A stretch of DNA of 64,000 bases. Source: Paraburkholderia graminis C4D1M. Lineage in GTDB: Bacteria > Pseudomonadota > Gammaproteobacteria > Burkholderiales > Burkholderiaceae. Positions within the stretch are counted from its first letter, which is position 1, and the number at the start of each line of letters is the position of its first letter. Shown here piece by piece: positions 1 through 64,000 of this stretch. The translations under genes and the position numbers were made by a program. The DNA lies in assembly GCF_000172415.1 (NCBI RefSeq), contig NZ_ABLD01000002.1:62001-126000 (forward strand). The letters are read 5' to 3'. A model generated the notes under the pieces. That model was not told where the DNA came from and made no database searches. It saw only the letters and a program-made list of their open reading frames with translations.

Positions 1-150
1 GTGATACGCCTTTCAGGAGCGGACCGAGAAGAAAGGCCCGGGTCGGAGTCGGCATGGGTGCGATGTCAGTATTGGCAAAATTCAGACGGTGGGCAATTGT
101 ATACGGCAAGCCGCGCTAAGATGCGGGATAGCCTGAATCTCGTGCCGACA

Positions 151-621
151 ATGAGCAAAAACCAGAATTCGACTCTTGAACCCAGCGCCACGCGTACTCG
201 CCGACCCAGCCTGCGGCTCACTTATGTGATCGGCAGTCTCGACCGTATCTTGCGGCGTCGTATGAGCGAAGCCCTCGCGCCGCTCGGCTTGACCCTCGCG
301 CAATTTACCGCGCTCTCCGTGCTTGAAGCGAAAGGGCAAGCGTCGAACGCGCAGCTTGCCGAGCGCTCGTTCATCACACCGCAATCAGCCAACGAAGTGA
401 TGAACGCGATGGCGAGCCGCAACTGGGTGAGCCGCGAGCCCGATCCCACGCATGGCCGCATCGTGCTGCTGCAACTGACCGACGAGGGCCGTACCGTACT
501 GCGCCAATGCGAGCAGGCGGTGAAAGCCATTGAAAAGCAGATGCTCGAAGGCATCGAACTGGAAACAGCCGGCACGGTGCAGCGCCACCTCGAAAGTTTC
601 GTACGCAATTTGCGCGGGTAG
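151..621 (+). CDS. MarR-family transcriptional regulator
   Basis: A winged-helix DNA-binding repressor or activator of about 156 residues, the usual MarR size. The wing region carries the family pattern D-x-x-x-G-R-x-V-L-L-Q-L-T-D-E-G, and the recognition helix lies in the stretch around ITPQSANEVMNAM. The reading frame stays open to base 1, but the upstream residues are low-complexity and unlike MarR. I therefore place the start at the ATG beginning MSKNQN, with a second ATG at 121 as the alternative. The ligand and targets are not visible. The next gene starts about 240 bp downstream, so this looks monocistronic. Confidence 0.85.
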   Translation: MSKNQNSTLEPSATRTRRPSLRLTYVIGSLDRILRRRMSEALAPLGLTLAQFTALSVLEAKGQASNAQLAERSFITPQSANEVMNAMASRNWVSREPDPTHGRIVLLQLTDEGRTVLRQCEQAVKAIEKQMLEGIELETAGTVQRHLESFVRNLRG

Positions 622-863
622 CGTCGGCGAGCACTGGCGTCTGATAATGGCGATGACTTCATGCCGCCGCGCCCGATATGCCACGTCGCACGTACTTCTT
701 TTGTACTTTCGGGCGCTTGCCGAACACAACTTTTCAATCTTCGCTGCTTCGTATTCACGCCACTGCGGGTAAACAGCGGGAACGCACTTTGCTGACGTAG
801 TTAGCTTAAGCAACGCACTGACGTCAGCGAGCGCCGCTAGTCGCAGTCCAACCACACACGATA

Positions 864-2336
864 ATGAACATTCACGAATCGCCGCCCCTCTCTCGCACTA
901 ACGTCGAAACGGGCGTGCCCGGCCTTGACGAGATCCTGGGCGGCGGTCTCGTGCGCGGCGGCGTTTATCTTCTCGAAGGCATGGCGGGCGCCGGCAAGAC
1001 GATCCTGTCGAGCCAGATCGGCTTTCATCGCGTAAGCCGCGGCGAGAAAGTGCTGTACATGACGCTCATCGCCGAATCGCATGACAAGTTGCTCGCGCAC
1101 CTGAAAGGCCTGACTTTCTTCGACGAAAAAGCCGTCGCGCAGCAAATGCTTTTTGTCTCTGGCTATCACGAACTGATGCAGGACGGCCTGGACGGCTTTC
1201 TGAAACTCATTGCGTCGAGCATTTACGATTACCGCCCGAGCTTGATGATCATCGACGGCTTTCGTAGCGCCCGCGAGTTCAGCGAGACGGAGCTGTCGTT
1301 GTCCAAGTTCATTCATGAGCTGAACGCTCTCGTCGCGGCAATGGACTGCACGACGCTGTTGCTCGCGCCGCTGTCCGGCAACGAGCCGCATCCGGAACAT
1401 ACGCTTGTCGACGGTCTGATCGAACTCAACCGTTATAGCGACGGCATGCGCCGCGCGCGCGAAATCGAAGTGCACAAGATGCGTGCGCGCAATCATCTGA
1501 TGGGCAAGCACTACTTTCGCATCGCCGAAAGCGGGCTTCTGATGTTCCCGCGTCTCGAAGCGCAATGCGCCGCGCCGAGTGGACCGGTCGATCTTAAAGC
1601 ACGGGTCGGTTTCGACTTGCCGCATCTCGATGTCATGTTCGGCGGCGGTCTGTCGCAAGGCTCGACCGCGACGTTGATCGGACCGTCGGGCGTCGGCAAG
1701 ACGATGCTGAGTTTGCAGTTTCTCGCAGCGGGCGTCGCGCGCGGCGAACGTTGTCTGTATCTCGGCTTTTACGAAGGACCGCAACGGCTCCTCGGCAAAG
1801 CCGAGGCCGTTTCAATCCCGCTGAACGAAGCGTATGAAGACGGCCGTCTCCTGATTCAATGGCAGCCCGCCATTGAACTCGCCGTCGACGAAATCGCCGC
1901 GAAGGCGCTCGCCACCGCGAAGAACATGGGGGCGACGCGCATGGTGATCGACGGAGTGGAAGGCTTCCGCGATTCCGCGTTGCGCGTGGAGCGCTTCGGG
2001 CTGTTCCTTAACGCGTTGCTGCATCAATTGCGCGAGGCCGGCATTACGACGCTGGTCATAGAAGAAATGCCGCTCCATTCCGATCACGGCCATTCGAGAA
2101 CCACGCGCGTTTCGGCACTCACCGAGAACCTCGTGCTGCTGCGTTACGCTGAGACAGACGCGGGACTGCGGCGCGCGATCTCCATCGTCAAGCAGCGCGA
2201 AAGCGCACATGATCCGTCCACGCATGAGCTGGTGATTTCGTCGCAAGGGCTCGATGTTATCGAAAGCCCGCTCAGCGCCACGGTTTCTTCGGCATCAGGT
2301 CTGTCCGCGACGTTGCAGCCGCGGCGACCGGCGTAG
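864..2336 (+). CDS. KaiC-like double-domain ATPase (RecA/RadA superfamily)
   Basis: A 490-residue protein made of two tandem KaiC-type RecA domains. Each begins with the KaiC-family hallmark G-x-P-x-L-D-x-x-x-G-G-G-L, or a close variant, followed by a Walker A: GMAGAGKT near residue 39 and GPSGVGKT near residue 273. Walker B-like strands follow (LMIIDGF, RMVIDGV). In cyanobacteria such proteins form hexamers that autophosphorylate. In other bacteria, KaiC homologues without KaiA and KaiB are linked to stress or signalling roles. Only five bases separate it from a stand-alone response-regulator receiver, so the two are very likely co-transcribed and may form a signalling pair. No KaiA or KaiB is encoded nearby. 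Confidence 0.88.
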   Translation: MNIHESPPLSRTNVETGVPGLDEILGGGLVRGGVYLLEGMAGAGKTILSSQIGFHRVSRGEKVLYMTLIAESHDKLLAHLKGLTFFDEKAVAQQMLFVSGYHELMQDGLDGFLKLIASSIYDYRPSLMIIDGFRSAREFSETELSLSKFIHELNALVAAMDCTTLLLAPLSGNEPHPEHTLVDGLIELNRYSDGMRRAREIEVHKMRARNHLMGKHYFRIAESGLLMFPRLEAQCAAPSGPVDLKARVGFDLPHLDVMFGGGLSQGSTATLIGPSGVGKTMLSLQFLAAGVARGERCLYLGFYEGPQRLLGKAEAVSIPLNEAYEDGRLLIQWQPAIELAVDEIAAKALATAKNMGATRMVIDGVEGFRDSALRVERFGLFLNALLHQLREAGITTLVIEEMPLHSDHGHSRTTRVSALTENLVLLRYAETDAGLRRAISIVKQRESAHDPSTHELVISSQGLDVIESPLSATVSSASGLSATLQPRRPA

Positions 2337-2341
2337 CACCC

Positions 2342-2692
2342 ATGAAAACCATTCTGGTCGTGGATGACGAATTCGACATCCTCACGGTATGGCGGCTGCT
2401 GCTCGAGCGCCACGGCTATACGGTATTGACCGCATCGAATGGCGCCGTCGCGCTCGAGCAGATACGCAGAACGAGGCCCGACATCATCGTATCGGACTGC
2501 ATGATGCCGGTCATGTCGGGGCTGCAACTGTGCGCGGCGCTTTACGCCGATCCCGAACTGCGCGACATTCCGATCATTCTATGCAGCGCGGCCGCGGATA
2601 TTCCAGTGCAACCCAATCCGTCTATCGAATACGCGCGCAAGCCGATCGCGTTCGACGCGTTGCTCGCAATGCTCAAGCGGATGTCGGTGTAG
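2342..2692 (+). CDS. Stand-alone response regulator receiver (CheY-like)
   Basis: A single receiver domain of 116 residues with no output domain. The acidic pocket is D8/D9, the phospho-acceptor is D52 (in VSDCMMP) and the invariant lysine is K100 in the A-R-K-P motif. All key residues for phosphorylation are present. It lies directly behind the KaiC-like ATPase gene with a five-base gap. Pairing of KaiC-like proteins with receivers or histidine kinases is known in non-cyanobacteria, so a KaiC-linked phosphorelay is a reasonable inference. No histidine kinase is encoded next to it. It ends tail to tail with the beta-lactamase gene. Confidence 0.9.
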   Translation: MKTILVVDDEFDILTVWRLLLERHGYTVLTASNGAVALEQIRRTRPDIIVSDCMMPVMSGLQLCAALYADPELRDIPIILCSAAADIPVQPNPSIEYARKPIAFDALLAMLKRMSV

Positions 2693-2729
2693 CGCTTCTC
2701 CTACTGCGGCTCACCACCGCCTTGCAGCG

Positions 2730-3677
2730 TCAAACCGACTCCACGACCAGCGCGCCGACGTTTGCAATCGCCGCGTTGTTGCGCGCGGCGTCGCCCGCAG
2801 TGCCGGTCAAATAGACCGCCACAAGAATCGGGCCGCGTCCCGGCGGCCAGAAAATCGCCACGTCGTTCGCGGTGCCGTGATCGCCCGTGCCGGTCTTGTC
2901 GCCCACGCCCCAATCTTTCGGCAGCTTTGCGCGCAGACGCGCGCCGCCGGTCTCATTGGCCGCGAGCCACGCGAGCAATTGCACTCTCGATGACGACTTC
3001 AAACGCTCGCCAAGCAGGAGTTCGCGCATATTGCCGAGCATTGCATTCGGTGTCGTCGTATCGCGCGGATCGCCAGGCGTCGCCTCGTTCAACGTCGGCT
3101 CATTGCGGTCCAGCCGCGTGATGCCGTCGCCGAGACTACGCGCGAATGCAGTCAGTGCAGCAGGACCGCCGAAGCTTTGCAGCAGCAGATTAGCCGCGGT
3201 GTTGTCGCTAAGCGTGATCGCCGCCTTGCACAACTCCGCGATACTCATGCCCGCGTTGCCGGTGCGCTCGCGAGTGTGCTTCGAGGTTGCCGGCGAGTAC
3301 GGCACCAGTTCGCTTTCCGGATAGACGATGCGCCGCTGCAGATCTTCTTCGCCGCGATCGACACGCGCGAGGATCGCACCCGCGGCGAGCAGCTTGAACG
3401 TGCTGCACATCGGGAAGCGCTCGTCCGCATGCAAGCCGGCGTGCAGTCCCGAGGTCGTGTCGACGATCGACACGCCGAGCCGTCCACCGCTTTGTGCTTC
3501 GATCTCTTCGAGCCGCGCGCGAATCGCATCGGCTTTCGCGAACTGTTGCCGCTGCCGCGCTCCATTGATTGCCTTGCCCGATTCCGCGTTCTTGGCCCAC
3601 GCGCCGCCGTTGCCGAACGCAACCCCAGCTATCGAAACGCCCAGCATCGTACCCGCGAATTTTCTTCTCGTGATCAT
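2730..3677 (-). CDS. Class A beta-lactamase, Tat-type signal peptide
   Basis: A 315-residue periplasmic serine beta-lactamase that would hydrolyse beta-lactam antibiotics. All class A motifs are present: S92-T-F-K95 (Ambler S70-x-x-K73), S157-D-N (S130-D-N), E193-P-T-L-N (E166-x-x-L-N) and K261-T-G (K234-T-G). The residue before the nucleophile is cysteine (Ambler 69), as in Burkholderia PenA. The partner Cys238 of KPC-like carbapenemases is absent, because the segment after KTG reads TGDHGTAND. The N-terminus MITRRKFAGT fits a twin-arginine export signal. I start at the ATG at 3677, which follows an AAAGGAG ribosome site; a longer open frame reaches 3755. It is divergent from an AmpR-type regulator, the classic inducible arrangement. 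The substrate spectrum cannot be read from sequence alone. Confidence 0.95.
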   Translation of the reverse strand: MITRRKFAGTMLGVSIAGVAFGNGGAWAKNAESGKAINGARQRQQFAKADAIRARLEEIEAQSGGRLGVSIVDTTSGLHAGLHADERFPMCSTFKLLAAGAILARVDRGEEDLQRRIVYPESELVPYSPATSKHTRERTGNAGMSIAELCKAAITLSDNTAANLLLQSFGGPAALTAFARSLGDGITRLDRNEPTLNEATPGDPRDTTTPNAMLGNMRELLLGERLKSSSRVQLLAWLAANETGGARLRAKLPKDWGVGDKTGTGDHGTANDVAIFWPPGRGPILVAVYLTGTAGDAARNNAAIANVGALVVESV

Positions 3678-3737
3678 TGCCGCTCCTTTGTGTGAAGCCG
3701 CAACTATCGGTTTTCCCGCCGCCGCTGACAAACGATG

Positions 3738-3768
3738 ATAAGTTAATGCGCTCACAAGAAAAACTTAT
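3738..3768. promoter_or_regulatory. Candidate LysR/AmpR operator between bla and ampR
   Basis: The 100-base gap between the divergent genes contains ATAAGTT and, 17 bases on, its exact inverse AACTTAT. LysR-type regulators bind interrupted inverted repeats in just this position. The left arm also overlaps a plausible -10 region for the bla promoter. The assignment rests on symmetry and position only. Confidence 0.5.
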
Positions 3769-3777
3769 GCCTCGGCC

Positions 3778-4656
3778 ATGAGACCTTATCTTCCGCTTAA
3801 CGCGCTGCGCGCTTTTGAATCGTCCGCCCGGCACTTGAGCTTTACTCGCGCGGCACTCGAACTGAATGTCACCCAGGCCGCTGTCAGCCAGCAGGTCAGA
3901 TCGCTCGAAGAACGTCTCGGCACCACGCTATTCAAGCGCTTGCCGCGCGGTCTCGCGATGACCGACGAGGGTCTTGCATTGCGTCCCGTCCTGACTGACG
4001 CATTCGATCGCATCGAAGCCGTGCTCAAGCAATTCGAAGGCGGCCACTTTCATGAAGTGCTGACAGTCGGCGTGGTGGGTACGTTCGCGGTCGGCTGGCT
4101 CATGCCGCGGCTCAAATCGTTTCGAGAGGCTCATCCCTTCGTCGAATTGCGGCTGTTGACGAACAACAATCTCGTGGATCTCGCGACCGAAGGCCTCGAC
4201 TTCGCAATCCGTTTCGGCGACGGCACGTGGCCGGGTTCACTCGCGACACGCCTGCTCGATGCACCGCTCGCGCTCTTATGCACGCCGGAAATTGCAGCGC
4301 GTCTGTCGACGCCCGCGGATCTCGCCGACCAGACGCTGCTGCGTTCCTATCGCGCGGATGACTGGAGCAACTGGTTCGCCGCTGCGGGCATTCCACCGCG
4401 GCCCATTCGCGGACCCGTGTTCGATTCTTCGCGATTGATGGTCGAAGCGGCGATGCAGGGCGCGGGCATCGCACTCGCGCCCGCGCTGATGTTCGATCGA
4501 GAGATCAATACGGGCCGCCTCGTGCGTCCGTTCGATGTCGAAGTCCATGCCGGCAGTTACTGGCTCACATGGCTAAAGGGCAAGCCGATGACGCCCGCGA
4601 TGCTGCTGTTCAGTCAGTGGCTCATCAAGGAAGCGGCCACACACACGCCGGATTAG
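3778..4656 (+). CDS. ampR: LysR-family regulator of the AmpR/PenR type
   Basis: A 292-residue LysR regulator with an N-terminal HTH (LNVTQAAVSQQVRSLEERLG) and a C-terminal effector domain. The effector domain has the AmpR signature segments VGTFAVGWLMPRL, LLTNNNLVDLA and EGLDFAIRFGDG. AmpR proteins sense muropeptides from cell-wall recycling and switch the adjacent beta-lactamase gene from repression to activation. Here the gene is divergent from a class A beta-lactamase, matching the penR-penA layout of Burkholderia. The start is the ATG preceding RPYLPLNALRAFE, the usual N-terminus of this subgroup. Its stop codon overlaps the end of the convergent gene by a few bases. Confidence 0.93.
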   Translation: MRPYLPLNALRAFESSARHLSFTRAALELNVTQAAVSQQVRSLEERLGTTLFKRLPRGLAMTDEGLALRPVLTDAFDRIEAVLKQFEGGHFHEVLTVGVVGTFAVGWLMPRLKSFREAHPFVELRLLTNNNLVDLATEGLDFAIRFGDGTWPGSLATRLLDAPLALLCTPEIAARLSTPADLADQTLLRSYRADDWSNWFAAAGIPPRPIRGPVFDSSRLMVEAAMQGAGIALAPALMFDREINTGRLVRPFDVEVHAGSYWLTWLKGKPMTPAMLLFSQWLIKEAATHTPD

Positions 4657-4907
4657 CACAGGCCCGTGCGACGATAGCCGTTCATCGCGGGGCGTTCGGC
4701 TTGCGGCGGAAATACATTCCACGAACCGTCGTCGTGACGGAAGAAGAAGATGGACAGCAGGCCGCCCGGACGCAGCGCCTCGACGCGCACGAAACGCTGA
4801 TGCAGTGACGCGCGGTGGCAGAACTCGACCACTCGTGCCGGCATCGACGGCGTAGGTGCAAGCCATTTGTCGACGGCCCAGTGCAAGGTCTTTTCAGCAG
4901 CAGCCAT
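4653..4907 (-). CDS. Small protein of unknown function downstream of the LRAT-like gene
   Basis: An 84-residue protein starting MAAAEKTLH at an ATG with a strong GAGGAG ribosome site. The frame is open further upstream but without a comparable site. I do not recognise a family. The middle reads VEFCHRASLHQRFVRVEA followed by LLSIFFFRHDDGSW, suggesting a small mixed alpha/beta fold. There is no signal peptide or membrane segment. It lies 40 bases behind the LRAT-fold gene and is probably its operon partner. Because it sits at the edge of the peptide-export locus it may be accessory to it. Confidence 0.65.
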   Translation of the reverse strand: MAAAEKTLHWAVDKWLAPTPSMPARVVEFCHRASLHQRFVRVEALRPGGLLSIFFFRHDDGSWNVFPPQAERPAMNGYRRTGLC

Positions 4908-4947
4908 GATGTTCTCCTCGGTTTCTTCACTCATCTCTTTCGATAAC

Positions 4948-5442
4948 TCACGCCACTTGCGCGGCAAACTGCCTGTTCTTCGCGCCGGCCTCGACGAATG
5001 CCTTCACGAGGCACATCAGCACGTGCATGCCGGTGCGCGGATGGCGCAAGCTGCAATGCACCTGTTCGCTGCGGCTTTCGCCAAGCAGCACCCACGCGCA
5101 GAAGTGTTCGCAGTTGTTGGTCAAGAGGCGGTAGCGGTTCTCACCGAGACGTGAGCGCGCGCGGCGCACTGCTTCTTCGCCGAGGTAGCGCGCGCCGAGC
5201 GTCGCTCTGATCGTCAGCGGATGCCCGGCAGCGAAGCGGTCGAGTTCGACTTCTTCAACCGGGCCGCGATGCGCCGAACCGGCAAAGCCCGCGTAATGAA
5301 CCACACGGCCATTGCCCACATAAATGCCGTGATGTTCGTAACCGCAGCGGGTGGAGACCAGATGCGAACCGATCGGCAAGTCGATGGTGGACGACGGTTC
5401 ATCGGCCGCATCGCTTGTCGTCTGAAGAGAGTTCGTGTTCAT
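4948..5442 (-). CDS. LRAT-fold (NlpC/P60-like) acyltransferase or hydrolase
   Basis: A 164-residue protein with the LRAT signature: H38 in EHHGIYVG, H49 in VVHYAG and the nucleophile C111 in N-N-C-E-H-F. The family (lecithin:retinol acyltransferase, H-rev107, bacterial homologues) forms thioester acyl-enzymes and acts as acyltransferase, phospholipase or peptide hydrolase. The catalytic triad is complete, so it should be active. No signal peptide is visible, so it is probably cytoplasmic. The start MNTNSLQTT follows a GAGG site, although the frame is open to 5499. A sigma-54-like promoter lies about 40 bases upstream, the class of promoter that also precedes the peptide genes nearby. Acylation or trimming of exported peptides is possible but purely inferred. 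Confidence 0.75.
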   Translation of the reverse strand: MNTNSLQTTSDAADEPSSTIDLPIGSHLVSTRCGYEHHGIYVGNGRVVHYAGFAGSAHRGPVEEVELDRFAAGHPLTIRATLGARYLGEEAVRRARSRLGENRYRLLTNNCEHFCAWVLLGESRSEQVHCSLRHPRTGMHVLMCLVKAFVEAGAKNRQFAAQVA

Positions 5443-5483
5443 GGCTTGCCTCGTTTGTTTCCAACACTGTTGCGAGGTCTTTT

Positions 5484-5498
5484 GCATCATCCGGGCCA
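5484..5498 (-). promoter_or_regulatory. Possible sigma-54 promoter for the LRAT-like gene
   Basis: Read on the minus strand the sequence is TGGCCCGGATGATGC. GG and GC are separated by exactly ten bases, as sigma-54 requires, but -24 is TGGCCC instead of TGGCAC and -12 is ATGC. It ends about 40 bases before the start codon of the LRAT-fold gene. It is weaker than the four elements before the peptide genes. Confidence 0.45.
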
Positions 5499-5826
5499 TG
5501 CGCTCGGAAGCCCTTGTTTATAGGGCTTTGCGCGAAAATGCGCGGCTTTTAACGACGCGAGTGTGGGCCTTGAACCGACAGAAATCGGGTCGATGTGTTG
5601 GCGATTGGCGATCTTTTGTCACGTCACGAGCTGTGCTTTGGAGAGCTTTTTGGAAGCCTCGCGATGCATTGAGAAAGTGTTGGGCCCCACACCGGTCGTG
5701 ACGCGTGAATGTTGGCTACTGCCCGACCTATCGCTTTGCATGCGACTCGCTCGACACGCTCCGAGCGGCCCGCAGCCCCACGCCAGTCAACGCATTACCG
5801 AAGAAACGCAGGACGTCGCGTACAAA

Positions 5827-5843
5827 TTGGCATAGCGCTTGCA
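5827..5843 (+). promoter_or_regulatory. Sigma-54 promoter of first peptide gene
   Basis: The sequence TTGGCATAGCGCTTGCA has TGGCA at -24 and TTGCA at -12. Ten bases lie between GG and GC, exactly the sigma-54 spacing. It lies about 62 bases before the peptide start codon. The same geometry recurs before the other three peptide genes, which makes chance unlikely. Confidence 0.85.
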
Positions 5844-5904
5844 CTATCTCGCCCAGATCCACAAAAACCGCGCGCGTCGCGCACGCGGTCAACCGGAGAA
5901 CGAC

Positions 5905-6192
5905 ATGGCTTCTATTTCTGTCAACGATCTTTCGCTGAACCTCGCACTCGACCGCAAAGCAATGGCGGCGATTCGCGGCGGAGGCGGTGCGCCGTGGGTC
6001 TATGGATGGATTCAGCCTTATGTGCGGGAAACGCCGAGCATTGGGCCGGTCGTGAACCTGTACGAGGTGTCCAACAACTTCTATGCTAACCAGATGATCA
6101 ACCAGTTCCAGTCGGTCGACGTGCGCAATACCGGTGCGAACTCGAACATTAGCGTCGCTCCCGACGCACGCAGCAGAAACGATATGGTGTAG
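5905..6192 (+). CDS. Double-glycine-leader peptide precursor 1
   Basis: A 95-residue precursor. Residues 1-26 form a leader starting MASISVNDLS and ending A-M-A-A-I-R-G-G, matching the double-glycine site cut by C39 peptidases of ABC exporters. The leader aligns without gaps to those of peptides 2 and 3 (D8-L9, L15-D16, A19-M20). The predicted mature part is about 69 residues, without cysteine, with aromatic residues near its start and an Asn/Ser-rich end. It lacks membrane segments, so pore-forming bacteriocin activity is not obvious. A GGAGA site precedes the ATG, and a sigma-54 promoter drives it. The stop lies five bases before the PP2C gene, so the two are co-transcribed. The biological target is unknown. 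Confidence 0.85.
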   Translation: MASISVNDLSLNLALDRKAMAAIRGGGGAPWVYGWIQPYVRETPSIGPVVNLYEVSNNFYANQMINQFQSVDVRNTGANSNISVAPDARSRNDMV

Positions 6193-6197
6193 CCGTT

Positions 6198-6968
6198 GTG
6201 ACTTGCGCGAGCCAATTCCGCTGGACGTCGTGCGCGCGTTCCGACGCGGGATGCGTGCGTGAAGTCAATGAAGATGCCTGCCTCGACGACGCCGAACTGG
6301 GACGCTGGGCCGTCGCGGACGGCATGGGCGGGCACGCGGTCGGCGACCTCGCGAGCCGCCTCGTGATCGACGCGCTAAAGCGGCTCGCGCCGCCCGTCAG
6401 CATGAAGGCGTTTATCGCGGACGCACGCGCGCATTTGCAGGTCGCGAATCGTCAGTTGAGAGAAGAGGCCGCGCGCCGCCAGGTGCAGCGCATCGGCAGC
6501 ACTGTCGTCGTGCTTCTCGCGTGCGATCGCTTTTGCGGCTATGTGTGGGCCGGCGACAGCCGCCTCTATCTCGTGCGCGACGGACAACTGCGCCAACTCA
6601 CGCGCGATCACAGTCAGGTTGAAGCGCTCAAGTCGCTCGGCGTGATTACCGATGAAGAAGCGCGGCATCATCCCGCGCAGCATATGATTACGCGTGCCGT
6701 GGGCGCGACCGATCTGCTCGAACTCGACGACGATGCAATCGAAGTCGCGGACGGCGACATCTTCCTGCTGTGCAGCGACGGCCTGAGCAACGAGGTCGAC
6801 GAAGCCGACATGCTGGCGGTGCTCAACACAGCCGCCCACGCCGACGCGCCGGATCTACTCGTGAGCCTCGCGCTCGAGCGCGGCGGCCGGGACAACATCA
6901 CGGCAGTCGTCGTGCGCGCGGAAGATCCTTATGCCGCCGACAAAACGCTGCTGAATCCCGCGCCATGA
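6198..6968 (+). CDS. PP2C-type protein serine/threonine phosphatase
   Basis: A 256-residue metal-dependent phosphatase that removes phosphate from Ser/Thr. The PP2C motifs are intact: R-E-V-N-E-D near residue 21, V-A-D-G-M-G-G-H with metal ligands D41/G42, W-A-G-D-S-R-L-Y near 117, C-S-D-G-L-S near 192, and G-G-R-D-N-I-T-A near 229. The start is a GTG five bases after the peptide 1 stop, so translation is probably coupled to the peptide. It is likely the off-switch for the transmembrane kinase at 22099-24282 and for FHA-bound phosphoproteins of the locus. The C-terminus carries the short motif A-D-K-T, also present between the FHA domains and membrane anchor of the FHA protein. This is a possible phospho-threonine docking site. 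Confidence 0.9.
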   Translation: MTCASQFRWTSCARSDAGCVREVNEDACLDDAELGRWAVADGMGGHAVGDLASRLVIDALKRLAPPVSMKAFIADARAHLQVANRQLREEAARRQVQRIGSTVVVLLACDRFCGYVWAGDSRLYLVRDGQLRQLTRDHSQVEALKSLGVITDEEARHHPAQHMITRAVGATDLLELDDDAIEVADGDIFLLCSDGLSNEVDEADMLAVLNTAAHADAPDLLVSLALERGGRDNITAVVVRAEDPYAADKTLLNPAP

Positions 6969-6987
6969 CAAAGCGGACATCGTCGCT

Positions 6988-8346
6988 TTATGTCTCGCCA
7001 TCGTCTTCTTCGCGCTCGTCCGCGCCGTTCCGGTCCAAAGGCACGACATTGCGATTGCGAAACTCCTTCGAATGAAGCCCGTGTTTTTTCAGCAGCATTT
7101 GCAGATGCGAGCGGTTCATGTCGATACGGCGCGCCAATTCCGCGACGGTGCCGTTCACTTCGCGCAGTCCGCGTTCGAGAAAGGCTTTTTCCGCGTCGTC
7201 ACTCGCCGCGCGCTTTGCGTCGCTGAGCGACATGAGATTCGCCACGCTGATCGGCTGCTGTCCCGAGCCATTCGCGACGCCTTGCAAGGCCGCCGCCGAA
7301 CCTGGCGCTGCGGGCCGCATGTCGGTCGGCAAGTGGTCGACATCCGCCATATCGCCGGCGAGACACGAGATGCGGTACATCACGTTACGCAATTCGCGGA
7401 TATTGCCGGGATAAGCGTAGTTGAGCAGAAAGTCCCGTAAACGAGGGGTTAATCTCACTGGTCTGCGCTTGAGCGTGCCGGCAGCTTCGTCGCCGAACCA
7501 GGCAATCAGCAGCGGAATTTCGTCGCGCCGTTCACGCAGCGGCGGCAGCGTGACGTGAATCACACTGAGCCGGTAGAACAGATCTTCGCGGAACCTGCCT
7601 TCCTCGCTCAGCTTGCGCAAGTTGCGATTCGTTGCCGCGACAATGCGCGTATCCACCGCAATGGTTTCGTCGGAGCCGACGCGTTGAATCTCGTGCGCTT
7701 CGAGCACGCGCAACAGTTTCACCTGTCCGGCGAGCGGCAACTCGCCGATCTCGTCGAGAAAAATAGTACCCGTATGGGCACTTTCGAATTTACCCTTGCG
7801 GTCATTCGAAGCGCCGGTAAACGCACCCTTGCGGTGACCGAACAGTTCCGACTCCAATAGATTGTCCGGAATCGCACCGCAGTTCACGGAAATAAATGGC
7901 TTATCCGCACGCGAGCCGTTCGCATGAATGACCTTCGCCATCAGTTCCTTGCCGGTGCCGCTTTCGCCGTCGATCAGAACCGGCAAGTCTGTCGGCGCGG
8001 CCTTCTCGGCAATTTCCAGCGATTCCAGGAGCCGCGCATTGTCGCCGAACGTCCCTTCGAAAATGAAGCTGCGCGCGAGCAGTGCCTGCCTGCGCGCCCC
8101 GCGCGACTGCTCGGCGCGCTGCTCCGGCTCCGCCGACGTCGCGGCCTGCACGAAGCGCTCCTTGTGCGAAAGTTGCATGACTTCATCGCGCAGCGACGTG
8201 GCCTGCCTCAACAGCTTGTCGATGTCGGTGCGTTCGAGTCGCGACGACCATCGCAGCGTCGAGCGCAGAATCTCAATCCGCTCGATCAAACCCGCATACG
8301 AAATCGCCGGACTGATGTCTTCAATCTGGTCGAGTATCTTCATCAT
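6988..8346 (-). CDS. Sigma-54-dependent transcriptional activator (AAA+ and Fis-type HTH)
   Basis: A 452-residue enhancer-binding protein that would use ATP to open sigma-54 promoters. The AAA+ core has Walker A GESGTGKE (near 128), the sigma-54 contact loop GAFTGA (near 175), Walker B GTIFLDE and an arginine-finger region (FREDLFYRL). A Fis-like HTH lies near the C-terminus ([20 protein letters not shown]). The N-terminal 90 residues form no receiver, GAF or PAS domain, so its input is unusual. They may be controlled by protein contact or phosphorylation. The first ATG (8346) overlaps the ABC exporter stop codon by one base; a GTG lies directly before it. It is the last gene of the exporter operon. 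Four sigma-54 promoters before peptide genes in this locus are its obvious targets. Confidence 0.9.
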
Positions 8347-11300
8347 CACGCACTCAGTTGTTTCTGCACGAGTTGGTAGTACATGCCACCGCGTTGCAGC
8401 AGTTCTTCGTGACGGCCCTGTTCGACAATCGCCCCTTCATAAAGAACAAGGATCTTGTCGGCACGCATGATCGTACTCAGCCGATGCGCGATGATCACCG
8501 CCGTGCGGCCTTTCAGAATGTCATGCATATTGCCGAGAATGTTGCTTTCCGACTGCGAATCGAGCGCGGACGTCGCCTCGTCGAATACGAGCAGACGCGG
8601 ATCGTGATACAGCGCGCGCGCAATGCACAGCCGCTGAATCTGACCGCCCGACAAACCAATTCCGCGTTCGCCGACAATCTGCTCATAGCCCAGCGGCATC
8701 TTGCTGATGAACGCGTGCGCGTCGGCCATTCTCGCGACTTCCTCTATACGGCGGCGGTCCGGTGCATCGTCGCCGCTTGCGATGTTCTCGGCAATCGTGC
8801 CGGAAAAAAGCAGGTTGCTTTGCATCACATAGCCAATCTGCGCGCGAAAATAGGCTTTGTCGACCACGCTAAGGTCATAACCGTCGATCGACATCTTGCC
8901 TTCGCTCGGTGCATAAAAGCCCACCAGCAACTTCGCGAGCGTGGTCTTGCCTGACCCGCTGCGCCCGACAATCGCGACCAGTTCGCCGGGCTTGATGTCG
9001 AAACTGATGTTCTCCAGCACATAGGCGGAGTCGTTCTCGCCATAACGGAAGTACACACCGCTCAGGCTTATTTCGCCTTGCAGCTCGGGCAACATCACGC
9101 GTGAGGGCAGATCTTCCGGCTTTTGTTCCGGCTCGATGTCGAGCACGTCGCCGAGCCGTTCCATCGCGACGCCCGCATCGTTCAGCATGCTCCATAAGCC
9201 GACGAGTCCCATCAACGGGCCTAACACGCTGCCCATGAATGCGTTGAATGCAATCAATTGCCCGATTGTCATTTCGCGCGCAAGCACGAGATTCGCGCCG
9301 ACCCATAGAATTGCAATCGTGGTGGCGGCGTTCAGCAATTGGCTGCCGAGCCCGACAAGAATATTGAAAGCGTGCGCACGGTACTGCACTTCCAGTGCTT
9401 TTGCGTATTTCTTTTCCCAGCGCAAACGCACGGGCCGTTCGATGCCCATGCCCTTGACCGTCTCCACGCCGGCCAGCGCCTCCATGAGAAACGACTTCGA
9501 TTCCGTCGACGCCGTGAACACCTCGCGCGCATAGTTCTTGATCTTCGGCGTGGCCAACGCGGTCAGCGCCATGATAGGAATAACGAATCCGATCAACACG
9601 AGCGTCATCTTCACGTTGTAGACGAACATGATCGTGAAGTAGATGAACACCATCAGCAGGTTCAGTGCGGTCGTCACCGTCGATTCGGTGAGAAATGCGC
9701 GAATGGTCTGGTTCTCCTGAAAGCGCGCAAAGATGTCGCCGGTTTTGCGCTTGGCAAAGAACGAGAACGGCAGCGACAACGTGTGCTTGAAGAACTGCGA
9801 CATCATCGCAAAGTCCATATTGCGCACCATGAAATTCGCGAGGTACGCGCGAATCGACGACATGAGCTGCGAGAACACATTGGCAATGATGAGCCCGCCA
9901 ATCAGCAGATGCAGCAGGCTCACGTTCTGATGCACGATCACACCGTCAAGAATGTTCTGGATGATGAGCGGCGGAATCACACCCAGCACCTGAATCACGA
10001 ATGTGGCCAGAAACAGGTGCCCGAGAATCTTTCTGTACGGCTTCAGGTAGCCGACAAAGCGTATCCACGGCGAACGCGCCGCCGACATTTGCACGAGTTG
10101 CGGGCCGCCCGTAAACAGCAGACATGTGCCGCTCCAGCCGCGCTCGAAGTCTTCGACCGTCAATTTGCGAAAGCCGAGCGCCGGATCGGCGACCCATACA
10201 TATTCGGTAGAGAGGCCGTACACCACGACATAGTGATAGCCTTCCCAATGCACGATGAACGGCAAATCGAAACCACGCAGCGAATCGAACGTGCACTGCA
10301 CGCCACGCGCGGTGAAGCCAAGCGATTCGCCCGCGCGCGCGAGACTGTCGAGCGTCGCGCCTTGCGTCGTCACATTCGCGAGCTCGCGCAATTTGCCGAG
10401 CGTCATCGGAATGCTGTAGTGGCGGCAGATCATCGCGAGACACGCGGCGCCGCAATCCATTTCTTCCGCTTGCTCGACCAACGCGAAGCGCTTGATTATC
10501 TTCTCGCCCAACGCGGGCTTGCTCTGCAAATCGAGCATGAGCGGCAGCTTGCGGCGTTGCTCGAGCCGCTTTTGCCGCTGTAATTCGCGATCGCCATAAC
10601 GAATGCGCTCGTCCAGTACTTCGCGCAGCTTGGGATTGCGTTCGAGGATGAAGTGCACGGTGCGCTCGGGAATCACCAGCAGCCGCGCGTCTGTGGACGC
10701 AATGACCGAAGCCATTTGCTCCTGGCGCATCAAGCACGCCTTTTCACCGAATATCTCGCCTTCGCCGAGCGTGGCGAGCGTATAGTCGCGCCCTTCTTCG
10801 TGGCGGACAATGCGCACCTCGCCTTGGCGCACGACGTATAAGCGCCGGTCGTCGCGTGCGTCCTGCCGCAGGATTTCCTTGCCCGCCGCCACGCGTTTAA
10901 CGCCGACGCTACGCACATATTCTTCGAGTTCAGCCTTGTTCAGTTTGCCGCGCAAATCGAATAGCTGCGCGACAAAGCCACCCGCCGAATTGATCGCCAC
11001 ATAGCTCGCGACAAACGCGAGCGCCGCCTGATTGCCGGCCATCACGGGCTCGATTGCCGCGCGCGGAATAAACAGCAATTCCGTTTTCGCGGACGCCCGC
11101 ACCGACGCCTCATGCACATAGGTACGCAGCATTGCAATGTCGGCGAAGATCTCGCCCGACTTGCGCACGCCCATGCTCGTTTCCTTGCCATGCTCCTCGA
11201 CGAAGATGCGTACCGAGCCCGAGCGGACTATGTATAAACCGTCGGCTGTCTCGCCTGTCGAGCACACGGTTTCGCCAAACGAATAGAAGCGCGCTTGCGC

Positions 11301-11402
11301 ATATTCGGCTAGACGTTCGATCTCGTCGCGCGAGAAAGGCGACAGTATCTCCACCGAGGCAAGAAATTCGGCGGCGGACGGCGCGGTCTGGGGTGCATCC
11401 AT
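8346..11402 (-). CDS. Peptide exporter: tandem cNMP-binding-like domains, C39 peptidase, ABC transporter
   Basis: A 1018-residue inner-membrane protein. Residues 20-130 and 155-260 are two cyclic-nucleotide-binding folds. The C39 leader peptidase spans about 303-430, with oxyanion Q311, nucleophile C317 (in DCGAAC), H390 and D406. The Q-C and H-D spacings match ComA-type peptidases, so cleavage after double glycine is expected. A membrane domain runs about 450-730. The ATPase has Walker A GRSGSGKT, signature LSGGQ and Walker B LLVFDEATSALD. In both cNMP folds the arginine that normally grips the cyclic phosphate is replaced: the segments read YVHEAS and QEQMAS. Ligand binding may therefore be altered or lost. 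The overall order recalls NHLM-type bacteriocin exporters. Its likely substrates are the four GG-leader peptides. Confidence 0.94.
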   Translation of the reverse strand: MDAPQTAPSAAEFLASVEILSPFSRDEIERLAEYAQARFYSFGETVCSTGETADGLYIVRSGSVRIFVEEHGKETSMGVRKSGEIFADIAMLRTYVHEASVRASAKTELLFIPRAAIEPVMAGNQAALAFVASYVAINSAGGFVAQLFDLRGKLNKAELEEYVRSVGVKRVAAGKEILRQDARDDRRLYVVRQGEVRIVRHEEGRDYTLATLGEGEIFGEKACLMRQEQMASVIASTDARLLVIPERTVHFILERNPKLREVLDERIRYGDRELQRQKRLEQRRKLPLMLDLQSKPALGEKIIKRFALVEQAEEMDCGAACLAMICRHYSIPMTLGKLRELANVTTQGATLDSLARAGESLGFTARGVQCTFDSLRGFDLPFIVHWEGYHYVVVYGLSTEYVWVADPALGFRKLTVEDFERGWSGTCLLFTGGPQLVQMSAARSPWIRFVGYLKPYRKILGHLFLATFVIQVLGVIPPLIIQNILDGVIVHQNVSLLHLLIGGLIIANVFSQLMSSIRAYLANFMVRNMDFAMMSQFFKHTLSLPFSFFAKRKTGDIFARFQENQTIRAFLTESTVTTALNLLMVFIYFTIMFVYNVKMTLVLIGFVIPIMALTALATPKIKNYAREVFTASTESKSFLMEALAGVETVKGMGIERPVRLRWEKKYAKALEVQYRAHAFNILVGLGSQLLNAATTIAILWVGANLVLAREMTIGQLIAFNAFMGSVLGPLMGLVGLWSMLNDAGVAMERLGDVLDIEPEQKPEDLPSRVMLPELQGEISLSGVYFRYGENDSAYVLENISFDIKPGELVAIVGRSGSGKTTLAKLLVGFYAPSEGKMSIDGYDLSVVDKAYFRAQIGYVMQSNLLFSGTIAENIASGDDAPDRRRIEEVARMADAHAFISKMPLGYEQIVGERGIGLSGGQIQRLCIARALYHDPRLLVFDEATSALDSQSESNILGNMHDILKGRTAVIIAHRLSTIMRADKILVLYEGAIVEQGRHEELLQRGGMYYQLVQKQLSA

Positions 11403-11444
11403 AAGCGTGCGGACCTCGGTTCTACTTCTGACGGTGGCGCCCGG

Positions 11445-12197
11445 TTAGCGCGCTTCGATCACATGCTCCTGCGCACGCGCGATCAGCCAGCTTTCGCGCA
11501 AAAGGCGCCTGACTTCAGCGGCCACGTCGGCGTCGAGCGTCGCTGGGTATTTCGCGGTCACCGCGAAGATCTCGAAGCACGAGCGATCCGCCGACGGGAA
11601 CGGCCCAAGCAGATCGCCCACCGCCGCGTTAAAGATCTTCGCCTCGATGTCCGGCTTTAACGAGCCACGCAGTACTTTGCCGATCACACCACCCGCTTCT
11701 CGCGTATCGGCAATCGAATGCTCGCGCGCCATGTCGGCGAAACTATCGGGATCGTCGCGCAGATACGAGATCATTTCCTTCGCTTTGCCTTCGCTGTCGA
11801 GCACGATATGGCTCACTTCGATTGCATCGAACTTCGGCGAATTGAGCGCGAAGTAGTCTTTGACGGCCGCATCGTTGCCGACTTGGTCGAGCATCTTCTC
11901 CTGATACAGGCCGTCCGTGATGAACGCCTCGAATTCGTCGAGACTCACGTTCAGCACGTCGAGATACTGGTTCATATCCGTCGCGCGATGCAGCCCTCGC
12001 ACGCGGCGAAACTGATCGGCGCGCTCCTGAATGTCGTCGGCCGTAACGACGATGCCCTGCTTCTTCGCCGCGTGCACCGTCAGCTTGTCGCGCACTATCT
12101 GCTCGATCAGGCTTTCGAACTGGCCAGTCAGTTTGAGAAGCCGGATGAACTCGCCCACATCCACGACTTCATCGTCAATTCGCACTATTGCGGTCAT
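11445..12197 (-). CDS. Parvulin-type peptidyl-prolyl isomerase without signal peptide
   Basis: A 250-residue protein with a helical N-terminal chaperone-like half (SurA/PpiC type) and a rotamase domain at about 123-215, recognised by S-H-I-V-L, the A-x-x-H-S-I segment and the G-G-V-I-G turn. Unlike SurA or PpiD it has neither signal peptide nor membrane anchor. It should work in the cytoplasm, where it could hold peptide precursors unfolded before export. An AAAGGAG site precedes the ATG. It lies 42 bases upstream of the exporter gene and 37 bases downstream of the HlyD gene, clearly within the same operon. A PPIase between adaptor and exporter genes is unusual for classical type I secretion. 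Confidence 0.85.
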   Translation of the reverse strand: MTAIVRIDDEVVDVGEFIRLLKLTGQFESLIEQIVRDKLTVHAAKKQGIVVTADDIQERADQFRRVRGLHRATDMNQYLDVLNVSLDEFEAFITDGLYQEKMLDQVGNDAAVKDYFALNSPKFDAIEVSHIVLDSEGKAKEMISYLRDDPDSFADMAREHSIADTREAGGVIGKVLRGSLKPDIEAKIFNAAVGDLLGPFPSADRSCFEIFAVTAKYPATLDADVAAEVRRLLRESWLIARAQEHVIEAR

Positions 12198-12234
12198 GTT
12201 GTCCGCTCCTTTGGTTGATGTGTGATCCGCGCGG

Positions 12235-13608
12235 TCAACCCGCCACCTGTCTGAACGGATCGAGGCCGAGGTCGATCAGGCGCCGCTCGCGCACGACGAT
12301 TTCCGCGCTCGCGGTCATGCCGTAACGCAACGGATAGTGCGTACCGGCGATCTCGTAGTAGTTTTTGTCGAGCGTGACGCGGCCTTCATAAACCGGCTGC
12401 TTGTCCGTCAAAGACGGCTTGGTGGCCGGCGAAATATAGGCGAGCGTGCCGTTGATCAATCCATAACGCTGATACGGAAATGCGTTGAACTTCAGTTTGA
12501 CCGGCAATCCTTCGTGAAGAAACGCGCGATCGTGTTCGGCGATTTCGATCTTCAACACCGGCTTCGCGTCTTTTGGCGCGATGCCTCCGAGCGGCGAATT
12601 GGCCTGAATCTTGTCGCCTCGCTGCGTCGACGTGACATCGGTAATCACGCCGGAAACGGGCGCGAGAATCAGCAGAAAGTTGTCCTTGTCGATGTTCTCG
12701 AAGCGGATTCGCGCGGCGGCTTCCGAGACGAGCCGTGCGCTTTGTAGTTGCAGCCGCACCTTGCCTTCCGCGTCGGCGACGTCGCGCACTGCTGCGTCGT
12801 ATTGAAGCTGAAGATCCGTAGCCTGCTGGCCGCTCGTTTCGAGTTCCGCATTCGCCTTTGCGTACTCGTGACTCAAGCGGAAATCGAGTTCGGCGAGCTT
12901 CGATTGCGCGACACGGTACGCGTTATCCGCTTCCATCGACGCGGTTCTCTTTTGCTCCACCTGCAATTCCGCAATACCGCCGCCGCCCGGCTGCGCGAAT
13001 AGCCGCGAATAGCGGTCGAGTTCCTGGTGTGCGGCCTCGCGTACCCGCCGCGCGTTGTCGAGCGCACTGCGCGCTTCGTCGAGTTCAGCCTTCTGTCCTT
13101 CGGCGAGCTTGGTGGTTCCTTCCGAAACACGGTTTTCGTGCAGACGTGCTTCCACTTCCATTTGCGCCTTTAATGCCGCGGCTTTTCTCTCCATCAGCGC
13201 TTTCTTCTGCGGGAACTGCTTCCAGTCGCGCTCGGCGTCTTCGAGTTTTAATTGCGCCTGCAACGCATTGCTTGCGGCCTCGATCGCGCCGCGCGCGTTC
13301 AATCGCGCGAGTACATCGCCTTTCGACACGGGCTGGCCTTCCGCGATATAGAGGTCGGCCAGTTCGCCGTCGATAGGCGCATAAATGCGGCGCACTTCCG
13401 ATTCCGGCGATAGCGTGCCCTGTGCGCTGACGATTACGTCGGCACGTCCCACGAACGACCACAGCAAGCCTGCGACCACCAGCGCGACCATCGCCCAGAT
13501 CAGCGCACGCGCGATCCGCACGGGCTCCGCAGTGAGTATCGCAATGCCTTCGACACTGTGGTCTTCCAGCGCTTGCGCCAGCGACCTAGGGTAACTGTCG
13601 CGCTTCAC
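12235..13608 (-). CDS. HlyD-family periplasmic adaptor (membrane fusion protein)
   Basis: A 457-residue adaptor linking the inner-membrane exporter to an outer-membrane channel. A short cytoplasmic N-terminus precedes one membrane helix (ALIWAMVALVVAGLLW). Next come a lipoyl/biotinyl half-motif (VYAPIDGE-like IYAPIDGELADLYI), a long coiled-coil hairpin rich in A/E/K/R, and a closing beta-barrel with PVSGVITDV. I choose the GTG at 13608, which is set behind a GGAGG site, over the TTG at 13623. The gene begins inside the last codons of the FHA gene, so translation is coupled. It partners the C39-ABC exporter and probably the outer-membrane factor at 16473-17936. Confidence 0.9.
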   Translation of the reverse strand: MKRDSYPRSLAQALEDHSVEGIAILTAEPVRIARALIWAMVALVVAGLLWSFVGRADVIVSAQGTLSPESEVRRIYAPIDGELADLYIAEGQPVSKGDVLARLNARGAIEAASNALQAQLKLEDAERDWKQFPQKKALMERKAAALKAQMEVEARLHENRVSEGTTKLAEGQKAELDEARSALDNARRVREAAHQELDRYSRLFAQPGGGGIAELQVEQKRTASMEADNAYRVAQSKLAELDFRLSHEYAKANAELETSGQQATDLQLQYDAAVRDVADAEGKVRLQLQSARLVSEAAARIRFENIDKDNFLLILAPVSGVITDVTSTQRGDKIQANSPLGGIAPKDAKPVLKIEIAEHDRAFLHEGLPVKLKFNAFPYQRYGLINGTLAYISPATKPSLTDKQPVYEGRVTLDKNYYEIAGTHYPLRYGMTASAEIVVRERRLIDLGLDPFRQVAG

Positions 13609-16213
13609 TCTGCTCGCCTCCAATTAACGCCAGCTTCGCTTTTAGCAGCGCGGGATCCAGCACCATGCGCAACTCGGTCAGCGAGCGGCGCTGCAATGTT
13701 GTTTCCGCTTCTATATCGGCGAGCAAACGGTCGAAATCCGCGGGATATTCCGCCTTCAACTGCGAATAGATGCGCATACCCTGCTGCGCGGCCGTTTGCG
13801 CATCGGACAGCAAGCGCGCCTCGTTGCGAAAGCCCGGCGAGATGCCTGCTTCAAGGCGCTGCGTGCCGCCAATCGGACCGCTCGCGCGATACTGCTTCCA
13901 CAGGCTCTGTGCGCGCAGCATCAGATCTTGCGCGCGTGACAGCGCTTTATCGTGCAACGCGGCGACGTCATTCTGAATGGATTGGGCGAACCACACATCC
14001 GTTGACGGATCGAGGCTCGCATAGAAAGACAGCAGACGCTGGTCGTAATCTTTTCCGTTGCGCGTTTTCTGCAAGTCGTTGTACTGATCGAGGAGTGCTT
14101 TCTTGTGAGCAAACTCGGCGGCCAGTACATCGGACCACGGCCCCGCCGGCATCGACTGCAATCCGGTCAATGCCTGTTGCGCGTCACCGCGCCGCCACGC
14201 AGCGGCGATTGCGTCGTGCCGCTGAACGACATCGGCGGACGGCAAACGCGTCGCGGCCAGTTGCCGATATTGCTCCTGAAACGGCGGCGTACTGAAGCGC
14301 GCGGTTTTCATCAGCGCGAGCAGAGTACTCAATTGACGGCCAAGCGCGGCTTCCAGCAAAGCCGTGTATTGGCGCAAGTCGTCGCGCACGCGGTCGAGTC
14401 CCGCGAGACGCGGATAGCGCTGCGCATAATCGTCGAGTACCGATGGCAATGCCGCCGGTTTGTCGCGCGCCAACTCGGTGCGAATCGCGCCGTCCAGACG
14501 TCCGATTGCCGCGAGATAAACCGAGTCGTCGCTCTCGAGCTTGCGCAAATGACTCATGGCCTGCGCGTACGGTTCTGTGAAGACCGGTACATATGACGCG
14601 ATTCTGTCGAGCGCGCGCTGATGACTCTTCGGATCGTCGTCCCAGCGTTGCAGCAAACCGCCGATAGCCGCTTCATCCTGATACATGCGGATCGGTGCCT
14701 CAACACCGCCGCGCCCCGCGACGAAGCGTTCGAGATCGCCCACCCATTGCAATTCGCCGAGAAGCGAAAGTGCGTCGGCGTTATTCGCGGTCAACGACTT
14801 CATCTCGGCGAGTTGCGCATCGGCCTGATCGAATTGCGACTTTTGCAGCACGTTGAGCCAATCGGGAAGCTTTGCCTTCAGCAGCGCTTCGCTTGCAAGC
14901 GCGCTCACCTTCGTGTCCGCCGGATGAGTCACCAGGTAGTTCTTCGCGGATTGCACAGCACTCGTATAGTCGCCGCTCGCCAGCAGGTTCTTCAGTTCAC
15001 GTTCGGAGGAACCGCGCATATAAAGTGTGAAGGCGACGGCGCCGAGCAACACGACGCCCGCGCCGCCCCACATGGCGAAGCGTCGCATGCTCGCGCGATC
15101 GTCGCCTGCGAAAGCCTTGCTCAACTCGCTTGCGATGAGGCGCCAGCGCCGCTGCTTGCGCCTGGAAACGCCGGCGATGCGGCCGCCATTCGATTCATTC
15201 GTGGCGCTGTCCGCACTATGCGATCCGTTCGCACTTTTTGCCGATGCACCCGCCGCTCCACCACTAGCCGGCGGCGTGCGTCCCGCATGTCCAGATGCAA
15301 CGTGCGCCGCCTCGTTGATTTCGTCCTCGCGTTGCCTCGCTGGGTCGACGCAGAAGATGTCGAGAAACGAATGCGCCGCGCCCACGAAGGTCGTTTTGTC
15401 GGCGTCGACATCGGCGACATCCGAGAGTTTGGCGACTGAGGGATTGAGGAGCAGCTGAGTCACGGTCGGCTCGACTTCGGGCGGTTTTTGCAGCGTCACC
15501 CTGTAGACGAAGTGGTCGCCGCCAAATGCAACGACGTCGCCATCGGCAAGCGGCAGCGCGGATTCGCCGACGCGTATTCCGCCGACGAATGTGCCGTTCG
15601 TGCTGCCGAGATCTTCGACGTAAAGCTCCGCGCCCTTCAGAAAGATGTGCGCATGCCGACGCGAGATGTAATTGACCTGATGCGGATAGCGGTCCTTGTA
15701 GCGAGAAAAGACTTCGTCCGCTTTACTGACGAGAAACGGAAACGCCTGCACTTCAACCGGCTGAAGCCCGAGATCGCCGCGCTGCGGCACAAGTAGCAGG
15801 CGCGGCGCGACCACCGCGCTGCTTTTCGCGACGATGCGGGCGCGCGGCTCGATACTCACGCGATAACAGAGATCGCCGCCAAAGCACAGTTCGTCCCCTG
15901 CTCGCACGCGCGCGGGCGTCTCGCGCACGGCAACGCCGTTGACCGTGGTGCCGTTCTTGCTGCCGAGATCCGCCACATAAACCGCGCCGTGCTCGATGAA
16001 CACGCGTGCATGACGGCGCGACAGACGCGCGATCCACTCGGCGGGGTAGTCGTTAAACGGCGCTTCGCTGCGCCCAATGGCGAACAGGCTATCGACAATG
16101 CGGATCGCGTCCAGTGCCGGGCGTTGCGCGGACGCAAGCGGAGACAGCAGCACGTCGAAAGCGGTTTCGACTGTCGCGCGCTTCTCGGCAATGGATATTT
16201 CGCCGTCGGCCAT
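13586..16213 (-). CDS. Dual-FHA transmembrane protein of the peptide-export locus
   Basis: An 875-residue protein with two FHA domains (about 40-118 and 160-238). Both keep the phospho-threonine pocket: S-R-R-H followed by L-G-S-K-N-G and L-G-S-T-N-G. A Ser/Ala/Gly-rich linker (about 300-345) and basic patch precede a single membrane helix near 381-399. About 470 helical residues follow, predicted to lie in the periplasm, with a TPR-like feel but no family I can name. Such a protein could read the kinase state inside the cell and report it to the exporter complex. It is the first gene of the FHA-HlyD-PPIase-ABC-activator operon. A D-K-T-T-F motif near residue 272 is a candidate phosphorylation site. 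Confidence 0.85.
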   Translation of the reverse strand: MADGEISIAEKRATVETAFDVLLSPLASAQRPALDAIRIVDSLFAIGRSEAPFNDYPAEWIARLSRRHARVFIEHGAVYVADLGSKNGTTVNGVAVRETPARVRAGDELCFGGDLCYRVSIEPRARIVAKSSAVVAPRLLLVPQRGDLGLQPVEVQAFPFLVSKADEVFSRYKDRYPHQVNYISRRHAHIFLKGAELYVEDLGSTNGTFVGGIRVGESALPLADGDVVAFGGDHFVYRVTLQKPPEVEPTVTQLLLNPSVAKLSDVADVDADKTTFVGAAHSFLDIFCVDPARQREDEINEAAHVASGHAGRTPPASGGAAGASAKSANGSHSADSATNESNGGRIAGVSRRKQRRWRLIASELSKAFAGDDRASMRRFAMWGGAGVVLLGAVAFTLYMRGSSERELKNLLASGDYTSAVQSAKNYLVTHPADTKVSALASEALLKAKLPDWLNVLQKSQFDQADAQLAEMKSLTANNADALSLLGELQWVGDLERFVAGRGGVEAPIRMYQDEAAIGGLLQRWDDDPKSHQRALDRIASYVPVFTEPYAQAMSHLRKLESDDSVYLAAIGRLDGAIRTELARDKPAALPSVLDDYAQRYPRLAGLDRVRDDLRQYTALLEAALGRQLSTLLALMKTARFSTPPFQEQYRQLAATRLPSADVVQRHDAIAAAWRRGDAQQALTGLQSMPAGPWSDVLAAEFAHKKALLDQYNDLQKTRNGKDYDQRLLSFYASLDPSTDVWFAQSIQNDVAALHDKALSRAQDLMLRAQSLWKQYRASGPIGGTQRLEAGISPGFRNEARLLSDAQTAAQQGMRIYSQLKAEYPADFDRLLADIEAETTLQRRSLTELRMVLDPALLKAKLALIGGEQSEARQLP

Positions 16214-16472
16214 TTTATCCGGATCACTAATCGTTTACCCGCTGCTGCGAGAGCGCAACGGAGTCAGCACGAAGGACGACGGCGAGAGAATCTTGTTTGA
16301 AAGAACCGGCGGAAACACGGTTCCTCAACGATTGTAAGTCACGCATTGCGAGTGTCAATTCCCGGTCGTCGGTGATAAGCCGCTGCACACGATATGAGAA
16401 ACCGCAACGGGTTTCACATGCGCGCCTGAGCGGATTAGCTCAATGCTCCTTTACTTCTGCTCTACCTCTTTT

Positions 16473-17936
16473 CTACTTCTCTTTCACTTGCGCCTGCACA
16501 TCGACATTCGGCCAGCCGCCGCCGAGCGCCTTATAAAGCAGCACCGTATCGGACAAAATCAGTTGATGATTCGCCAGCAACGACAACTGCGCCTCGAGCA
16601 GCGTGCGCTCGGTTTCGAATACTTCGAGTTGCGACACCACGCCGAGCCGCAGTTGCGACTGAATCTGATCGGCCACAATTTGCAGACGATCCACCTGTTG
16701 CTGCAATTCAACGCGCTGCGCCTTATGCGCGTTCAGATTCACCAGCGCGTTTTCCACTTCCTCGAACGCGCCCATTACAGTCGCACGGTACTGCTGTTCC
16801 GCCACCGTCGATTGCGCCTGCGTCACCTTGACGTGTGCGCGCACACCGGGATCGAGCAGCGGAATATTGATGCTCGGCATGAAGCCGTAGGTGAACGACT
16901 TCAGCAAGTCAGTCAGCGCGAAACTCGCCGTGCCGCCGTGCCCGGTCAGGCTGATAGTCGGCAATTGCGCGAGTTTGGCCTGACCGACGAGGTCATAGGC
17001 CTCGAGTACTCTGAATTCCGCGGCGACCAGGTCTGGGCGCCGCGCGAGCAGTTGTGCGGGCAGACCGTCGGGCACTCCCGGCGATTGCACGCGCTGTTGC
17101 AGATGGCCTTTGGGCAATTGAAACTCACCGGCAGGTACACCGGTCAGCGTGCACAGCGCGTTATTCGCGAGGTCACGCGAGCGACGCAGTTCAAGCAACT
17201 GATTCGTCAGTCGATTGATTTCCGCCTGCTGCCGCAGCACCTGCGTCTGCGGAACAAGTCCGCTGCGGCGCTGGCCCTCGTAGATCGAGAGAATCTGGCG
17301 ATTGGTGACGAGTGTCTTTTGCTGCTGTTCGATCTGGTCGTCGAATTGAAGAATCTGGAAATAGGTACTCGACACGTTCGACACCAGTTCGAGATAACCG
17401 GCGCGCCAGTCGGCTTCGCTCGCGTGGAATTCGGCTTTCTGTGCCTGCACGCCCTTTTCCACTTTGCCCCAAATGTCGATATCCCAGTTCACCTGCGCCG
17501 CGACGTTGTATTGCTTCGCGAAGGTCTGTCCGGTTGTTTTCTGGAAACTCGCGCCGGCACCGAGGTCCATGGTCGGCAACGCGCCGGCCTTGGCTTCGCC
17601 GATCTGCGTGCGCGCGACGTCAATACGCGCAGCCAGTATCTTGATGTCGAAGTTGCCGCCTATGGCTTTGGCAATCAGCGAGTCGAGAGCCGGATCGTTA
17701 AAGCCTTTCCACCAATCCGGTTCAATGGTGGCCGCCGCGGAAACCGGCGCGCCGCTTTGTCCCGTCCAGGACGTCTTGCCAGGCGTATCGGGCCGCTTGT
17801 AGTCGGGCATGCCGACGTCGACGCATGCACACAGTGAGGCGGCGCAGATCGTTGCCGCGCACAACCCGCGCAACGCCGCCGTTGTCGAGTGGTTGAAGAA
17901 GCGCTGAACCATCTTTGAATCAGGCAACGCTGACAC
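16473..17936 (-). CDS. NodT/TolC-family outer-membrane factor, lipoprotein
   Basis: An outer-membrane efflux protein of about 487 residues with two repeated OEP domains and the typical long helices (for example YRATVMGAFEEVENALVNL and QTQVLRQQAEINRLTNQLL). The N-terminus carries a signal sequence ending L-C-A-C, a usable lipobox, so it is probably lipid-anchored as in the NodT group. I place the start at a GTG (17936) six bases behind GGAG; alternatives are ATGs at 17912 and 17984. It is encoded 260 bases upstream of the FHA operon on the same strand. It is the natural outer-membrane exit for the HlyD/ABC pair. Most NodT proteins serve RND pumps, none of which is encoded here. Confidence 0.88.
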   Translation of the reverse strand: MSALPDSKMVQRFFNHSTTAALRGLCAATICAASLCACVDVGMPDYKRPDTPGKTSWTGQSGAPVSAAATIEPDWWKGFNDPALDSLIAKAIGGNFDIKILAARIDVARTQIGEAKAGALPTMDLGAGASFQKTTGQTFAKQYNVAAQVNWDIDIWGKVEKGVQAQKAEFHASEADWRAGYLELVSNVSSTYFQILQFDDQIEQQQKTLVTNRQILSIYEGQRRSGLVPQTQVLRQQAEINRLTNQLLELRRSRDLANNALCTLTGVPAGEFQLPKGHLQQRVQSPGVPDGLPAQLLARRPDLVAAEFRVLEAYDLVGQAKLAQLPTISLTGHGGTASFALTDLLKSFTYGFMPSINIPLLDPGVRAHVKVTQAQSTVAEQQYRATVMGAFEEVENALVNLNAHKAQRVELQQQVDRLQIVADQIQSQLRLGVVSQLEVFETERTLLEAQLSLLANHQLILSDTVLLYKALGGGWPNVDVQAQVKEK

Positions 17937-18127
17937 GATTTTCTCCGATGACGCCGACTTCACTGCACAATCCGCGCGCACCATTTAAGTAAAGCATCTC
18001 CGACGCCGCTTCACCATCGAAGCGGCGCATGACAAAAGCTCGGGAGATGTGCGGTGAGGAAGTGTCGCGTGAAAAGAACGATTGGGTGCGCGAACTTTTT
18101 GAGGACCGCAGCTAGCGGACGCGCCGC

Positions 18128-18409
18128 TTACGGCATGTAGATGTTGTTGCTCGCGGTCACATGCGGGTTGAGGTTGGTCGTCGCGCCCTCAATGAACGCG
18201 CCGTTGCTGCCATTGACGCTCTGGATGTTCATCGTCGTGCTGATCAGTTGAGTGGCGTCGACGTTCCTGCTGAAGTTCGGCGCATAGATCGGCGCGAAAT
18301 TCAGATACGACGGCGGTAACAGGTGGCCGGTGCCGCCGCGCACGGCGCTCATCGCCTTGCTGTCGAGTTGTTCGGTGATGGACAGGTCTTTGATCGTCAG
18401 CGTGTTCAT
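18128..18409 (-). CDS. Double-glycine-leader peptide precursor 2
   Basis: A 93-residue precursor with a 26-residue leader (MNTLTIKDLS... A-M-S-A-V-R-G-G) that aligns position by position with peptides 1 and 3. The mature part is about 67 residues, cysteine-free, Asn-rich and slightly hydrophobic, ending N-I-Y-M-P. Its C-terminal half resembles peptide 1: both have Q-[ML]-I, then Asn/Gly/Ser-rich turns. The two may therefore share a fold, possibly beta-rich. GGAG lies seven bases before the ATG. A sigma-54 promoter sits 75 bases upstream. It is transcribed alone on the minus strand, between the outer-membrane factor and the DUF4399 genes. Confidence 0.83.
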   Translation of the reverse strand: MNTLTIKDLSITEQLDSKAMSAVRGGTGHLLPPSYLNFAPIYAPNFSRNVDATQLISTTMNIQSVNGSNGAFIEGATTNLNPHVTASNNIYMP

Positions 18410-18483
18410 GGCAAATCTCCGGAACGGAAGGTCACAGTCTTGCGGTTGGTTTCGAGCAACTTGTCTACTCGAACGTAACTAAC

Positions 18484-18499
18484 GCATGGGCTGTGCCAG
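18484..18499 (-). promoter_or_regulatory. Sigma-54 promoter of peptide gene 2
   Basis: On the minus strand the sequence reads CTGGCACAGCCCATGC. It has a perfect -24 element (CTGGCAC), ten bases between GG and GC, and ATGC at -12. It lies 75 bases before the peptide 2 start codon. About 175 bases further upstream remain free for activator sites. Confidence 0.83.
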
Positions 18500-18674
18500 T
18501 TTCGTTTGTCTATCCGAAGAAATTTGTGGAAGTGCCGTGAATGGAGGCTTTCGACGATACATCGATCGGGCAATACAGCGTGTGACCAGAAAGCATCAGC
18601 GTCGATGTGATGGATCGCGGCCAACAGCGGGTGTGAAATGGTTGGCTGCGGCATGACATCGGCGCTAACTAACG

Positions 18675-19109
18675 TCAACGCGCAATGACCGTGATCTTCT
18701 TCGAGTACACCGGCGGGTTGTGCGGAACGTGCATGTCGTCGCCCATCAGCAATTGCAATGTATGTTTGCCGGGCGGCAGTTGAATCATCGTCTCGGTTTC
18801 GCCCGCGCCGAAATGCAGGTGATTGCGATCCGAGGGTATCTCCTGGTCCATCGGCGGCAAGTCGGTGTCGATCAGAAGATGATGATGTCCCGTGTTCGGA
18901 TACTTCACGCCTTTCGGCGCGACGCCCATATAGCGCAAACCGAACCACACGCGAAACGGCTTGTTGGCCGTAACCACCTGGCCGTCGTTCGGATAGCCGA
19001 TATAGGCATGTGCGCCGGAAGGCGACGCCGCCCCGGCCGCCACGGCGAAATCCGCCGCGCCCCATGTCGCCGACGCCACCAGCGCCGCGACTGCAATGAA
19101 CTTATACAT
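18675..19109 (-). CDS. Secreted DUF4399 protein, copy A
   Basis: A 144-residue protein with a cleavable signal peptide (MYKFIAVAALVASATWGAAD) and a DUF4399 domain. The conserved core is PNTGHHHLLIDTDLP, then R-N-H-L-H-F-G-A-G-E-T-E and K-H-T-L-Q-L. The many histidines suggest metal binding in the periplasm, but no activity is established for the family as far as I know. It is a tandem paralogue of the next gene, with almost identical core segments. The pair lies within the peptide-export locus, between peptide gene 2 and the caspase/FGE gene. It may serve the exported products or be a passenger. Confidence 0.82.
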   Translation of the reverse strand: MYKFIAVAALVASATWGAADFAVAAGAASPSGAHAYIGYPNDGQVVTANKPFRVWFGLRYMGVAPKGVKYPNTGHHHLLIDTDLPPMDQEIPSDRNHLHFGAGETETMIQLPPGKHTLQLLMGDDMHVPHNPPVYSKKITVIAR

Positions 19110-19147
19110 GAAGGTTTCTCCGTCCTGAGCAGGCCGCGATGAACGCG

Positions 19148-19651
19148 CTAGTCTTTCTGCACGGTGATGGTGATCTTTTTCGAGTACACGGGCGGCGCAT
19201 GCGGCAGGTGATTGTGGTCGCCGAGAATAAGCTGCAACGTGTGCTTGCCTGGCGGCAACTCGATACGCGCGTCGGTCTCGCCCGCGCCGAAGTGCAGGTG
19301 ATTACGGTCCGACGGAATCTCCTGATCGAGCGCGGGCAGGTCCGTATCGATCAGCAGATGATGATGCCCGGTGTTGGGAAACGCGACGCCTTTCGGGCAC
19401 ACGCCCATATTGCGCAGCCCCATGCGCACCCACAGCTTGCCGCCGTGAATCACGGCGCCGTCGGGCGGCCAGATGATGTACTCCTCCGCACCGGCAGGCG
19501 ATGCCGTGGAATCCGCGAATGCCGCCACCGGCAAAACCATGCCGACAATCGACACGGCGAGCACCGTCCGCGAAACCGCGCGCAATGCACATAGGCGCAT
19601 CGTGCTTCTGGGACTCGGGTTGGAAACAGCGGGGACGTCGGTTCTTCGCAT
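19148..19651 (-). CDS. Secreted DUF4399 protein, copy B
   Basis: A 167-residue paralogue of the downstream DUF4399 gene. It shares the GHHHLLIDTDLPALDQE-type core, the R-N-H-L-H-F-G-A-G-E-T motif and P-P-V-Y-S-K-K-I-T near the end. The chosen ATG (19651) follows a GGGAG site. The N-terminus is longer than in copy A, with a polar stretch before the hydrophobic signal segment (TVLAVSIVGMVLPVAAFA). Starts at 19696 and 19600 are possible. The two copies are 38 bases apart and co-transcribed. Divergence in the N-termini and conservation of the His-rich core imply a duplication that is kept under selection. Confidence 0.82.
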   Translation of the reverse strand: MRRTDVPAVSNPSPRSTMRLCALRAVSRTVLAVSIVGMVLPVAAFADSTASPAGAEEYIIWPPDGAVIHGGKLWVRMGLRNMGVCPKGVAFPNTGHHHLLIDTDLPALDQEIPSDRNHLHFGAGETDARIELPPGKHTLQLILGDHNHLPHAPPVYSKKITITVQKD

Positions 19652-20031
19652 GGCGCACTCTCCCGAAGAGCGGTCGTGACCATCTCGACTGCGCAAGGCA
19701 GCGATGGGTGATTGTGCTTGATCGCGGGCTCGCGCGATGCGCCAGCCGCGTAGTTAAAACGACCGTGCCACGTTGCTTTGTGAATTAGCTTAGGACGTAA
19801 CTTGCCAAAAAGATACGCCACACTCGTTAACCGTATAGCGCACTCGGTAAAAGTGTTGGTTGTTGCCCGCCATGCGCGTGCTATGGTTGTTGATACGTTG
19901 CAACGCGGATGATCGAAAGCGCGCCGACGCTTCGCTTTTCGGGGCGGGGGTATCGGCGAATCGCAACGTATTCCAGCGGCAATGCGGTGCGCGAATACCT
20001 ATGTTCTGTCCGGAACAAACAGGATGCGAAG
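19652..20031. other. Divergent intergenic region, DUF4399 genes and caspase/FGE gene
   Basis: About 380 bases hold the promoters for the leftward DUF4399 pair and the rightward caspase/FGE gene. I searched for the GG-ten bases-GC pattern of the peptide promoters and found none in the right place, so these genes are probably not direct sigma-54 targets. No coding sequence is convincing here. Confidence 0.5.
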
Positions 20032-22032
20032 ATGTGGCGAATATTCCTGCTGATGTGGATGGCCGGGGCCATTCTGGTGGATTGCGGCGATGCATTTGCC
20101 GCAACGCCGCGTGAGAGTACAAGCGCGACTAATCTGGCCGCACCGGCTAATAGCGTGATCGCGCCGTTCGCTCCGCAGCACGACGTTGTTGGCGCTTCAC
20201 GCATCGCGCTCGTTATCGGCAATGGCGCCTATGCTGCCGATGCGTCGAAGCTCATCGAGCGAAACGCGCCGCGTGATGCTCAAGCGCTGGGCAAGCAATT
20301 GCGCGCGCTCGGCTTCGACGTCGTCGTGCTTGCCAATGCAACGCCGCTGCAAATGCGGCGAGCGATTGGCGAATTCCGCGAGCGTCTGCGTGCGGGCGAT
20401 GTCGGTCTGTTCTATTTCGCCGGTCATGGCATGCGGCTCGGCGGACAAACGCTATTGATTCCTGCCGGTCTCGACGTGCGCTCGCCGGCCTCGCCAATTC
20501 GCGAGGGCATCGATCTGAATGACGTGTTGCAGGCAATGCACACGTCGCGCAATGCACCATTGAACATTGCGATTCTCGACACCTGTCTCGACAATCCATT
20601 CACGCGCGATGTCGCGCAGGCGGCGCCAGCACTGCCGCCGAACACGGTCGTTGCCTATGCAACGGCGCAAGGCGGCTTTGCGGCCGACGGCTCCAGCCAC
20701 GGCATCTATACGCAAGCGTTACTGCGCGCACTCGACGAGAAGCCCACGCAGCCTTTGATGAGCCTGCTCGCGAGCGTCGCTGCGCAAGTCAAACACGCAA
20801 CCGGAGGGGAACAGCAACCGTGGGTTGAGTCGTCGTTGCCCGATTCAACCTTAACGACGAGCAACGTAAAGGTTAGGGATACGCGACTCATCGCCAGTAA
20901 CGAGCATGTCGTCACACTGCACAGCCGAGGCATTCTGCCGAAAGACAGCACCGAGCAATACGAAATCACCTTCTGGAATTCGATCAAGGACAGCAATTAC
21001 CCCGCGGATTACGAAGCGTATTTGAAGGCCTATCCGAATGGGCGCTTCGCCACGCTCGCGCATGCGCGAATCGATCGGTTGCGGGCGGCGTCGGCGAATG
21101 CGCCTGCGCCTGCGCCGAACCCGTCGACACAGCAGGTTGCGCCGTCAGTTGCACCGCCGCCGACAGCGCGGCCGGCGACACCTGCTGCGCCCACTGCATC
21201 GGCCGCGCAAGAGCGCCCGCGTGCCGCTTCCGCACCGCCAGCCGCGAGCACCACTCCACCGCCAGCACCGCCCGCTGCAGCCACCGCGCAAAAGCCTGCA
21301 ACGCGTGCGCCAGTAGCAGGCGAAAGCCGCGACTGTGCCACGTGTCCGATCATGATCGCGTTGCCCGCAGGCTCGTTCTCGATGGGCAGCAACAGCGACG
21401 ATCCGTCCGAGAAGCCGGTTCATCACGTGACGATTGGTGCGCCGTTCGCTATCGGCAAATACGAAGTGACAGTCGAGCAGTGGAATGCCTGCGTCGCGGC
21501 GAATGCATGCCCGAAACTCTCGCCGGAAACGAATGCCAATAAGTCAGCTCCCGCGCGCGACGTGAGTTGGGACGACGCGCAGCAGTACGTGAAGTGGCTC
21601 ACGCGAACGACGGGCAAACCGTACCGTCTGCCCACTGAGGCCGAGTGGGAATACGCGGTGCGCGGCGGCACGACGAGCGCGTACTGGTGGGGCGATCAGA
21701 TGCGCAAGGGCAACGCCAATTGCAAGGACTGCGGCGAGCCGTGGCACAAGGAAGGCCCCGAAGCCGCAGGTTCTTTTGCGCCGAATCCGTACGGCCTCTA
21801 TGACATGAACGGAAGCGTATGGGAATGGACCGCCGACTGCTGGCATAACTCGTATCAGTCAGCGCCCGTCGACGGCCGCGCGTGGGAAAACCCCGGTTGC
21901 GACATGCGCGTGATTCGCGGCGGTTCCTGGCGCGAAGGCGGCGGCTACATGCTGAGCGCGACGCGCTTCAAATACAGCGCGGGCGTGCGTCAATCGCAGG
22001 ATGGTTTCCGCGTAGTCAAAGATCTCAAGTGA
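20032..22032 (+). CDS. Secreted caspase-like (C14) peptidase fused to FGE/SUMF1-type domain
   Basis: A 666-residue fusion. A signal sequence ([19 protein letters not shown]) precedes a C14 caspase-fold domain (about 55-275) with the dyad H132 (Y-F-A-G-H-G) and C185 (I-L-D-T-C). Next come a helical stretch, a Pro/Ala-rich linker (about 355-430) and a formylglycine-generating-enzyme-like domain to the end ([48 protein letters not shown]). The ATG at 20032 follows AGGA. Most bacterial FGE-like domains are not true sulfatase activators; some bind ligands or modify peptides. A caspase-FGE pairing is known in other bacteria, but its place here, facing a Ser/Thr kinase inside a peptide-export locus, suggests processing or immunity. 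That role is inferred. Confidence 0.87.
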
Positions 22033-22098
22033 TCTGCTGCGCCGGGAATTAACTCATTGCATCAAGCTCCGCAGCGCTCGGCTCGCTGGACGAAAACA

Positions 22099-24282
22099 TC
22101 ATGGCGCATGCGGCTTCGTGGTGATCGGCGCGAAGTCCGCCACGATCCGCTCGCGGCCATACTTCGCGGCTATTTGCGCGAGCCGTGTGTCCAGTGCGCG
22201 CAGATAGTCGGCGCGCGATTCGGCTTCCGGGCGCGGCTTGTCGAAGAGCGGCGCGGGCGTGATCAGCAGCACGACCATCTCCGAACCGAACGGCTTTGAA
22301 ATGACCCAGTCGCCCCCGCTGCCGACCGTCGCCGAATAGTGCGGCGGCGCCTGGTTGTCCTTCGCGCGCGGGCTCGGCACCATATGAACGACATTGCCGT
22401 CGAGCTGGTAGTAGTCGAGATTCACATACGAGTCGTAGCCGGGCGTGCTCACGTCGACAACCAGTGGATCGCCCTCGTTCAATTGGCCGCTCGGCGGCCG
22501 CACCTGCAAGCCCGCGATGTGCCCGGCTTGCCAGTTCTGCGTCCAGTACGGTGCAAGCGCCTTCACGGTGTCGCATTTGTCGTCCGCGACCGGATCGACG
22601 TCGAGCTTCAGCGTGTCCACGCCGGGTAGCGCTGTGAGGCCGTCTTTTAGTCGCGCGACGCCATAGCGTTGCGAAAGATAGCCGCGCACCGTCAACGTGT
22701 GATCCTGCGTCGACGCGGATAACGCCGAGCACGGCACTTGTGCGAGCGTCGGAGCGACCGCTGCGAGTGTCAGTGCGGGCTTGGGTTTGGGTGCAGCAGG
22801 CGGGGTGGGGGCTGCTACTGCCGCTGAAGCAGTCGCCGATGCGGACGTTGCTGTGGTCGGATTCGTTGTTGCTGCGCTTGCGGTGCTGGTCGCCGCTGTC
22901 GCCGCTGCCTCGCTCGCTTGTGTCGCCGACGACGCGGCTTCCTCCACCCGCCCCTGCGACGTGCCCGTAGCCTGTTGCATTTCGCTATGACGATTCGGCG
23001 CCGAGCGCCACGCATACACGGCCACGGCCGCTGCGCAAATCACCGCGAAGCCGGCGAGTCCCGCCTTCGCCAATGTCCCCGACTTTTCCGCGCGCGCCTC
23101 GTTGTCGAACTCGGCGATGAAGCGCGTGACGCTCGGCATGCGCGTCGCGCGGTCGAAGGAAAGCGCGGCCCGCAATGCGCGCCATTGCGTCGCATCGAGA
23201 TTCGGCGGACGCTGCAGCTTGAATTCGGCATTGCGCGCCTGCGTCGCGGACAAGCGGTCGAACGGATGATGCCCCGTCAGCAATTCATACGTGATACAGC
23301 CGAGCGCATAAATATCGTCGCGCGGATCGGGCTCGCGATGCTCGATCATCTCCGGGCTCGCATACGCAGGCGTCAACGCGCCGAGGCTGCCTGGATCGAA
23401 TACGGTTGCATCGCTTTCTTCTTCGGGTCGCTGAAACACGCGCGCAATGCCGAAGTCGATGACCTTCACTTCGGCATTCGTCGTGAGAAAAACATTGGCG
23501 GGTTTGAAATCGCAATGCACGAAGCCGCGTTCGTGTGCATACGCGAGCGCGCTGCACATGCCGCGCACGATCGGCAGCGCGGCGCGAACCGGCATGCCCT
23601 GATAGCCCGGCGTGCGCAGCAACTGGCTGAGCGGCTTGCCCGACAGGTACTCCATCGTCAGATAAACGATCGGGCCGTCGCGATCGAAGTCGTACACCGT
23701 GATGATGTTGCGATGCGCGAGCACCTGCGCCTTGCGCGCCTCGCGCTGCAACGCGACGAGCGAATTCGGATTGCCGCGGAACTGAACGTTGAGGACCTTG
23801 ACCGCGAGGTACGGTTTTCTGTCGGACGCCTCGAGCTTGCGCAGATCGAGCGCCTTATAAACCGTCCCCATTCCGCCGACGCCGAGGCACTCTTCGAGAA
23901 CGAAGCGGTTATTCAGCGTATCGCCGATGCCTTTGATCTGGTCGAAGCCTGCGCCGTTGGGCACGTTCGCGCTACTTGCGGACGCGCCTGTGCGTCCCGC
24001 GCCGGCCGGCACCACCGAGGGCATCTCCACCGTGGTCTGTATGCCGGTTTCCTCGCCGCCGGCCGCCACATTCGACACGCGCAGTTGCTCGATGCGCCGC
24101 CGCACTTCGATATAAAGGTCCTCCGGCAGCGGGGCTTTACGATGCGCGGCGCCAAGCGTCTCCAGCAGCTGCGTCGGACCGAGGCCTTCGGTCACCAACG
24201 TGCTGTCGAGTTGAGCGACGAACTCGTCACGCGACAGCTCGCCGTTCTGGAAGTCGTGAATCACACGCGCAAGGCTAGCCAT
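22099..24282 (-). CDS. Transmembrane Ser/Thr protein kinase with periplasmic DUF4384-like domain
   Basis: A 727-residue Hanks-type kinase. An N-terminal helical region (1-75) and a Thr-rich linker precede the kinase domain (about 126-392), which has the glycine loop GVGGMGTVYK, ATP lysine K162, catalytic H-C-D258-F-K and D276-F-G. It should be active. A membrane helix lies near 408-426. An Ala/Thr/Pro-rich spacer and a C-terminal sensor-like region follow, the latter containing a BON-like stretch and a DUF4384-type domain (GDPLVVDVS, LDYYQLDGNVVHMVPS). It is the only kinase in the locus, so it should oppose the PP2C at 6198-6968 and create the phospho-threonines read by the dual-FHA protein. 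It converges on the caspase/FGE gene. Confidence 0.92.
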   Translation of the reverse strand: MASLARVIHDFQNGELSRDEFVAQLDSTLVTEGLGPTQLLETLGAAHRKAPLPEDLYIEVRRRIEQLRVSNVAAGGEETGIQTTVEMPSVVPAGAGRTGASASSANVPNGAGFDQIKGIGDTLNNRFVLEECLGVGGMGTVYKALDLRKLEASDRKPYLAVKVLNVQFRGNPNSLVALQREARKAQVLAHRNIITVYDFDRDGPIVYLTMEYLSGKPLSQLLRTPGYQGMPVRAALPIVRGMCSALAYAHERGFVHCDFKPANVFLTTNAEVKVIDFGIARVFQRPEEESDATVFDPGSLGALTPAYASPEMIEHREPDPRDDIYALGCITYELLTGHHPFDRLSATQARNAEFKLQRPPNLDATQWRALRAALSFDRATRMPSVTRFIAEFDNEARAEKSGTLAKAGLAGFAVICAAAVAVYAWRSAPNRHSEMQQATGTSQGRVEEAASSATQASEAAATAATSTASAATTNPTTATSASATASAAVAAPTPPAAPKPKPALTLAAVAPTLAQVPCSALSASTQDHTLTVRGYLSQRYGVARLKDGLTALPGVDTLKLDVDPVADDKCDTVKALAPYWTQNWQAGHIAGLQVRPPSGQLNEGDPLVVDVSTPGYDSYVNLDYYQLDGNVVHMVPSPRAKDNQAPPHYSATVGSGGDWVISKPFGSEMVVLLITPAPLFDKPRPEAESRADYLRALDTRLAQIAAKYGRERIVADFAPITTKPHAP

Positions 24283-24764
24283 GTTGTGCGAATTGCCGCC
24301 GTTGCCGTGAGCCCCGATCGCGTTCGACCAAGGCTCTGCCGGCCGTTAGGAAAGCTGTCGTAACCAGTTACATGTGCCGCTTCGATACTAGCTCCCGGCC
24401 TGTTCTTTCGCAAACCAGGATTGCCCCGCGCGATGCGCGGCTCACGCTTGTCGCGTGCCGTCCAACATAATGCGGCGCGTTGTCGGGTGAATGCCACCAC
24501 TCGCCTTGCTCGTCGCAGCTTCGACGGATAGGAAAAGACGCGCGGCTTAGCGCTGCAAGCCTTATCCATAAAGGCACCATAACTTTTATTAGGAACCTTG
24601 AATAAATCTGGCACAAGCCGTGCATTAGTGAATCGGGCAGGCAGACTAAAAACAGATTTCCTATACTCATAGTGCGACGAGACCTCAGCACATCTGACGA
24701 CACCCGCGAGCGCACGCCGGATCATCGCACCGGCCAATCGCTCGACTTTCGCGGCGAACACATC
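24283..24764. other. Intergenic region between kinase and peptide gene 3
   Basis: About 480 bases separate the divergent kinase and peptide 3 genes. The part around 24560-24665 is clearly AT-richer than its surroundings. It contains the sigma-54 element at 24608-24624, leaving a long leader of about 130 bases before the peptide start. I see no coding sequence with a ribosome site. Confidence 0.5.
24608..24624 (+). promoter_or_regulatory. Sigma-54 promoter of peptide gene 3
   Basis: CTGGCACAAGCCGTGCA has a perfect -24 block (CTGGCAC), exactly ten bases between GG and GC, and GTGCA at -12. It lies 142 bases before the peptide 3 start codon, further than for the other peptide genes. Confidence 0.8.
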
Positions 24765-24983
24765 ATGGCCAAGCTTCTCATCAACGATCTCGCAGACAAC
24801 GTCGAACTCGACCGTGAGGCGATGGCCGCCATTGTCGGCGGCGCACGCATTGGGGCGCGGCTCTCGAGCGCCGCGCCGCTCGTGCCGACCGCGACTCGCG
24901 TCGTCGAATATCCGCCCGGCTTTCCGGCGGCGCATCAAACCATCGTGAAAGTGGCGGCGACGCGCAATACACGGCGCAGCTAG
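24765..24983 (+). CDS. Double-glycine-leader peptide precursor 3
   Basis: A 72-residue precursor with a 26-residue leader (MAKLLINDLA... A-M-A-A-I-V-G-G) that matches leaders 1 and 2 at D8-L9, L15-D16, A19-M20 and the two glycines. The mature part is about 46 residues, basic and Pro/Ala/Val-rich, with no cysteine, ending T-R-R-S. It differs from peptides 1 and 2 beyond the leader, so the leader is the shared export tag. No clear ribosome site precedes the ATG. The frame is open upstream to 24672, but the leader alignment fixes this start. A strong hairpin terminator follows. Confidence 0.8.
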   Translation: MAKLLINDLADNVELDREAMAAIVGGARIGARLSSAAPLVPTATRVVEYPPGFPAAHQTIVKVAATRNTRRS

Positions 24984-25006
24984 ATTCGCGTTTATCAAGG
25001 CAGTAC

Positions 25007-25038
25007 AGCGGCACGCGTCATCGACGCGTGCCGCTTTT
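25007..25038 (+). terminator. Intrinsic terminator after peptide gene 3
   Basis: AGCGGCACGCGTC and its exact inverse GACGCGTGCCGCT form a 13-bp stem with a three-base loop (ATC), followed by TTT and a T-rich stretch. It sits 24 bases after the stop codon and separates peptide genes 3 and 4 into independent transcripts. Confidence 0.8.
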
Positions 25039-25254
25039 GTTGTTGCCGCGCCGCGTTTCGCGACGCGTGCATCTCGTGCGTCGTTCGGCGTGCACGCGGC
25101 CCAACAGTTCGGGTGCGCTCTGTCTGCTGTATCCATACATCTGGCCGCTGGTTTTGCATCGTCGCGCTTTGCGATTAAAGGCCGCGCAATGCACATCCTT
25201 GCCTGGCCTGGCATCGGCGGACGCGTTGCGGATCGGCTCTTTATCGCGAGGAGA

Positions 25255-25271
25255 TTGGCATATCCCTTGCA
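25255..25271 (+). promoter_or_regulatory. Sigma-54 promoter of peptide gene 4
   Basis: TTGGCATATCCCTTGCA has TGGCA and TTGCA blocks with ten bases between GG and GC. It is nearly the same as the peptide 1 promoter. It lies about 57 bases before the peptide 4 start codon. Confidence 0.85.
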
Positions 25272-25326
25272 GAAACTTGAGCGGGCACTCCGCCGTGCTC
25301 GCCCACCCACCCCAAGGAGTATCGCC

Positions 25327-25533
25327 ATGAAATCCACCGTCATCATCAAGGACCTGCCTCGCGGCGCCGACGCCGCCCACGAAGAAGTCACGCTCAGCGC
25401 CGAGCAGTTGAAGCTGGTGCGCGGCGGCCGTTCCGTCGTCGTCACCGTCGACGGTGGCGCGCTCGGCCATGTCGACGACTTCTCGATCAACACCGCCATC
25501 TTCGAAGGCCGCATCAAAGGCACTTATCTGTAG
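25327..25533 (+). CDS. Double-glycine-leader peptide precursor 4 (divergent leader)
   Basis: A 68-residue precursor behind a strong AAGGAG site. The leader is longer than in the other three, about 34 residues. It begins MKSTVIIKDLP and ends L-S-A-E-Q-L-K-L-V-R-G-G, which resembles the classical bacteriocin-type leader end more than the A-M-x-A form. The K-D-L element near the N-terminus is kept. The mature part is about 34 residues, cysteine-free, beta-prone (SVVVTVDGG), and ends K-G-T-Y-L. The sigma-54 promoter upstream groups it with the other peptides. The distinct leader raises the question of whether one peptidase processes all four. Confidence 0.78.
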   Translation: MKSTVIIKDLPRGADAAHEEVTLSAEQLKLVRGGRSVVVTVDGGALGHVDDFSINTAIFEGRIKGTYL

Positions 25534-25637
25534 GACGCTCGAGATGTCCTCAATTGGAAACCGCCGCGCCACGTCATTGCGCTCGTGACGCGGCGGCGTC
25601 CATGCGCGCCGCCGCACATCGTCCCTTGCATTCTGTG

Positions 25638-25672
25638 TCGATCGATATATAATGCGGTTCTATATCGATTGA
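25638..25672. promoter_or_regulatory. Candidate TetR operator
   Basis: TCGATCGATATA and TATATCGATTGA form an inverted repeat (11 of 12 positions match) separated by 11 bases, about 40 bases before the TetR start codon. The position suggests autoregulation. The right arm overlaps likely promoter sequence. Confidence 0.6.
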
Positions 25673-25710
25673 TACAAAACCACCGACGCAGGCGGTAAAG
25701 GACATTCATC

Positions 25711-26337
25711 ATGGCGCGACCCCGCGGATTCGACGAGCAAGAGGTGCTCGAAGCAGCAAGCGCAACGTTCTGGCTGAAAGGCTACGAGGCGACGTCCACG
25801 CGCGATCTCGTCAAATGCACGGGTCTCACGCAGCCGAGCCTTTACAACGCCTTTGGCGACAAACGCGGGCTGTATCTGCGCGCGCTGGAGCACTACCTGG
25901 ATCATTCGCTGCGCGAGCGCATCAAGCGCTTCGAGAGCACCATGCCGCCTGCCGAGGCCATTACCGGTTTCTTCGAGGAAACCATCGAGCGGTCGGTGTC
26001 CGATCCGCACAAGCGCGGCTGCATGCTGGTTAATTCGGCGCTCGAAATTTCATCGGAGGACGAAGCATTTCGTCAGCTCGTCGCAACCGAAATCGCCGAG
26101 ATCCGCGAGTTCTTTTATCGCTGCCTGGTCGCGGCGCAAAAGAGCGGCGCGATTGCCAAAACCGTTTCCGCCGACGAAACCGCCACTCATCTACTCGCCA
26201 CCGTGCTAGGCATGCGTGTGCTGGCACGCGTCGATCCGCAGCGTGCGGTGCTGACGAGCGCGGTTGCCGGCGCACTGAAGCTGCTCGGCTTGCCGGCGCT
26301 GCCGGCCAAACACGGCGCGTCAAAGACACGCGTCTAA
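25711..26337 (+). CDS. TetR-family transcriptional regulator
   Basis: A 208-residue repressor with an N-terminal HTH (STRDLVKCTGLTQPSLYNAFG, with the next residues DKRGLY). The start MARPRGFD is typical for the AcrR-like group that controls efflux or detoxification. The ligand-binding half carries C-M-L-V-N-S-A-L-E, common to TetR proteins of this subgroup. A purine-rich AAAGGA site precedes the ATG. The MFS gene follows 76 bases downstream on the same strand and is a likely target. A palindrome upstream is the likely operator. Confidence 0.9.
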   Translation: MARPRGFDEQEVLEAASATFWLKGYEATSTRDLVKCTGLTQPSLYNAFGDKRGLYLRALEHYLDHSLRERIKRFESTMPPAEAITGFFEETIERSVSDPHKRGCMLVNSALEISSEDEAFRQLVATEIAEIREFFYRCLVAAQKSGAIAKTVSADETATHLLATVLGMRVLARVDPQRAVLTSAVAGALKLLGLPALPAKHGASKTRV

Positions 26338-26413
26338 CCTAACGAGCGATCCCTTCGCACTTTCACCGACATCCGGCGCGGCGTCATGCACGTTGGCCGG
26401 TAAAGGAACCGTC

Positions 26414-27643
26414 ATGTCCACAGCGCCCTCCTTGTCCTCGTCGAGCTCGACATCGCTCGACGCCCGCGCGCTCTTTGCCACTTTCGCCGGGCTTTCCGGC
26501 AGTCTCGTTGCCATCGGCCTCGCGCGCTTTGCGTACACGCCGCTGATTCCGTCTCTGATCCAGGCGCACTGGTTCACGTCGTCGCAAGCAGTCACATTGG
26601 GCGCCGCGAATTTCGCGGGCTATCTGATCGGCGCGCTGATCGGCCGTCCGCTTGCGTCCGCGTTATCGAACCGGACCGCGTTGCGCATGCTGATGGCCGT
26701 GGTGACCGCGGCGTTCTTCGCGTGTGCGTATCCGCTGTCGATAAGCTGGTTCTTCGTGTGGCGTTTGCTGTCGGGGATCTCCGGCGGCGCGATCATGGTT
26801 TTGGTGGCGACCTCGATTCTTCCGCATATTCCCGCAGCGCGCCGTGGCTTTGTCAGCGGCATGATCTTTCTCGGACTCGGGCTCGGCATTGCTGCGTCAG
26901 GCACGCTGATTCCCGAGCTGTTGCACTTCGGCCTGCAAACCACATGGCTCGGGCTCGGCGCTGTTGCACTCGTATTGACAGTAGTGAGCTCGTTCGGCTG
27001 GCCGTCGACGAATCCGCCTGCTGCCGCCGCGGCGCCCGCTCATCATCATGGCGCGCAAACCAGCACGCTCGCGCTTCGCGTGCTGTACGCGCAATACGCC
27101 GCGAACGCACTCGGACTCGTGCCGGCGATGATTTTTCTCGTCGATTACGTGGCGCGCGGTCTAGGCCGAGGCGCGGCAATCGGCGCGAACTATTGGGTGT
27201 TGTACGGGCTCGCCGCCATCGCGGGGCCGCTGATCGCGGGCAACGTTGCGCATCGTATCGGTTACGGCAAGGCTTATCGCGTGGCTTTGTTGCTGCAGGC
27301 AGTGGCCGTCGCGATGATCGCGCTTTCCGGCAATGCGTGGGTGCTGGCACTGTCGACCGTTATTCTCGGAGTCTTCACGCCCGGCATCGTGCCGCTCGCG
27401 CTCGGTCGCATTCATGAACTCGTGCCGCACGATCACACGGAACAGCGCGCCTCATGGAGCCGCGCGACGACAGCGTTCGCTCTCTTCCAGGCGCTCGGCG
27501 GGTATGGCTACTCGTATCTGTTCTCGCATTCACACAACAACTATGCGTTGATCTTCATGTGTGGCGCCGCGGCGCTTGGCGTCGCGTTCATCGCTGATCT
27601 GATTGTTTCGCGCATCAGAACCGCGGGTTCTTTAGCGGCGTGA
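26414..27643 (+). CDS. MFS transporter, YbfB/YjiJ-like
   Basis: A 409-residue membrane protein with about 12 hydrophobic segments. Its opening GLSGSLVAIGLARFAYTPL is typical of the YbfB/YjiJ group (GxxRFxYT/GP pattern). Members are predicted drug or metabolite exporters without firm substrates. A His-rich loop (APAHHHGA) lies in the central cytoplasmic region. The ATG at 26414 follows AAAGGAACC; a TTG further upstream also keeps the frame open. It follows a TetR gene and probably forms a small efflux module with it. Confidence 0.88.
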   Translation: MSTAPSLSSSSSTSLDARALFATFAGLSGSLVAIGLARFAYTPLIPSLIQAHWFTSSQAVTLGAANFAGYLIGALIGRPLASALSNRTALRMLMAVVTAAFFACAYPLSISWFFVWRLLSGISGGAIMVLVATSILPHIPAARRGFVSGMIFLGLGLGIAASGTLIPELLHFGLQTTWLGLGAVALVLTVVSSFGWPSTNPPAAAAAPAHHHGAQTSTLALRVLYAQYAANALGLVPAMIFLVDYVARGLGRGAAIGANYWVLYGLAAIAGPLIAGNVAHRIGYGKAYRVALLLQAVAVAMIALSGNAWVLALSTVILGVFTPGIVPLALGRIHELVPHDHTEQRASWSRATTAFALFQALGGYGYSYLFSHSHNNYALIFMCGAAALGVAFIADLIVSRIRTAGSLAA

Positions 27644-27786
27644 CACTGCGTATGTTCCGCGTTGGGCACATGCCTTGCTCCTCAAAGGTGACGATGCTGT
27701 CCGGTCCGTCTTCTCTTTGCGCGCTCACTATGTAAGTGCGCAAAGCCGCGGACAGGAGAGCTTCATCAACCAAGCGGAGGTCATAC

Positions 27787-27942
27787 ATGTTGGGAACTAT
27801 TCTTCTGGTTGTGCTGATTCTTCTTCTCCTTGGCGCGTTGCCGACCTGGCCGCATAGCCGTTCGTGGGGCTATGGGCCAACGGGTGGTCTTGGCGTCGTG
27901 CTGATCGTCGTGATCGTGCTGCTTGTCGCCGGCGTGATATAG
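27787..27942 (+). CDS. DUF3309-type small membrane protein
   Basis: A 51-residue protein of two hydrophobic helices around a central motif, L-P-T-W-P-H-S-R-S-W-G-Y-G-P-T-G-G, characteristic of DUF3309. A GGAGG site lies before the ATG. The family is widespread in proteobacteria, often in general stress settings, and has no assigned function that I know of. It is monocistronic: a long hairpin follows before the SDR gene. Confidence 0.85.
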   Translation: MLGTILLVVLILLLLGALPTWPHSRSWGYGPTGGLGVVLIVVIVLLVAGVI

Positions 27943-27986
27943 CGATTGCGGTGACACGTTCACATCAGTAAGTCAAACGCAGGCCC

Positions 27987-28032
27987 GGCCGCCGGATTGC
28001 GATGCAGTGAACTGCTCGCAGATCCGGCGGCC
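27987..28032 (+). other. Long near-perfect hairpin between DUF3309 and SDR genes
   Basis: GGCCGCCGGAT pairs with ATCCGGCGGCC (11 bp). Inside, TGCGA pairs with TCGCA and CAGT with ACTG, leaving single-base bulges and a tiny loop. The total is about 20 base pairs in 46 bases. No T-run follows, so it may be a Rho-independent-like barrier, an mRNA stabiliser or a structured leader of the SDR gene 50 bases further on. Confidence 0.65.
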
Positions 28033-28083
28033 TCGCTACATCTGAAGCTAGACGAATGCGCTTTTCAGCGCCGAGGAATTGCG

Positions 28084-28884
28084 ATGGAAAAGTTACTCGC
28101 CAATCAGTTTGCTTTGGTCACGGGCGCGAGCTCAGGCATTGGCTATGGCGTTGCGCGAGCGCTTGCGGATGCGGGCGCGTCGGTCGCGCTGAACTATCAC
28201 TCGCATGCGGAATCGGCGGAGAAGCTCGCTGACGAGATCAACCAGTCGGGTGGCACCGCGTTCCCAGTTAAAGCCGACGTATCGAATCCGGCCGATGTCG
28301 ATGCAATGTTCGACGCGTGCCGCGCGCGCTTCGGCACACTGGACATCGTCGTCGCGAATTCGGGTTTGCAGAGGGACAGCGCTATTGCCGATATGTCGAT
28401 GGAAGAATGGCAAACAGTGCTGGGCACCAATTTGACGGGACAGTTTCTCACTGCGCAAGCCGCTGTCAAAGAGTTCCGGCGACGCGGGCCGACATCCGCA
28501 TCCAAAGCACTCGGCAAGATCATTTGCATGAGCTCGGTGCACGAAGTCATTCCGTGGGCCGGGCATGTGAACTACGCCGCGTCGAAAGGCGGGATTCAGA
28601 TGTTCATGAAATCGCTCGCACAGGAAGTCGCGCCCGAGCGCATTCGCGTCAACTCGATTGCGCCCGGCGCGATTCGCACGAAGATCAATCGCGACGCGTG
28701 GGAGACTCACACGGCAGAGCAAAAGCTACTGCAATTGATTCCTTATGGCCGCGTGGGTGAAGTCGAAGACATCGGCAAGGCGGCCGTGTGGCTCGCATCG
28801 GATGAAAGCGACTACGTTGTGGGCACAACCTTATTTGTCGACGGCGGCATGACGCTCTATCCTGGGTTCATCGACAACGGCTAG
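28084..28884 (+). CDS. SDR-family oxidoreductase, glucose 1-dehydrogenase-like
   Basis: A 266-residue short-chain dehydrogenase. The NAD(P) fold motif TGASSGIG lies near the N-terminus. It is followed by D-V-S, V-A-N-S-G (for NNAG), the catalytic S-S-V-H with Y-A-A-S-K, and the SDR turn I-A-P-G-A-I-R-T. It ends L-F-V-D-G-G-M-T-L-Y-P, very close to bacterial glucose 1-dehydrogenases, so sugar or polyol oxidation is the best guess. The ATG at 28084 follows GAGGAA; the frame is open upstream. It stands alone among small stress-type membrane protein genes. Confidence 0.88.
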   Translation: MEKLLANQFALVTGASSGIGYGVARALADAGASVALNYHSHAESAEKLADEINQSGGTAFPVKADVSNPADVDAMFDACRARFGTLDIVVANSGLQRDSAIADMSMEEWQTVLGTNLTGQFLTAQAAVKEFRRRGPTSASKALGKIICMSSVHEVIPWAGHVNYAASKGGIQMFMKSLAQEVAPERIRVNSIAPGAIRTKINRDAWETHTAEQKLLQLIPYGRVGEVEDIGKAAVWLASDESDYVVGTTLFVDGGMTLYPGFIDNG

Positions 28885-28993
28885 ACGGTGATGCGGCTTT
28901 GACAGACTGATCACACGAATATCGCGGACACCTCAGGCACGGCCCATGCTGAATGCTCTCCGTATTCCAACTCGATACGAAAGGAGATACATC

Positions 28994-29068
28994 ATGCCTT
29001 ACCTACTCGGCTGGCTTCTCGGTGTTCCGGTGATCGTGCTGGTCATTCTGTACCTCATCTTCCATTGA
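28994..29068 (+). CDS. Very small membrane protein (24 residues)
   Basis: An ATG behind AAAGGAG opens a 24-codon frame: MPYLLGWLLGVPVIVLVILY followed by LIFH and TGA. It is one continuous hydrophobic helix. A perfect hairpin terminator follows 21 bases later, which supports a real short gene. Single-helix proteins starting MPYxLGWLLG occur in many proteobacteria, to my knowledge without a known function. Confidence 0.75.
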   Translation: MPYLLGWLLGVPVIVLVILYLIFH

Positions 29069-29415
29069 TCATTCGAAACACGCTCCGTGGCGCGGCCCTT
29101 CTGTGGCCGCGCGTCTCTTTCACGTAATGCCATACATGCGTTCGGGCCCGAGCGGGCGTTCGTTGCGACGGGGTAGCGCCGCGGTTTCCGCTCAGGCTGC
29201 TTCGGTAAAAGCAGCGTCATACCGATAGCGGCTTGTGGCCGCGCGTGGACGCCATAAGATCGGCGATCCGGACGGTTCTCCGGGCGCGAATGCACCCTAA
29301 AAATATACCGGGACGCTCGCTGGATAGGCTTCCTAAAGCGGTGCGCCACGCGGCGACTAACGGAACGTTCTTCCGATAGAATCACGTCTGAACGAACAAT
29401 CTTCCGAGTCAGCCC
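29069..29415. other. Intergenic region before the Lrp-type gene
   Basis: About 350 bases hold the terminator of the 24-residue gene and the promoter region of the Lrp-type regulator. I see no other gene. The 100 bases before 29416 contain GAACGTTC and GAACAATC-like elements that could be autoregulatory Lrp sites, but this is weak. Confidence 0.4.
29090..29112 (+). terminator. Hairpin terminator after the 24-residue gene
   Basis: GCGCGGCC and its exact inverse GGCCGCGC enclose a seven-base loop. The stem is followed by GTCTCTTT, a short T-rich tail. It lies 21 bases after the small gene's stop codon. Confidence 0.65.
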
Positions 29416-29889
29416 ATGAACACCCGGACCCGCGAGCTGGACAATCAGGACCGCAGAATCCTCCGCGCATTGCAAAAGAACGCACGCGTGAGCAATGCGG
29501 AACTCGCCGAACTCGTCGGCATGTCGACCACGGCATGCTGGAACCGCACACGCCAACTCGAAACCGAAGGCTACATTCGCGGCTACGTTGCGCTGCTCGA
29601 TCAGCAGAAGCTCGGCTTGGCGGATATCGTTCTGCTTGAAGTCACGCTCGATCGTCATGACGACGATGCGCTCGCGCGTTTCGGCGCCGAACTCGCGACA
29701 CTCACCGAAGTACTCGAGGCGTATCTCGTCTCCGGCGATTACGACTATCTGGTCAAGGTGGCTGTGGACGGCACGGCGGGTTATGAGCGCTTCCTGCGCG
29801 AGAAGCTGTACAAGATCGCCGGCATTCGTCATAGCCGCTCGATGTTCGCGCTGCGCTGCATGAAGAGCATTCCGTCTGTGCAGGTTTAA
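29416..29889 (+). CDS. Lrp/AsnC-family transcriptional regulator
   Basis: A 157-residue regulator with the Lrp architecture: an N-terminal HTH (LDNQDRRILRALQKNARVSN, then ELAELVGMSTTACWNR) and a C-terminal RAM ligand-binding domain (about 70-150; V-S-G-D-Y-D-Y-L-V-K-V). Such proteins usually sense an amino acid and control its metabolism or export. The start MNTRTRELDNQD matches family N-termini. No amino acid gene lies directly beside it, so the target is unclear. Confidence 0.9.
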   Translation: MNTRTRELDNQDRRILRALQKNARVSNAELAELVGMSTTACWNRTRQLETEGYIRGYVALLDQQKLGLADIVLLEVTLDRHDDDALARFGAELATLTEVLEAYLVSGDYDYLVKVAVDGTAGYERFLREKLYKIAGIRHSRSMFALRCMKSIPSVQV

Positions 29890-30013
29890 TGCGCGCTGAG
29901 GAGTCGTTGCGAGCGCTTCCTGCCGTTGCCCGGAGGCGCCGGTCGGGGCTGACCGTTAGTTGCGTCATGGGCGCAATAACAAGCGCTGCAAAAAGAGCCC
30001 AACAGTGGGTTTG

Positions 30014-30715
30014 CTATGAAGCAAGCGGCGTCAAAGACCACGCAACACACGCCGCGTAGCCGCGCGGCGCGGCTATCCATTGCGCGGCGATCGCACGCAT
30101 ATCATCGGGAATCGGGCCGCGCAGCGTCACGCGCTGGCCTTCGCGCGGCAGCACGCTCAAATGCTGCAACCCGCGCGCAATGCCCACGCCTGTCGTTTTG
30201 ACGAGCGCTTCCTTGGCGGTCCATGCATCGTAGAACGCGGCCATTTGCGCGGAACGATCAAGGCGCTCGATCCACGCCGCCTCGTGCGGATCAAGCGTCA
30301 ACGTGACGATGGAGCGCCAATCGAACGTATCGCTGCACTGCTCTATATCGACACCCACGCGCCGCGCCGACGACATCGCGATCAAGCCACACGCGCCCGC
30401 GTGCGACACGTTGAAGTCGAATGCCGTCGAATCTGCGAGACGCGGCCGCCCGTTTGCATCGACCGTAAAGCGCAGAGCGTGCGCATCGGCGTCAATACGT
30501 TCTGCAAGCAACTCGCGCAACGCAGCGCGCGTTGTGGCGAAGCGCAGCGCGTCTTCGGCGCGGCGGAAGCTGCGTGCTCGCGCGCGCTCGTCGTCGGAAA
30601 GCGATGCAAAGGACGCGGCGTCGAGCGACGTGTCGAATGACAGATCGACACGCCACAACGACAGGTCATGCGGGCCTTCATGCTGCAGCGGAACGGGGGC
30701 GATAAGGGCGGACAT
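30014..30715 (-). CDS. 4'-phosphopantetheinyl transferase, Sfp type
   Basis: A 233-residue Sfp-like enzyme that moves phosphopantetheine from CoA to carrier-protein serines. The signature motifs are G-V-D-I-E (magnesium binding) near residue 120 and W-T-A-K-E-A-L-V-K near 165. F-N-V-S-H-A, also typical, precedes them. The length fits the Sfp/EntD group rather than the short AcpS group. No NRPS or PKS gene is in this window, so its partners must be elsewhere on the genome. It is followed 69 bases away by the MFS gene of the catabolic operon on the same strand, but a functional link is not evident. Confidence 0.9.
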   Translation of the reverse strand: MSALIAPVPLQHEGPHDLSLWRVDLSFDTSLDAASFASLSDDERARARSFRRAEDALRFATTRAALRELLAERIDADAHALRFTVDANGRPRLADSTAFDFNVSHAGACGLIAMSSARRVGVDIEQCSDTFDWRSIVTLTLDPHEAAWIERLDRSAQMAAFYDAWTAKEALVKTTGVGIARGLQHLSVLPREGQRVTLRGPIPDDMRAIAAQWIAAPRGYAACVAWSLTPLAS

Positions 30716-30784
30716 CGCAAGAGTCGAGGCGCAATGGAATTACCGCGACTCTACACGATGGTCCTTTTATAAAGCACCGCGCCG

Positions 30785-32125
30785 TTAAACCCGCCTGGTT
30801 TCCTTCGGCACGCCGAGCAGCAATGCAATCCCGCTTGTGAACAGCAACACGGTCAGCAGATAAAGCGCGTTGTCCATGCTGCCGGTATGCGTCTTGATCT
30901 GCCCGATCACCCACGGGCTCACAATGCCGCTCGTAATGCCGATGCTGCTGATCAGCGCAATGCCGCCCGCCGCCGCGGTGCCCGACAGATAGCTCGCCGG
31001 CACCGTCCAGAAGATCGGCAACGCGGCGAAAATGAGCACGGCGGCGAGCGAGAGAATCGCGAGCATCGCAGGAAAACTGCTTAAATGCAGGGTCAAAAGC
31101 GAAAGCGCGATGCCGCCGCCGATCGTGCATACCGCGAAGTGCCGGCGCCGTTCTCCGCGCCGATCGGAATGGCGAGCAATCAGAATCAGCCCGACCGCGC
31201 CGACTGCATTCGGAATGACGCTGTACAGACTGATTGCGAGAACATCGCGAATGCCGAAGTCGCGGATCATCAACGGCATCCAGAAATTGAGCGTCAACGA
31301 TGCGCACGTCAGCGAGAAATAGATGAACGCGAACAGATAGACGCGCGGATTACGCAGCGCCTGCGTGAACGAGCGCGATGAATGCGATGCGTGCGACGGC
31401 TGCGATAAAGCCGCGCGGTCCTCGTCGCGTTGCGCGATCAATTGCGCTTTCTCATTAGCGGTGAGCCATTGCGCGTGCTGCGGACCGTCGACGAGATAAA
31501 CCGCGGCGATGAGACCGAGGATAAGCGCGGGCGCCCCTTCGATGATGAACATCCACTGCCAGCCGAACAGGCCGAGCACGCCGCCCATATCGCGCATGAT
31601 CCAGCCGGACACGAGCCCGCCGAGCACGCCCGCGACTGCCACGCCGGCGAAAAATATCGACAGCACCGCCGCACGCCGCCGCGCCGGATACCAGTACGTC
31701 AGATACAGCACGATGCCGGGAAAGAAGCCCGCCTCGAACACGCCGAGCATGAAGCGAAGCACATAGAAATGCGCGGGCGTCGACACCATCATCATGCCGA
31801 CCGACGCCACGCCCCACAGCAACATGATTCGCGTGAACGTGCGGCGCGCGCCGAACTTCGCAAGCAGCAGGTTGCTTGGCACTTCGCACAGTACATAGCC
31901 GATGTAAAACACAGCGGCGCCGAGTCCGTACATTGCGTCGCTGAACCCGAGGTCGTGCTTCATCTGCAACTGCGCGAAGCCGATGTTGATGCGGTCCAGA
32001 AACGACACGACGTAGCAAAGAAACAAAAATGGAATGATGCGCAGCGATACCTTGCGGTATAGCAGATCGTCGTGCGCAGCGGCGCTTGAACCAGGCTCGA
32101 GCGCTGGCGAGAGGGACTGACTCAT
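30785..32125 (-). CDS. MFS transporter, anion:cation symporter family
   Basis: A 446-residue transporter with about 12 membrane segments and the ACS-family opening F-L-C-Y-V-V-S-F-L-D-R-I-N-I-G-F-A. The family imports organic anions such as phthalate, tartrate, hydroxyphenylacetate or nicotinate with protons. It is the last gene of a four-gene operon (MBL hydrolase, FAD monooxygenase, DUF2783, MFS), so the substrate is probably the aromatic acid or related compound degraded by those enzymes. The start MSQSLSPAL is a reasonable choice with a purine-rich GGAGATAACCG site. Confidence 0.9.
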   Translation of the reverse strand: MSQSLSPALEPGSSAAAHDDLLYRKVSLRIIPFLFLCYVVSFLDRINIGFAQLQMKHDLGFSDAMYGLGAAVFYIGYVLCEVPSNLLLAKFGARRTFTRIMLLWGVASVGMMMVSTPAHFYVLRFMLGVFEAGFFPGIVLYLTYWYPARRRAAVLSIFFAGVAVAGVLGGLVSGWIMRDMGGVLGLFGWQWMFIIEGAPALILGLIAAVYLVDGPQHAQWLTANEKAQLIAQRDEDRAALSQPSHASHSSRSFTQALRNPRVYLFAFIYFSLTCASLTLNFWMPLMIRDFGIRDVLAISLYSVIPNAVGAVGLILIARHSDRRGERRRHFAVCTIGGGIALSLLTLHLSSFPAMLAILSLAAVLIFAALPIFWTVPASYLSGTAAAGGIALISSIGITSGIVSPWVIGQIKTHTGSMDNALYLLTVLLFTSGIALLLGVPKETRRV

Positions 32126-32227
32126 CGGTTATCTCCAGACATGAGGCGTGATGGGTCCAACGGACCCGTGGGTCCGGCGTCTTGATGCGCCGCGTTGTGG
32201 TTGTCGCTGAGGTGCGCGTGCGGCGGC

Positions 32228-32464
32228 TCAGGCCGCCAGCGGATGAACTTCGCCGCCTTCCGGCGACACGTCCGCCACGCCTTCGCGCGCGTGCCGGATT
32301 GCTTCGAGCAGCGTCGCGTGATCGCCGATATGGTTCGCGAGCAGCAGAATGAGTTGCGCATTCGCCGACTGACTGCGCGCATCGTCGAGGCCGCGATGCA
32401 TGTCGATCAACGCCTCGTAAAAGTCATCGGGACGCGCGAGATTCGGTTGCGTGATCAGTGCCAT
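32228..32464 (-). CDS. DUF2783 small protein
   Basis: A 78-residue protein matching DUF2783 (PDDFYEALIDMHRGLD and S-A-N-A-Q-L-I-L-L-L-A-N-H-I-G-D). Members are commonly found beside FAD-dependent aromatic hydroxylases of the MhpA type, exactly the arrangement here. This suggests a helper role, but the activity is unknown. The ATG at 32464 follows GGAGA; an upstream open frame to 32593 overlaps the monooxygenase end and is less likely. Confidence 0.85.
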   Translation of the reverse strand: MALITQPNLARPDDFYEALIDMHRGLDDARSQSANAQLILLLANHIGDHATLLEAIRHAREGVADVSPEGGEVHPLAA

Positions 32465-32511
32465 GATGTGTCTCCGGATTCTATTTTTTGCTGCGAACGC
32501 GGGGCGTTCTT

Positions 32512-34221
32512 TCAGGCCGTGCCTTGCACGCATAACGCGCGCTTTAACGCATGCTCGACAGCAAGCGGTTCGAGTTGCCGCCAGCGCGCGCACACATGCT
32601 GGTCCGGGCGGATCAGATAGAACGTGCCGGGTCGCGCGTCGTAGCGCGCACTCGCGAGACCCTCGGTGTCGCGCAGAATCTTTGCATCTGCGATTGCTGC
32701 CGGCGGCGTTTCGCTGCGCGCGATCACCACGAGCTTCAACGGAATAGTGCTTGTACGAAGCGCTTTCAGCGCAGTTTCGGCTGCGGCGTCGATGCCTTCA
32801 TCGCCGGAAAAAAGCACGCCTGTGAATTGCTGACCGAGATGCTGAAGCAGCCACGCCGATTCGCCGGCCGCCTGCACGGGTGCATCGACACACGAGGCGC
32901 CCGGCACCATGAGGCCCTCGAAGCTGTCGCTATCCGGCGTATTCAGCGGCGAATCGCTCAACACCGCCGGCACCGACAGCCGACCGCTATTCGTCAGTTG
33001 CCGCGCAAACGGATGGTGACGCGCGAGCTTCAGCACGGCATCGCGAAACACGCGGCTAACCGGGCTCTTCGGCGTGATGAAGTCAGTAGAACGCGTGGAG
33101 TTGCGGATGTTTTCGTCGGCGGCAAACTCGCGCTCGCTGGCATAGGTGTCGAGCAACGCATCCGATGCGTTGCCTTCCAGGACCATTGCCAGTTTCCATG
33201 CGAGGTTCTCCGCATCCTGCACGCCGCTGTTCGCACCGCGCGCGCCGAATGGCGATACGCCATGCGCGGAATCGCCCGCGAACAGCACGTTGCCGTGCCG
33301 GAAGCGTTCCATGCGCAAACACGAAAACGTATAGACGCTGACCCATTCCAGTTCGAACTTTGCATCCGGTCCGAGCAAGGCACGCACACGCGGAATCACG
33401 CGCTCGGGCGTTTTCTCGAGTACCGGATCGGCGTCCCATCCAAGCTGAAAGTCGATTCGCCACACGTTATCCGGCTGACGATGCAGCAACACCGATTGAT
33501 TCGGATGGAATGGCGGATCGAACCAGAACCAGCGCTCGGTCGGAAAGTCCGCTTCCATCTTCACGTCGGCGATCAGGAAGCGGTCCTTGAACGTAACGCC
33601 TTTACTATCGAGTCCCATCAGATTGCGGATCGGACTGCGCGAACCGTCGGCGGCGACCACATACCGGCCACGCAACGCATATTGCCCGTCGGGCGTTTCC
33701 ACCGTCAGCGTCACCGACGCGTCGCGCGCGCCTGGCGTTCCGCACTGCTCGATACCGACCACCTTGCTTTTCCAGCGAATCTCGATGTTTGGCATTTGCT
33801 GCGCGCGTTCGAGCAGAAAGCCTTCGACGTAGTACTGCTGCAAATTGATAAACGCCGGACGATGATGACCTGCTTCGGGCTGCAAATTGAACGAGTAGAC
33901 GAGCTCATCCTTGAGGAACACTTTGCCGACATTCCAGCTAATGCCCTTGTCCACCATCCGCTGGCCGCATCCGAGGCGATCGAAAATATCGAGTGAGCGC
34001 TTCGAGAAGCAGATCGCGCGCGAACCCGTGGACAACGAACAGTCGTCGTCCACGAGTACGACGGGCACGCCCTGCTGCGCGATGTCGATTGCGGTGGCGA
34101 GACCCACCGGCCCCGCACCGACCACGATCACCGGATAGACCGTCTGTTCCCCGCCGTGGCGCGCGTCCTGTTCGCGGCACGGCTGATATTCGAACGACAG
34201 CGTCTGGTAGTTGATGCTCAT
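32512..34221 (-). CDS. FAD-dependent monooxygenase, MhpA-like
   Basis: A 569-residue group A flavoprotein hydroxylase. The FAD motifs are V-G-A-G-P-V-G-L near residue 34, the middle D-G motif (VVAADGSRSPIRNLMG) and the G-D motif L-F-A-G-D-S-A-H-G-V-S-P-F-G-A-R-G. A C-terminal thioredoxin-like domain of about 150 residues fits phenol- and hydroxyphenylpropionate-hydroxylase relatives. It would hydroxylate a phenolic ring with NAD(P)H and oxygen. The operon with an MBL hydrolase, DUF2783 and an ACS transporter supports catabolism of an aromatic acid. No ring-cleavage dioxygenase lies nearby, so the pathway is not complete in this window. Confidence 0.87.
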   Translation of the reverse strand: MSINYQTLSFEYQPCREQDARHGGEQTVYPVIVVGAGPVGLATAIDIAQQGVPVVLVDDDCSLSTGSRAICFSKRSLDIFDRLGCGQRMVDKGISWNVGKVFLKDELVYSFNLQPEAGHHRPAFINLQQYYVEGFLLERAQQMPNIEIRWKSKVVGIEQCGTPGARDASVTLTVETPDGQYALRGRYVVAADGSRSPIRNLMGLDSKGVTFKDRFLIADVKMEADFPTERWFWFDPPFHPNQSVLLHRQPDNVWRIDFQLGWDADPVLEKTPERVIPRVRALLGPDAKFELEWVSVYTFSCLRMERFRHGNVLFAGDSAHGVSPFGARGANSGVQDAENLAWKLAMVLEGNASDALLDTYASEREFAADENIRNSTRSTDFITPKSPVSRVFRDAVLKLARHHPFARQLTNSGRLSVPAVLSDSPLNTPDSDSFEGLMVPGASCVDAPVQAAGESAWLLQHLGQQFTGVLFSGDEGIDAAAETALKALRTSTIPLKLVVIARSETPPAAIADAKILRDTEGLASARYDARPGTFYLIRPDQHVCARWRQLEPLAVEHALKRALCVQGTA

Positions 34222-34291
34222 GTTGTGTCTCCGTCCTGCTCCGCTTTGCTTTGCTTTGCTGCGCTTGCCTGTTCTTTTGTATGCGATGCCG

Positions 34292-35251
34292 TCAGGCTTG
34301 CAGCGCGTCCCACATTTCCTTGTCGCGCTGCGCGGTCCAGATGCGCGGATGCGTGATGCCGCTTGCTTCGTCGAAAGCGCGCGAAACGTCGAACGGCAAG
34401 CAATGTTCGTAGATGAACACGTGGCCGAATTTCGGGTCCATCGCCTTGCGCGTGTGCGCCATCGCGGCCTTCAGATCGAGCTTCTGCTCGACCGCTTCAC
34501 GGCCTTGCTGCAGCAACGTTGTCACGAAATCCTTCGTGTAATCGAGACCTTTGTTGACGTCTTCCGGCGTGGTCAGCGCGGGGCCGCGGCCCGGCACGAG
34601 CTTCTCGGCATTGAGCGCGCGCAGTGCTTCGAGTGTCGCCGGCCATTGCTCGAGTTGCGCGTCGCCGCAATAGCACGCCGCGTCGTATTCGACGAGATCG
34701 CCGGAAAACAGCACCTTTTGCGACGGCAGCCACACGACCGTATCGCCCTTCGTATGACCCGCGCCGAGATGCGCGATGCGCACTTCGAGCTTGCCGAGGA
34801 ACAGCGTCATTTCCTTTTCGAAGACGAGCGTCGGCCACGTGAGGCCCGGCACCGTTTCGACGCCGGCAAAAAGACGCGGAAAGCGTTCGATCTCCGACTT
34901 CATGTCCGCTTCGCCGCGCTCGACGATCATCTCGTACGTGCCGCGGCTCGCAATGATTTCCTGCGCGCCTTCCTCGAAATACGCCGACGCGCCGAGCACG
35001 CGCACCGCGTGATAGTGCGAGAGGACGACGTATTTGATCGGCTTGTCGGTGACGCTGCGAATCTTCGCGATGAGGTCTTGCGCCATGGCCGGCGTGGCGG
35101 TCGTGTCGACGATCAGCACGCCGTCGTCGCCGATGATCACGCCCGAGTTCGGATCGCCTTCGGCCGTGTAGGCGTAGGCGTTCTCGGACAACTTCGTCCA
35201 CGTGACTTTCTTGACTTCCAGATCGGCCTGCGATGCAAATGCCTTTGCCAT
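34292..35251 (-). CDS. MBL-fold hydrolase-like protein with altered metal motif
   Basis: A 319-residue metallo-beta-lactamase-fold protein. The canonical HxHxDH motif reads H79-Y-H81-A-V-R, so the usual aspartate and second-site histidine are missing. G-A-G-H-T and F-S-G-D are kept. One metal site may remain, but ordinary two-zinc hydrolase chemistry is doubtful. It may act as a mononuclear enzyme or in another role. The ATG at 35251 follows GGGAGA. It is the first gene of the catabolic operon with the MhpA-like monooxygenase. Two IclR regulators are divergent from it. Confidence 0.82.
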   Translation of the reverse strand: MAKAFASQADLEVKKVTWTKLSENAYAYTAEGDPNSGVIIGDDGVLIVDTTATPAMAQDLIAKIRSVTDKPIKYVVLSHYHAVRVLGASAYFEEGAQEIIASRGTYEMIVERGEADMKSEIERFPRLFAGVETVPGLTWPTLVFEKEMTLFLGKLEVRIAHLGAGHTKGDTVVWLPSQKVLFSGDLVEYDAACYCGDAQLEQWPATLEALRALNAEKLVPGRGPALTTPEDVNKGLDYTKDFVTTLLQQGREAVEQKLDLKAAMAHTRKAMDPKFGHVFIYEHCLPFDVSRAFDEASGITHPRIWTAQRDKEMWDALQA

Positions 35252-35411
35252 GCTCGTCTCCCTCAAAAGTTGGATGTGAGGCGAGACGGCCGGCTGCGCG
35301 CTGCGGCGCGGGCTGGCGGTATTGAAGGTTGTCTCGCCCGGTTTTTGACTCTGTGACTGCGCCGGTGTGTCGGGGTGATTGCATCTTATGGCCGCGCCTG
35401 TTTATTTGTCA

Positions 35412-35431
35412 ATAGCGAAATGTATCGCTAT
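35412..35431. promoter_or_regulatory. Candidate IclR operator
   Basis: ATAGCGA and TCGCTAT form a perfect inverted repeat with a six-base spacer, in the 277-base gap between the catabolic operon and the two IclR genes. IclR regulators bind such short palindromes in divergent promoters. The surrounding sequence is locally AT-rich, as expected for a promoter. Confidence 0.55.
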
Positions 35432-35528
35432 ACGCAAATCACCAAACGCCTAACATTGAAGCGTGGACGGTGACAGTTCGCAGTCACGGTTCGGTTAACA
35501 TGGACCCTTTTTACGGACGAGCGCAGGC

Positions 35529-36383
35529 GTGAGCAAAGCAGCGAAAGCGGCCCCCGGCAAAGGCGCGAGCGGTACTGAAATAGCGGAAGGCGGCAAGACG
35601 CAGCGCGGCATTCAGAGCGTGGAAGTCGGCGGCCGGCTGCTGCTCGCGCTCGCGCAGGCGCGCATGCCGCTCGCGCTGTCGGACCTCGCCATCGCCGCCG
35701 ATCTGGCGCCCGGACAGGCCCATGCTTATCTCGTGAGCCTAAGCCGGCTTGGTCTCGTCAAGCGCGACGAGTTGTCGGGCCGTTATGAGCCCGGCCCGCT
35801 GTCGCTGCGGCTCGGTCTGTTGCATCTGGAAAATCAGCCGGCGTTTCGCGCCGCCGTGCCGCGCGTGGCGGCGCTCGCCGAAGCAATCGGCTTTAGCGTC
35901 GCGATCTGTATCGCCGGGCCGCAGGGGCCGACCATCGTTCGCTATGAACATGGGGGTTTTCCGCTGCACGTGAATCTGCATGTGGGCACGGTCATGTCGC
36001 TGCCGGCGACGTCGACGGGACGCGTGTTCTGCGCATACCTGCCGAGCGAAACGCTTGACGCGATGTGGGCGAATCAGTCGGGCGCCGACCAAAGCGCGAC
36101 GGCCGCGCCGCGCGACGCCGCGTTCCAGACGTCGCTCGAGAAGATTCGCGCGCGCGGCCTCGAAAGCAGTGTCGATGCGCCGAGTCCTGGCATCAGCAGC
36201 CTGAGCGCGCCCGTGTTCGATCCGGACGGGCGCCTGGCGCTGGCATTGACGGTGATCGGCTCGACCGGCTCGATCGACGTGGCCGCCGATGGCCGCATCG
36301 CCCGCGCGTTGCTCGGCGCGGCTCGCGAGATCGGCGCCGAGCTTGCCGCCCAACCCTCACTGCTTGCATCGTCCGCATCGTGA
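35529..36383 (+). CDS. IclR-family regulator, copy 1
   Basis: A 284-residue regulator with an N-terminal winged helix (about 30-85) preceded by a basic, Ala/Gly-rich tail, and a C-terminal GAF-like effector domain containing L-H-V-G-T-V-M-S-L-P-A-T-S-T-G-R-V-F. The start is a GTG at 35529. Its stop overlaps the start of a second IclR gene in a GTGA arrangement, so both are made together. It is divergent from the MBL/monooxygenase operon, which it probably controls in response to the aromatic substrate. Confidence 0.87.
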   Translation: MSKAAKAAPGKGASGTEIAEGGKTQRGIQSVEVGGRLLLALAQARMPLALSDLAIAADLAPGQAHAYLVSLSRLGLVKRDELSGRYEPGPLSLRLGLLHLENQPAFRAAVPRVAALAEAIGFSVAICIAGPQGPTIVRYEHGGFPLHVNLHVGTVMSLPATSTGRVFCAYLPSETLDAMWANQSGADQSATAAPRDAAFQTSLEKIRARGLESSVDAPSPGISSLSAPVFDPDGRLALALTVIGSTGSIDVAADGRIARALLGAAREIGAELAAQPSLLASSAS

Positions 36384-37246
36384 CCGCTCGTACCGACAAC
36401 GCTTCTTCCACGCCGCTTTCCGCGCCTGCTTCCATGGCTGTTTCCACGGATACAAAGCCGCAGCGCGGCATCCAGTCGCTCGACAGCACCGGCGAACTGC
36501 TGGCCGCGCTCGTCGCGGCGGCGCGGCCGCTGACCCTGCGCGACCTCGCCGCCGCAGCCGGCATGCCGCCGGCGAAAGCGTTTCCGCATCTGGTGAGTCT
36601 GCTCAAGACCGGCTTGCTGAGCCGCGGCGCGTCCGGCTGTTTCGAAGCCGGGCCGCTTGCGCTGGAGCTTGGCTTGATCGGCCTGCAGCGTCTTTCGCCG
36701 ACGCGCGAGGCCGAGCCCGAAGTGGTCGAACTGGCGGCATCGACGGGAATGAGCGTCGCCATGGCGGTGCTCGGTCCGCTCGGACCGACGGTCGTGCGGC
36801 TGGAGGAATCGCCGCGGCCCTTGCATGTGAGCTTGCGGGTGGGCACGGTGATGTCGCTGGTGAATACGGCGATCGGGCGCGTTTTCGCCGCCCATGTCGC
36901 CGACGACGTGCGTGCCGGGCTGCTCGCGCAGGATCACTTGCGGCTCGCAGGAGCGAACGAGGCCGATGCTTTCGCCGGCAAAAGCGCGCCGCCCACGCTG
37001 AACGCAAGCTATGCGCAGCGTCTCGCGCAGATTCGCGCCGACGGAATCGATACCGCGCTGAGCCGGCCCGTGCCGGGCATCGACACGCTCGCGGCGCCCG
37101 TGTTCGACCACACGGGCAGCATTTGCCTCGTGCTCGCGCTGATGGGACCGAGCGGCAGCTTCGACAGCGCCGCGGCGGCCGGCCCGGCGCAGACGCTGCG
37201 GGCGGCGACGCTGCGGTTGTCGCGGCGGTTTGGCTGGATGGGCTGA
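36380..37246 (+). CDS. IclR-family regulator, copy 2
   Basis: A 288-residue paralogue of the preceding gene. It shares P-Q-R-G-I-Q-S near the N-terminus, the winged helix, and R-V-G-T-V-M-S-L-V-N-T-A-I-G-R-V-F in the effector domain. The GTG start at 36380 overlaps the upstream stop (GTGA), and the resulting N-terminal tail resembles that of copy 1. An internal ATG at 36434 is the alternative. Two co-translated IclR paralogues suggest a heteromer or two ligands for one pathway. Confidence 0.85.
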   Translation: MTARTDNASSTPLSAPASMAVSTDTKPQRGIQSLDSTGELLAALVAAARPLTLRDLAAAAGMPPAKAFPHLVSLLKTGLLSRGASGCFEAGPLALELGLIGLQRLSPTREAEPEVVELAASTGMSVAMAVLGPLGPTVVRLEESPRPLHVSLRVGTVMSLVNTAIGRVFAAHVADDVRAGLLAQDHLRLAGANEADAFAGKSAPPTLNASYAQRLAQIRADGIDTALSRPVPGIDTLAAPVFDHTGSICLVLALMGPSGSFDSAAAAGPAQTLRAATLRLSRRFGWMG

Positions 37247-37290
37247 ATCAAGGGTTCCTGCGCGGCGTCGGCCGCGTCGTCGGCGGCCTC

Positions 37291-37446
37291 GGTCCGGTAA
37301 TCGTTTTTTTTGAAAAACGGCGGTTTGTAATCGTTTCGGCGGAGAAATAATCGAAACGATGCGAGCGGCCGGGGTCCGAATAAGCGTTTTTTTGGAAAAA
37401 GCCCTGTTTGTAATCGTTTTGCACGTGGAATAATCGAAACTGATGC
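37291..37446. repeat. Two imperfect tandem repeats rich in TAATCGTTT/TAATCGAAA motifs
   Basis: Two units of about 70-75 bases start GGTCCG at 37291 and 37373. Each carries a T-run and A-run pair, then TTTGTAATCGTTT, then a TAATCGAAAC element about 10-15 bases on. In total, five copies of TAATCG followed by TTT or AAA occur within 150 bases. ATCGTTTC and GAAACGAT also form an inverted pair in unit 1. The block is AT-rich against a GC-rich background and lies between the IclR pair and the Fic gene. It may be a cluster of regulator sites or a duplicated terminator-like element. Confidence 0.7.
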
Positions 37447-37458
37447 TCGCGCTGGCGC

Positions 37459-38553
37459 GTGCGGGACAATCTGCCGGGCAATCGCGACTTCTGCCCGGTG
37501 ATCCGGCGCGCGGAGTCGGTGCGGCGCGCAGAAACGTACGACCTTGCGTCGCCACTGGCCGAACTCGAAGCCGATTACGGCGTGGACCTCATCATGCGCA
37601 GTGCCGTCTGGCTGACGGTGAAGGAGAGCCGCGCGAGTTTTCTCATCGAGCACGAACAGGACAAGGAGGATCGCATCCGCCGCTTTGCCGCGGTCATGGA
37701 AAGCGAGTGCGGCCGGCATGCCAATCCGTTCGATGCCGAAACGCTCGTTGCCCTGCAACGCGGCATCCTCGGGGAGTCGGCGTTGCGCTATGGCATTCGC
37801 CGCTCGCCGGTCTATGTGGGACACGTCGCGCGCTATGAGCCGGTGGTCGATTACATTGCTCCGCATTGGCAGCAGGTCGAAGCAATGCTCGCGGGCTTGA
37901 GCCAGTTCCTTCAACGCACGCAAGGCGGTGCGCCGATTGTTCGCGCGGCGGCGGCATCGTTCGGCTTTGTCTATGTGCATCCGATGGCCGACGGCAACGG
38001 CCGCATCTCGCGCTTTCTGATCAACGACGTATTGCGCCGCGATGGAGCCGTGCCCGCGCCGATCATCCTGCCTGTGTCCGCGACGATCACACAAAGCACG
38101 CGCGATCGCGCCGCTTACGACAAGGTGCTCGAACGGTTTTCGCGCCCGCTGATGAAGCACTACGCGGATCAGTACACGTTCGGGAAAACGGAAACGGCCG
38201 ACGACGGAGTCGAGTTCAACCTGCACTTTCGCGCCTACGACGACGCGTTGCCCGCGTGGCGCTACCCCGATCTCACCGCGCACGTCAGCTATCTCGCGAA
38301 TGTCATCGACGCGACGCTCCACCACGAGATGCGCAACGAAGCGCGCTTTCTGCATGCCAACGACACGGCGCGGCGCGCAATCAAGAACTTCCTGGAAGCG
38401 CCGGACAATGACCTCGACAGCATCATTCACAGCGTCCGGCAAAACGGCAACAGCATTTCCAACAGCTTGCGCGAACGCTATCCGCTTCTCGATGAGCGGC
38501 CGAATCTGGCCGCGCAAATCGTCAATGCGATCACCGAAGCTTTCTCCGAATAG
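37459..38553 (+). CDS. Fic-domain protein, probably shortened at the N-terminus
   Basis: A 364-residue protein with the Fic active-site motif H174-P-M-A-D-G-N-G-R-I-S-R. It should transfer AMP or another nucleotide part to a target hydroxyl. S60-F-L-I-E64-H resembles the inhibitory helix motif S-x-x-x-E of class II Fic proteins, so it may be self-inhibited. The only start found is a GTG at 37459 without a good ribosome site. The opening region aligns by memory with residues well inside longer (about 500 residue) Fic proteins, which suggests loss of the N-terminal part next to the repeat block. The C-terminal part (about 235-364) is helical and could bind DNA or target protein. Confidence 0.78.
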   Translation: MRDNLPGNRDFCPVIRRAESVRRAETYDLASPLAELEADYGVDLIMRSAVWLTVKESRASFLIEHEQDKEDRIRRFAAVMESECGRHANPFDAETLVALQRGILGESALRYGIRRSPVYVGHVARYEPVVDYIAPHWQQVEAMLAGLSQFLQRTQGGAPIVRAAAASFGFVYVHPMADGNGRISRFLINDVLRRDGAVPAPIILPVSATITQSTRDRAAYDKVLERFSRPLMKHYADQYTFGKTETADDGVEFNLHFRAYDDALPAWRYPDLTAHVSYLANVIDATLHHEMRNEARFLHANDTARRAIKNFLEAPDNDLDSIIHSVRQNGNSISNSLRERYPLLDERPNLAAQIVNAITEAFSE

Positions 38554-38561
38554 AACATTCC

Positions 38562-39422
38562 CTAATCGCCCGTTTGCGGTTCATGCGACGACAACCTCGC
38601 CTTCGCATGCCGCATCTTCTCCAGCGTCTTCGGACCCGCTTTGAGTGCGACGCCGATCGCGAGCGCGTCCATGATGCAAAGATGCACGAGGCGCGATACG
38701 CCAGGCGTATTCGGATCGATGGGACTCGGCACGCGCAGCAGCAGCGCAATATCCACGAGCCATGCAAGCCGCGAGCCGACATTGGTCAGCGCGATCGTCG
38801 TCGCGCCGCGTTCCTTGGCAATCTGAATGCTCTCGTTCACCTCGACGCTGCGGCCCGAATGCGAGATGGCAAAGGCGACGTCGCCTGGCTCCATCATCCC
38901 GGCGTAGAGGCGCTGCAAGTGCGCGTCGGTAAACGCAGTGGACGCGATGTCGAGCCGCAGAAACCGCAACGCCGCATCTTGCGCGACGAGACCGGACCCT
39001 GAGCCGACGCCGAAGAAGAACACGCGCCGCGCGCTGGACAGCGCTGCAATCGCGCTTTCGACCACCGCCGGATCGAGCGCGCCGCGCGCGTGCGTGATGC
39101 CGTCGACGGCGGCTTCGCCTACCTTGTCCATCAGCGTCTGCACGTCGTCGCTGCGCGCAATGGCCGCCGACGAATACGGCATTCCGCCCGCCACGCTCTG
39201 CGCGAGTTGCATCTTGAAGTCGCGCAGACCATGCGCGCCGATCGCGCGGCAAAAACGCGTGACCGAAGGCTCGGAGACATCGGCGCGCTGCGCGAGTTCG
39301 GTGATGCTCGCGCGCATCGCGAAGTCCACGTCGTTCAGCACCATGTCCGCGACCTTGCGTTCTGCGGGCCGCAAACTGGCGAGTGCGCTGCGGATATGGG
39401 GAATCAAGTTCGGTGCGGACAC
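38562..39422 (-). CDS. RpiR-family regulator (HTH and SIS domain)
   Basis: A 286-residue regulator with an N-terminal HTH_6 (S-I-T-E-L-A-Q-R-A-D-V-S-E-P-S-V-T-R-F) and a C-terminal SIS sugar-phosphate-binding domain (V-F-F-F-G-V-G-S-G-S-G, then I-S-H-S-G-R-S). RpiR proteins sense phosphosugars and control carbohydrate genes. I start at the GTG at 39422 behind AAGGA; the open frame reaches 39470. It lies 63 bases behind the ABC ATPase gene of the sugar transporter and most likely controls that system. Confidence 0.9.
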   Translation of the reverse strand: MSAPNLIPHIRSALASLRPAERKVADMVLNDVDFAMRASITELAQRADVSEPSVTRFCRAIGAHGLRDFKMQLAQSVAGGMPYSSAAIARSDDVQTLMDKVGEAAVDGITHARGALDPAVVESAIAALSSARRVFFFGVGSGSGLVAQDAALRFLRLDIASTAFTDAHLQRLYAGMMEPGDVAFAISHSGRSVEVNESIQIAKERGATTIALTNVGSRLAWLVDIALLLRVPSPIDPNTPGVSRLVHLCIMDALAIGVALKAGPKTLEKMRHAKARLSSHEPQTGD

Positions 39423-39485
39423 CCGGTGTTCCTTAAGGGTTAAATGAATCCGCGTCGCTCGCAGCTTCAATCGGCAACACGCGGT

Positions 39486-40562
39486 TCAGACCAGTCTGCG
39501 TCCACTCTCCGTATCGAACAGATGAATATGAGCAGCCGGCAAGCGCAACGCGACGCGCTCGCCGGGCTCAACCTTCGAGCGTTGACGCGTCGTCACGCAC
39601 CACGTGTTGCCGCCTATTTTCCCGTACAAATGCGTCTCGGCGCCAGTCGGTTCGACCACCTCGACTTCCATGATTGCGTCGGGCGTCTGCGTGACCGTCT
39701 CGATGTGTTCGGGCCGCACGCCCAACGTGACTCTCGCGCCCACGTTCGCCGACAGCGGCGCGCCTTCGAGCACGATCTCGCCACCGTCCGCGAGTTTCAG
39801 CGCAAGTCCCTGCGAGTGATCCACTACGATGCCTTCGGCGAAATTCATCGACGGCGAGCCAAGAAAGCTCGCGACGAAAAGATTCGACGGACGGTCATAG
39901 AGTTCGAGCGGACGCCCGATCTGTTCGATCCGCCCCGCGTTCATCACGACGATGCGGTCGGCCATCGTCATGGCTTCGATCTGATCGTGCGTGACGTAAA
40001 TCACCGTGTTTTTCAGGCGCTGATGCAGTGCCTTGATCTCCGTGCGCATTTGGACGCGCAGCTTCGCGTCGAGATTGGACAGCGGCTCGTCGAACAAAAA
40101 CAGCGACGGCTCGCGCACCACCGCGCGGCCCATCGCGACACGCTGACGTTGACCGCCCGATAACGCGCGCGGCAAGCGGTCGAGGTAACCGCCGAGATTG
40201 AGCATCTTCGCCGCAGCCTCGATGCGCGGCTTGAAATTCGCCGGCGACTCTTTACGAATGCGCGGCCCGAACGCGATGTTCTCGTAGACCGAAAGATGCG
40301 GATACAGCGCGTAGCTTTGAAACACCATCGAGATATTGCGCTGCTGCGGCGCGAGATGGTTCGCACGCGTTCCGCCGATCATCAGATCGCCGCCGCTGAT
40401 TTCCTCGAGCCCGGCCACCATCCGCATCAGCGTGCTCTTGCCGCAGCCCGACGGGCCGACGAGCACGACAAACTCGCCGTCGTCGATATGAAGGTCGATG
40501 CCGTGCACCACCTGCGTGTCGCCGTAGCGTTTGAAGATGCCGCTCAGTTGCACTGCTGCCAT
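39486..40562 (-). CDS. Sugar ABC transporter ATP-binding protein, UgpC/MalK type
   Basis: A 358-residue ATPase with Walker A GPSGCGKST, Q-loop, signature L-S-G-G-Q-R-Q-R, Walker B L-F-L-F-D-E-P-L-S-N-L-D and switch histidine in V-T-H-D-Q. A C-terminal TOBE/OB domain (about 240-358) marks the CUT1 family that powers sugar or polyol uptake. It would serve the binding protein and two permeases encoded divergently at 41640-44709. It is co-transcribed with an SDR gene 27 bases upstream. GAGGAAAGC precedes the ATG. Confidence 0.93.
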   Translation of the reverse strand: MAAVQLSGIFKRYGDTQVVHGIDLHIDDGEFVVLVGPSGCGKSTLMRMVAGLEEISGGDLMIGGTRANHLAPQQRNISMVFQSYALYPHLSVYENIAFGPRIRKESPANFKPRIEAAAKMLNLGGYLDRLPRALSGGQRQRVAMGRAVVREPSLFLFDEPLSNLDAKLRVQMRTEIKALHQRLKNTVIYVTHDQIEAMTMADRIVVMNAGRIEQIGRPLELYDRPSNLFVASFLGSPSMNFAEGIVVDHSQGLALKLADGGEIVLEGAPLSANVGARVTLGVRPEHIETVTQTPDAIMEVEVVEPTGAETHLYGKIGGNTWCVTTRQRSKVEPGERVALRLPAAHIHLFDTESGRRLV

Positions 40563-40589
40563 GCTTTCCTCGTCGTCTGCAGGTTTCGC

Positions 40590-41363
40590 TCAAAGCGATT
40601 CGAGCGTCAGTTCTTGCGCCATCAGCCGGTTGCCTGCCATCAAGCCACCGTCGACGGGCAGCGCGACGCCGGTAATCACGCGCGCCATAGGCGACGCGAG
40701 AAACAGCACGGCATCGGCGATGTCGTCAGGCGTCGCGAAATCGCGCAACGGATACCACTTTTTCAAATCTTCGAAGACCTGCGGGTTCTTGTCGACGCGC
40801 GCCTGCCATGCCTGCGTCTTCACCGTGCCCGGACACACGATGTTCGCGCGAATGCCATAGCGGCCCAATTCGAGCGCGAGCGCCTTCGTGTAACTGATCA
40901 AGCCCGCCTTGGCCGCGCTATACGCGGGATGTCCGAGCGCCGCCATGCCGTTCACCGAGCCGATCAACACCAACGCGCCCTGCTCGCGCTCGATCATCGA
41001 CGCGCGCACGGCTTCCACCGTGTTGTATGTGCCGTTCAGGTTCAGATGAATGTCGCGCTGCCAGCTTGCGGCGTCGGTGGTGGCGAGCGTGAGGCCCTCG
41101 GCTGCGCCCGCGTTGGCGACCAGCACGTCAACGGGTCCGCGCTTCGCCACCGCCGCGGCGACGGCTTGTTGCACCGCGGCGGCGTCGCCGAGATCGACGG
41201 CAAGCGGCGTGACCTGCGTTTCACCGAGTTGCTTCGCCAGGCGATCGAGCGCGGCCCCGTCGATGTCGAGCGCCAGCACCGTATCGCCTTCTTCGACGAA
41301 ACGCTTGCACAACACGCTGCCGATGCCGCCGCAAGCGCCCGTCACTAATACGACTCGATTCAT
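40590..41363 (-). CDS. SDR-family oxidoreductase of the sugar/polyol locus
   Basis: A 257-residue short-chain dehydrogenase with T-G-A-C-G-G-I-G, V-A-N-A-G-A, catalytic S (in I-G-S-V-N-G) and Y-S-A-A-K, and the ending D-G-G-L-M-A-G. Its place as first gene of the ATPase transcript, divergent from a CUT1 binding protein, points to oxidation of the imported sugar or polyol. The ATG at 41363 follows GAGGG; the frame extends ten codons upstream to 41393 without a ribosome site. Confidence 0.9.
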   Translation of the reverse strand: MNRVVLVTGACGGIGSVLCKRFVEEGDTVLALDIDGAALDRLAKQLGETQVTPLAVDLGDAAAVQQAVAAAVAKRGPVDVLVANAGAAEGLTLATTDAASWQRDIHLNLNGTYNTVEAVRASMIEREQGALVLIGSVNGMAALGHPAYSAAKAGLISYTKALALELGRYGIRANIVCPGTVKTQAWQARVDKNPQVFEDLKKWYPLRDFATPDDIADAVLFLASPMARVITGVALPVDGGLMAGNRLMAQELTLESL

Positions 41364-41639
41364 TTTGCCCTCGCTTTTCCACACGCCCGGCACTTCGCAG
41401 GCCGTGTAAATTTCTTACAGCGCGACGCACCGCACAAGCCGCTTCGTCCCGGATATTGGGTAATGGCGCGCAGCCCGCATCCAGAATATCCCTGTTTTAC
41501 AGGCATCTTATGCACAAACGCCGGCGAGAAAAAATATCGCAGACCCTACGTGACAACGCATTTTTAGCCGTGTAGGATTTTTTCAAACAATTCAACCCAC
41601 AGCAGCCGGCGACGGCAGCGGACCTATGAGGAGAGAGAG

Positions 41640-42872
41640 ATGTCGTTGCATGCCCGTGCTTCCCTCGCGCTTGGCAAAGTCGCCGTGGCGCTCGCGTTTG
41701 CAGGTATCGCCGTATCGGCTCAGGCCGACACGGTTCGCGTGACCGTCGCGCATTACAGCGACGCAACCGCGCCGTACTTCGAAAAGATGGCTCGCAATTT
41801 CGAAAAGGCCAATCCCGGCACCACCATCAAGATCGAAGACGTGAACTGGGATACGTTGCAACAGAAACTGCAAACGGACATCTCCGGCAACGCGAACGCC
41901 GACCTCGCGATTGTCGGCACGCGCTGGCTGCTCGACTTCGTGAAGGACGACGTGGCCGAACCGCTCGACGGCTATATGGACGCCAACTTCAAGGGACGTT
42001 TTATCGGTCCGTTCCTGGCACCTGGCGAAATCAACGGCAAGGTGTACGGTTTGCCGATCGCCGCGTCCGCACGCGCGCTGTACTACAACAAGGATCTGCT
42101 CGCGAAAGCCGGCTATCCTGACGGCCCGAAAACATGGAACGACGTGATTGAAGCGTCGAAGAAACTGAAGGCGCAAGGCATTGCCGGCTTCGGTCTGCAA
42201 GGCAAGGAAATCGAAACGGACGTCTATTTTTACTATGCGCTGTGGACGAACGGCGGCGAAGTAGTCGGCAAGGACAACAAGGCGGCGTTCAACTCGGCGG
42301 CGGGCGTCAAGGCGGCCACGCTGTATAAATCGCTGATCGATCAGGGTCTGACGCAACCGGGCGTCACCGGCTACAGCCGCGAAGACGTACAGAACCTTTT
42401 CAAGCAAGGCCGCGTGGCGATGATGATTTCGGCGCCGTTCCTCGCGAAGCAGATCAAGAAGGAAGCGCCTAACCTGAAGTACGGCATCGATCCGATTCCG
42501 ATGGGCACCACGCACGCCACTTACGCAGTCACGGACTCGATCGTGATGTTCAAGAACTCGAAGGTGAAGAAGTCCGCGTGGAAGTTCCTCGACTATCTGT
42601 TCACGAAAGAACCGCGCGTCGAGTTCACGACGACTGAAGGTTTCCTGCCGACCACCAAGGCCGAATCGTCGGACCCGGCGTTCAATGATCCGGATACCAA
42701 AGCATTTGTCGCCTTGCTGCCCACTGCGCGTTTTGCACCGACCGTGACCGGTTGGGAAGACACCGCGAAGGCCGTGACCGACGCGATGCAGTCCATCTAC
42801 CTGGGCAAGGCCAAGCCCGCCGATGCGCTGAACGCGGCGGCTACGCAAGCCAACAAGTCGCTCGGCCATTGA
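41640..42872 (+). CDS. Sugar ABC transporter substrate-binding protein
   Basis: A 410-residue periplasmic binding protein of the MalE/UgpB type (cluster for CUT1 sugars). A signal peptide (VAVALAFAGIAVSAQA, cut before DTVRV) is followed by the two-lobe fold, with N-F-E-K-A-N-P-G-T-T-I-K in lobe 1 and G-R-V-A-M-M-I-S near the hinge. A long GAGGAGAGAG ribosome site precedes the ATG, suggesting high output. A perfect 14-bp hairpin lies between it and the permease genes, typical for raising binding-protein levels over permeases. The substrate is not determined. Confidence 0.92.
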   Translation: MSLHARASLALGKVAVALAFAGIAVSAQADTVRVTVAHYSDATAPYFEKMARNFEKANPGTTIKIEDVNWDTLQQKLQTDISGNANADLAIVGTRWLLDFVKDDVAEPLDGYMDANFKGRFIGPFLAPGEINGKVYGLPIAASARALYYNKDLLAKAGYPDGPKTWNDVIEASKKLKAQGIAGFGLQGKEIETDVYFYYALWTNGGEVVGKDNKAAFNSAAGVKAATLYKSLIDQGLTQPGVTGYSREDVQNLFKQGRVAMMISAPFLAKQIKKEAPNLKYGIDPIPMGTTHATYAVTDSIVMFKNSKVKKSAWKFLDYLFTKEPRVEFTTTEGFLPTTKAESSDPAFNDPDTKAFVALLPTARFAPTVTGWEDTAKAVTDAMQSIYLGKAKPADALNAAATQANKSLGH

Positions 42873-42923
42873 TCGGGGCGACGCTCTGACGTCGCGGTAA
42901 GCCGTCACTATCCGGCCCATTCC

Positions 42924-42954
42924 GACGCGCCCGCATGCTTCATGCGGGCGCGTC
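42924..42954 (+). other. Perfect 14-bp hairpin between binding-protein and permease genes
   Basis: GACGCGCCCGCATG and its exact inverse CATGCGGGCGCGTC enclose a three-base loop (CTT). No T-run follows. In sugar ABC operons such stems stabilise the upstream mRNA or dampen readthrough, so that binding protein exceeds permease. It ends 16 bases before the permease start, so it could also hinder ribosome access. Confidence 0.8.
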
Positions 42955-42970
42955 TCACGATCGAGCATGT

Positions 42971-43861
42971 ATGAGCCGTTCCGCCTCTTCGCGTCTGCAA
43001 GCGCCGTGGTTACTGATTGCACCGAGCCTGGTGCTGGCGCTTTTTATCATCAGCTATCCGATCTTCAACATCGTGTGGCAATCGCTGCATGAGGTATCGC
43101 GTTTCGGGGCGATTCGCGACTTCACGGGCTTGCAGAACTTCTATTCGATCTTCAGCGACCCGACGTTTCTCGCGGCCGCGCGCCGTACGATCGTGTGGAC
43201 CGTGTTCGTGGTCGGCGGCACAGTCGCCATTTCGGTGCCTGTTGCACTGGTGCTGAATCAGGACTTCTATGGGCGCGGCGTCGCGCGAACCATCGTCATG
43301 CTGCCGTGGTCGGTTTCCCTCACCATGACCGCGGTTGTCTGGCGCTGGGCGTTTAACGACGACTACGGCATGGTCAACGTCACGCTGCAACGCCTCGGCT
43401 TGATCGGCGGCCCGATTCATTGGCTCGCGACCCCGGAACTCGCGTTTCCCGTGGAAATCGCGGTGGGCATTCTCGTGTCGATCCCATTCACGGTGACGAT
43501 TCTGCTTGGCGGATTGTCCTCTGTGCCCGGCGACATTTACGAAGCGGCGCGCATCGACGGCGCGAGCGCGTGGCAGCAGTTTCGCAAGCTCACGCTGCCG
43601 TTGATGCGGCCGTTCATCAACATGGCCATTCTGTTGAACGTGATCTACGTGTTCAACTCGTTCCCGATCATCTGGGTCATGACGCAAGGCGGCCCGGATA
43701 ACAGCACGCATATTCTCGTCACGTATCTGTACGAACTCGGCTTCAGGCTCGGACGACCCGGCGAGGCCGCGGCCGTGTCGCTGATCATGCTCGTCATGCT
43801 GTTCGTTTTCTCGATGGCGTATTTGCGCATGCAGCCGGCGAAAGAAGGAGAACCGTCATGA
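42971..43861 (+). CDS. Sugar ABC transporter permease 1 (CUT1)
   Basis: A 296-residue permease with about six membrane helices. The cytoplasmic EAA loop reads E-A-A-R-I-D-G-A-S-A-W-Q-Q-F, the docking site for the ATPase at 39486-40562. It resembles MalF/UgpA-type subunits. The ATG at 42971 begins MSRSASSRLQ; the ribosome site is weak and partly masked by the hairpin just upstream. Its stop overlaps the next start (ATGA). Confidence 0.92.
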   Translation: MSRSASSRLQAPWLLIAPSLVLALFIISYPIFNIVWQSLHEVSRFGAIRDFTGLQNFYSIFSDPTFLAAARRTIVWTVFVVGGTVAISVPVALVLNQDFYGRGVARTIVMLPWSVSLTMTAVVWRWAFNDDYGMVNVTLQRLGLIGGPIHWLATPELAFPVEIAVGILVSIPFTVTILLGGLSSVPGDIYEAARIDGASAWQQFRKLTLPLMRPFINMAILLNVIYVFNSFPIIWVMTQGGPDNSTHILVTYLYELGFRLGRPGEAAAVSLIMLVMLFVFSMAYLRMQPAKEGEPS

Positions 43862-44709
43862 CGCTCAGCACGAAAACGAAACGCTCGCTGTGGTGCTGGC
43901 TCGCGTTGTCGCCGCTGGTGATCGTGGTGCTGTTCCCGTTTGCGGTGATGCTTTTCACCGCACTCAAACCGGCATCGGAGATTTTCGTTTATCCCGCGCG
44001 CTGGTTGCCGGTGCATTGGCAGTGGAGCAACTTCGCCGATATGTGGCAAGCGGCCAATTTCGGCGTGGCGCTGCGCAACAGTGCGGTTATCAGCTTGCTG
44101 TCGACATTGCTCGCACTCGCGGTGAGCTTGCCCGCCGCTTACGCATTAGCGCGCTTCCCCTTCCGTGGACGCGGACCGTATCGCCAGTTCCTGCTCGTCA
44201 CGCAGATGCTGTCGCCTATCCTGCTGGTCGTCGGGCTGTTCCGGCTTGCCGCGATGATCCCTTATGGCGACGGCAATCTTGTCGATTCGAAAATCGGCGT
44301 GATCGTTTCGTATGCGGCGTTCAATATCGCGTTCGCCGTATGGATGCTCTCTTCGTATTTTCAAACGGTGCCGCGCGATCTCGAGGAAGCGGCGTGGCTG
44401 GAAGGATGTGGACGAACGCGTGCCGTTTTCAAAGTGTTCCTGCCGCTTGCCGTGCCGGCGATTGTCGTCACCGCGATCTTCACGTTCATCAACGCGTGGA
44501 ATGAATTCGCCGTTGTGTATACGCTAATCCGCTCGCCGGAAAACAAAACGCTCACCGTGCAGGTCACCGACATGGTCGCCGGCAAGTATGTGGTCCAGTG
44601 GCATCTCGTGATGGCCGCGACGCTGTGCGCAACGCTACCGGTTTCGGTCGTGTTTGCGTGGTTGCAGCGGTATCTGGTGAAGGGCCTGGCTTTGGGGGCG
44701 GTGAAGTAG
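43858..44709 (+). CDS. Sugar ABC transporter permease 2 (CUT1)
   Basis: A 283-residue MalG/UgpE-like permease with six membrane helices and an EAA loop (E-E-A-A-W-L-E-G-C-G-R-T-R). It begins with ATGA overlap on permease 1, so production is coupled one to one. AAGGAGAACC precedes the ATG. It is the last gene of the binding protein/permease transcript; a hairpin follows. Confidence 0.92.
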   Translation: MTLSTKTKRSLWCWLALSPLVIVVLFPFAVMLFTALKPASEIFVYPARWLPVHWQWSNFADMWQAANFGVALRNSAVISLLSTLLALAVSLPAAYALARFPFRGRGPYRQFLLVTQMLSPILLVVGLFRLAAMIPYGDGNLVDSKIGVIVSYAAFNIAFAVWMLSSYFQTVPRDLEEAAWLEGCGRTRAVFKVFLPLAVPAIVVTAIFTFINAWNEFAVVYTLIRSPENKTLTVQVTDMVAGKYVVQWHLVMAATLCATLPVSVVFAWLQRYLVKGLALGAVK

Positions 44710-44721
44710 TACGTTTTTGCG

Positions 44722-44755
44722 GACCGCGCCGAGGTTTGCAATCTTCGGCGCGGTC
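44722..44755 (+). terminator. Candidate terminator of the sugar ABC operon
   Basis: GACCGCGCCGA and its exact inverse TCGGCGCGGTC form an 11-bp stem with a 12-base loop, 12 bases after the last permease stop. There is no T-run after it, so its strength as an intrinsic terminator is uncertain. Confidence 0.55.
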
Positions 44756-44824
44756 ATGGTGATGCTGGTGGCCATGGCGGTCAGCGCGTGTTTCGCTGAG
44801 CCCGCTTGCCGTTATTCCTTGTGC

Positions 44825-45118
44825 TTATTCCGCGCCGCGCACAATGCGCAGATCGCGTTCTACTGCGTCGCCCAAAGCGTCGAGCGCTTTCTTGTAGTCG
44901 TCGCGTGAATACGCTGCGACTGCATCTTCATACGACGGAAACTCGATCACCACCGTCCGCTCCTTCAAGCCCTGTTCATGAACTTCGTCCGCGACGCCGC
45001 GCACGAGGAACTTGCCGCCCGCAGCCGCTACTGCCGGCCCGGCCAACTGACCGTAGGCGGCCAGCTTCGACGGATCGTTGATCTTGCGATACGTGGTGAC
45101 CCAATACCCCTTGCTCAT
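44825..45118 (-). CDS. DUF1330 family protein
   Basis: A 97-residue dimeric alpha/beta-barrel-type protein of DUF1330. It has the opening K-G-Y-W-V-T-T-Y-R, G-G-K-F-L-V-R-G and the E-F-P-S-Y-E-D-A-V-A-A-Y-S segment near the middle. The function of the family is not established. The ATG at 45118 follows GAGGAG; the frame is open to 45145. It stands alone, facing the sugar ABC operon end. Confidence 0.88.
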   Translation of the reverse strand: MSKGYWVTTYRKINDPSKLAAYGQLAGPAVAAAGGKFLVRGVADEVHEQGLKERTVVIEFPSYEDAVAAYSRDDYKKALDALGDAVERDLRIVRGAE

Positions 45119-45470
45119 TTGACGCTCCTCGTTAGTGACGGTCATGAATGCAGGAGCGTAACAGAGAACGCCCCGGAGAATACGCGGCGGCCAGTCATGG
45201 CCCTATTGCGCAAACGACTATCGGCGCGGCGGGCCGATCCGAATGTTTGCCCTGCGAATCGCGCCACATGTCCGAAAAAGATGGCCCAAAAAGTTGAACC
45301 ACGGCGCATGACAAACGGCCAACTTGTATGGAAACTCTTTCCTGCGATCCACGCGACGCGTCGATGGCTGGCCGCTCGTGTTTGAAACGCAGCGACCGCT
45401 GTTCGCGGTAAGGCAACGAGTCGTCGTTTATCATGAACCTGTGCCTTTCGATGAAGATTCAGTTTTAGAT
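45119..45470. other. Intergenic region without recognised gene
   Basis: About 350 bases separate the DUF1330 gene and the Pro/Gln-rich gene, read in opposite directions. It should hold both promoters. Frames open through the region lack ribosome sites and conserved features. I see no strong repeat or operator. Confidence 0.4.
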
Positions 45471-46265
45471 ATGACCAATACCGGAAAGACGTTGATCATC
45501 GGCCTTGTGCTGGCTGACCTGGTGATCTGCGCCTATTTGCTCTATCCGCGCGAGGAAAAGAAGTCGGCTGCCGCGCCCGAGGCCGCGCTGACCGCGCCCG
45601 AGATTACCGATTCGCGACCTGCCGAGACCCACGTGATTGCGGGCAGCATTGCTCGCCCGGCGTCGCCGGAGACATCGGCGAAGGCTAACAGCAACACGCC
45701 TGGCGGCACGAAGGTGAGCCGCATGGACGTGCGGCCGTCGCCGGCTCCGACCCCGACCGTTGCGCCGCAGCCTGCGCTGCCGGCGGCACCGGCGTTGCAG
45801 GGCGTTCCAAACACCAGCGTCGCGAACGTGCCCGCGGCGGACATGCAAACGCAGGCGCAGCTCCCGCAGGTTCAGCAACCGACGCAGCCGATACAGCAGC
45901 AACCGGTGCAAGCGCAGCAACCCGTGCAAGCGCAGCAGCAGATGCAACCACCACAGCCGCAACAACCGCAACACGCAAACAACACCAGATCGAAAACCGC
46001 GCAGCGCGGTGCCGAAGATTCGCGTGGTCATGATGACCTGCGCCGCCGCGGTTCAAGCGACGTTGGTGCGTTGATGACGGAACTGCTCGTGCGCGAGTCG
46101 GCGAAACTCGATCCGTCATTGCCCCCGCCGCCGCCGACCGCTCCGGTCGAACTCAATCGCCGCAGTTCGAACCCGGTCGCGGACGCGATGACCGATCAAC
46201 TGGTCAAGGAGTCGGCACGAGTTGCGCCCGCGTCCGGCGCGCAAAAGCAGCCGGGCACGCAGTAG
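45471..46265 (+). CDS. Single-span membrane protein with Pro/Gln-rich tail, unknown function
   Basis: A 264-residue protein with one N-terminal membrane helix (TLIIGLVLADLVICAYLLY). A long low-complexity segment rich in Pro, Ala and Gln follows, with repeats such as QQPVQAQQPVQAQQ. The end has two short related helices: L-M-T-E-L-L-V-R-E-S-A-K and A-M-T-D-Q-L-V-K-E-S-A-R. The repeated D/E-L-V-[RK]-E-S-A-[KR] unit may be a binding or docking motif. I do not recognise a family. The ATG at 45471 opens MTNTGKTL; the frame is open further upstream, with a poor start. Confidence 0.65.
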   Translation: MTNTGKTLIIGLVLADLVICAYLLYPREEKKSAAAPEAALTAPEITDSRPAETHVIAGSIARPASPETSAKANSNTPGGTKVSRMDVRPSPAPTPTVAPQPALPAAPALQGVPNTSVANVPAADMQTQAQLPQVQQPTQPIQQQPVQAQQPVQAQQQMQPPQPQQPQHANNTRSKTAQRGAEDSRGHDDLRRRGSSDVGALMTELLVRESAKLDPSLPPPPPTAPVELNRRSSNPVADAMTDQLVKESARVAPASGAQKQPGTQ

Positions 46266-46294
46266 ACGCGGAGCGCGTTGTGCGCTCGCGCGTC

Positions 46295-46335
46295 TGGATG
46301 GAATCGGCAGATATGCGTTCTCCCGATTCCATCCA
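46295..46335. terminator. Bidirectional hairpin between convergent genes
   Basis: TGGATGGAATCGG and its exact inverse CCGATTCCATCCA form a 13-bp stem around a 15-base loop, lying between the Pro/Gln-rich gene and the convergent MFS gene. Flanking GC-rich sequence (CGCGCGTC and CTCGCGCC) may extend it with mismatches. Position supports a shared terminator, though no T-run is present. Confidence 0.6.
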
Positions 46336-46426
46336 CTCGCGCCCACACGCATCGAGCGCCACCACAACTCCGCAATACCGCAACGGCGAACTGCCCACAT
46401 GCCAGTGGTTGTCGCCGCGCTACCGC

Positions 46427-47785
46427 TTACGCAGCCGCATCATCGACAATCGGTTCGCGAGCCATGAACCAGTAGAAGAGCGCCGCGCACCCCGCAATCG
46501 CGCCGCCTGAAATAAACGCCAGCGCATACGAGCCGGTGCGGTCGACAATAAATCCCGCGACGACCGGCGAAAACGCACCGCCGAAATAACCGCCGAAGTT
46601 CTGGATCGCGCTGACGGAGGCGATCATCGACGAAGGCGCGATGTCCGCCGCGAGCGCCCAGGCGGAACCCACCACGGCCGCAATGAACGCAAGTCCGACG
46701 GTGAAGAGTGCAAGCGTCACGTTCAATGTATGGCTAAACGGCAACGCAATCGCGCATACAGCGGCGCCCACCGCGCAGCATGCAATCAACAGACGCTTTG
46801 CAGCGATCGGCGAAGCGATCTCGCGGTCGACCATCTTCTTCGCCAGATAGCCGATGGCAATCTCGCCCAGCGCGCCGCCTGCCCACGGAATACCCGCATA
46901 CACGCCAAGCTGTGCGAACGAAATATGAAAGCGGTCGAGTAGATAGAGCGGCAAGAACACGAGGAAAATATTCCACAGCCAGATCGTGCAGAAGTAGCCG
47001 AGAATCATGCCCCACACGCTGCGTCGCGCGAATAGCGAACGCCACCGTAGCGACGAATTGGCGAGCGAGCGTTCATGCCCGCCGCCGCCCGCCTCGATGT
47101 ACTCCCGTTCATCTTTCGAAAGACGCTTGCTGTCCACGGGGTTGCGATACAGCATCAGGAACAGCAACGCGAAGGCAACACCAACCGCGCCTGTCACATG
47201 AAAGAGCGAGCGCCAGCCGAATGCGACCATCAACGCGACGAGTACAGCCGGTGCAATGGCCGGTCCCCATTTCGAAGACGAGTCCCACACGCCCGTCGCG
47301 AATCCGCGCTCCTTCGCGGGAAACCATGCAGCGGTAATTTTCGCGGATGTCGGCCAGCACGGCGCCTCGCCGACCGCGAGCAACGCGCGCATCACCAGTA
47401 GCCCCGAAATGGAACCGACCACGCCAGTGAGCCATGTGGCGACGCTCCACCAGATCATCGCGAGTGCATAAGCGCGCTTTGCGCCGAAGCGGTCGATCAC
47501 CCAGCCGGCCGGCAATTGCATGACCGCATAGGTCCACGCAAACACACTGCCGAGCAGGCCGATTTGCGTGCGAGTCAGTCCGAGTTCGGCAATCATGCCC
47601 GGCGCCGCAATCGAAAGACTCGCGCGGTCCATGTAGTTGATAATCCCGCCGATCAGCAGCCAGATAAGCACATGCCAGCGGAAATTGAGGCGAGCGGGCC
47701 GCACTGCGGCGGCCGTGAGCGAACCAGTGGGCTTGTCCAAAATCGTGTCTCCGTCCAGATGGCCATGAACGTTGATAAAGGCCAT
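46427..47785 (-). CDS. MFS transporter, anion:cation symporter type
   Basis: A transporter of about 452 residues with 12 membrane segments. The opening N-Y-M-D-R-A-S-L-S-I-A-A-P and the D-R-F-G-A-K-R loop are ACS-family features (hexuronate/galactonate/organic-acid importers). The start is uncertain: ATG at 47785 (MAFINVHG) has no ribosome site, while a TTG at 47740 follows GGAGACACG. It is divergent from a LysR gene that probably controls it. The next genes encode a CoA-transferase and a crotonase-fold enzyme, so the imported compound is likely activated to its CoA ester. Confidence 0.87.
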   Translation of the reverse strand: MAFINVHGHLDGDTILDKPTGSLTAAAVRPARLNFRWHVLIWLLIGGIINYMDRASLSIAAPGMIAELGLTRTQIGLLGSVFAWTYAVMQLPAGWVIDRFGAKRAYALAMIWWSVATWLTGVVGSISGLLVMRALLAVGEAPCWPTSAKITAAWFPAKERGFATGVWDSSSKWGPAIAPAVLVALMVAFGWRSLFHVTGAVGVAFALLFLMLYRNPVDSKRLSKDEREYIEAGGGGHERSLANSSLRWRSLFARRSVWGMILGYFCTIWLWNIFLVFLPLYLLDRFHISFAQLGVYAGIPWAGGALGEIAIGYLAKKMVDREIASPIAAKRLLIACCAVGAAVCAIALPFSHTLNVTLALFTVGLAFIAAVVGSAWALAADIAPSSMIASVSAIQNFGGYFGGAFSPVVAGFIVDRTGSYALAFISGGAIAGCAALFYWFMAREPIVDDAAA

Positions 47786-47990
47786 TCGTCGTTGTCGATA
47801 TGCATCGTGCCGCAGAGCGCGGCACTTGTATGCAGGTGCTGAAGGACAAGTGTACGGATGCAGGCGCGAGAGCTCCAATGTCGAAACCGCATGCCGTGAT
47901 AGCGTTTTCGTTATTGCCGCGGTTCGCGGCGCACTAAACTAGCGGGCGGCGCATGCGCCGATTCATCGTTGAATACCCATTGGAGACCAA

Positions 47991-48878
47991 GTGAAATTCG
48001 ACACGACAACTGTCCGGCTGATCCTTGCCATTGCGGAAGAAGGCAGCATCTCGCGCGCCGCGGACAAGCTGAACCTGGCAGTCGCGGCGGCATCGCGGCG
48101 CGTGTCGGATCTCGAAGAGCAACTCGGCGCGAAGCTCTTCCAACGCGTGCCGCACGGCGCGGAAATCACCGAGTCGGGCGCGAAGCTGATCGAGTACGTT
48201 CGGCAGATCGACAACCTGATTGATCGCATGGAAGGCGATGCACAGGCGCTCAATCATGGGCTCGAAGGGCGCATCATCATCGGTGCGCCGAAGGCAGTCG
48301 TCATTCAGTTTCTGGCGCGTGAAATCGCCGGGATTCAGCGCAAGTATCCGCGCATCGCGCTGAAAATCGTCGAGGAAAACAGCAAGATCGTGCAGCAACT
48401 GCTGCGCGACAAAGTGATCGATGTCGGCATCTACGAGAAGAAAAGCGGCTTTCTCGATCTGGACAAATGCGCGTATCGAGAAGATCGCCTCGTGCTGGTT
48501 TATAGCCGCGCGCATTTTGAATTCGGCAATGGACCAGTGGGCATCGACGATGTTCTCGATCTTCCCATTGTGAGCCTCGGCAAGGGCTCGGCCGTGCTGT
48601 CCGCCGTGGAGCGCGCGTATCGCAGCCGCGGCCGGCTGTTTCCGGACAACCTGACCGTCAACGGCTTCGACACCATGCTCGCGATGGTGCGCCACGGCTT
48701 AGGCGTCGGCTTCATGCCGCCCGATGTGTTGCAGAGCTTTCATCCCGAGGCATCGCTCGCATCGGTCGAACTCGACGGAGACTGGTCGCGGCGCAGTTAC
48801 GTGCTGTCCTGCGTCGAAGGGCACGCGCAGGAGCAAACGCTGCGCAACGTCGTCGCGGAGTTGCTGGCGGGTGCCTAG
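47991..48878 (+). CDS. LysR-family transcriptional regulator
   Basis: A 295-residue LysR regulator. The HTH (SISRAADKLNLAVAAASRRV) is followed by the usual linker helix and a two-lobe effector domain (I-I-I-G-A-P-K-A-V-V-I-Q-F-L). The start is a GTG behind TTGGAGA. It faces the MFS gene across a 205-base gap and precedes the CoA-transferase/crotonase pair, making it the probable activator of this small organic-acid pathway. Confidence 0.9.
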   Translation: MKFDTTTVRLILAIAEEGSISRAADKLNLAVAAASRRVSDLEEQLGAKLFQRVPHGAEITESGAKLIEYVRQIDNLIDRMEGDAQALNHGLEGRIIIGAPKAVVIQFLAREIAGIQRKYPRIALKIVEENSKIVQQLLRDKVIDVGIYEKKSGFLDLDKCAYREDRLVLVYSRAHFEFGNGPVGIDDVLDLPIVSLGKGSAVLSAVERAYRSRGRLFPDNLTVNGFDTMLAMVRHGLGVGFMPPDVLQSFHPEASLASVELDGDWSRRSYVLSCVEGHAQEQTLRNVVAELLAGA

Positions 48879-49024
48879 CAGTCTAGCGGTCTAGCTGGAG
48901 CACACACGCGCGACGGTTTCGCGATCCGCGAAACCAGCCATGACGTAGCGATTCTTGCGGCAACGCTTCTGCCCGGCGACAGTGGAGTCACAACATGACT
49001 CACCGACCGAGGAGGAAGCCCGAC

Positions 49025-50191
49025 ATGACGCAATCTACGCATCTACCGCTGCAAGGCATACGCGTGCTCGACGTGAGCCAGGTCATGGCGGGGCCGTTCG
49101 CCTGCATGATGCTGGCCGACCTCGGCGCGGACGTCATCAAGGTCGAGCCGCCCGAGGGCGACCAGACGCGCAGTTCGATGGGCTTCAAGATGAAAGGCCC
49201 CGACAGCATGGGTTTTCTCAACCTCAACCGCAATAAGCGCTCCGTCACGCTCGATCTGAAAAGCGACGAAGGGCGCGAGATGTTCTACAAGCTCGCGAAA
49301 ACCGCGGACGTCATCGTCGAGAACTATCGGCCCGGCGTCGTGCAGCGTTTGCGGATCGATTACGAGTCCATCAAGGCGATCAATCCAAAGATCGTCTATG
49401 TGAGCATTTCCGGCTTTGGGCAAAGCGGGCCGTGGGCGTCGCGGCCCGGCTTCGATCTGATGGCGCAGGCCATGTCGGGCGTGATGAGCGTGACGGGCTA
49501 CAAAGGCGGCAAGCCCGTGAAAGCCGGCGTTCCGGTCGCGGATATAGGCTGTGCGATGTTCGCGGTGTTCGGTCTGCTGTCGGCGTATATCGGCGCGCAG
49601 CGAAGCGGTGAAGGCCAGCATATCGACGCGTCGCTGTTCGATTCGATCATGGCCTTCTCGATCTGGGACATGTCCGACTATTGGGGCACCGGCGTCCCGC
49701 CGACACCGCTCGGCACGAGCAACAAGATGAGTGCACCGTACCAGGCCGTGAAGGCGCGCGACGGTTACTTCGTGATGGGCGCAACCAACCAGAAGCTATG
49801 GACCCGGCTGTGCGAAACGCTGGATCGTCGCGATCTGATCAATCACGCGGATTACGCGAGCGTGTCGCTGCGACTGAAAAATCGCGAGGCGATGATCGAA
49901 GTGCTGGAACAGGAGTTCGGCAAACGGGACAGCGCCGAGTGGGTCGATCTGCTGCTGGCGGCCGGCATTCCAGCGGGACCGATTCTTTCGTATCCCGAAG
50001 CATTTGCCAGCGAGCACGCGCGGCATCGCAACATGTGCATGGAGATCGACCACCCGAACGAGGGCAAGGTCAAGAACATCGGCTTTCCGGTCAAACTGCT
50101 CGGCACGCCGCCGACCGTGCGCCGCCATCCGCCGCTGCTCGGCGAGCACAACGACGAGATCTTCGCCGAAATCAACGGAGCCGCGTCATGA
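49025..50191 (+). CDS. CoA-transferase family III (CaiB/BaiF type)
   Basis: A 388-residue class III CoA-transferase that moves CoA between carboxylic acids. It shows the family opening I-R-V-L-D-V-S-Q-V-M-A-G-P-F, the G-A-D-V-I-K-V-E-P-P-E-G-D segment, N-R-N-K-R-S-V-T-L-D-L-K and the catalytic aspartate in G-Q-H-I-D-A-S-L-F-D. The ATG at 49025 follows GAGGAGG; an ATG at 48995 is possible. Its end overlaps the next gene (ATGA). The acid substrate is unknown, but an MFS acid importer and LysR regulator are adjacent. Confidence 0.92.
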   Translation: MTQSTHLPLQGIRVLDVSQVMAGPFACMMLADLGADVIKVEPPEGDQTRSSMGFKMKGPDSMGFLNLNRNKRSVTLDLKSDEGREMFYKLAKTADVIVENYRPGVVQRLRIDYESIKAINPKIVYVSISGFGQSGPWASRPGFDLMAQAMSGVMSVTGYKGGKPVKAGVPVADIGCAMFAVFGLLSAYIGAQRSGEGQHIDASLFDSIMAFSIWDMSDYWGTGVPPTPLGTSNKMSAPYQAVKARDGYFVMGATNQKLWTRLCETLDRRDLINHADYASVSLRLKNREAMIEVLEQEFGKRDSAEWVDLLLAAGIPAGPILSYPEAFASEHARHRNMCMEIDHPNEGKVKNIGFPVKLLGTPPTVRRHPPLLGEHNDEIFAEINGAAS

Positions 50192-50943
50192 GCGAACCGG
50201 TTCGTCTGACCGTTCACGCTTCGGGCGCGGCGGAAATCCTCATAGACAGACCCGAGCGGCACAACGCGATGACGCTCGACATGTACGAGTCGCTGCTTGC
50301 GCTCATCGCGCAATGCGAAGCGAACGACGACGTGCACTGCATTCTGCTGCGCGGCGCAGGCGGCAAGTCGTTCATTTCCGGCACGGACATCGGCTATTTC
50401 AAGGACTTCCGCGATGGCCGCGATGGGCTCGCATACGAAGCGTTCGTCGAGCGCGTGATCGACACTATCGAGCGAATTACCATGCCGACCATTGCGGTGA
50501 TAGACGGCTGGGCGGTGGGCGGCGGTCTCGCGCTCGCGACGGCCTGCGATTTTCGCGTCTGCACCGACGCTTCGCGCTTCGGCGCGCCGATTGCGAAGAC
50601 GTTGTCGAACACGCTGTCGTCGCGCAATATCGCGCGGCTTCAGGCAGCCTTCGGCACACCGCGCGTGAAGAAGATGCTGATGCTCGCCGACTATCTGAGC
50701 GCCGACGAAGCGCTCGCGTGCGGATACGTGCACGAAATCTGCGGGCGAGACGCATTGCAGGAAGCGGCGCACTCGCTCGCGCAACGTTTGATTGCGCTTT
50801 CGCCCGTCACGCAGCACGCGGTGAAAGAAAGCTTGCGCCGCATCGTGATCGATCAGCGGCTCGACGACGAGGATCTGATCGAAAGCGTCTACGGCAGCAG
50901 CCGTTTCAGGGAAGCGGTCGCGGCGTTCACGTCGAAGTCATGA
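50188..50943 (+). CDS. Crotonase-fold enzyme (enoyl-CoA hydratase/isomerase family)
   Basis: A 251-residue crotonase-fold protein. The oxyanion-hole motifs are present (S-F-I-S-G-T-D-I and G-W-A-V-G-G-G-L-A-L). The two glutamates that hydrate enoyl-CoA in the classic enzyme are not conserved. The region reads F-G-A-P-I-A-K-T-L where G-Q-P-E is expected, and the second position is also lost. It may be an isomerase, hydrolase or decarboxylase of the superfamily rather than a hydratase. Translation starts at ATGA overlap with the CoA-transferase, which supplies its CoA-ester substrate. A strong terminator follows. Confidence 0.87.
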   Translation: MSEPVRLTVHASGAAEILIDRPERHNAMTLDMYESLLALIAQCEANDDVHCILLRGAGGKSFISGTDIGYFKDFRDGRDGLAYEAFVERVIDTIERITMPTIAVIDGWAVGGGLALATACDFRVCTDASRFGAPIAKTLSNTLSSRNIARLQAAFGTPRVKKMLMLADYLSADEALACGYVHEICGRDALQEAAHSLAQRLIALSPVTQHAVKESLRRIVIDQRLDDEDLIESVYGSSRFREAVAAFTSKS

Positions 50944-50990
50944 CGGCGTAGCCGCAGTCGCGATACCTTCGCATAAGAGACTCGCTCGAG

Positions 50991-51015
50991 GCGCCGCAAC
51001 AGCGGCGCTTTTTTT
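50991..51015 (+). terminator. Intrinsic terminator after CoA-transferase/crotonase operon
   Basis: GCGCCGC, a four-base AACA loop, GCGGCGC and then seven T residues form a textbook Rho-independent terminator, about 50 bases after the crotonase stop. Confidence 0.92.
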
Positions 51016-51127
51016 ATGCCTTTGTTTCGCACGAGCGTCCACCGCGGCGGGCACGTGGCGTCACGCCAGGGTTTTCATCGACAAAAATTCCTGTTGCCAA
51101 ACTTTTTGATGTCGTAGTATCCGCATT

Positions 51128-51143
51128 GACAACATATGTTGTC
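51128..51143. promoter_or_regulatory. Perfect 16-bp palindrome upstream of glnH-like gene
   Basis: GACAACATATGTTGTC is a perfect palindrome, 72 bases before the binding-protein start. Together with the related site at 51168 it suggests a regulator operator, resembling TTGT/ACAA-type sites of GntR-family proteins. No GntR gene is adjacent. Confidence 0.65.
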
Positions 51144-51167
51144 GCTTATGCCGACGGAACACCGCAT

Positions 51168-51181
51168 GTTGTAGACACAAC
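51168..51181. promoter_or_regulatory. Second inverted repeat upstream of glnH-like gene
   Basis: GTTGTAGACACAAC has GTTGT and ACAAC arms with a four-base spacer, 24 bases after the first palindrome and 33 bases before the start codon. It shares the GTTGT/ACAAC core with the first site and may be a second operator. Confidence 0.55.
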
Positions 51182-51214
51182 GCGTGTTCATCGTCAATCA
51201 ATGCGGAGAAAATC

Positions 51215-51967
51215 ATGGTACGTCGCGTCTTCCTCATGTCCGTCGTTGCGGCCGCGCTATTCGGCAGCGCGCTCGCCCGCGCAGACACCAAAGAACTCGT
51301 GGTCGGCACGGACACGTCGTTCATGCCGTTCGAATTCAAGCAGGGCGACAAGTACGTCGGCTTCGACCTCGACCTGTGGGCCGAAATCGCGAAAGACCTG
51401 GGCTGGAAATACAAGGTCCAGCCGATGGATTTCAGCGGCCTCATTCCCGCGTTGCAGACGCAAAATATCGACGTCGCGCTGTCGGGCATGACGATCAAGG
51501 AGGAGCGCAGGAAAGCCATCGACTTCTCCGACCCGTACTACGACAGCGGCCTCGCCGCGATGGTCCAAAGCGGCAACACGAGCATCCGGTCCATCGACGA
51601 TCTGAACGGCAAGGTGATCGCGGCGAAAACAGGCACGGCCACCATCGACTGGATCAAGGCGCATCTGAAGCCGAAGGAAATCCGCCAGTTCCCGAACATC
51701 GACCAGGCGTACCTCGCGCTCGAAGCGGGCCGCGTCGACGCCGCGATGCACGACACGCCCAACGTGCTGTATTTCGCGAGCACGGCCGGTAAAGGCAAGG
51801 TCAAGGTCGCCGGCACGCCGGTGAGCGGCGACAAGTACGGCATCGGCTTTCCGAAGGGCAGTCCGCTCGTGGCGAGCGTCAACGCGGAACTCGCGAAGAT
51901 GAAGGCCGACGGCCGCTATGCGACGCTCTACAAGAAGTGGTTCGGCTCCGAGCCGCCCAAATCGTAA
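51215..51967 (+). CDS. glnH: Polar amino acid ABC transporter binding protein, GlnH-like
   Basis: A 250-residue periplasmic binding protein with a signal peptide (MVRRVFLMSVVAAALFGSAL, cut near A-R-A-D-T). The family pattern V-G-T-D-T-S-F-M-P-F-E-F, G-F-D-L-D-L-W, the S-G-M-T-I-K-E-E-R segment and Y-G-I-G-F-P-K-G-S are all present. It matches GlnH closely, so glutamine is the best guess, although related members bind other polar amino acids. It leads the glnHPQ-type operon. Confidence 0.9.
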   Translation: MVRRVFLMSVVAAALFGSALARADTKELVVGTDTSFMPFEFKQGDKYVGFDLDLWAEIAKDLGWKYKVQPMDFSGLIPALQTQNIDVALSGMTIKEERRKAIDFSDPYYDSGLAAMVQSGNTSIRSIDDLNGKVIAAKTGTATIDWIKAHLKPKEIRQFPNIDQAYLALEAGRVDAAMHDTPNVLYFASTAGKGKVKVAGTPVSGDKYGIGFPKGSPLVASVNAELAKMKADGRYATLYKKWFGSEPPKS

Positions 51968-52030
51968 TCGTTGCGACGTCCCGTGCGGCAGTTCCCGCCG
52001 CGCGGCAGACGCACACCTAAGGAGCGGTTC

Positions 52031-52687
52031 GTGGAATTCGATTGGACAGTTATCTGGAGTGCGCTTCCAGATCTGATAGACGGCGTGGAACTGACTGTAT
52101 TCATCGCCTTCGTGGGCTTGATCGGCGGCTTTATCGTCGGTGTCGTGGCGGGCACATGCCGCGCCTACGGCCCGCTTGCGCTAAACGTGATTGCGCAGGT
52201 TTACGTCGAACTGATACGCGGCACACCGATTGTGGTTCAGGTGATGTTTCTCTACTTCGCGCTGCCGTTGCTTGCGCATTTGCGAATCGACGGGCTGACC
52301 GCCGCCATCATCGCCATTACGGTGAATTCGGGCGCCTATCTTGCCGAGGTGGTGCGCGGAGCCTTGCTGTCGATCCCGAAGGGCTTGATGGAAGCAGGCC
52401 TCGCGATGGGACTCTCGACGCCGCGCGTGCTGATGAAGATCATCGGGCCGCTCGCATTTCGACGCCTGATTCCGCCATTGGGCAATCAGTGCATCGTCAG
52501 CTTGAAGGACACGTCGCTGTTTATCGTGATCGGCGTCGGGGAACTGACGCGCAAGGGTCAGGAGATCATCGCCAGCAACTTTCGCGCGGTGGAAATCTGG
52601 TCCGCCGTCGCGGTCATTTATCTGGTCCTGACCGGTGTCATGACGCTGTCGCTGCGCGTCGTCGAAAGAAGGATGCGAATTCTATGA
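52031..52687 (+). CDS. glnP: Polar amino acid ABC transporter permease, GlnP-like
   Basis: A 218-residue permease with about five membrane helices. The E-L-I-R-G-T-P motif of HisM/GlnP permeases and the loop [11 protein letters not shown] contact the ATPase. The start is a GTG at 52031 behind AAGGAG. A single permease gene implies a homodimer, as in E. coli GlnP. Its end overlaps the ATPase start (ATGA). Confidence 0.92.
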
Positions 52688-53412
52688 GCATGATCGAATT
52701 TCAGCGCGTCTCAAAGAGCTTCGGCCATCTGCCGGTGCTCAACAACATCGATCTTCGCATCGAGAGTTCGGAAGTCGTGGTGGTCGTCGGGCCGTCGGGC
52801 TCGGGCAAGTCGACCATGCTCCGCTGCATTAACGCACTCGAAAAAATCAGCGGCGGCGAACTGCTCGTGGACGGCCTGAGCGTGAAAGGCAATGCGTCGG
52901 ACATCCGCGCGATCCGTCTGGAAGCGGGCATGGTGTTTCAGCAGTTCAACCTGTTCCCGCAAATGACCGCGCTCGAAAACGTGATGTTCGGCCCGATTCA
53001 GGTACGCGGCGCATCGCGAGCCGAAGCGCGCGATCAGGCAATGGCGCTGCTCGACAAGGTCGGGCTCGAATCGCGCGCGAATCACTATCCGTCCGAGTTG
53101 TCCGGCGGGCAGCAGCAGCGCGTCGCAATTGCGCGCGCGCTGGCGATCAGGCCGAAACTAATGCTGTTCGACGAGCCGACTTCGGCACTCGATCCCGAGC
53201 TTCGTCATGAAGTGCTGAAGGTCATGCAGGATCTCGCGACGGAGGGCATGACGATGATTGTCGTCACGCACGAGATCGGCTTCGCGAAGCGTGTCGGTAC
53301 GCGCCTGTTGTTCATGGACAACGGCGGCATCGCGGAAGATGGCGCGCCGGGCGAGCTGATCGACAACCCGCCCACGCCGCGCTTGAAGGACTTTTTGAAG
53401 CACGTCGGCTGA
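52684..53412 (+). CDS. glnQ: Polar amino acid ABC transporter ATPase, GlnQ-like
   Basis: A 242-residue ATPase with Walker [18 protein letters not shown] (Q-loop of the polar amino acid group), signature L-S-G-G-Q-Q-Q-R and Walker [14 protein letters not shown], then the switch histidine in V-T-H-E-I-G-F-A. All are typical of GlnQ/HisP. It is translated by ATGA coupling from the permease and completes the importer. Confidence 0.94.
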
Positions 53413-53441
53413 AAAAGCCCGGCCTCGATTCACCGAAGCAA

Positions 53442-53459
53442 GCGCCGCTCGCGCGGCGC
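53442..53459. terminator. Small hairpin after glnQ-like gene
   Basis: GCGCCGC, TCGC loop and GCGGCGC form a seven-bp stem between the convergent glnQ-like and glycine-zipper genes. The same stem sequence occurs in the terminator at 50991. Lack of a T-run lowers confidence. Confidence 0.45.
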
Positions 53460-53504
53460 ACCAGGCTTTCGCGGCCTTCACCGCACTACGTTACCGCGTG
53501 CTGC

Positions 53505-53945
53505 TTAATCGTAGTGGCGATGCTTATGACGCTTCTTGCCCGAACGATAACCACGCGAGTAGTCGTCGGAATACGAGTTCGAGCGCGAGATGTTGCCGCC
53601 GAGCGCCGCGCCCGCGCCGCCACCCAGGGCTGCGCCGACGAGGCCGCCGCCACGGCCGCCCATTGCATTGCCGGCCGCCGTGCCGGCGCCGCCGCCCAGC
53701 GCGCCGCCGACGATCGCACCCGTGCGCTCGCGGCGGTTCGACGTCACCGCGCCGCCCGCGCCGCCGCCCACGGCGCCGCCGATCACGGCACCCGTGCTGC
53801 CGCCGACCGCGCCGCCCAGTGCCGCACCCGCAACGCCACCGAGCGCGCCGCCCAGCGCATTGTTCATGTCGCCGGCCACAGCCGACAAGGAAGCCGCGCT
53901 CGCGAGCGCCGCGACAGCCACAATCTGGAGGATTTTTCTGGACAT
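53505..53945 (-). CDS. Exported glycine-zipper protein
   Basis: A 146-residue protein with a signal peptide (ILQIVAVAALASAASLSAVA) and a long glycine-zipper region. Repeats such as G-G-A-L-G-G and G-G-A-V-G-G pack membrane helices. The C-terminal tail is basic and His-rich (KKRHKHRHYD). Similar proteins are envelope or outer-membrane-associated components of unknown detail. The strong repeat bias means sequence similarity searches would find many weak relatives. It is monocistronic. Confidence 0.8.
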   Translation of the reverse strand: MSRKILQIVAVAALASAASLSAVAGDMNNALGGALGGVAGAALGGAVGGSTGAVIGGAVGGGAGGAVTSNRRERTGAIVGGALGGGAGTAAGNAMGGRGGGLVGAALGGGAGAALGGNISRSNSYSDDYSRGYRSGKKRHKHRHYD

Positions 53946-54087
53946 AAAAGGTCTTTGGTTTTTATGAGACGGCGCCGAGTATAACCGGTGACATGAAAGC
54001 CCTCTGTAACCACTGCACGGCTTACCGGTAAGACGTGTAACAAATGATGTAGCGCCGTCATTTTTACCTTTTTACTGTCCGCTGGCC

Positions 54088-55776
54088 TCAGCGCTTGCGC
54101 TTCTTTTTTAGCTCGATCGTTTCGAACAATTCGTAGTTCGCGGTCGGCGTCTGATCGGCGCCGGGCGCATGGTAGTAGTTCATCGTGATCGTCGTCTCGC
54201 CGCCCGCGTGACCCGGATCGTGATCGAACACGGCGATGCCGTAGCCCGTGCCCGTATCGCGTTGCGCGGACCAGATCGCGTCTTCGACGGCATCGGCGCT
54301 CGCACGAACGAAGGTGCCCGCGGTCGTGCCCGGCATCGGACGATTCGGCCGCGTGAAGATGCGCGCTTGCGGCAGTCCGGTGCCTGCATCGACGCCATAG
54401 ACATCGAGCGGCGCGCTCGTGCCGCCGCCGCCGAGAATGAGGTGGATCGTGCCCTGGCTCGTATCGAACGTGGACGCGCCCGCCGAGATCGCCGACATCA
54501 CCGGCTTTGGCTGCAAGGTATCGACCGGATGGCCCGTGGCGATGTCGGTGCCCTTGTGGTGATTGCAGCCGCGCACGGGGTAGCTGCGCTCGTAGTCGTG
54601 ATCGTGGCCGCACAGCACGAGGTCCACGCCGTAGCGGTCGAACAGCGGCAGCCACGCCTCGCGAATGCCTTTGTCGGAACCGTTGCCTGTCTTCGACGAA
54701 CTCAGCGCGTCCTGGTGCATCTGCACGACGATCCAGTCGATGTCGTGATCGTCGGCCGCGTGGCGCAGTGTCTTTTCGAGCCAGCGCGTCTGTTCGCCAT
54801 CGCTGTAGCCTCGCACATAGAACGAGGTGCCTGGCTGGATCGGCGGATTGCCGGTGCTTGCGGCCGGCACGAGCGGGGCCGGTCCGGCGACGAAGGCGGC
54901 GGCGTCCTGATAGACGACGTCGTCGGCATCGAGCGAAATGAACAGCACCGAGCTCACGCGGAAGCTGTACCAGCGGCCCTGAAAACGCGTGTGATTGTCG
55001 GGCAGCGCATAACGCGCGAGATACGACGCGAAGCCTTGCTCGCCGTTATGGAACTCGATTTCATGGTTGCCGGGGCACGGCATCCACGGACGATTCGCCG
55101 CCGAGTTCTGGCAGTTGTTGCCGAAGTCGCGCCACACTTGCGGCTGCTGCGTGGGGTTCAGATTCGCATAGCACAGGTCGCCGTTGAGCAGATGGAACAG
55201 CGGCTGAAAGCGCTCGACGGCCTGCACCGCGAAGCGGCTTTGCGGCGACGACAGCACCCAGCCGGTGTTCGGCGTCGCGAGATCGCCATAGCTCGTGAAG
55301 CGGAACGGCGCGCGGCCGCGCGGCGCGGTGCGGAAGCTGCCGGTGAAAGGCTGCGCGGCATTGCTGTCGTTCTCGGCCGTGACCTCGTATTCATAGCTCG
55401 TGTCGGGCTTCAGGTCGCGCAGGCGCGCGTGATAGCTGAACACGACCTCGCCGTTCAGGCCGTCGGTGTAGGTGGTCTGCACGCCATGCACGATGTGCTT
55501 CGCGTCGCCGATGCGGCCAATGCGCAGATGCGGCTTCACGGCGGCCGCGAGCGACGCCCACGACACGGTCACGTCGCTCGAAGGATCGTTGCCCCACGTC
55601 AGATGGATCTGCTCGGGCGTGCCGTCCGGCGTGCTGCTCGCGGCGCGTGCCGTCGACAGCGCGTTGGCCGCGCCGGCAAGACCCGATGCGCCGGCGAACT
55701 TCAGAAACCCGCGACGCGAAACGATGGATGCGCCCTGATCGGCTGGCGAGGCATTAGCGTTCTTTGTATTCGACAT
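54088..55776 (-). CDS. Purple acid phosphatase-like metallophosphoesterase, Tat-exported
   Basis: A 562-residue enzyme with a twin-arginine signal (S-R-R-G-F-L-K near residue 20), a fibronectin-like N-terminal domain (about 55-160) and a metallophosphoesterase core. The metal motifs appear in order: Y-G-D-L, N-G-D-L-C-Y, P-G-N-H-E, V-V-Q-M-H and C-G-H-D-H-D-Y. This is the purple acid phosphatase set, and it would hydrolyse phosphate esters in the periplasm or outside. The C-terminal part has a further beta domain. It is not in an operon with its neighbours. Confidence 0.9.
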   Translation of the reverse strand: MSNTKNANASPADQGASIVSRRGFLKFAGASGLAGAANALSTARAASSTPDGTPEQIHLTWGNDPSSDVTVSWASLAAAVKPHLRIGRIGDAKHIVHGVQTTYTDGLNGEVVFSYHARLRDLKPDTSYEYEVTAENDSNAAQPFTGSFRTAPRGRAPFRFTSYGDLATPNTGWVLSSPQSRFAVQAVERFQPLFHLLNGDLCYANLNPTQQPQVWRDFGNNCQNSAANRPWMPCPGNHEIEFHNGEQGFASYLARYALPDNHTRFQGRWYSFRVSSVLFISLDADDVVYQDAAAFVAGPAPLVPAASTGNPPIQPGTSFYVRGYSDGEQTRWLEKTLRHAADDHDIDWIVVQMHQDALSSSKTGNGSDKGIREAWLPLFDRYGVDLVLCGHDHDYERSYPVRGCNHHKGTDIATGHPVDTLQPKPVMSAISAGASTFDTSQGTIHLILGGGGTSAPLDVYGVDAGTGLPQARIFTRPNRPMPGTTAGTFVRASADAVEDAIWSAQRDTGTGYGIAVFDHDPGHAGGETTITMNYYHAPGADQTPTANYELFETIELKKKRKR

Positions 55777-55901
55777 GTCTGTGTTTGTGGGTAGGAAGGA
55801 CTGGCGGCTTTGACCAGTGATCCTAGTCGCGAAACGGTGACAGTTGAATGAAAAGGGCTAACCGCTAATGGGCAAGCGACGGGCAAATGACGCGCAAGCG
55901 G

Positions 55902-56330
55902 CTAACGCTTTGGCGGCTGCGGACTATTCGCGGGATTGGTGTCGAACTTCGAAACGCTTTCAATGCCGCCCGGGCTGTCTACGCCGGCGAGCTTCAATAG
56001 TTCGTTCTCCATCGCATCGGCGATCTGCTTGTCGTAGATCTGCTCGCCCTTCACATAGACCGTGAACGATCGCAGGTACTTTGCTTTCTTCTCCGGATTC
56101 CGGATCGTTTCGCGCGTCCACTGATAGAGCGAGTACTTCTCGGTGCCGAGCCGCTCGGCCTCGCTCACGTAGTCCGCGAATGCGTCGTACTGGCATTTCA
56201 GCGTCGCATCATGCCGACGCAAGATACGCTGCAGTTCCGCGTGCGCCGCGCCCGAACGGTCGGTGCGCAGCGCATCGGCAAGTTCCGGCGATACGGTAAG
56301 CCGTAGCTGGAATTTCAAGGTCGAATCCAC
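55902..56330 (-). CDS. Conserved-looking protein of unknown function
   Basis: A 142-residue soluble protein starting at a GTG with a GAGG site. It opens L-K-F-Q-L-R-L-T-V-S-P-E-L-A-D-A-L-R, and contains F-T-V-Y-V-K-G-E-Q-I-Y-D-K-Q and a Pro/Ser-rich tail. I do not recognise a domain. It has no signal peptide or membrane segment. Base use matches its neighbours. It lies between the phosphatase and GGDEF-EAL genes on the same strand but is spaced from both. Confidence 0.65.
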   Translation of the reverse strand: MDSTLKFQLRLTVSPELADALRTDRSGAAHAELQRILRRHDATLKCQYDAFADYVSEAERLGTEKYSLYQWTRETIRNPEKKAKYLRSFTVYVKGEQIYDKQIADAMENELLKLAGVDSPGGIESVSKFDTNPANSPQPPKR

Positions 56331-56389
56331 ATTTGCCTCGCCGTTCGCTGTTGGATAAGAACCCTCGCGTTTGCAATACAGGCCGTGGC

Positions 56390-58333
56390 TCAGGACTGGT
56401 TCACGGAGCGCACGGACTGCACGGGCAGCTTGTCGTCGATACGCGCGATCTCACAGCCTTGCACCGGTCTGCCGAGCAGGAAGCCTTGCGCATGCGTGCA
56501 GCCGGAGCGCCGCACGAAATCTAGCTGCTCCTGCGTTTCGATGCCTTCGGCCGTGGTCGGCATGCCAATCTCGCGCGCCAATGCGACGATCCCTCGCACC
56601 ACTGCCGCGGATTCGCGCCGATGCACTGACTCCTTCACGAACGAGCTGTCGATCTTAAGCTTGTCGAACGTGAAGCGCACGAGTGTCGACATGGTCGAGA
56701 AGCCAGTGCCAAAATCGTCGAGCGCAAGACCGATGCCCAATGCACGCAGCCGCGAGATGTTGCGCCGGGTCACCACGTCGTCGTTCAGCAGCACGGTCTC
56801 CGTCACCTCGATGTTCAGGCGCTCGGGCGGAAGCCGCGTCTTGCGAAGCACGCCCGCCACGATCGACGCAAATGCCTCCTCACGCAATTGCACCGGCGAC
56901 ACGTTGACCGCGACCGGCACCTTGTCGCACCACATGACCGCTTCCTTGCACGACTGCAGCAAAGCCCACTCGCCGAGCGCGAGTATCAGCCCGGTACGTT
57001 CGGCAGTCGGAATGAAAGCGGACGGCGAGAGCTCGCCGCGCGTCGGATGCGTCCAGCGAATCAGCGCTTCGCGGCCCGTCACTTCGCCGCTCGCGAGGTC
57101 CAGGATCGGCTGATACTCCATGCGCAGTCCGATGAACGTGCGCAACGCGCCTTCCAGGTCGCTGCGCAACAGGCTCAGGCTTTCGTCGGAGACATGTTCG
57201 TGTGCGTCGAAAATCAGATAAGCGCTCTTGCCGCTGCGCTTGACCGCGTACAACGCGCGGTCGGCGCAAATCAGCAATTGCGGACCCGTGCACGCGTGCT
57301 CGGGGTACAGCGCCACGCCCACGCTCGCGCCGATATGCACGAGCGCTTCCGTCAGCACGAAGGGGCGCGCCAGCGTCTTGACGATGCTGTCCGCGATGAG
57401 CCGCACATCGCGGGACGGCTCGGGCGCTTCCGAGATCACCACGAACTCGTCGCCGGCCAGGCGTCCGACGATGTCGGTGGCCGGCATCACTTCACGCAGG
57501 CGAACCGCGGCTTCCTGAAGAATCTGATCGCCCGCGGCATGGCCGAGACTGTCGTTGATCGCCTTGAAGCCGTCGAGGTCGATCAATAGAACAGCGAACA
57601 ATCCGTCGCGTTGCGGCGCGCTGACCGCCGTGCGCTCGAACAGCAATTCGTTGATGCGCGCACGATTCGGCAAGCCGGTGAGGCTGTCGTGATGCGCGAG
57701 CCGCTGACTGCTTTCGCGCGCGAGCAGCAGCGCCACCGTATCGCGATTACTGCGCAGCGCAACCGTGAGAAAACCGGCGGCGCAAAACGGCGCCTGAAAG
57801 AGAAGCACGAGTTTTCCGGAGCCCGGCGACAGCGCCGCGCCGACGCCCAGCAAACCGATGATGAAGACGATCTGCAGCATCACGAGCCGCGGCGTGGCCG
57901 CATTGCGTCCCGCGAGTCCGCCGACAACGCCGACCGCGCAAACATTGCCAAGCAGAAAGAGCGTTGCGTCTCCGCTGATGTTGCACAGCAAAGCGCCCAG
58001 GCCGAACAACGCGCTCCACAGAACGCTCGCAAACAGAAAGGCCGCGGTAGGTGTGGGCAAACCCAGCGCGCTGCGGCGGCGGCACGACCAGATGAGCGCG
58101 AGCCGCACGATCAGCAGCGCGACAACGGCGCCCGTCCACGTCGCATACAGCAAGCTCGGGTGCAGATAGTAAGCGGTCGCGCAGACGCTGATTTCGCAAA
58201 TGGATGCGAAGACGATGGACGCGGTGCGTGTGAAAAGATTGGCGAGAAGTATCTGGCGGTTCTCCGCGCTCAGATTCTGAGCCGAAGACACGAGCCACCT
58301 GAAAAATGGAGACCTTGGTTCGCTAAAAGCCAT
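56390..58333 (-). CDS. Membrane GGDEF-EAL protein (cyclic-di-GMP turnover)
   Basis: A 647-residue inner-membrane protein. About six membrane helices (about 25-185) precede a GGDEF domain whose site reads R-L-A-G-D-E-F, a variant often still active, and an EAL domain with R-E-A-L-I-R-W, D-D-F-G-T-G-F-S and K-I-D-S-S-F-V-K, with the catalytic residues in place. It could make or break cyclic-di-GMP; with intact EAL motifs phosphodiesterase activity is the safer guess. I start at the ATG at 58333 (MAFSEPRS). The frame remains open to 58900, over the glpS promoter region, which I reject. Confidence 0.88.
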   Translation of the reverse strand: MAFSEPRSPFFRWLVSSAQNLSAENRQILLANLFTRTASIVFASICEISVCATAYYLHPSLLYATWTGAVVALLIVRLALIWSCRRRSALGLPTPTAAFLFASVLWSALFGLGALLCNISGDATLFLLGNVCAVGVVGGLAGRNAATPRLVMLQIVFIIGLLGVGAALSPGSGKLVLLFQAPFCAAGFLTVALRSNRDTVALLLARESSQRLAHHDSLTGLPNRARINELLFERTAVSAPQRDGLFAVLLIDLDGFKAINDSLGHAAGDQILQEAAVRLREVMPATDIVGRLAGDEFVVISEAPEPSRDVRLIADSIVKTLARPFVLTEALVHIGASVGVALYPEHACTGPQLLICADRALYAVKRSGKSAYLIFDAHEHVSDESLSLLRSDLEGALRTFIGLRMEYQPILDLASGEVTGREALIRWTHPTRGELSPSAFIPTAERTGLILALGEWALLQSCKEAVMWCDKVPVAVNVSPVQLREEAFASIVAGVLRKTRLPPERLNIEVTETVLLNDDVVTRRNISRLRALGIGLALDDFGTGFSTMSTLVRFTFDKLKIDSSFVKESVHRRESAAVVRGIVALAREIGMPTTAEGIETQEQLDFVRRSGCTHAQGFLLGRPVQGCEIARIDDKLPVQSVRSVNQS

Positions 58334-58676
58334 GACCCGCGCATTTTTAGTGGTTAGTGGTTCGAAACCGGCAGCGTGCGTATCGATTATCACGTAAACG
58401 TTCGGCAAAAGGTTAATTCCGCCAAATAGTGGCGCGAATCCGCTTTCCCACTTGCTGGGTATATGCCCGACAGAAAACGGCTTGGTAGGCCCTTTACGGA
58501 GACCCGTATCGACGAGGTTCTCTATTTCCGCCTTTCGTAAGGTTAACCCCGATTTAAACGCAAACCAACAAAAGGGAAATTCTGTCTGCTGCGTGTAATA
58601 AAAGTGCAACCCAATCGATGCCATCGTCAAGCTGCGGTTTGACGGTCGCATCGCGCGCGCCTGAAAGGAGAACAAT
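58334..58676. other. Intergenic region between GGDEF-EAL and glp operon
   Basis: About 340 bases, AT-richer than the flanks, hold the promoters of both divergent transcripts. I looked for a cyclic-di-GMP riboswitch and sigma-54 motifs and found neither. A glycerol repressor site may be here but I cannot identify one with confidence. Confidence 0.4.
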
Positions 58677-59771
58677 TTGGTCCTGGAACTGGAGCAAGTC
58701 AGTGTCGTTTCTGGCGGGCAACCGTATCTGTACGGCGTGGATTTGCGTCTTGTGCCAGGCGCTATCAATGTGCTGCTGGGTCCGACCCAGGCGGGAAAGA
58801 CCACGCTGATGCGCGTGATGGCGGGACTGGACAGGCCGAACGCGGGCCGCGTGCTGGTGGACGGCCAGGACGTGACAGGCGTCAGCGTGCGCCAGCGCAA
58901 TCTGGCGATGGTCTATCAGCAGTTCATCAATTATCCGGCGATGACCGTGTTCCAGAACATCGCGTCGCCGCTCCAGTTGCAGAAGACCGATTCGGCGGAA
59001 ATTCGCCGGCGCGTGCTCGAGGTCGCGGGGAAACTGCATATCGAGCATCTGCTCGAGCGGCGGCCGAGCGAACTGTCGGGTGGTCAACAGCAGCGCTGCG
59101 CGCTCGCGCGTGCGCTCGTGAAGCGCACGTCGCTCGTGCTGCTCGACGAACCTCTCGTGAATCTCGACTACAAGCTGCGCGAGGAATTGCGCATGGAGTT
59201 GACCACGCTTTTCGCGGACGGCAAGACGACCGTGGTCTATGCCACCACCGAACCGCTCGAAGCGCTGCTGCTCGGCGGCTATACCGCGATCATCGATAAA
59301 GGCCGCGTGCTGCAATTCGGTCCGACGCTCGACGTCTACAACGCGCCCGTCAACGTCGATGCAGCAGCCGTCTTCAACGATCCGCCGATGAACATGCTGA
59401 CGAGCGAACTTAACGGCAACGGCCGCGCGCATCTGCCGATCGGCGTCGACGTTCCGCTCCGGCAAGGCACCGCTGCGAACGGCGCATGCCGCATCGGCAT
59501 ACGGCCAGGGCACTTGCGCCTTCACGCGAAAGCGCCGCATGCAGTCGCCGTTCCCTGCCGGCTCGAACTGGCCGAGTTGAGCGGCTCGGAAACCTATCTG
59601 CATTTGCGCACGCTCACGGGCGGCATCGACCTCGTCGCGCAGTTGCAGGGCGTGCATCAGATCGAGCTCGGCACCGAACTCAACGTTTTCATCGACCCTG
59701 ACGAACTGTTCGTGTTCGGCGCGGATACGAAACTGGTATCGAGCCCGGAGGCCGCTCATGGCGCGCATTGA
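58677..59771 (+). CDS. glpS: Glycerol ABC transporter ATPase GlpS
   Basis: A 364-residue ATPase of the rhizobial-type glycerol importer. It has Walker A G-P-T-Q-A-G-K-T, signature L-S-G-G-Q-Q-Q-R, Walker B L-V-L-L-D-E-P-L-V-N-L-D and a C-terminal regulatory domain. The usual switch histidine segment reads Y-A-T-T-E, so histidine is lost. The TTG start at 58677 follows AAAGGAG. It pairs with a second, differently degenerate ATPase (GlpT), as in Rhizobium glpSTPQUV. The two genes overlap by 14 bases. Confidence 0.88.
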   Translation: MVLELEQVSVVSGGQPYLYGVDLRLVPGAINVLLGPTQAGKTTLMRVMAGLDRPNAGRVLVDGQDVTGVSVRQRNLAMVYQQFINYPAMTVFQNIASPLQLQKTDSAEIRRRVLEVAGKLHIEHLLERRPSELSGGQQQRCALARALVKRTSLVLLDEPLVNLDYKLREELRMELTTLFADGKTTVVYATTEPLEALLLGGYTAIIDKGRVLQFGPTLDVYNAPVNVDAAAVFNDPPMNMLTSELNGNGRAHLPIGVDVPLRQGTAANGACRIGIRPGHLRLHAKAPHAVAVPCRLELAELSGSETYLHLRTLTGGIDLVAQLQGVHQIELGTELNVFIDPDELFVFGADTKLVSSPEAAHGAH

Positions 59772-60882
59772 GTTCCAGAATCTCGCGCACGCATATCGTC
59801 CGAAGCCCGCGACACTCGACGACTACGCGCTGCAGCCCATGAGCATGGTGTGGGAAGACGGCGGCGCTTATGCGCTGCTCGGGCCGTCGGGCTGCGGCAA
59901 GACCACGCTGCTCAATATCGTGTCGGGCCTCGTCAAGCCGTCCGAGGGCAAGGTACTGTTCGACGGACGCGACGTGACCGCGCTCGGCGCACGGGAGCGC
60001 AACATCGCGCAGGTGTTCCAGTTCCCGGTGATCTACGACACGATGACCGTGTTCGACAACCTCGCGTTTCCGCTGCGCAATCGCAGGATGCCGGCCGCCG
60101 AAGTAAAAAAGCGCGTGCACGAAGTCGCGGAAATTCTCGACATGACGCGCGATCTCCCGCACAAGGCCAGCAATCTGGCGGCCGACGCGAAGCAGAAAAT
60201 ATCGCTTGGACGCGGCCTCGTTCGCCAGGACGTCGCGGCGATTCTGTTCGACGAACCGCTGACCGTGATCGATCCGGCGATGAAATGGATGCTGCGCCGG
60301 CAGTTGAAAAAGATCCATCAGCAACTGAAGCTCACGCTGATCTACGTCACGCACGATCAGGTCGAGGCGCTCACTTTCGCCGATGAAGTCGTCGTCATGA
60401 CGAACGGCCGCGTCGTGCAGAAAGGCGGCGCCGATGCGCTGTTTCTGCGGCCGGATCATGCGTTTGTCGGCTACTTCATCGGCAGTCCGGGTATGAATCT
60501 TTGTCCGATCGAACTGGACGCCGACGGCGCGCGAATCGGCTCACAGCGTCTCACGCTCGGCGCCGCCACGCTCGCGGCGCTGGGCGACGCGCATCAGCAG
60601 GCAAAGAGCCCGCTTACATTGGGCATTCGCCCCGAGTTCGTGCGGCTCGCCCACGAAGGCGAAGCCGGCGCCGTCAAAGTCGAGGTGCTGCGCGCGCAGC
60701 AACTCGGCAACTATCAACTCGTGACCGCGCAATGCGACGGCCATCTCTTCAACGCGAAACTCGAGCCGCATGTGCGCGTGGTGAACGGGCCCGCGTGGCT
60801 GCGCGTAGCCGCGCCAGAAACAGTGTTCTTCTGCAATGACGAAAGAATCGATGCACGTAACGCAGAAGGAGCCACGCAATGA
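59758..60882 (+). CDS. glpT: Glycerol ABC transporter ATPase GlpT
   Basis: A 374-residue ATPase. Walker A (G-P-S-G-C-G-K-T-T), Walker B (I-L-F-D-E-P-L-T-V-I-D) and switch histidine (V-T-H-D-Q) are intact. The signature motif LSGGQ is replaced by L-A-A-D-A-K-Q-K. GlpS has the opposite defect: good signature, lost switch histidine. The two should therefore form a heterodimer with one competent composite site. The gene overlaps glpS by 14 bases and its stop overlaps glpP (ATGA), so the subunits are made together. Confidence 0.88.
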   Translation: MARIEFQNLAHAYRPKPATLDDYALQPMSMVWEDGGAYALLGPSGCGKTTLLNIVSGLVKPSEGKVLFDGRDVTALGARERNIAQVFQFPVIYDTMTVFDNLAFPLRNRRMPAAEVKKRVHEVAEILDMTRDLPHKASNLAADAKQKISLGRGLVRQDVAAILFDEPLTVIDPAMKWMLRRQLKKIHQQLKLTLIYVTHDQVEALTFADEVVVMTNGRVVQKGGADALFLRPDHAFVGYFIGSPGMNLCPIELDADGARIGSQRLTLGAATLAALGDAHQQAKSPLTLGIRPEFVRLAHEGEAGAVKVEVLRAQQLGNYQLVTAQCDGHLFNAKLEPHVRVVNGPAWLRVAAPETVFFCNDERIDARNAEGATQ

Positions 60883-61775
60883 ACAAGCCCGTCAATCAGA
60901 AAGCGTGGCTTCTTGTGATACCCGTGTTCATCTGCGTGGCCTTCTCCGCGATCTTGCCGCTGATGACGGTCGTCAACTATTCGGTGCAGGACATCATTAG
61001 TCCGACGCAGCATGTGTTTGTCGGCACCGAGTGGTTTCGCAACATCATGACCGATCCCGATCTGCGCGACGCGCTCGGCAGACAGATCATCTTTTCCGCT
61101 TGCGTGTTGCTGTTCGAGATTCCGTTGGGCGTGGGCCTCGCGCTTTCGATGCCCGCTTCCGGATGGCGCGCATCGGCGGCGCTCGTCGTGCTCGCCATGC
61201 CGTTGCTGATTCCATGGAACGTGGTCGGCACGATCTGGCAGATTTTTGGGCGCCCGGATATCGGCCTGCTCGGTTACTGGCTCAATAGCCTCGGCTTCGA
61301 TTACAACTACACGGCAAGCCCCACGGCCGCATGGATCACCGTGCTGGTGATGGACATCTGGCACTGGACGCCGCTCGTCGCGCTGCTTTGCTACGCGGGC
61401 TTGCGCGCCATTCCCGATGCGTTCTATCAGGCCGCCGAAATTGACGGCGCGAGCCGCTTCGCGGTTTTCCGCTACATCGAACTGCCGAAAATGCGCGGCG
61501 TGCTGATGATCGCCGTGCTGCTGCGGTTCATGGACAGCTTCATGATCTACACCGAACCGTTCGTGCTGACGGGCGGCGGCCCCGGCGACTCGACAACTTT
61601 TCTCAGCCAGTACCTGACGCAAAAAGCGGTCGGCCAGTTCGACCTCGGCCCCGCCGCGGCTTTCTCGCTGATCTATTTCCTCATCATTCTGCTGCTGTGC
61701 TTCATTCTCTATAACTGGATGAGCCGCGTAGGCAAAGGCGGCCCCGCTGCGGGAGGAGACGAACATGCAGGATAA
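60879..61775 (+). CDS. glpP: Glycerol ABC transporter permease GlpP
   Basis: A 298-residue permease with about six membrane helices and the EAA-type loop Q-A-A-E-I-D-G-A-S-R-F-A-V-F. It forms the membrane channel with GlpQ for glycerol uptake. It starts with ATGA overlap on glpT and ends with an 11-base overlap on glpQ. Gene order and subunit types match the Rhizobium glycerol operon. Confidence 0.88.
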   Translation: MNKPVNQKAWLLVIPVFICVAFSAILPLMTVVNYSVQDIISPTQHVFVGTEWFRNIMTDPDLRDALGRQIIFSACVLLFEIPLGVGLALSMPASGWRASAALVVLAMPLLIPWNVVGTIWQIFGRPDIGLLGYWLNSLGFDYNYTASPTAAWITVLVMDIWHWTPLVALLCYAGLRAIPDAFYQAAEIDGASRFAVFRYIELPKMRGVLMIAVLLRFMDSFMIYTEPFVLTGGGPGDSTTFLSQYLTQKAVGQFDLGPAAAFSLIYFLIILLLCFILYNWMSRVGKGGPAAGGDEHAG

Positions 61776-62577
61776 GCGCCGCTGGATGCGCACGTTGGTG
61801 CTCGTCGTCTATATGCTGTTCGCACTGATTCCGCTTTACTGGATGTTGTCGATCTCGCTGCGCACGAACGAAGAAACCATGTCGACGTTCGCCACGCTGC
61901 CGCAGCACATCACGTTCGACAACTACAAGATCATCTTCACCGATCCCTCCTGGTACTGGGGCTACATCAACTCGATCATCTACGTGCTGATGAACACGGT
62001 GATGTCCGTGCTCGTCGCGCTGCCCGCCGCTTACGCGTTCTCGCGTTACCGCTTTCTCGGCGACAAGCACATGTTCTTCTGGCTGCTCACCAACCGGATG
62101 ACGCCGCCCGCCGTGTTTTTACTACCGTTTTTCCAGCTCTATTCGAGCGTCGGTCTAACCGACACGTATATCGCCGTCGCGCTCGCGCACATGCTGTTCA
62201 ACGTGCCGCTCGCCGTGTGGATTCTCGAAGGCTTCATGTCGGGCGTGTCGCGGGAAATCGACGAGACCGCGTACATCGACGGCTATACGTTCCCCGCTTT
62301 CTTCGTGAAGATCTTTCTGCCGCTGATCAAATCGGGCGTCGGCGTCACGGCGTTTTTCTGCTTCATGTTCAGTTGGGTCGAACTGCTGCTCGCGCGCACG
62401 CTGACGTCCGTCAATGCGAAGCCGATTGCGGCCGTGATGACGCGCACCGTATCGGCGGCCGGCATGGATTGGGGCGTGCTGTCGGCGGCGGGCGTGCTGA
62501 CCATCGTGCCCGGCGCGCTGGTGATCTACTTCGTGCGCAACTACATCGCGAAGGGCTTTGCGATGGGGAGAGTCTGA
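61765..62577 (+). CDS. glpQ: Glycerol ABC transporter permease GlpQ
   Basis: A 270-residue permease of the MalG-like type with six membrane helices and the loop E-I-D-E-T-A-Y-I-D-G-Y-T, an altered EAA motif. It begins inside the end of glpP, behind GGAGGAG, and its stop overlaps the glpU start (TGATG). This is the ABC permease named glpQ, not the glycerophosphodiesterase of E. coli that has the same symbol. Confidence 0.88.
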   Translation: MQDKRRWMRTLVLVVYMLFALIPLYWMLSISLRTNEETMSTFATLPQHITFDNYKIIFTDPSWYWGYINSIIYVLMNTVMSVLVALPAAYAFSRYRFLGDKHMFFWLLTNRMTPPAVFLLPFFQLYSSVGLTDTYIAVALAHMLFNVPLAVWILEGFMSGVSREIDETAYIDGYTFPAFFVKIFLPLIKSGVGVTAFFCFMFSWVELLLARTLTSVNAKPIAAVMTRTVSAAGMDWGVLSAAGVLTIVPGALVIYFVRNYIAKGFAMGRV

Positions 62578-62858
62578 TGTTCACGTGGATGTACTGGACG
62601 CCCGAGGTGGCGATCTTCTTCGTCTGCATCGTCGTGATGCTGGCCGGCATGACCGTGTGGGAACTGCGCTCGCCGACGCATGAACGCAAGGGCTTTCTGC
62701 CTATCGCGACCACGCGCGGCGATCGCCTTTTTATCGGCCTGCTCGCGGCCGCGTATGTGAATCTCGCGTGGATCGGCATTAGCGCCGAAGGCTCGACTTC
62801 GTGGCCGGGCTCGCTGGCTTCGCTACTGGTTCTGCTCGCGATCATGTGGAAAGGTTGA
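62577..62858 (+). CDS. glpU: Small membrane subunit GlpU (DUF2160)
   Basis: A 93-residue protein with about three hydrophobic helices, beginning MFTWMYWTPEVAIFF and matching DUF2160. It is encoded between the permeases and binding protein of rhizobial-type glycerol importers, where it is named GlpU. Its exact role is not known. Translation is coupled to glpQ by a TGATG overlap. Confidence 0.87.
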   Translation: MFTWMYWTPEVAIFFVCIVVMLAGMTVWELRSPTHERKGFLPIATTRGDRLFIGLLAAAYVNLAWIGISAEGSTSWPGSLASLLVLLAIMWKG

Positions 62859-62964
62859 ATAGAAACGAAACGCACGCAATGAGCACTCGCAATTGCCGGT
62901 TCCGCTGATGCCCCAAGCGGGCGCCGGAAAGATCGAAGGGGCACGAAGGACACAGGAGAAGACC

Positions 62965-64000
62965 ATGCAACAGAGGAGACGGATCGTCGCGCTCGCAGTG
63001 GCAAGCATCGTGTCGGGTGCCTTTGGGAACCAGGCTATGGCGGGCATACCTGAAGCGCAGAAGTGGGTCGATAGCGAGTTTCAACCTAGCACGCTCTCGA
63101 AACAGCAGCAGATGGACGAAATGAAATGGTTCGTCGACACCGCGAACAAACTGAAGTCGCAAGGGGTCAAGGAAATTCACGTCGTGTCGGAAACGATCGA
63201 CACGCATATCTACGAATCCAAAACGCTCGCGAAAGCCTTCACTGAAATCACCGGCATTCAGGTGAAGCACGACATCATTCAGGAAGGCGATGTCGTCGAA
63301 AAATTGCAGACGTCGATGCAATCCGGGCAAAGCATTTACGATGGCTGGATCTCGGACTCCGATCTGATCGGCACGCACTATCGCTATGGCGTCATCATCC
63401 CGCTGTCCGATTACATGGAGGGTGAAGGCAAGCAATACACGAATCCTGGGCTCGATATCAAAGACTTTATCGGCACCAGCTTCACGACGGCGCCGGACAA
63501 GAAGCTCTATCAACTGCCCGATCAGCAGTTCGCCAATCTTTACTGGTTCCGCGCGGACTGGTTCGCCCGCAAGGACTTGCAGGACAAGTTCAAGGCGAAG
63601 TACGGCTATGAGTTGGGCGTGCCGGTGAACTGGTCCGCGTATGAAGACATCGCCGAGTTCTTTACGAATGACGTGAAGAACATCGACGGCGAAAAAGTCT
63701 ACGGCCATATGGACTACGGCAAGAAAGACCCGTCGCTCGGATGGCGCTTTACCGACGCATGGCTTTCAATGGCGGGCGAAGCCGATAAGGGCATTCCGAA
63801 CGGCATGCCCGTCGACGAATGGGGCATTCGCGTGACGCCGGACGGTTGCCATCCGGTTGGCGCATCGGTGTCGCGCGGCGGCGGCACCAACAGCCCGGCG
63901 GCCGTCTATGCGACGACCAAATACATCGACTGGCTCAAGAAATACGCGCCGCCCGAAGCGTCCGGCATGACCTTCAGCGAGGCCGGCCCTGTGCCCGCGC
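62965..64000 (+). CDS. glpV: Glycerol ABC transporter binding protein GlpV (partial, cut by window end)
   Basis: The first 345 residues of a periplasmic binding protein; the frame is open at base 64000. The ATG follows AGGAGAAGACC. A signal peptide (IVALAVASIVSGAFGNQAMA) precedes the mature part. I-Y-D-G-W-I-S-D-S-D-L-I-G-T-H and W-A-F-like aromatic segments of glycerol-type binding proteins are present (for example NLYWFRADWFARKDL). Position behind glpSTPQU fits glpV, which would deliver glycerol to the permeases. About 100 bases separate it from glpU, room for a stabilising structure. Confidence 0.87.
   Translation, partial: MQQRRRIVALAVASIVSGAFGNQAMAGIPEAQKWVDSEFQPSTLSKQQQMDEMKWFVDTANKLKSQGVKEIHVVSETIDTHIYESKTLAKAFTEITGIQVKHDIIQEGDVVEKLQTSMQSGQSIYDGWISDSDLIGTHYRYGVIIPLSDYMEGEGKQYTNPGLDIKDFIGTSFTTAPDKKLYQLPDQQFANLYWFRADWFARKDLQDKFKAKYGYELGVPVNWSAYEDIAEFFTNDVKNIDGEKVYGHMDYGKKDPSLGWRFTDAWLSMAGEADKGIPNGMPVDEWGIRVTPDGCHPVGASVSRGGGTNSPAAVYATTKYIDWLKKYAPPEASGMTFSEAGPVPA

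Follow-up and report, generated by a model that had tools for sequence, protein, structure and literature searches.

Gene content of the locus

The analysed window, a stretch of 64,000 nucleotides from the forward strand of Paraburkholderia graminis C4D1M (assembly GCF_000172415.1, contig NZ_ABLD01000002.1, positions 62,001–126,000), harbors a C39-type peptide exporter, four double-glycine (GG) precursor peptides, a parvulin, a sigma-54 activator, a kinase–PP2C–FHA trio and several accessory genes (Table 1). Every part named in the initial annotation is where it had been described, and Pfam scans of 17 locus proteins, which also took in two shadow frames, identified the exporter with its HlyD adaptor and outer-membrane factor (OMF), the LRAT-fold protein, both DUF4399 proteins and the trio, whose checked catalytic and key residues are retained. 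No type VI family was found among the 17 proteins, as the annotation had stated. An open reading frame at 24261–25523 on the minus strand, which overlaps peptide genes and reads as low-complexity, was judged to be a shadow frame. A role in anti-phage defence was discarded, as PADLOC, applied to eight proteins, gave no more than generic matches (kinase, cNMP, AAA/ABC) and weak ones to caspase.

Table 1. Features of the locus (positions in the window; occurrence among 42 named loci where given)
Feature	Position	Strand	Basis or occurrence
Small conserved protein, 84 aa, no family	4653–4907	-	33/42
LRAT-fold protein	4948–5499	-	Pfam LRAT 2e-22; 33/42
Sigma-54-like site TGGCATAGCGCTTGCA	5828–5843	+	77 bp before pep1; score 15/15
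pep1, GG precursor, 95 aa	5905–6192	+	36/42
PP2C phosphatase	6198–6968	+	Pfam PP2C_2; starts 5 bp after pep1
Sigma-54 activator (AAA+, GAFTGA)	6988–8349	-	Pfam 1.5e-70
C39 peptidase ABC exporter, two N-terminal cNMP folds	8346–11402	-	Pfam C39 peptidase, ABC, two cNMP_binding stretches
Parvulin	11445–12197	-	Pfam Rotamase (PpiC)
HlyD adaptor	12235–13623	-	Pfam HlyD_3; TIGR01843 173 bits, under its cut-off of 209
Dual-FHA membrane protein (two FHA domains, linker containing the conserved DKTTFV, TM helix, helical solenoid)	13586–16213	-	Pfam, AlphaFold2 model, conservation
Outer-membrane factor (NodT type)	16473–17984	-	Pfam OEP; TIGR01845 309 bits, cut-off 210
pep2, GG precursor, 93 aa	18128–18409	-	pep2-type peptide at same place, 41/42
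Sigma-54-like site TGGCACAGCCCATGCG	18483–18498	-	89 bp before pep2; score 13/15
DUF4399 protein, signal-like N-terminus	18675–19109	-	Pfam 1.3e-36
Second DUF4399 protein	19148–19600	-	Pfam 4.7e-38
Caspase + FGE-like protein, signal-like N-terminus	19909–22032	+	Pfam caspase, FGE-sulfatase
Ser/Thr kinase, predicted TM helix, C-terminal DUF4384-like part	22099–24282	-	Pfam 1.3e-40
Sigma-54-like site TGGCACAAGCCGTGCA	24609–24624	+	156 bp before pep3; score 14/15
pep3, GG precursor, 72 aa	24765–24983	+	38/42
Sigma-54-like site TGGCATATCCCTTGCA	25256–25271	+	71 bp before pep4; score 15/15
pep4, GG precursor, 68 aa	25327–25533	+	at least 17/42 (flanks end near pep4)

The accessory proteins are heterogeneous. 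The 84-aa protein has no Pfam or NCBIfam match. The secreted caspase/FGE protein of the initial annotation stands as regards its domains and signal-like N-terminus, but none of its 92 homologs has a cysteine at columns 675, 676 or 680, examined around what we take to be the site of the FGE active-site cysteine pair, and the FGE domain is thus probably not a formylglycine oxidase. In the caspase domain, the histidine checked is present in 64 of 92 homologs (missing in 28) and the cysteine in 66.

Conservation of the block

Among 200 sampled Burkholderiaceae genomes, at the detection cut-offs used, the same 56 encode both the dual-FHA protein and the tandem-cNMP exporter, and neither was found in any other. 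Layout was compared in 55 fetched loci from seven genera. Exporter and FHA genes lie on one strand in all 55, with a gap of 2140–2365 bp, and the order activator/exporter/parvulin/HlyD/FHA/OMF is unchanged in all 54 loci having the six genes. In the 42 named loci, the exporter, parvulin, HlyD, FHA, OMF, sigma-54 activator, both DUF4399 genes and the caspase/FGE gene are invariably present, and the phosphatase gene is found in 37; the core of the block also occurs in P. xenovorans LB400. Co-occurrence, gene order and presence in every named locus rule out chance clustering. The proposal that the leaders co-occur with the exporter, its dual-FHA partner and the sigma-54 activator across Burkholderiaceae has thus been checked and holds. 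On balance, it is probable that the block constitutes a C39-type peptide exporter with its double-glycine precursors, maintained as a unit in seven Burkholderiaceae genera and equipped with a predicted kinase/PP2C/dual-FHA switch.

Exporter and parvulin

The exporter carries the features of type I PCATs: conserved C39 catalytic residues (Cys in 97, His in 97 and Asp in 98 of 98 locus homologs), GG leaders hydrophobic at positions −4, −7 and −12, and partner HlyD and OMF proteins. It is the only C39 match in the whole genome, and family knowledge suggests that it would cleave and export the peptides. The cNMP folds precede the C39-ABC portion as in HetC-type cNMP-PCATs; among the 60 matches listed in a comparison with solved structures, the best stretch never begins before residue 295. 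The arginine that we take to contact phosphate in CRP-like cAMP binding is missing from both folds, Glu98 being found in 98 of 98 homologs and no arginine among 98 at position 230. Binding of cAMP through the classic arginine was therefore rejected, and the tandem folds probably bind another ligand. Seven loci with more distant exporters (72–36% identity) have no GG leader by the leader profile, and two of them have lost the C39 cysteine and histidine, so that the presence of GG peptides does not extend to all of the wider group. The parvulin, which the initial annotation called cytoplasmic, shows no signal peptide by eye and is taken as such; it relates, below cut-off, to the TIGR04500 peptide maturation family.

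Double-glycine peptides

Four GG-leader peptides had been described, with leaders of 26 residues; this length holds for pep1, pep2 and pep3, but pep4 has a leader of 34. The occurrence counts of pep1 and pep3 exclude cross-matches to other GG peptides (five and two, respectively). A leader profile built from the 42 named loci and the window retrieved 140 double-glycine peptides from 41 held-out loci, 39 of which contain them, versus a single match on reversed sequence; one match was rejected as a peptide, since it falls within the sigma-54 activator of L034. Leader positions −4, −7 and −12 are occupied by Leu, Ile, Val, Met or Phe in 90, 77 and 76% of 216 distinct leaders, the last two percentages being probably low, as parsing shifts some GGA leaders by one residue. 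These are the positions read by the C39 domain of LahT (PMC6363468).

One main family accounts for 234 of 298 clustered peptides. Its mature part, about 67 residues long, is Cys-poor and contains 21% Asn plus Gln and 7% charged residues, compared with 7% and 22% for the remaining proteins of the locus. For mature pep2, AlphaFold2 gave no confident fold. The arrangement of C39-ABC, HlyD and OMF with GG leaders is that of microcin and bacteriocin loci, and 11 of the 13 invariant columns of 30 pep2-type peptides fall within the leader, which would be compatible with antibacterial, microcin-like toxins against which the LRAT-fold, DUF4399 or 84-aa protein would give immunity. However, the same peptide families are found in several genera instead of being confined to single strains, one family predominates, and each locus encodes several peptides, Cys-poor and weakly charged; a bacteriocin locus is thus unlikely. 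From their composition, members of the main family are likely to be extracellular surface or matrix material resembling the EbfG proteins discussed below, and an amyloid-like nature is an idea that this composition raises. The peptides pep3 and pep4 may serve as signals.

Sigma-54-like sites

Sites were scored (maximum 15) against a hand-made consensus derived from the −24/−12 motif. The whole window contains 25 sites scoring 13 or more, so single weak sites mean little unless conserved. Random pieces, which served as one control, gave 1.0% at a score of at least 14; upstream regions of other locus genes served as a second, and no site of at least 14 precedes any exporter, HlyD, parvulin or activator gene in the upstream regions scanned. 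A site of at least 14 precedes pep1 in all 88 cases whose upstream sequence was long enough. At a threshold of 13, sites precede 100 of 110 pep5, all 18 pep4 and 52 of 69 pep2 genes (just 11 of the 69 at 14), as well as 13 of 49 LRAT genes, while pep3 and pep6 have almost no site of their own. The site TGGCACAAGCCGTGCA is followed by an alignment break at 24631/24632 and is, judged from the alignment, the apparent remnant of a lost neighbour, pep5. The activator has the expected signature, each GAFTGA residue being conserved in 96 or 97 of 97 homologs; its gene, the last of the exporter operon, shares 4 bp with the exporter gene, and its product would activate the peptide genes through these sites.

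Kinase, phosphatase and FHA protein

The kinase retains its catalytic residues in 62–63 of 63 homologs, and its DUF4384 match falls below the Pfam cut-off. The phosphatase keeps its checked residues and ends in a conserved tail, D[KR]TLxNP, with Thr250 of the tail present in 98% of 91 proteins. The FHA gene forms part of the exporter operon, with 38 bp shared between it and hlyD. FHA1 retains Arg48, Ser, Arg and Asn, and FHA2 retains Ser, Arg and Asn; Lys164 of FHA2, invariant in 22 aligned rows, takes the place of what is presumably the usual arginine of FHA domains. Thr274-Thr275 in the linker are invariant (100/100) and lie in a segment with pLDDT below 50 in the AlphaFold2 model, so that the protein displays the GarA/OdhI-type feature of conserved paired threonines in a flexible segment beside an FHA domain. 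KTTFV is also kept in the FHA protein of L129, which shares 38% identity. The Thr-Thr pair does not stand alone, residues about 270–298 forming a conserved island that could have a role other than that of a phospho-switch. A structure search with the protein returned FHA domains only among the matches listed, and the helical part had no structural match among the 50 listed.

Kinase placement varies between the right end, the left end and a site about 130 kb away, GG-peptide neighbours being retained. In the 55 loci, a sample apart from the 42 named ones, the kinase is at the locus in 38. No kinase was found in 16 of the 31 extended flanks; genus g10 accounts for 15 of these, and in 15 of its 16 genomes the kinase is not at the locus. 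In Caballeronia M1242, it lies about 130 kb away. This mobility suggests that the kinase/PP2C/FHA circuit might merely be a neighbour acting elsewhere, with exporter, parvulin, activator and peptides alone forming the unit. Such independence is nevertheless rather improbable. The FHA gene lies within the exporter operon, members of other families in the class encode FHA homologs next to related exporters, and the phosphatase gene follows pep1 after 5 bp. Furthermore, the displaced Caballeronia kinase still has pep5-pep6-pep3 as neighbours, pep5 being preceded by a sigma-54-like site that scores 13, and at least pep3 adjoins the kinase in all 15 extended-flank loci having one. The joint function read from proximity, leaders and promoters by the initial annotation is therefore supported, the kinase being its loosest part.

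The divergent orientation of kinase and peptide genes, the DUF4384-like part of the kinase and the conserved cores of pep3 (RVVEYPPGFP) and pep4 have also been considered in terms of a pheromone system, in which exported peptides would signal back to the periplasmic domain of the kinase and close a quorum circuit. No receptor has been identified and the main family, at its mature length, is long for typical pheromones, and little credence is given to this scheme.

Proposed mechanism

We infer that kinase, PP2C and FHA protein exert phospho-control and that the peptides are secreted. The sigma-54 activator would switch on the peptide genes, and the parvulin would, by analogy with its family, hold or fold the precursors. 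The C39 domain would then cleave after the double glycine, and the ABC–HlyD–OMF assembly would export the mature peptides. The transmembrane kinase, sensing something via its periplasmic part, would phosphorylate the Thr-Thr pair of the FHA linker and the threonine of the phosphatase tail. Binding of these phospho-threonines by one of the FHA domains, FHA1 being the likeliest, would open or close the exporter complex with which the FHA protein shares an operon. Finally, the phosphatase, encoded just behind the sigma-54-preceded pep1, would reset the switch as a negative feedback. Taken as a whole, this amounts to phosphorylation-gated type I secretion across Burkholderiaceae: surface peptides rich in Asn and Gln would be deposited by an exporter that has sigma-54 promoters of its own, folds that sense nucleotides, and a switch made of kinase, FHA protein and phosphatase, with a core (exporter, FHA, sigma-54 activator, parvulin) recurring in other families of the class. 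This reading is put forward tentatively, at slightly less than even chance.

Relation to known systems

A literature search yielded no recognised description of an exporter combined with a kinase/PP2C/FHA unit in the available portions of the sources. Like the exporter described here, HetC of Nostoc PCC 7120 unites cNMP fold, C39 and ABC in one protein; its cNMP domain binds ppGpp, with cAMP and c-di-GMP having no significant effect. However, HetC has one cNMP domain instead of two, its substrate is unknown whereas precursors are encoded alongside the present exporter, and the available portion of the report describes no kinase/phosphatase/FHA unit (PMC10986499). Cyanobacterial bacteriocin clusters of groups I, II and VI share the C39-ABC, HlyD, a SurA/rotamase protein and precursor peptides, but the available part of that source describes no FHA or sigma-54 unit, and its main text does not mention kinase, cyclic nucleotide or peptidyl-prolyl (PMC3140520). 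In Synechococcus elongatus, the four small GG proteins EbfG1-4, associated with PteB, are required for biofilm, and EbfG1-3 assemble into amyloid when examined in a test system; they resemble the present peptides by description rather than by sequence comparison, and the available portions of the reports describe no kinase switch (PMC4997328, PMC9981879). GarA and OdhI likewise have two adjacent threonines beside an FHA domain, ETTS as opposed to DKTT, whereas the motif described here belongs to a membrane protein and follows its two FHA domains on the C-terminal side (PMC12321487). The best guess is that EbfG-like surface peptides are gated by a GarA-like FHA switch.

In the type VI threonine phosphorylation pathway (PpkA/PppA/Fha), a kinase, a PP2C phosphatase and an FHA protein likewise occur together and control a secretion machine, but here the three accompany a type I exporter. 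Control of this exporter class is commonly assumed to act through expression. If the proposed mechanism is correct, the block would represent the second secretion machine, after type VI, to be run by threonine phosphorylation, a view based on the conserved exporter operon with its embedded FHA gene and on the travelling kinase–peptide module. In soil- and plant-associated relatives of Burkholderia, it would also be a novel form of regulated secretion, the predicted switch setting the time at which small proteins, probably ones that coat the surface, are produced, cleaved and released. Precise testable sites are provided by two threonines, the tail of the phosphatase and the GG cuts, and the block may account for unknown surface material of plant-associated Paraburkholderia.

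Composition and Conservation of the Block

In the window, a minus-strand run comprises the gene of the outer-membrane factor (OMF), a 259 bp spacer and then the genes for the dual-FHA membrane protein (FHA), HlyD, parvulin, the exporter—a C39-ABC protein with tandem cNMP folds—and the sigma-54 activator. Here FHA and HlyD overlap by 38 bp, exporter and activator by 4 bp, and the two other junctions downstream of FHA are gaps of 37 and 42 bp. On the opposite strand, the double-glycine (GG) precursor gene pep1 is followed 5 bp later by PP2C. The rest of the block consists of pep2, a pair of DUF4399 genes, the caspase/FGE gene, the kinase, pep3 and pep4. There is one C39 match in the 7.48-Mb source genome, and the FHA protein of Paraburkholderia sp. 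RCC_158 is 98% identical to that of the window.

Coordinates of individual features in the window
Feature	Position	Observation
84-aa protein	4653-4907	Conserved, of no family; present with the LRAT gene in the same named-species loci
Caspase/FGE protein	19909-22032	No residue in the caspase His column in 28 of 92 homologs
Loss of pep5 and pep6	24631/24632	~763 bp missing versus near relatives (loci L003, L004, L006, L002)

Those homologs without the caspase histidine that were inspected (L056, L065, L079) are short FGE-like proteins.

The exporter/FHA block is a conserved unit. Scanning named-species genomes with the FHA protein yielded 42 loci, all from Paraburkholderia or Burkholderia; exporter, parvulin, HlyD, FHA, OMF, both DUF4399 proteins, caspase/FGE protein and activator are present in every one, overlapping cross-matches being excluded from the counts. 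The kinase is found in 41, as is a pep2-type peptide encoded in the OMF-DUF4399 interval, followed by pep3 (38), PP2C (37), pep1 (36), LRAT and the 84-aa protein (33 each), where misses are not proven absences since flanks were limited to 10 kb, on contigs that are sometimes short. The co-occurrence of exporter, FHA protein and activator across Burkholderiaceae that the initial annotation suggested looking for is borne out: in a survey of 200 family genomes, which scored just a few preliminary candidates in each, 56 genomes yielded the FHA protein (E<=1e-20) and the very same 56 the exporter (E<=1e-200), spanning 7 of 25 sampled genera. The other 55 loci were retrieved for gene content and order (two have FHA proteins identical to those of named-species loci). 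Exporter, parvulin, HlyD, FHA and OMF are present in all 55, the activator in 54, DUF4399 and FGE proteins in 52 each, PP2C in 50, and pep1 in 49. Exporter and FHA genes invariably share a strand, separated by 2140-2365 bp, and the order of six core genes is conserved in 54/54 loci. L040, from a metagenome-assembled genome of a Vsou symbiont, looks like a decaying locus, its matches to FHA and exporter being truncated or displaced.

The kinase is the travelling part of the block, changing place between loci. It lies within the retrieved 20 kb, at the right end, in 23 of 55 loci. For 31 of the remaining 32 (one lies at a contig end), flanks were extended by up to 9.7 kb, in one case only 2.5 kb, revealing 15 further kinases, one at the right end and the other 14 past LRAT at the left, all with at least pep3 nearby. 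It was not found in the other 16 extended flanks, which belong to 15 of 16 genomes of one genus (g10) and a further genome, G112. In Caballeronia sp. M1242, a full-length kinase resides ~130 kb from the locus on the same replicon, adjoining pep5, pep6 and pep3, with a sigma-54-like site (score 13) preceding pep5. In the plasmid collection, four records contain the FHA protein, and exactly those four have kinase matches at >=80% coverage.

Peptides and Sigma-54 Sites

Across 41 loci from six further genera, a leader profile built from 83 leaders (42 named-species loci plus the window) gave 140 matches of >=10 bits, as opposed to one in reversed sequence, and 39 of these loci have at least one. 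Pooling the peptides gave three main families (234, 47 and 13 members, the largest Asn/Gln-rich and weakly charged) and four strays, one of which was a false match. In the AlphaFold2 model of pep2 (mean pLDDT 60.7), the leader is helical, with no confident fold beyond it.

Genes whose best sigma-54 site within 200 bp reaches the given score (out of 15)
Gene	>=14	>=13
pep1	88/88	88/88
pep5	59/110	100/110
pep4	13/18	18/18
pep2	11/69	52/69
LRAT	3/49	13/49
OMF	3/65	4/65
FHA	1/100	
HlyD	0/101	4/101
PP2C	0/92	4/92
Exporter	0/106	
Activator	0/101	
Parvulin	0/103	
Kinase	0/78	

In the same scan, pep6 (0/63) and pep3 (1/70) virtually never have a site of their own; where present, they lie downstream of pep5 on its strand. 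With pep5 and pep6 lost from the window, the pep5 site now stands before pep3.

Predicted Phospho-Switch

Arg48, Ser65, Arg66 and Asn87 of FHA1 are each kept in 97/97 proteins, as are Ser, Arg and Asn of FHA2, and the checked kinase and PP2C residues are conserved. Because Lys164 occupies the place of the usual Arg in FHA2, FHA1 is the likelier reader judging from sequence. In the FHA protein model (mean pLDDT 71.9), the two FHA domains are followed by a disordered linker (245-379), then by a single long helix that takes in the predicted transmembrane segment and by a solenoid of helices. Within the linker, T250 and T252 are conserved at 98%, and T274 and T275, in 100/100, sit within a conserved island of ~30 residues, after which the sequence becomes variable; in the PP2C tail, a Thr and its N-P are kept at 98% of 91. 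Together with GarA, for which phosphorylation in an ETTS motif adjoining its FHA domain is described (PMC12321487), these residues suggest a kinase/PP2C/FHA phospho-switch that would act via the conserved threonines. We consider a conserved peptide-export block under such a switch somewhat more probable than not, confidence in switch-controlled export being slightly lowered by the FHA2 lysine and the island around T274/T275.

Known Counterparts and Related Exporters

Exporter, HlyD, SurA and precursor peptides form a known layout in cyanobacterial clusters (PMC3140520), HetC already exemplifies cNMP-C39 exporters (PMC10986499), and control by a kinase/PP2C/FHA trio is known from accounts of type VI secretion; the block resembles each in these respects. 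Since its parts are known singly and no paper joining peptide exporter, cNMP-C39 and kinase/PP2C/FHA was found in the open-licence literature, where most subscription papers are absent, the block is read as a variant of known systems, although phospho-gating stands a fair chance of setting it apart from them.

Outside the family, a search of 274 gammaproteobacterial genomes identified full-length exporters in seven, with identities of 72, 69 and 36-38%. Activator, parvulin, HlyD, FHA and OMF recur around them wholly or partly, the leader profile detected no GG leaders at these seven loci, and GGDEF/EAL and two-partner secretion genes lie near two. Among the 120 matches listed, records from Skermanella, Maridesulfovibrio and Planctomycetota include proteins of the same architecture. 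In related exporters L133 and L135, the C39 Cys is replaced by Asn and the His by Arg, and both have as neighbours genes for ShlB-type two-partner secretion and for GGDEF/EAL proteins, the latter with a LapD_MoxY_N domain in L133; these changes and neighbours suggest that the wider group may move large proteins without cutting them. At L131 and L134, PP2C is close to an ATP-grasp gene beside the exporter, and L131 has three OMF genes in tandem. At L130, the gene after the related exporter operon encodes a lipoprotein-like product that matches caspase weakly, and it has a sigma-54-like site scoring 15.
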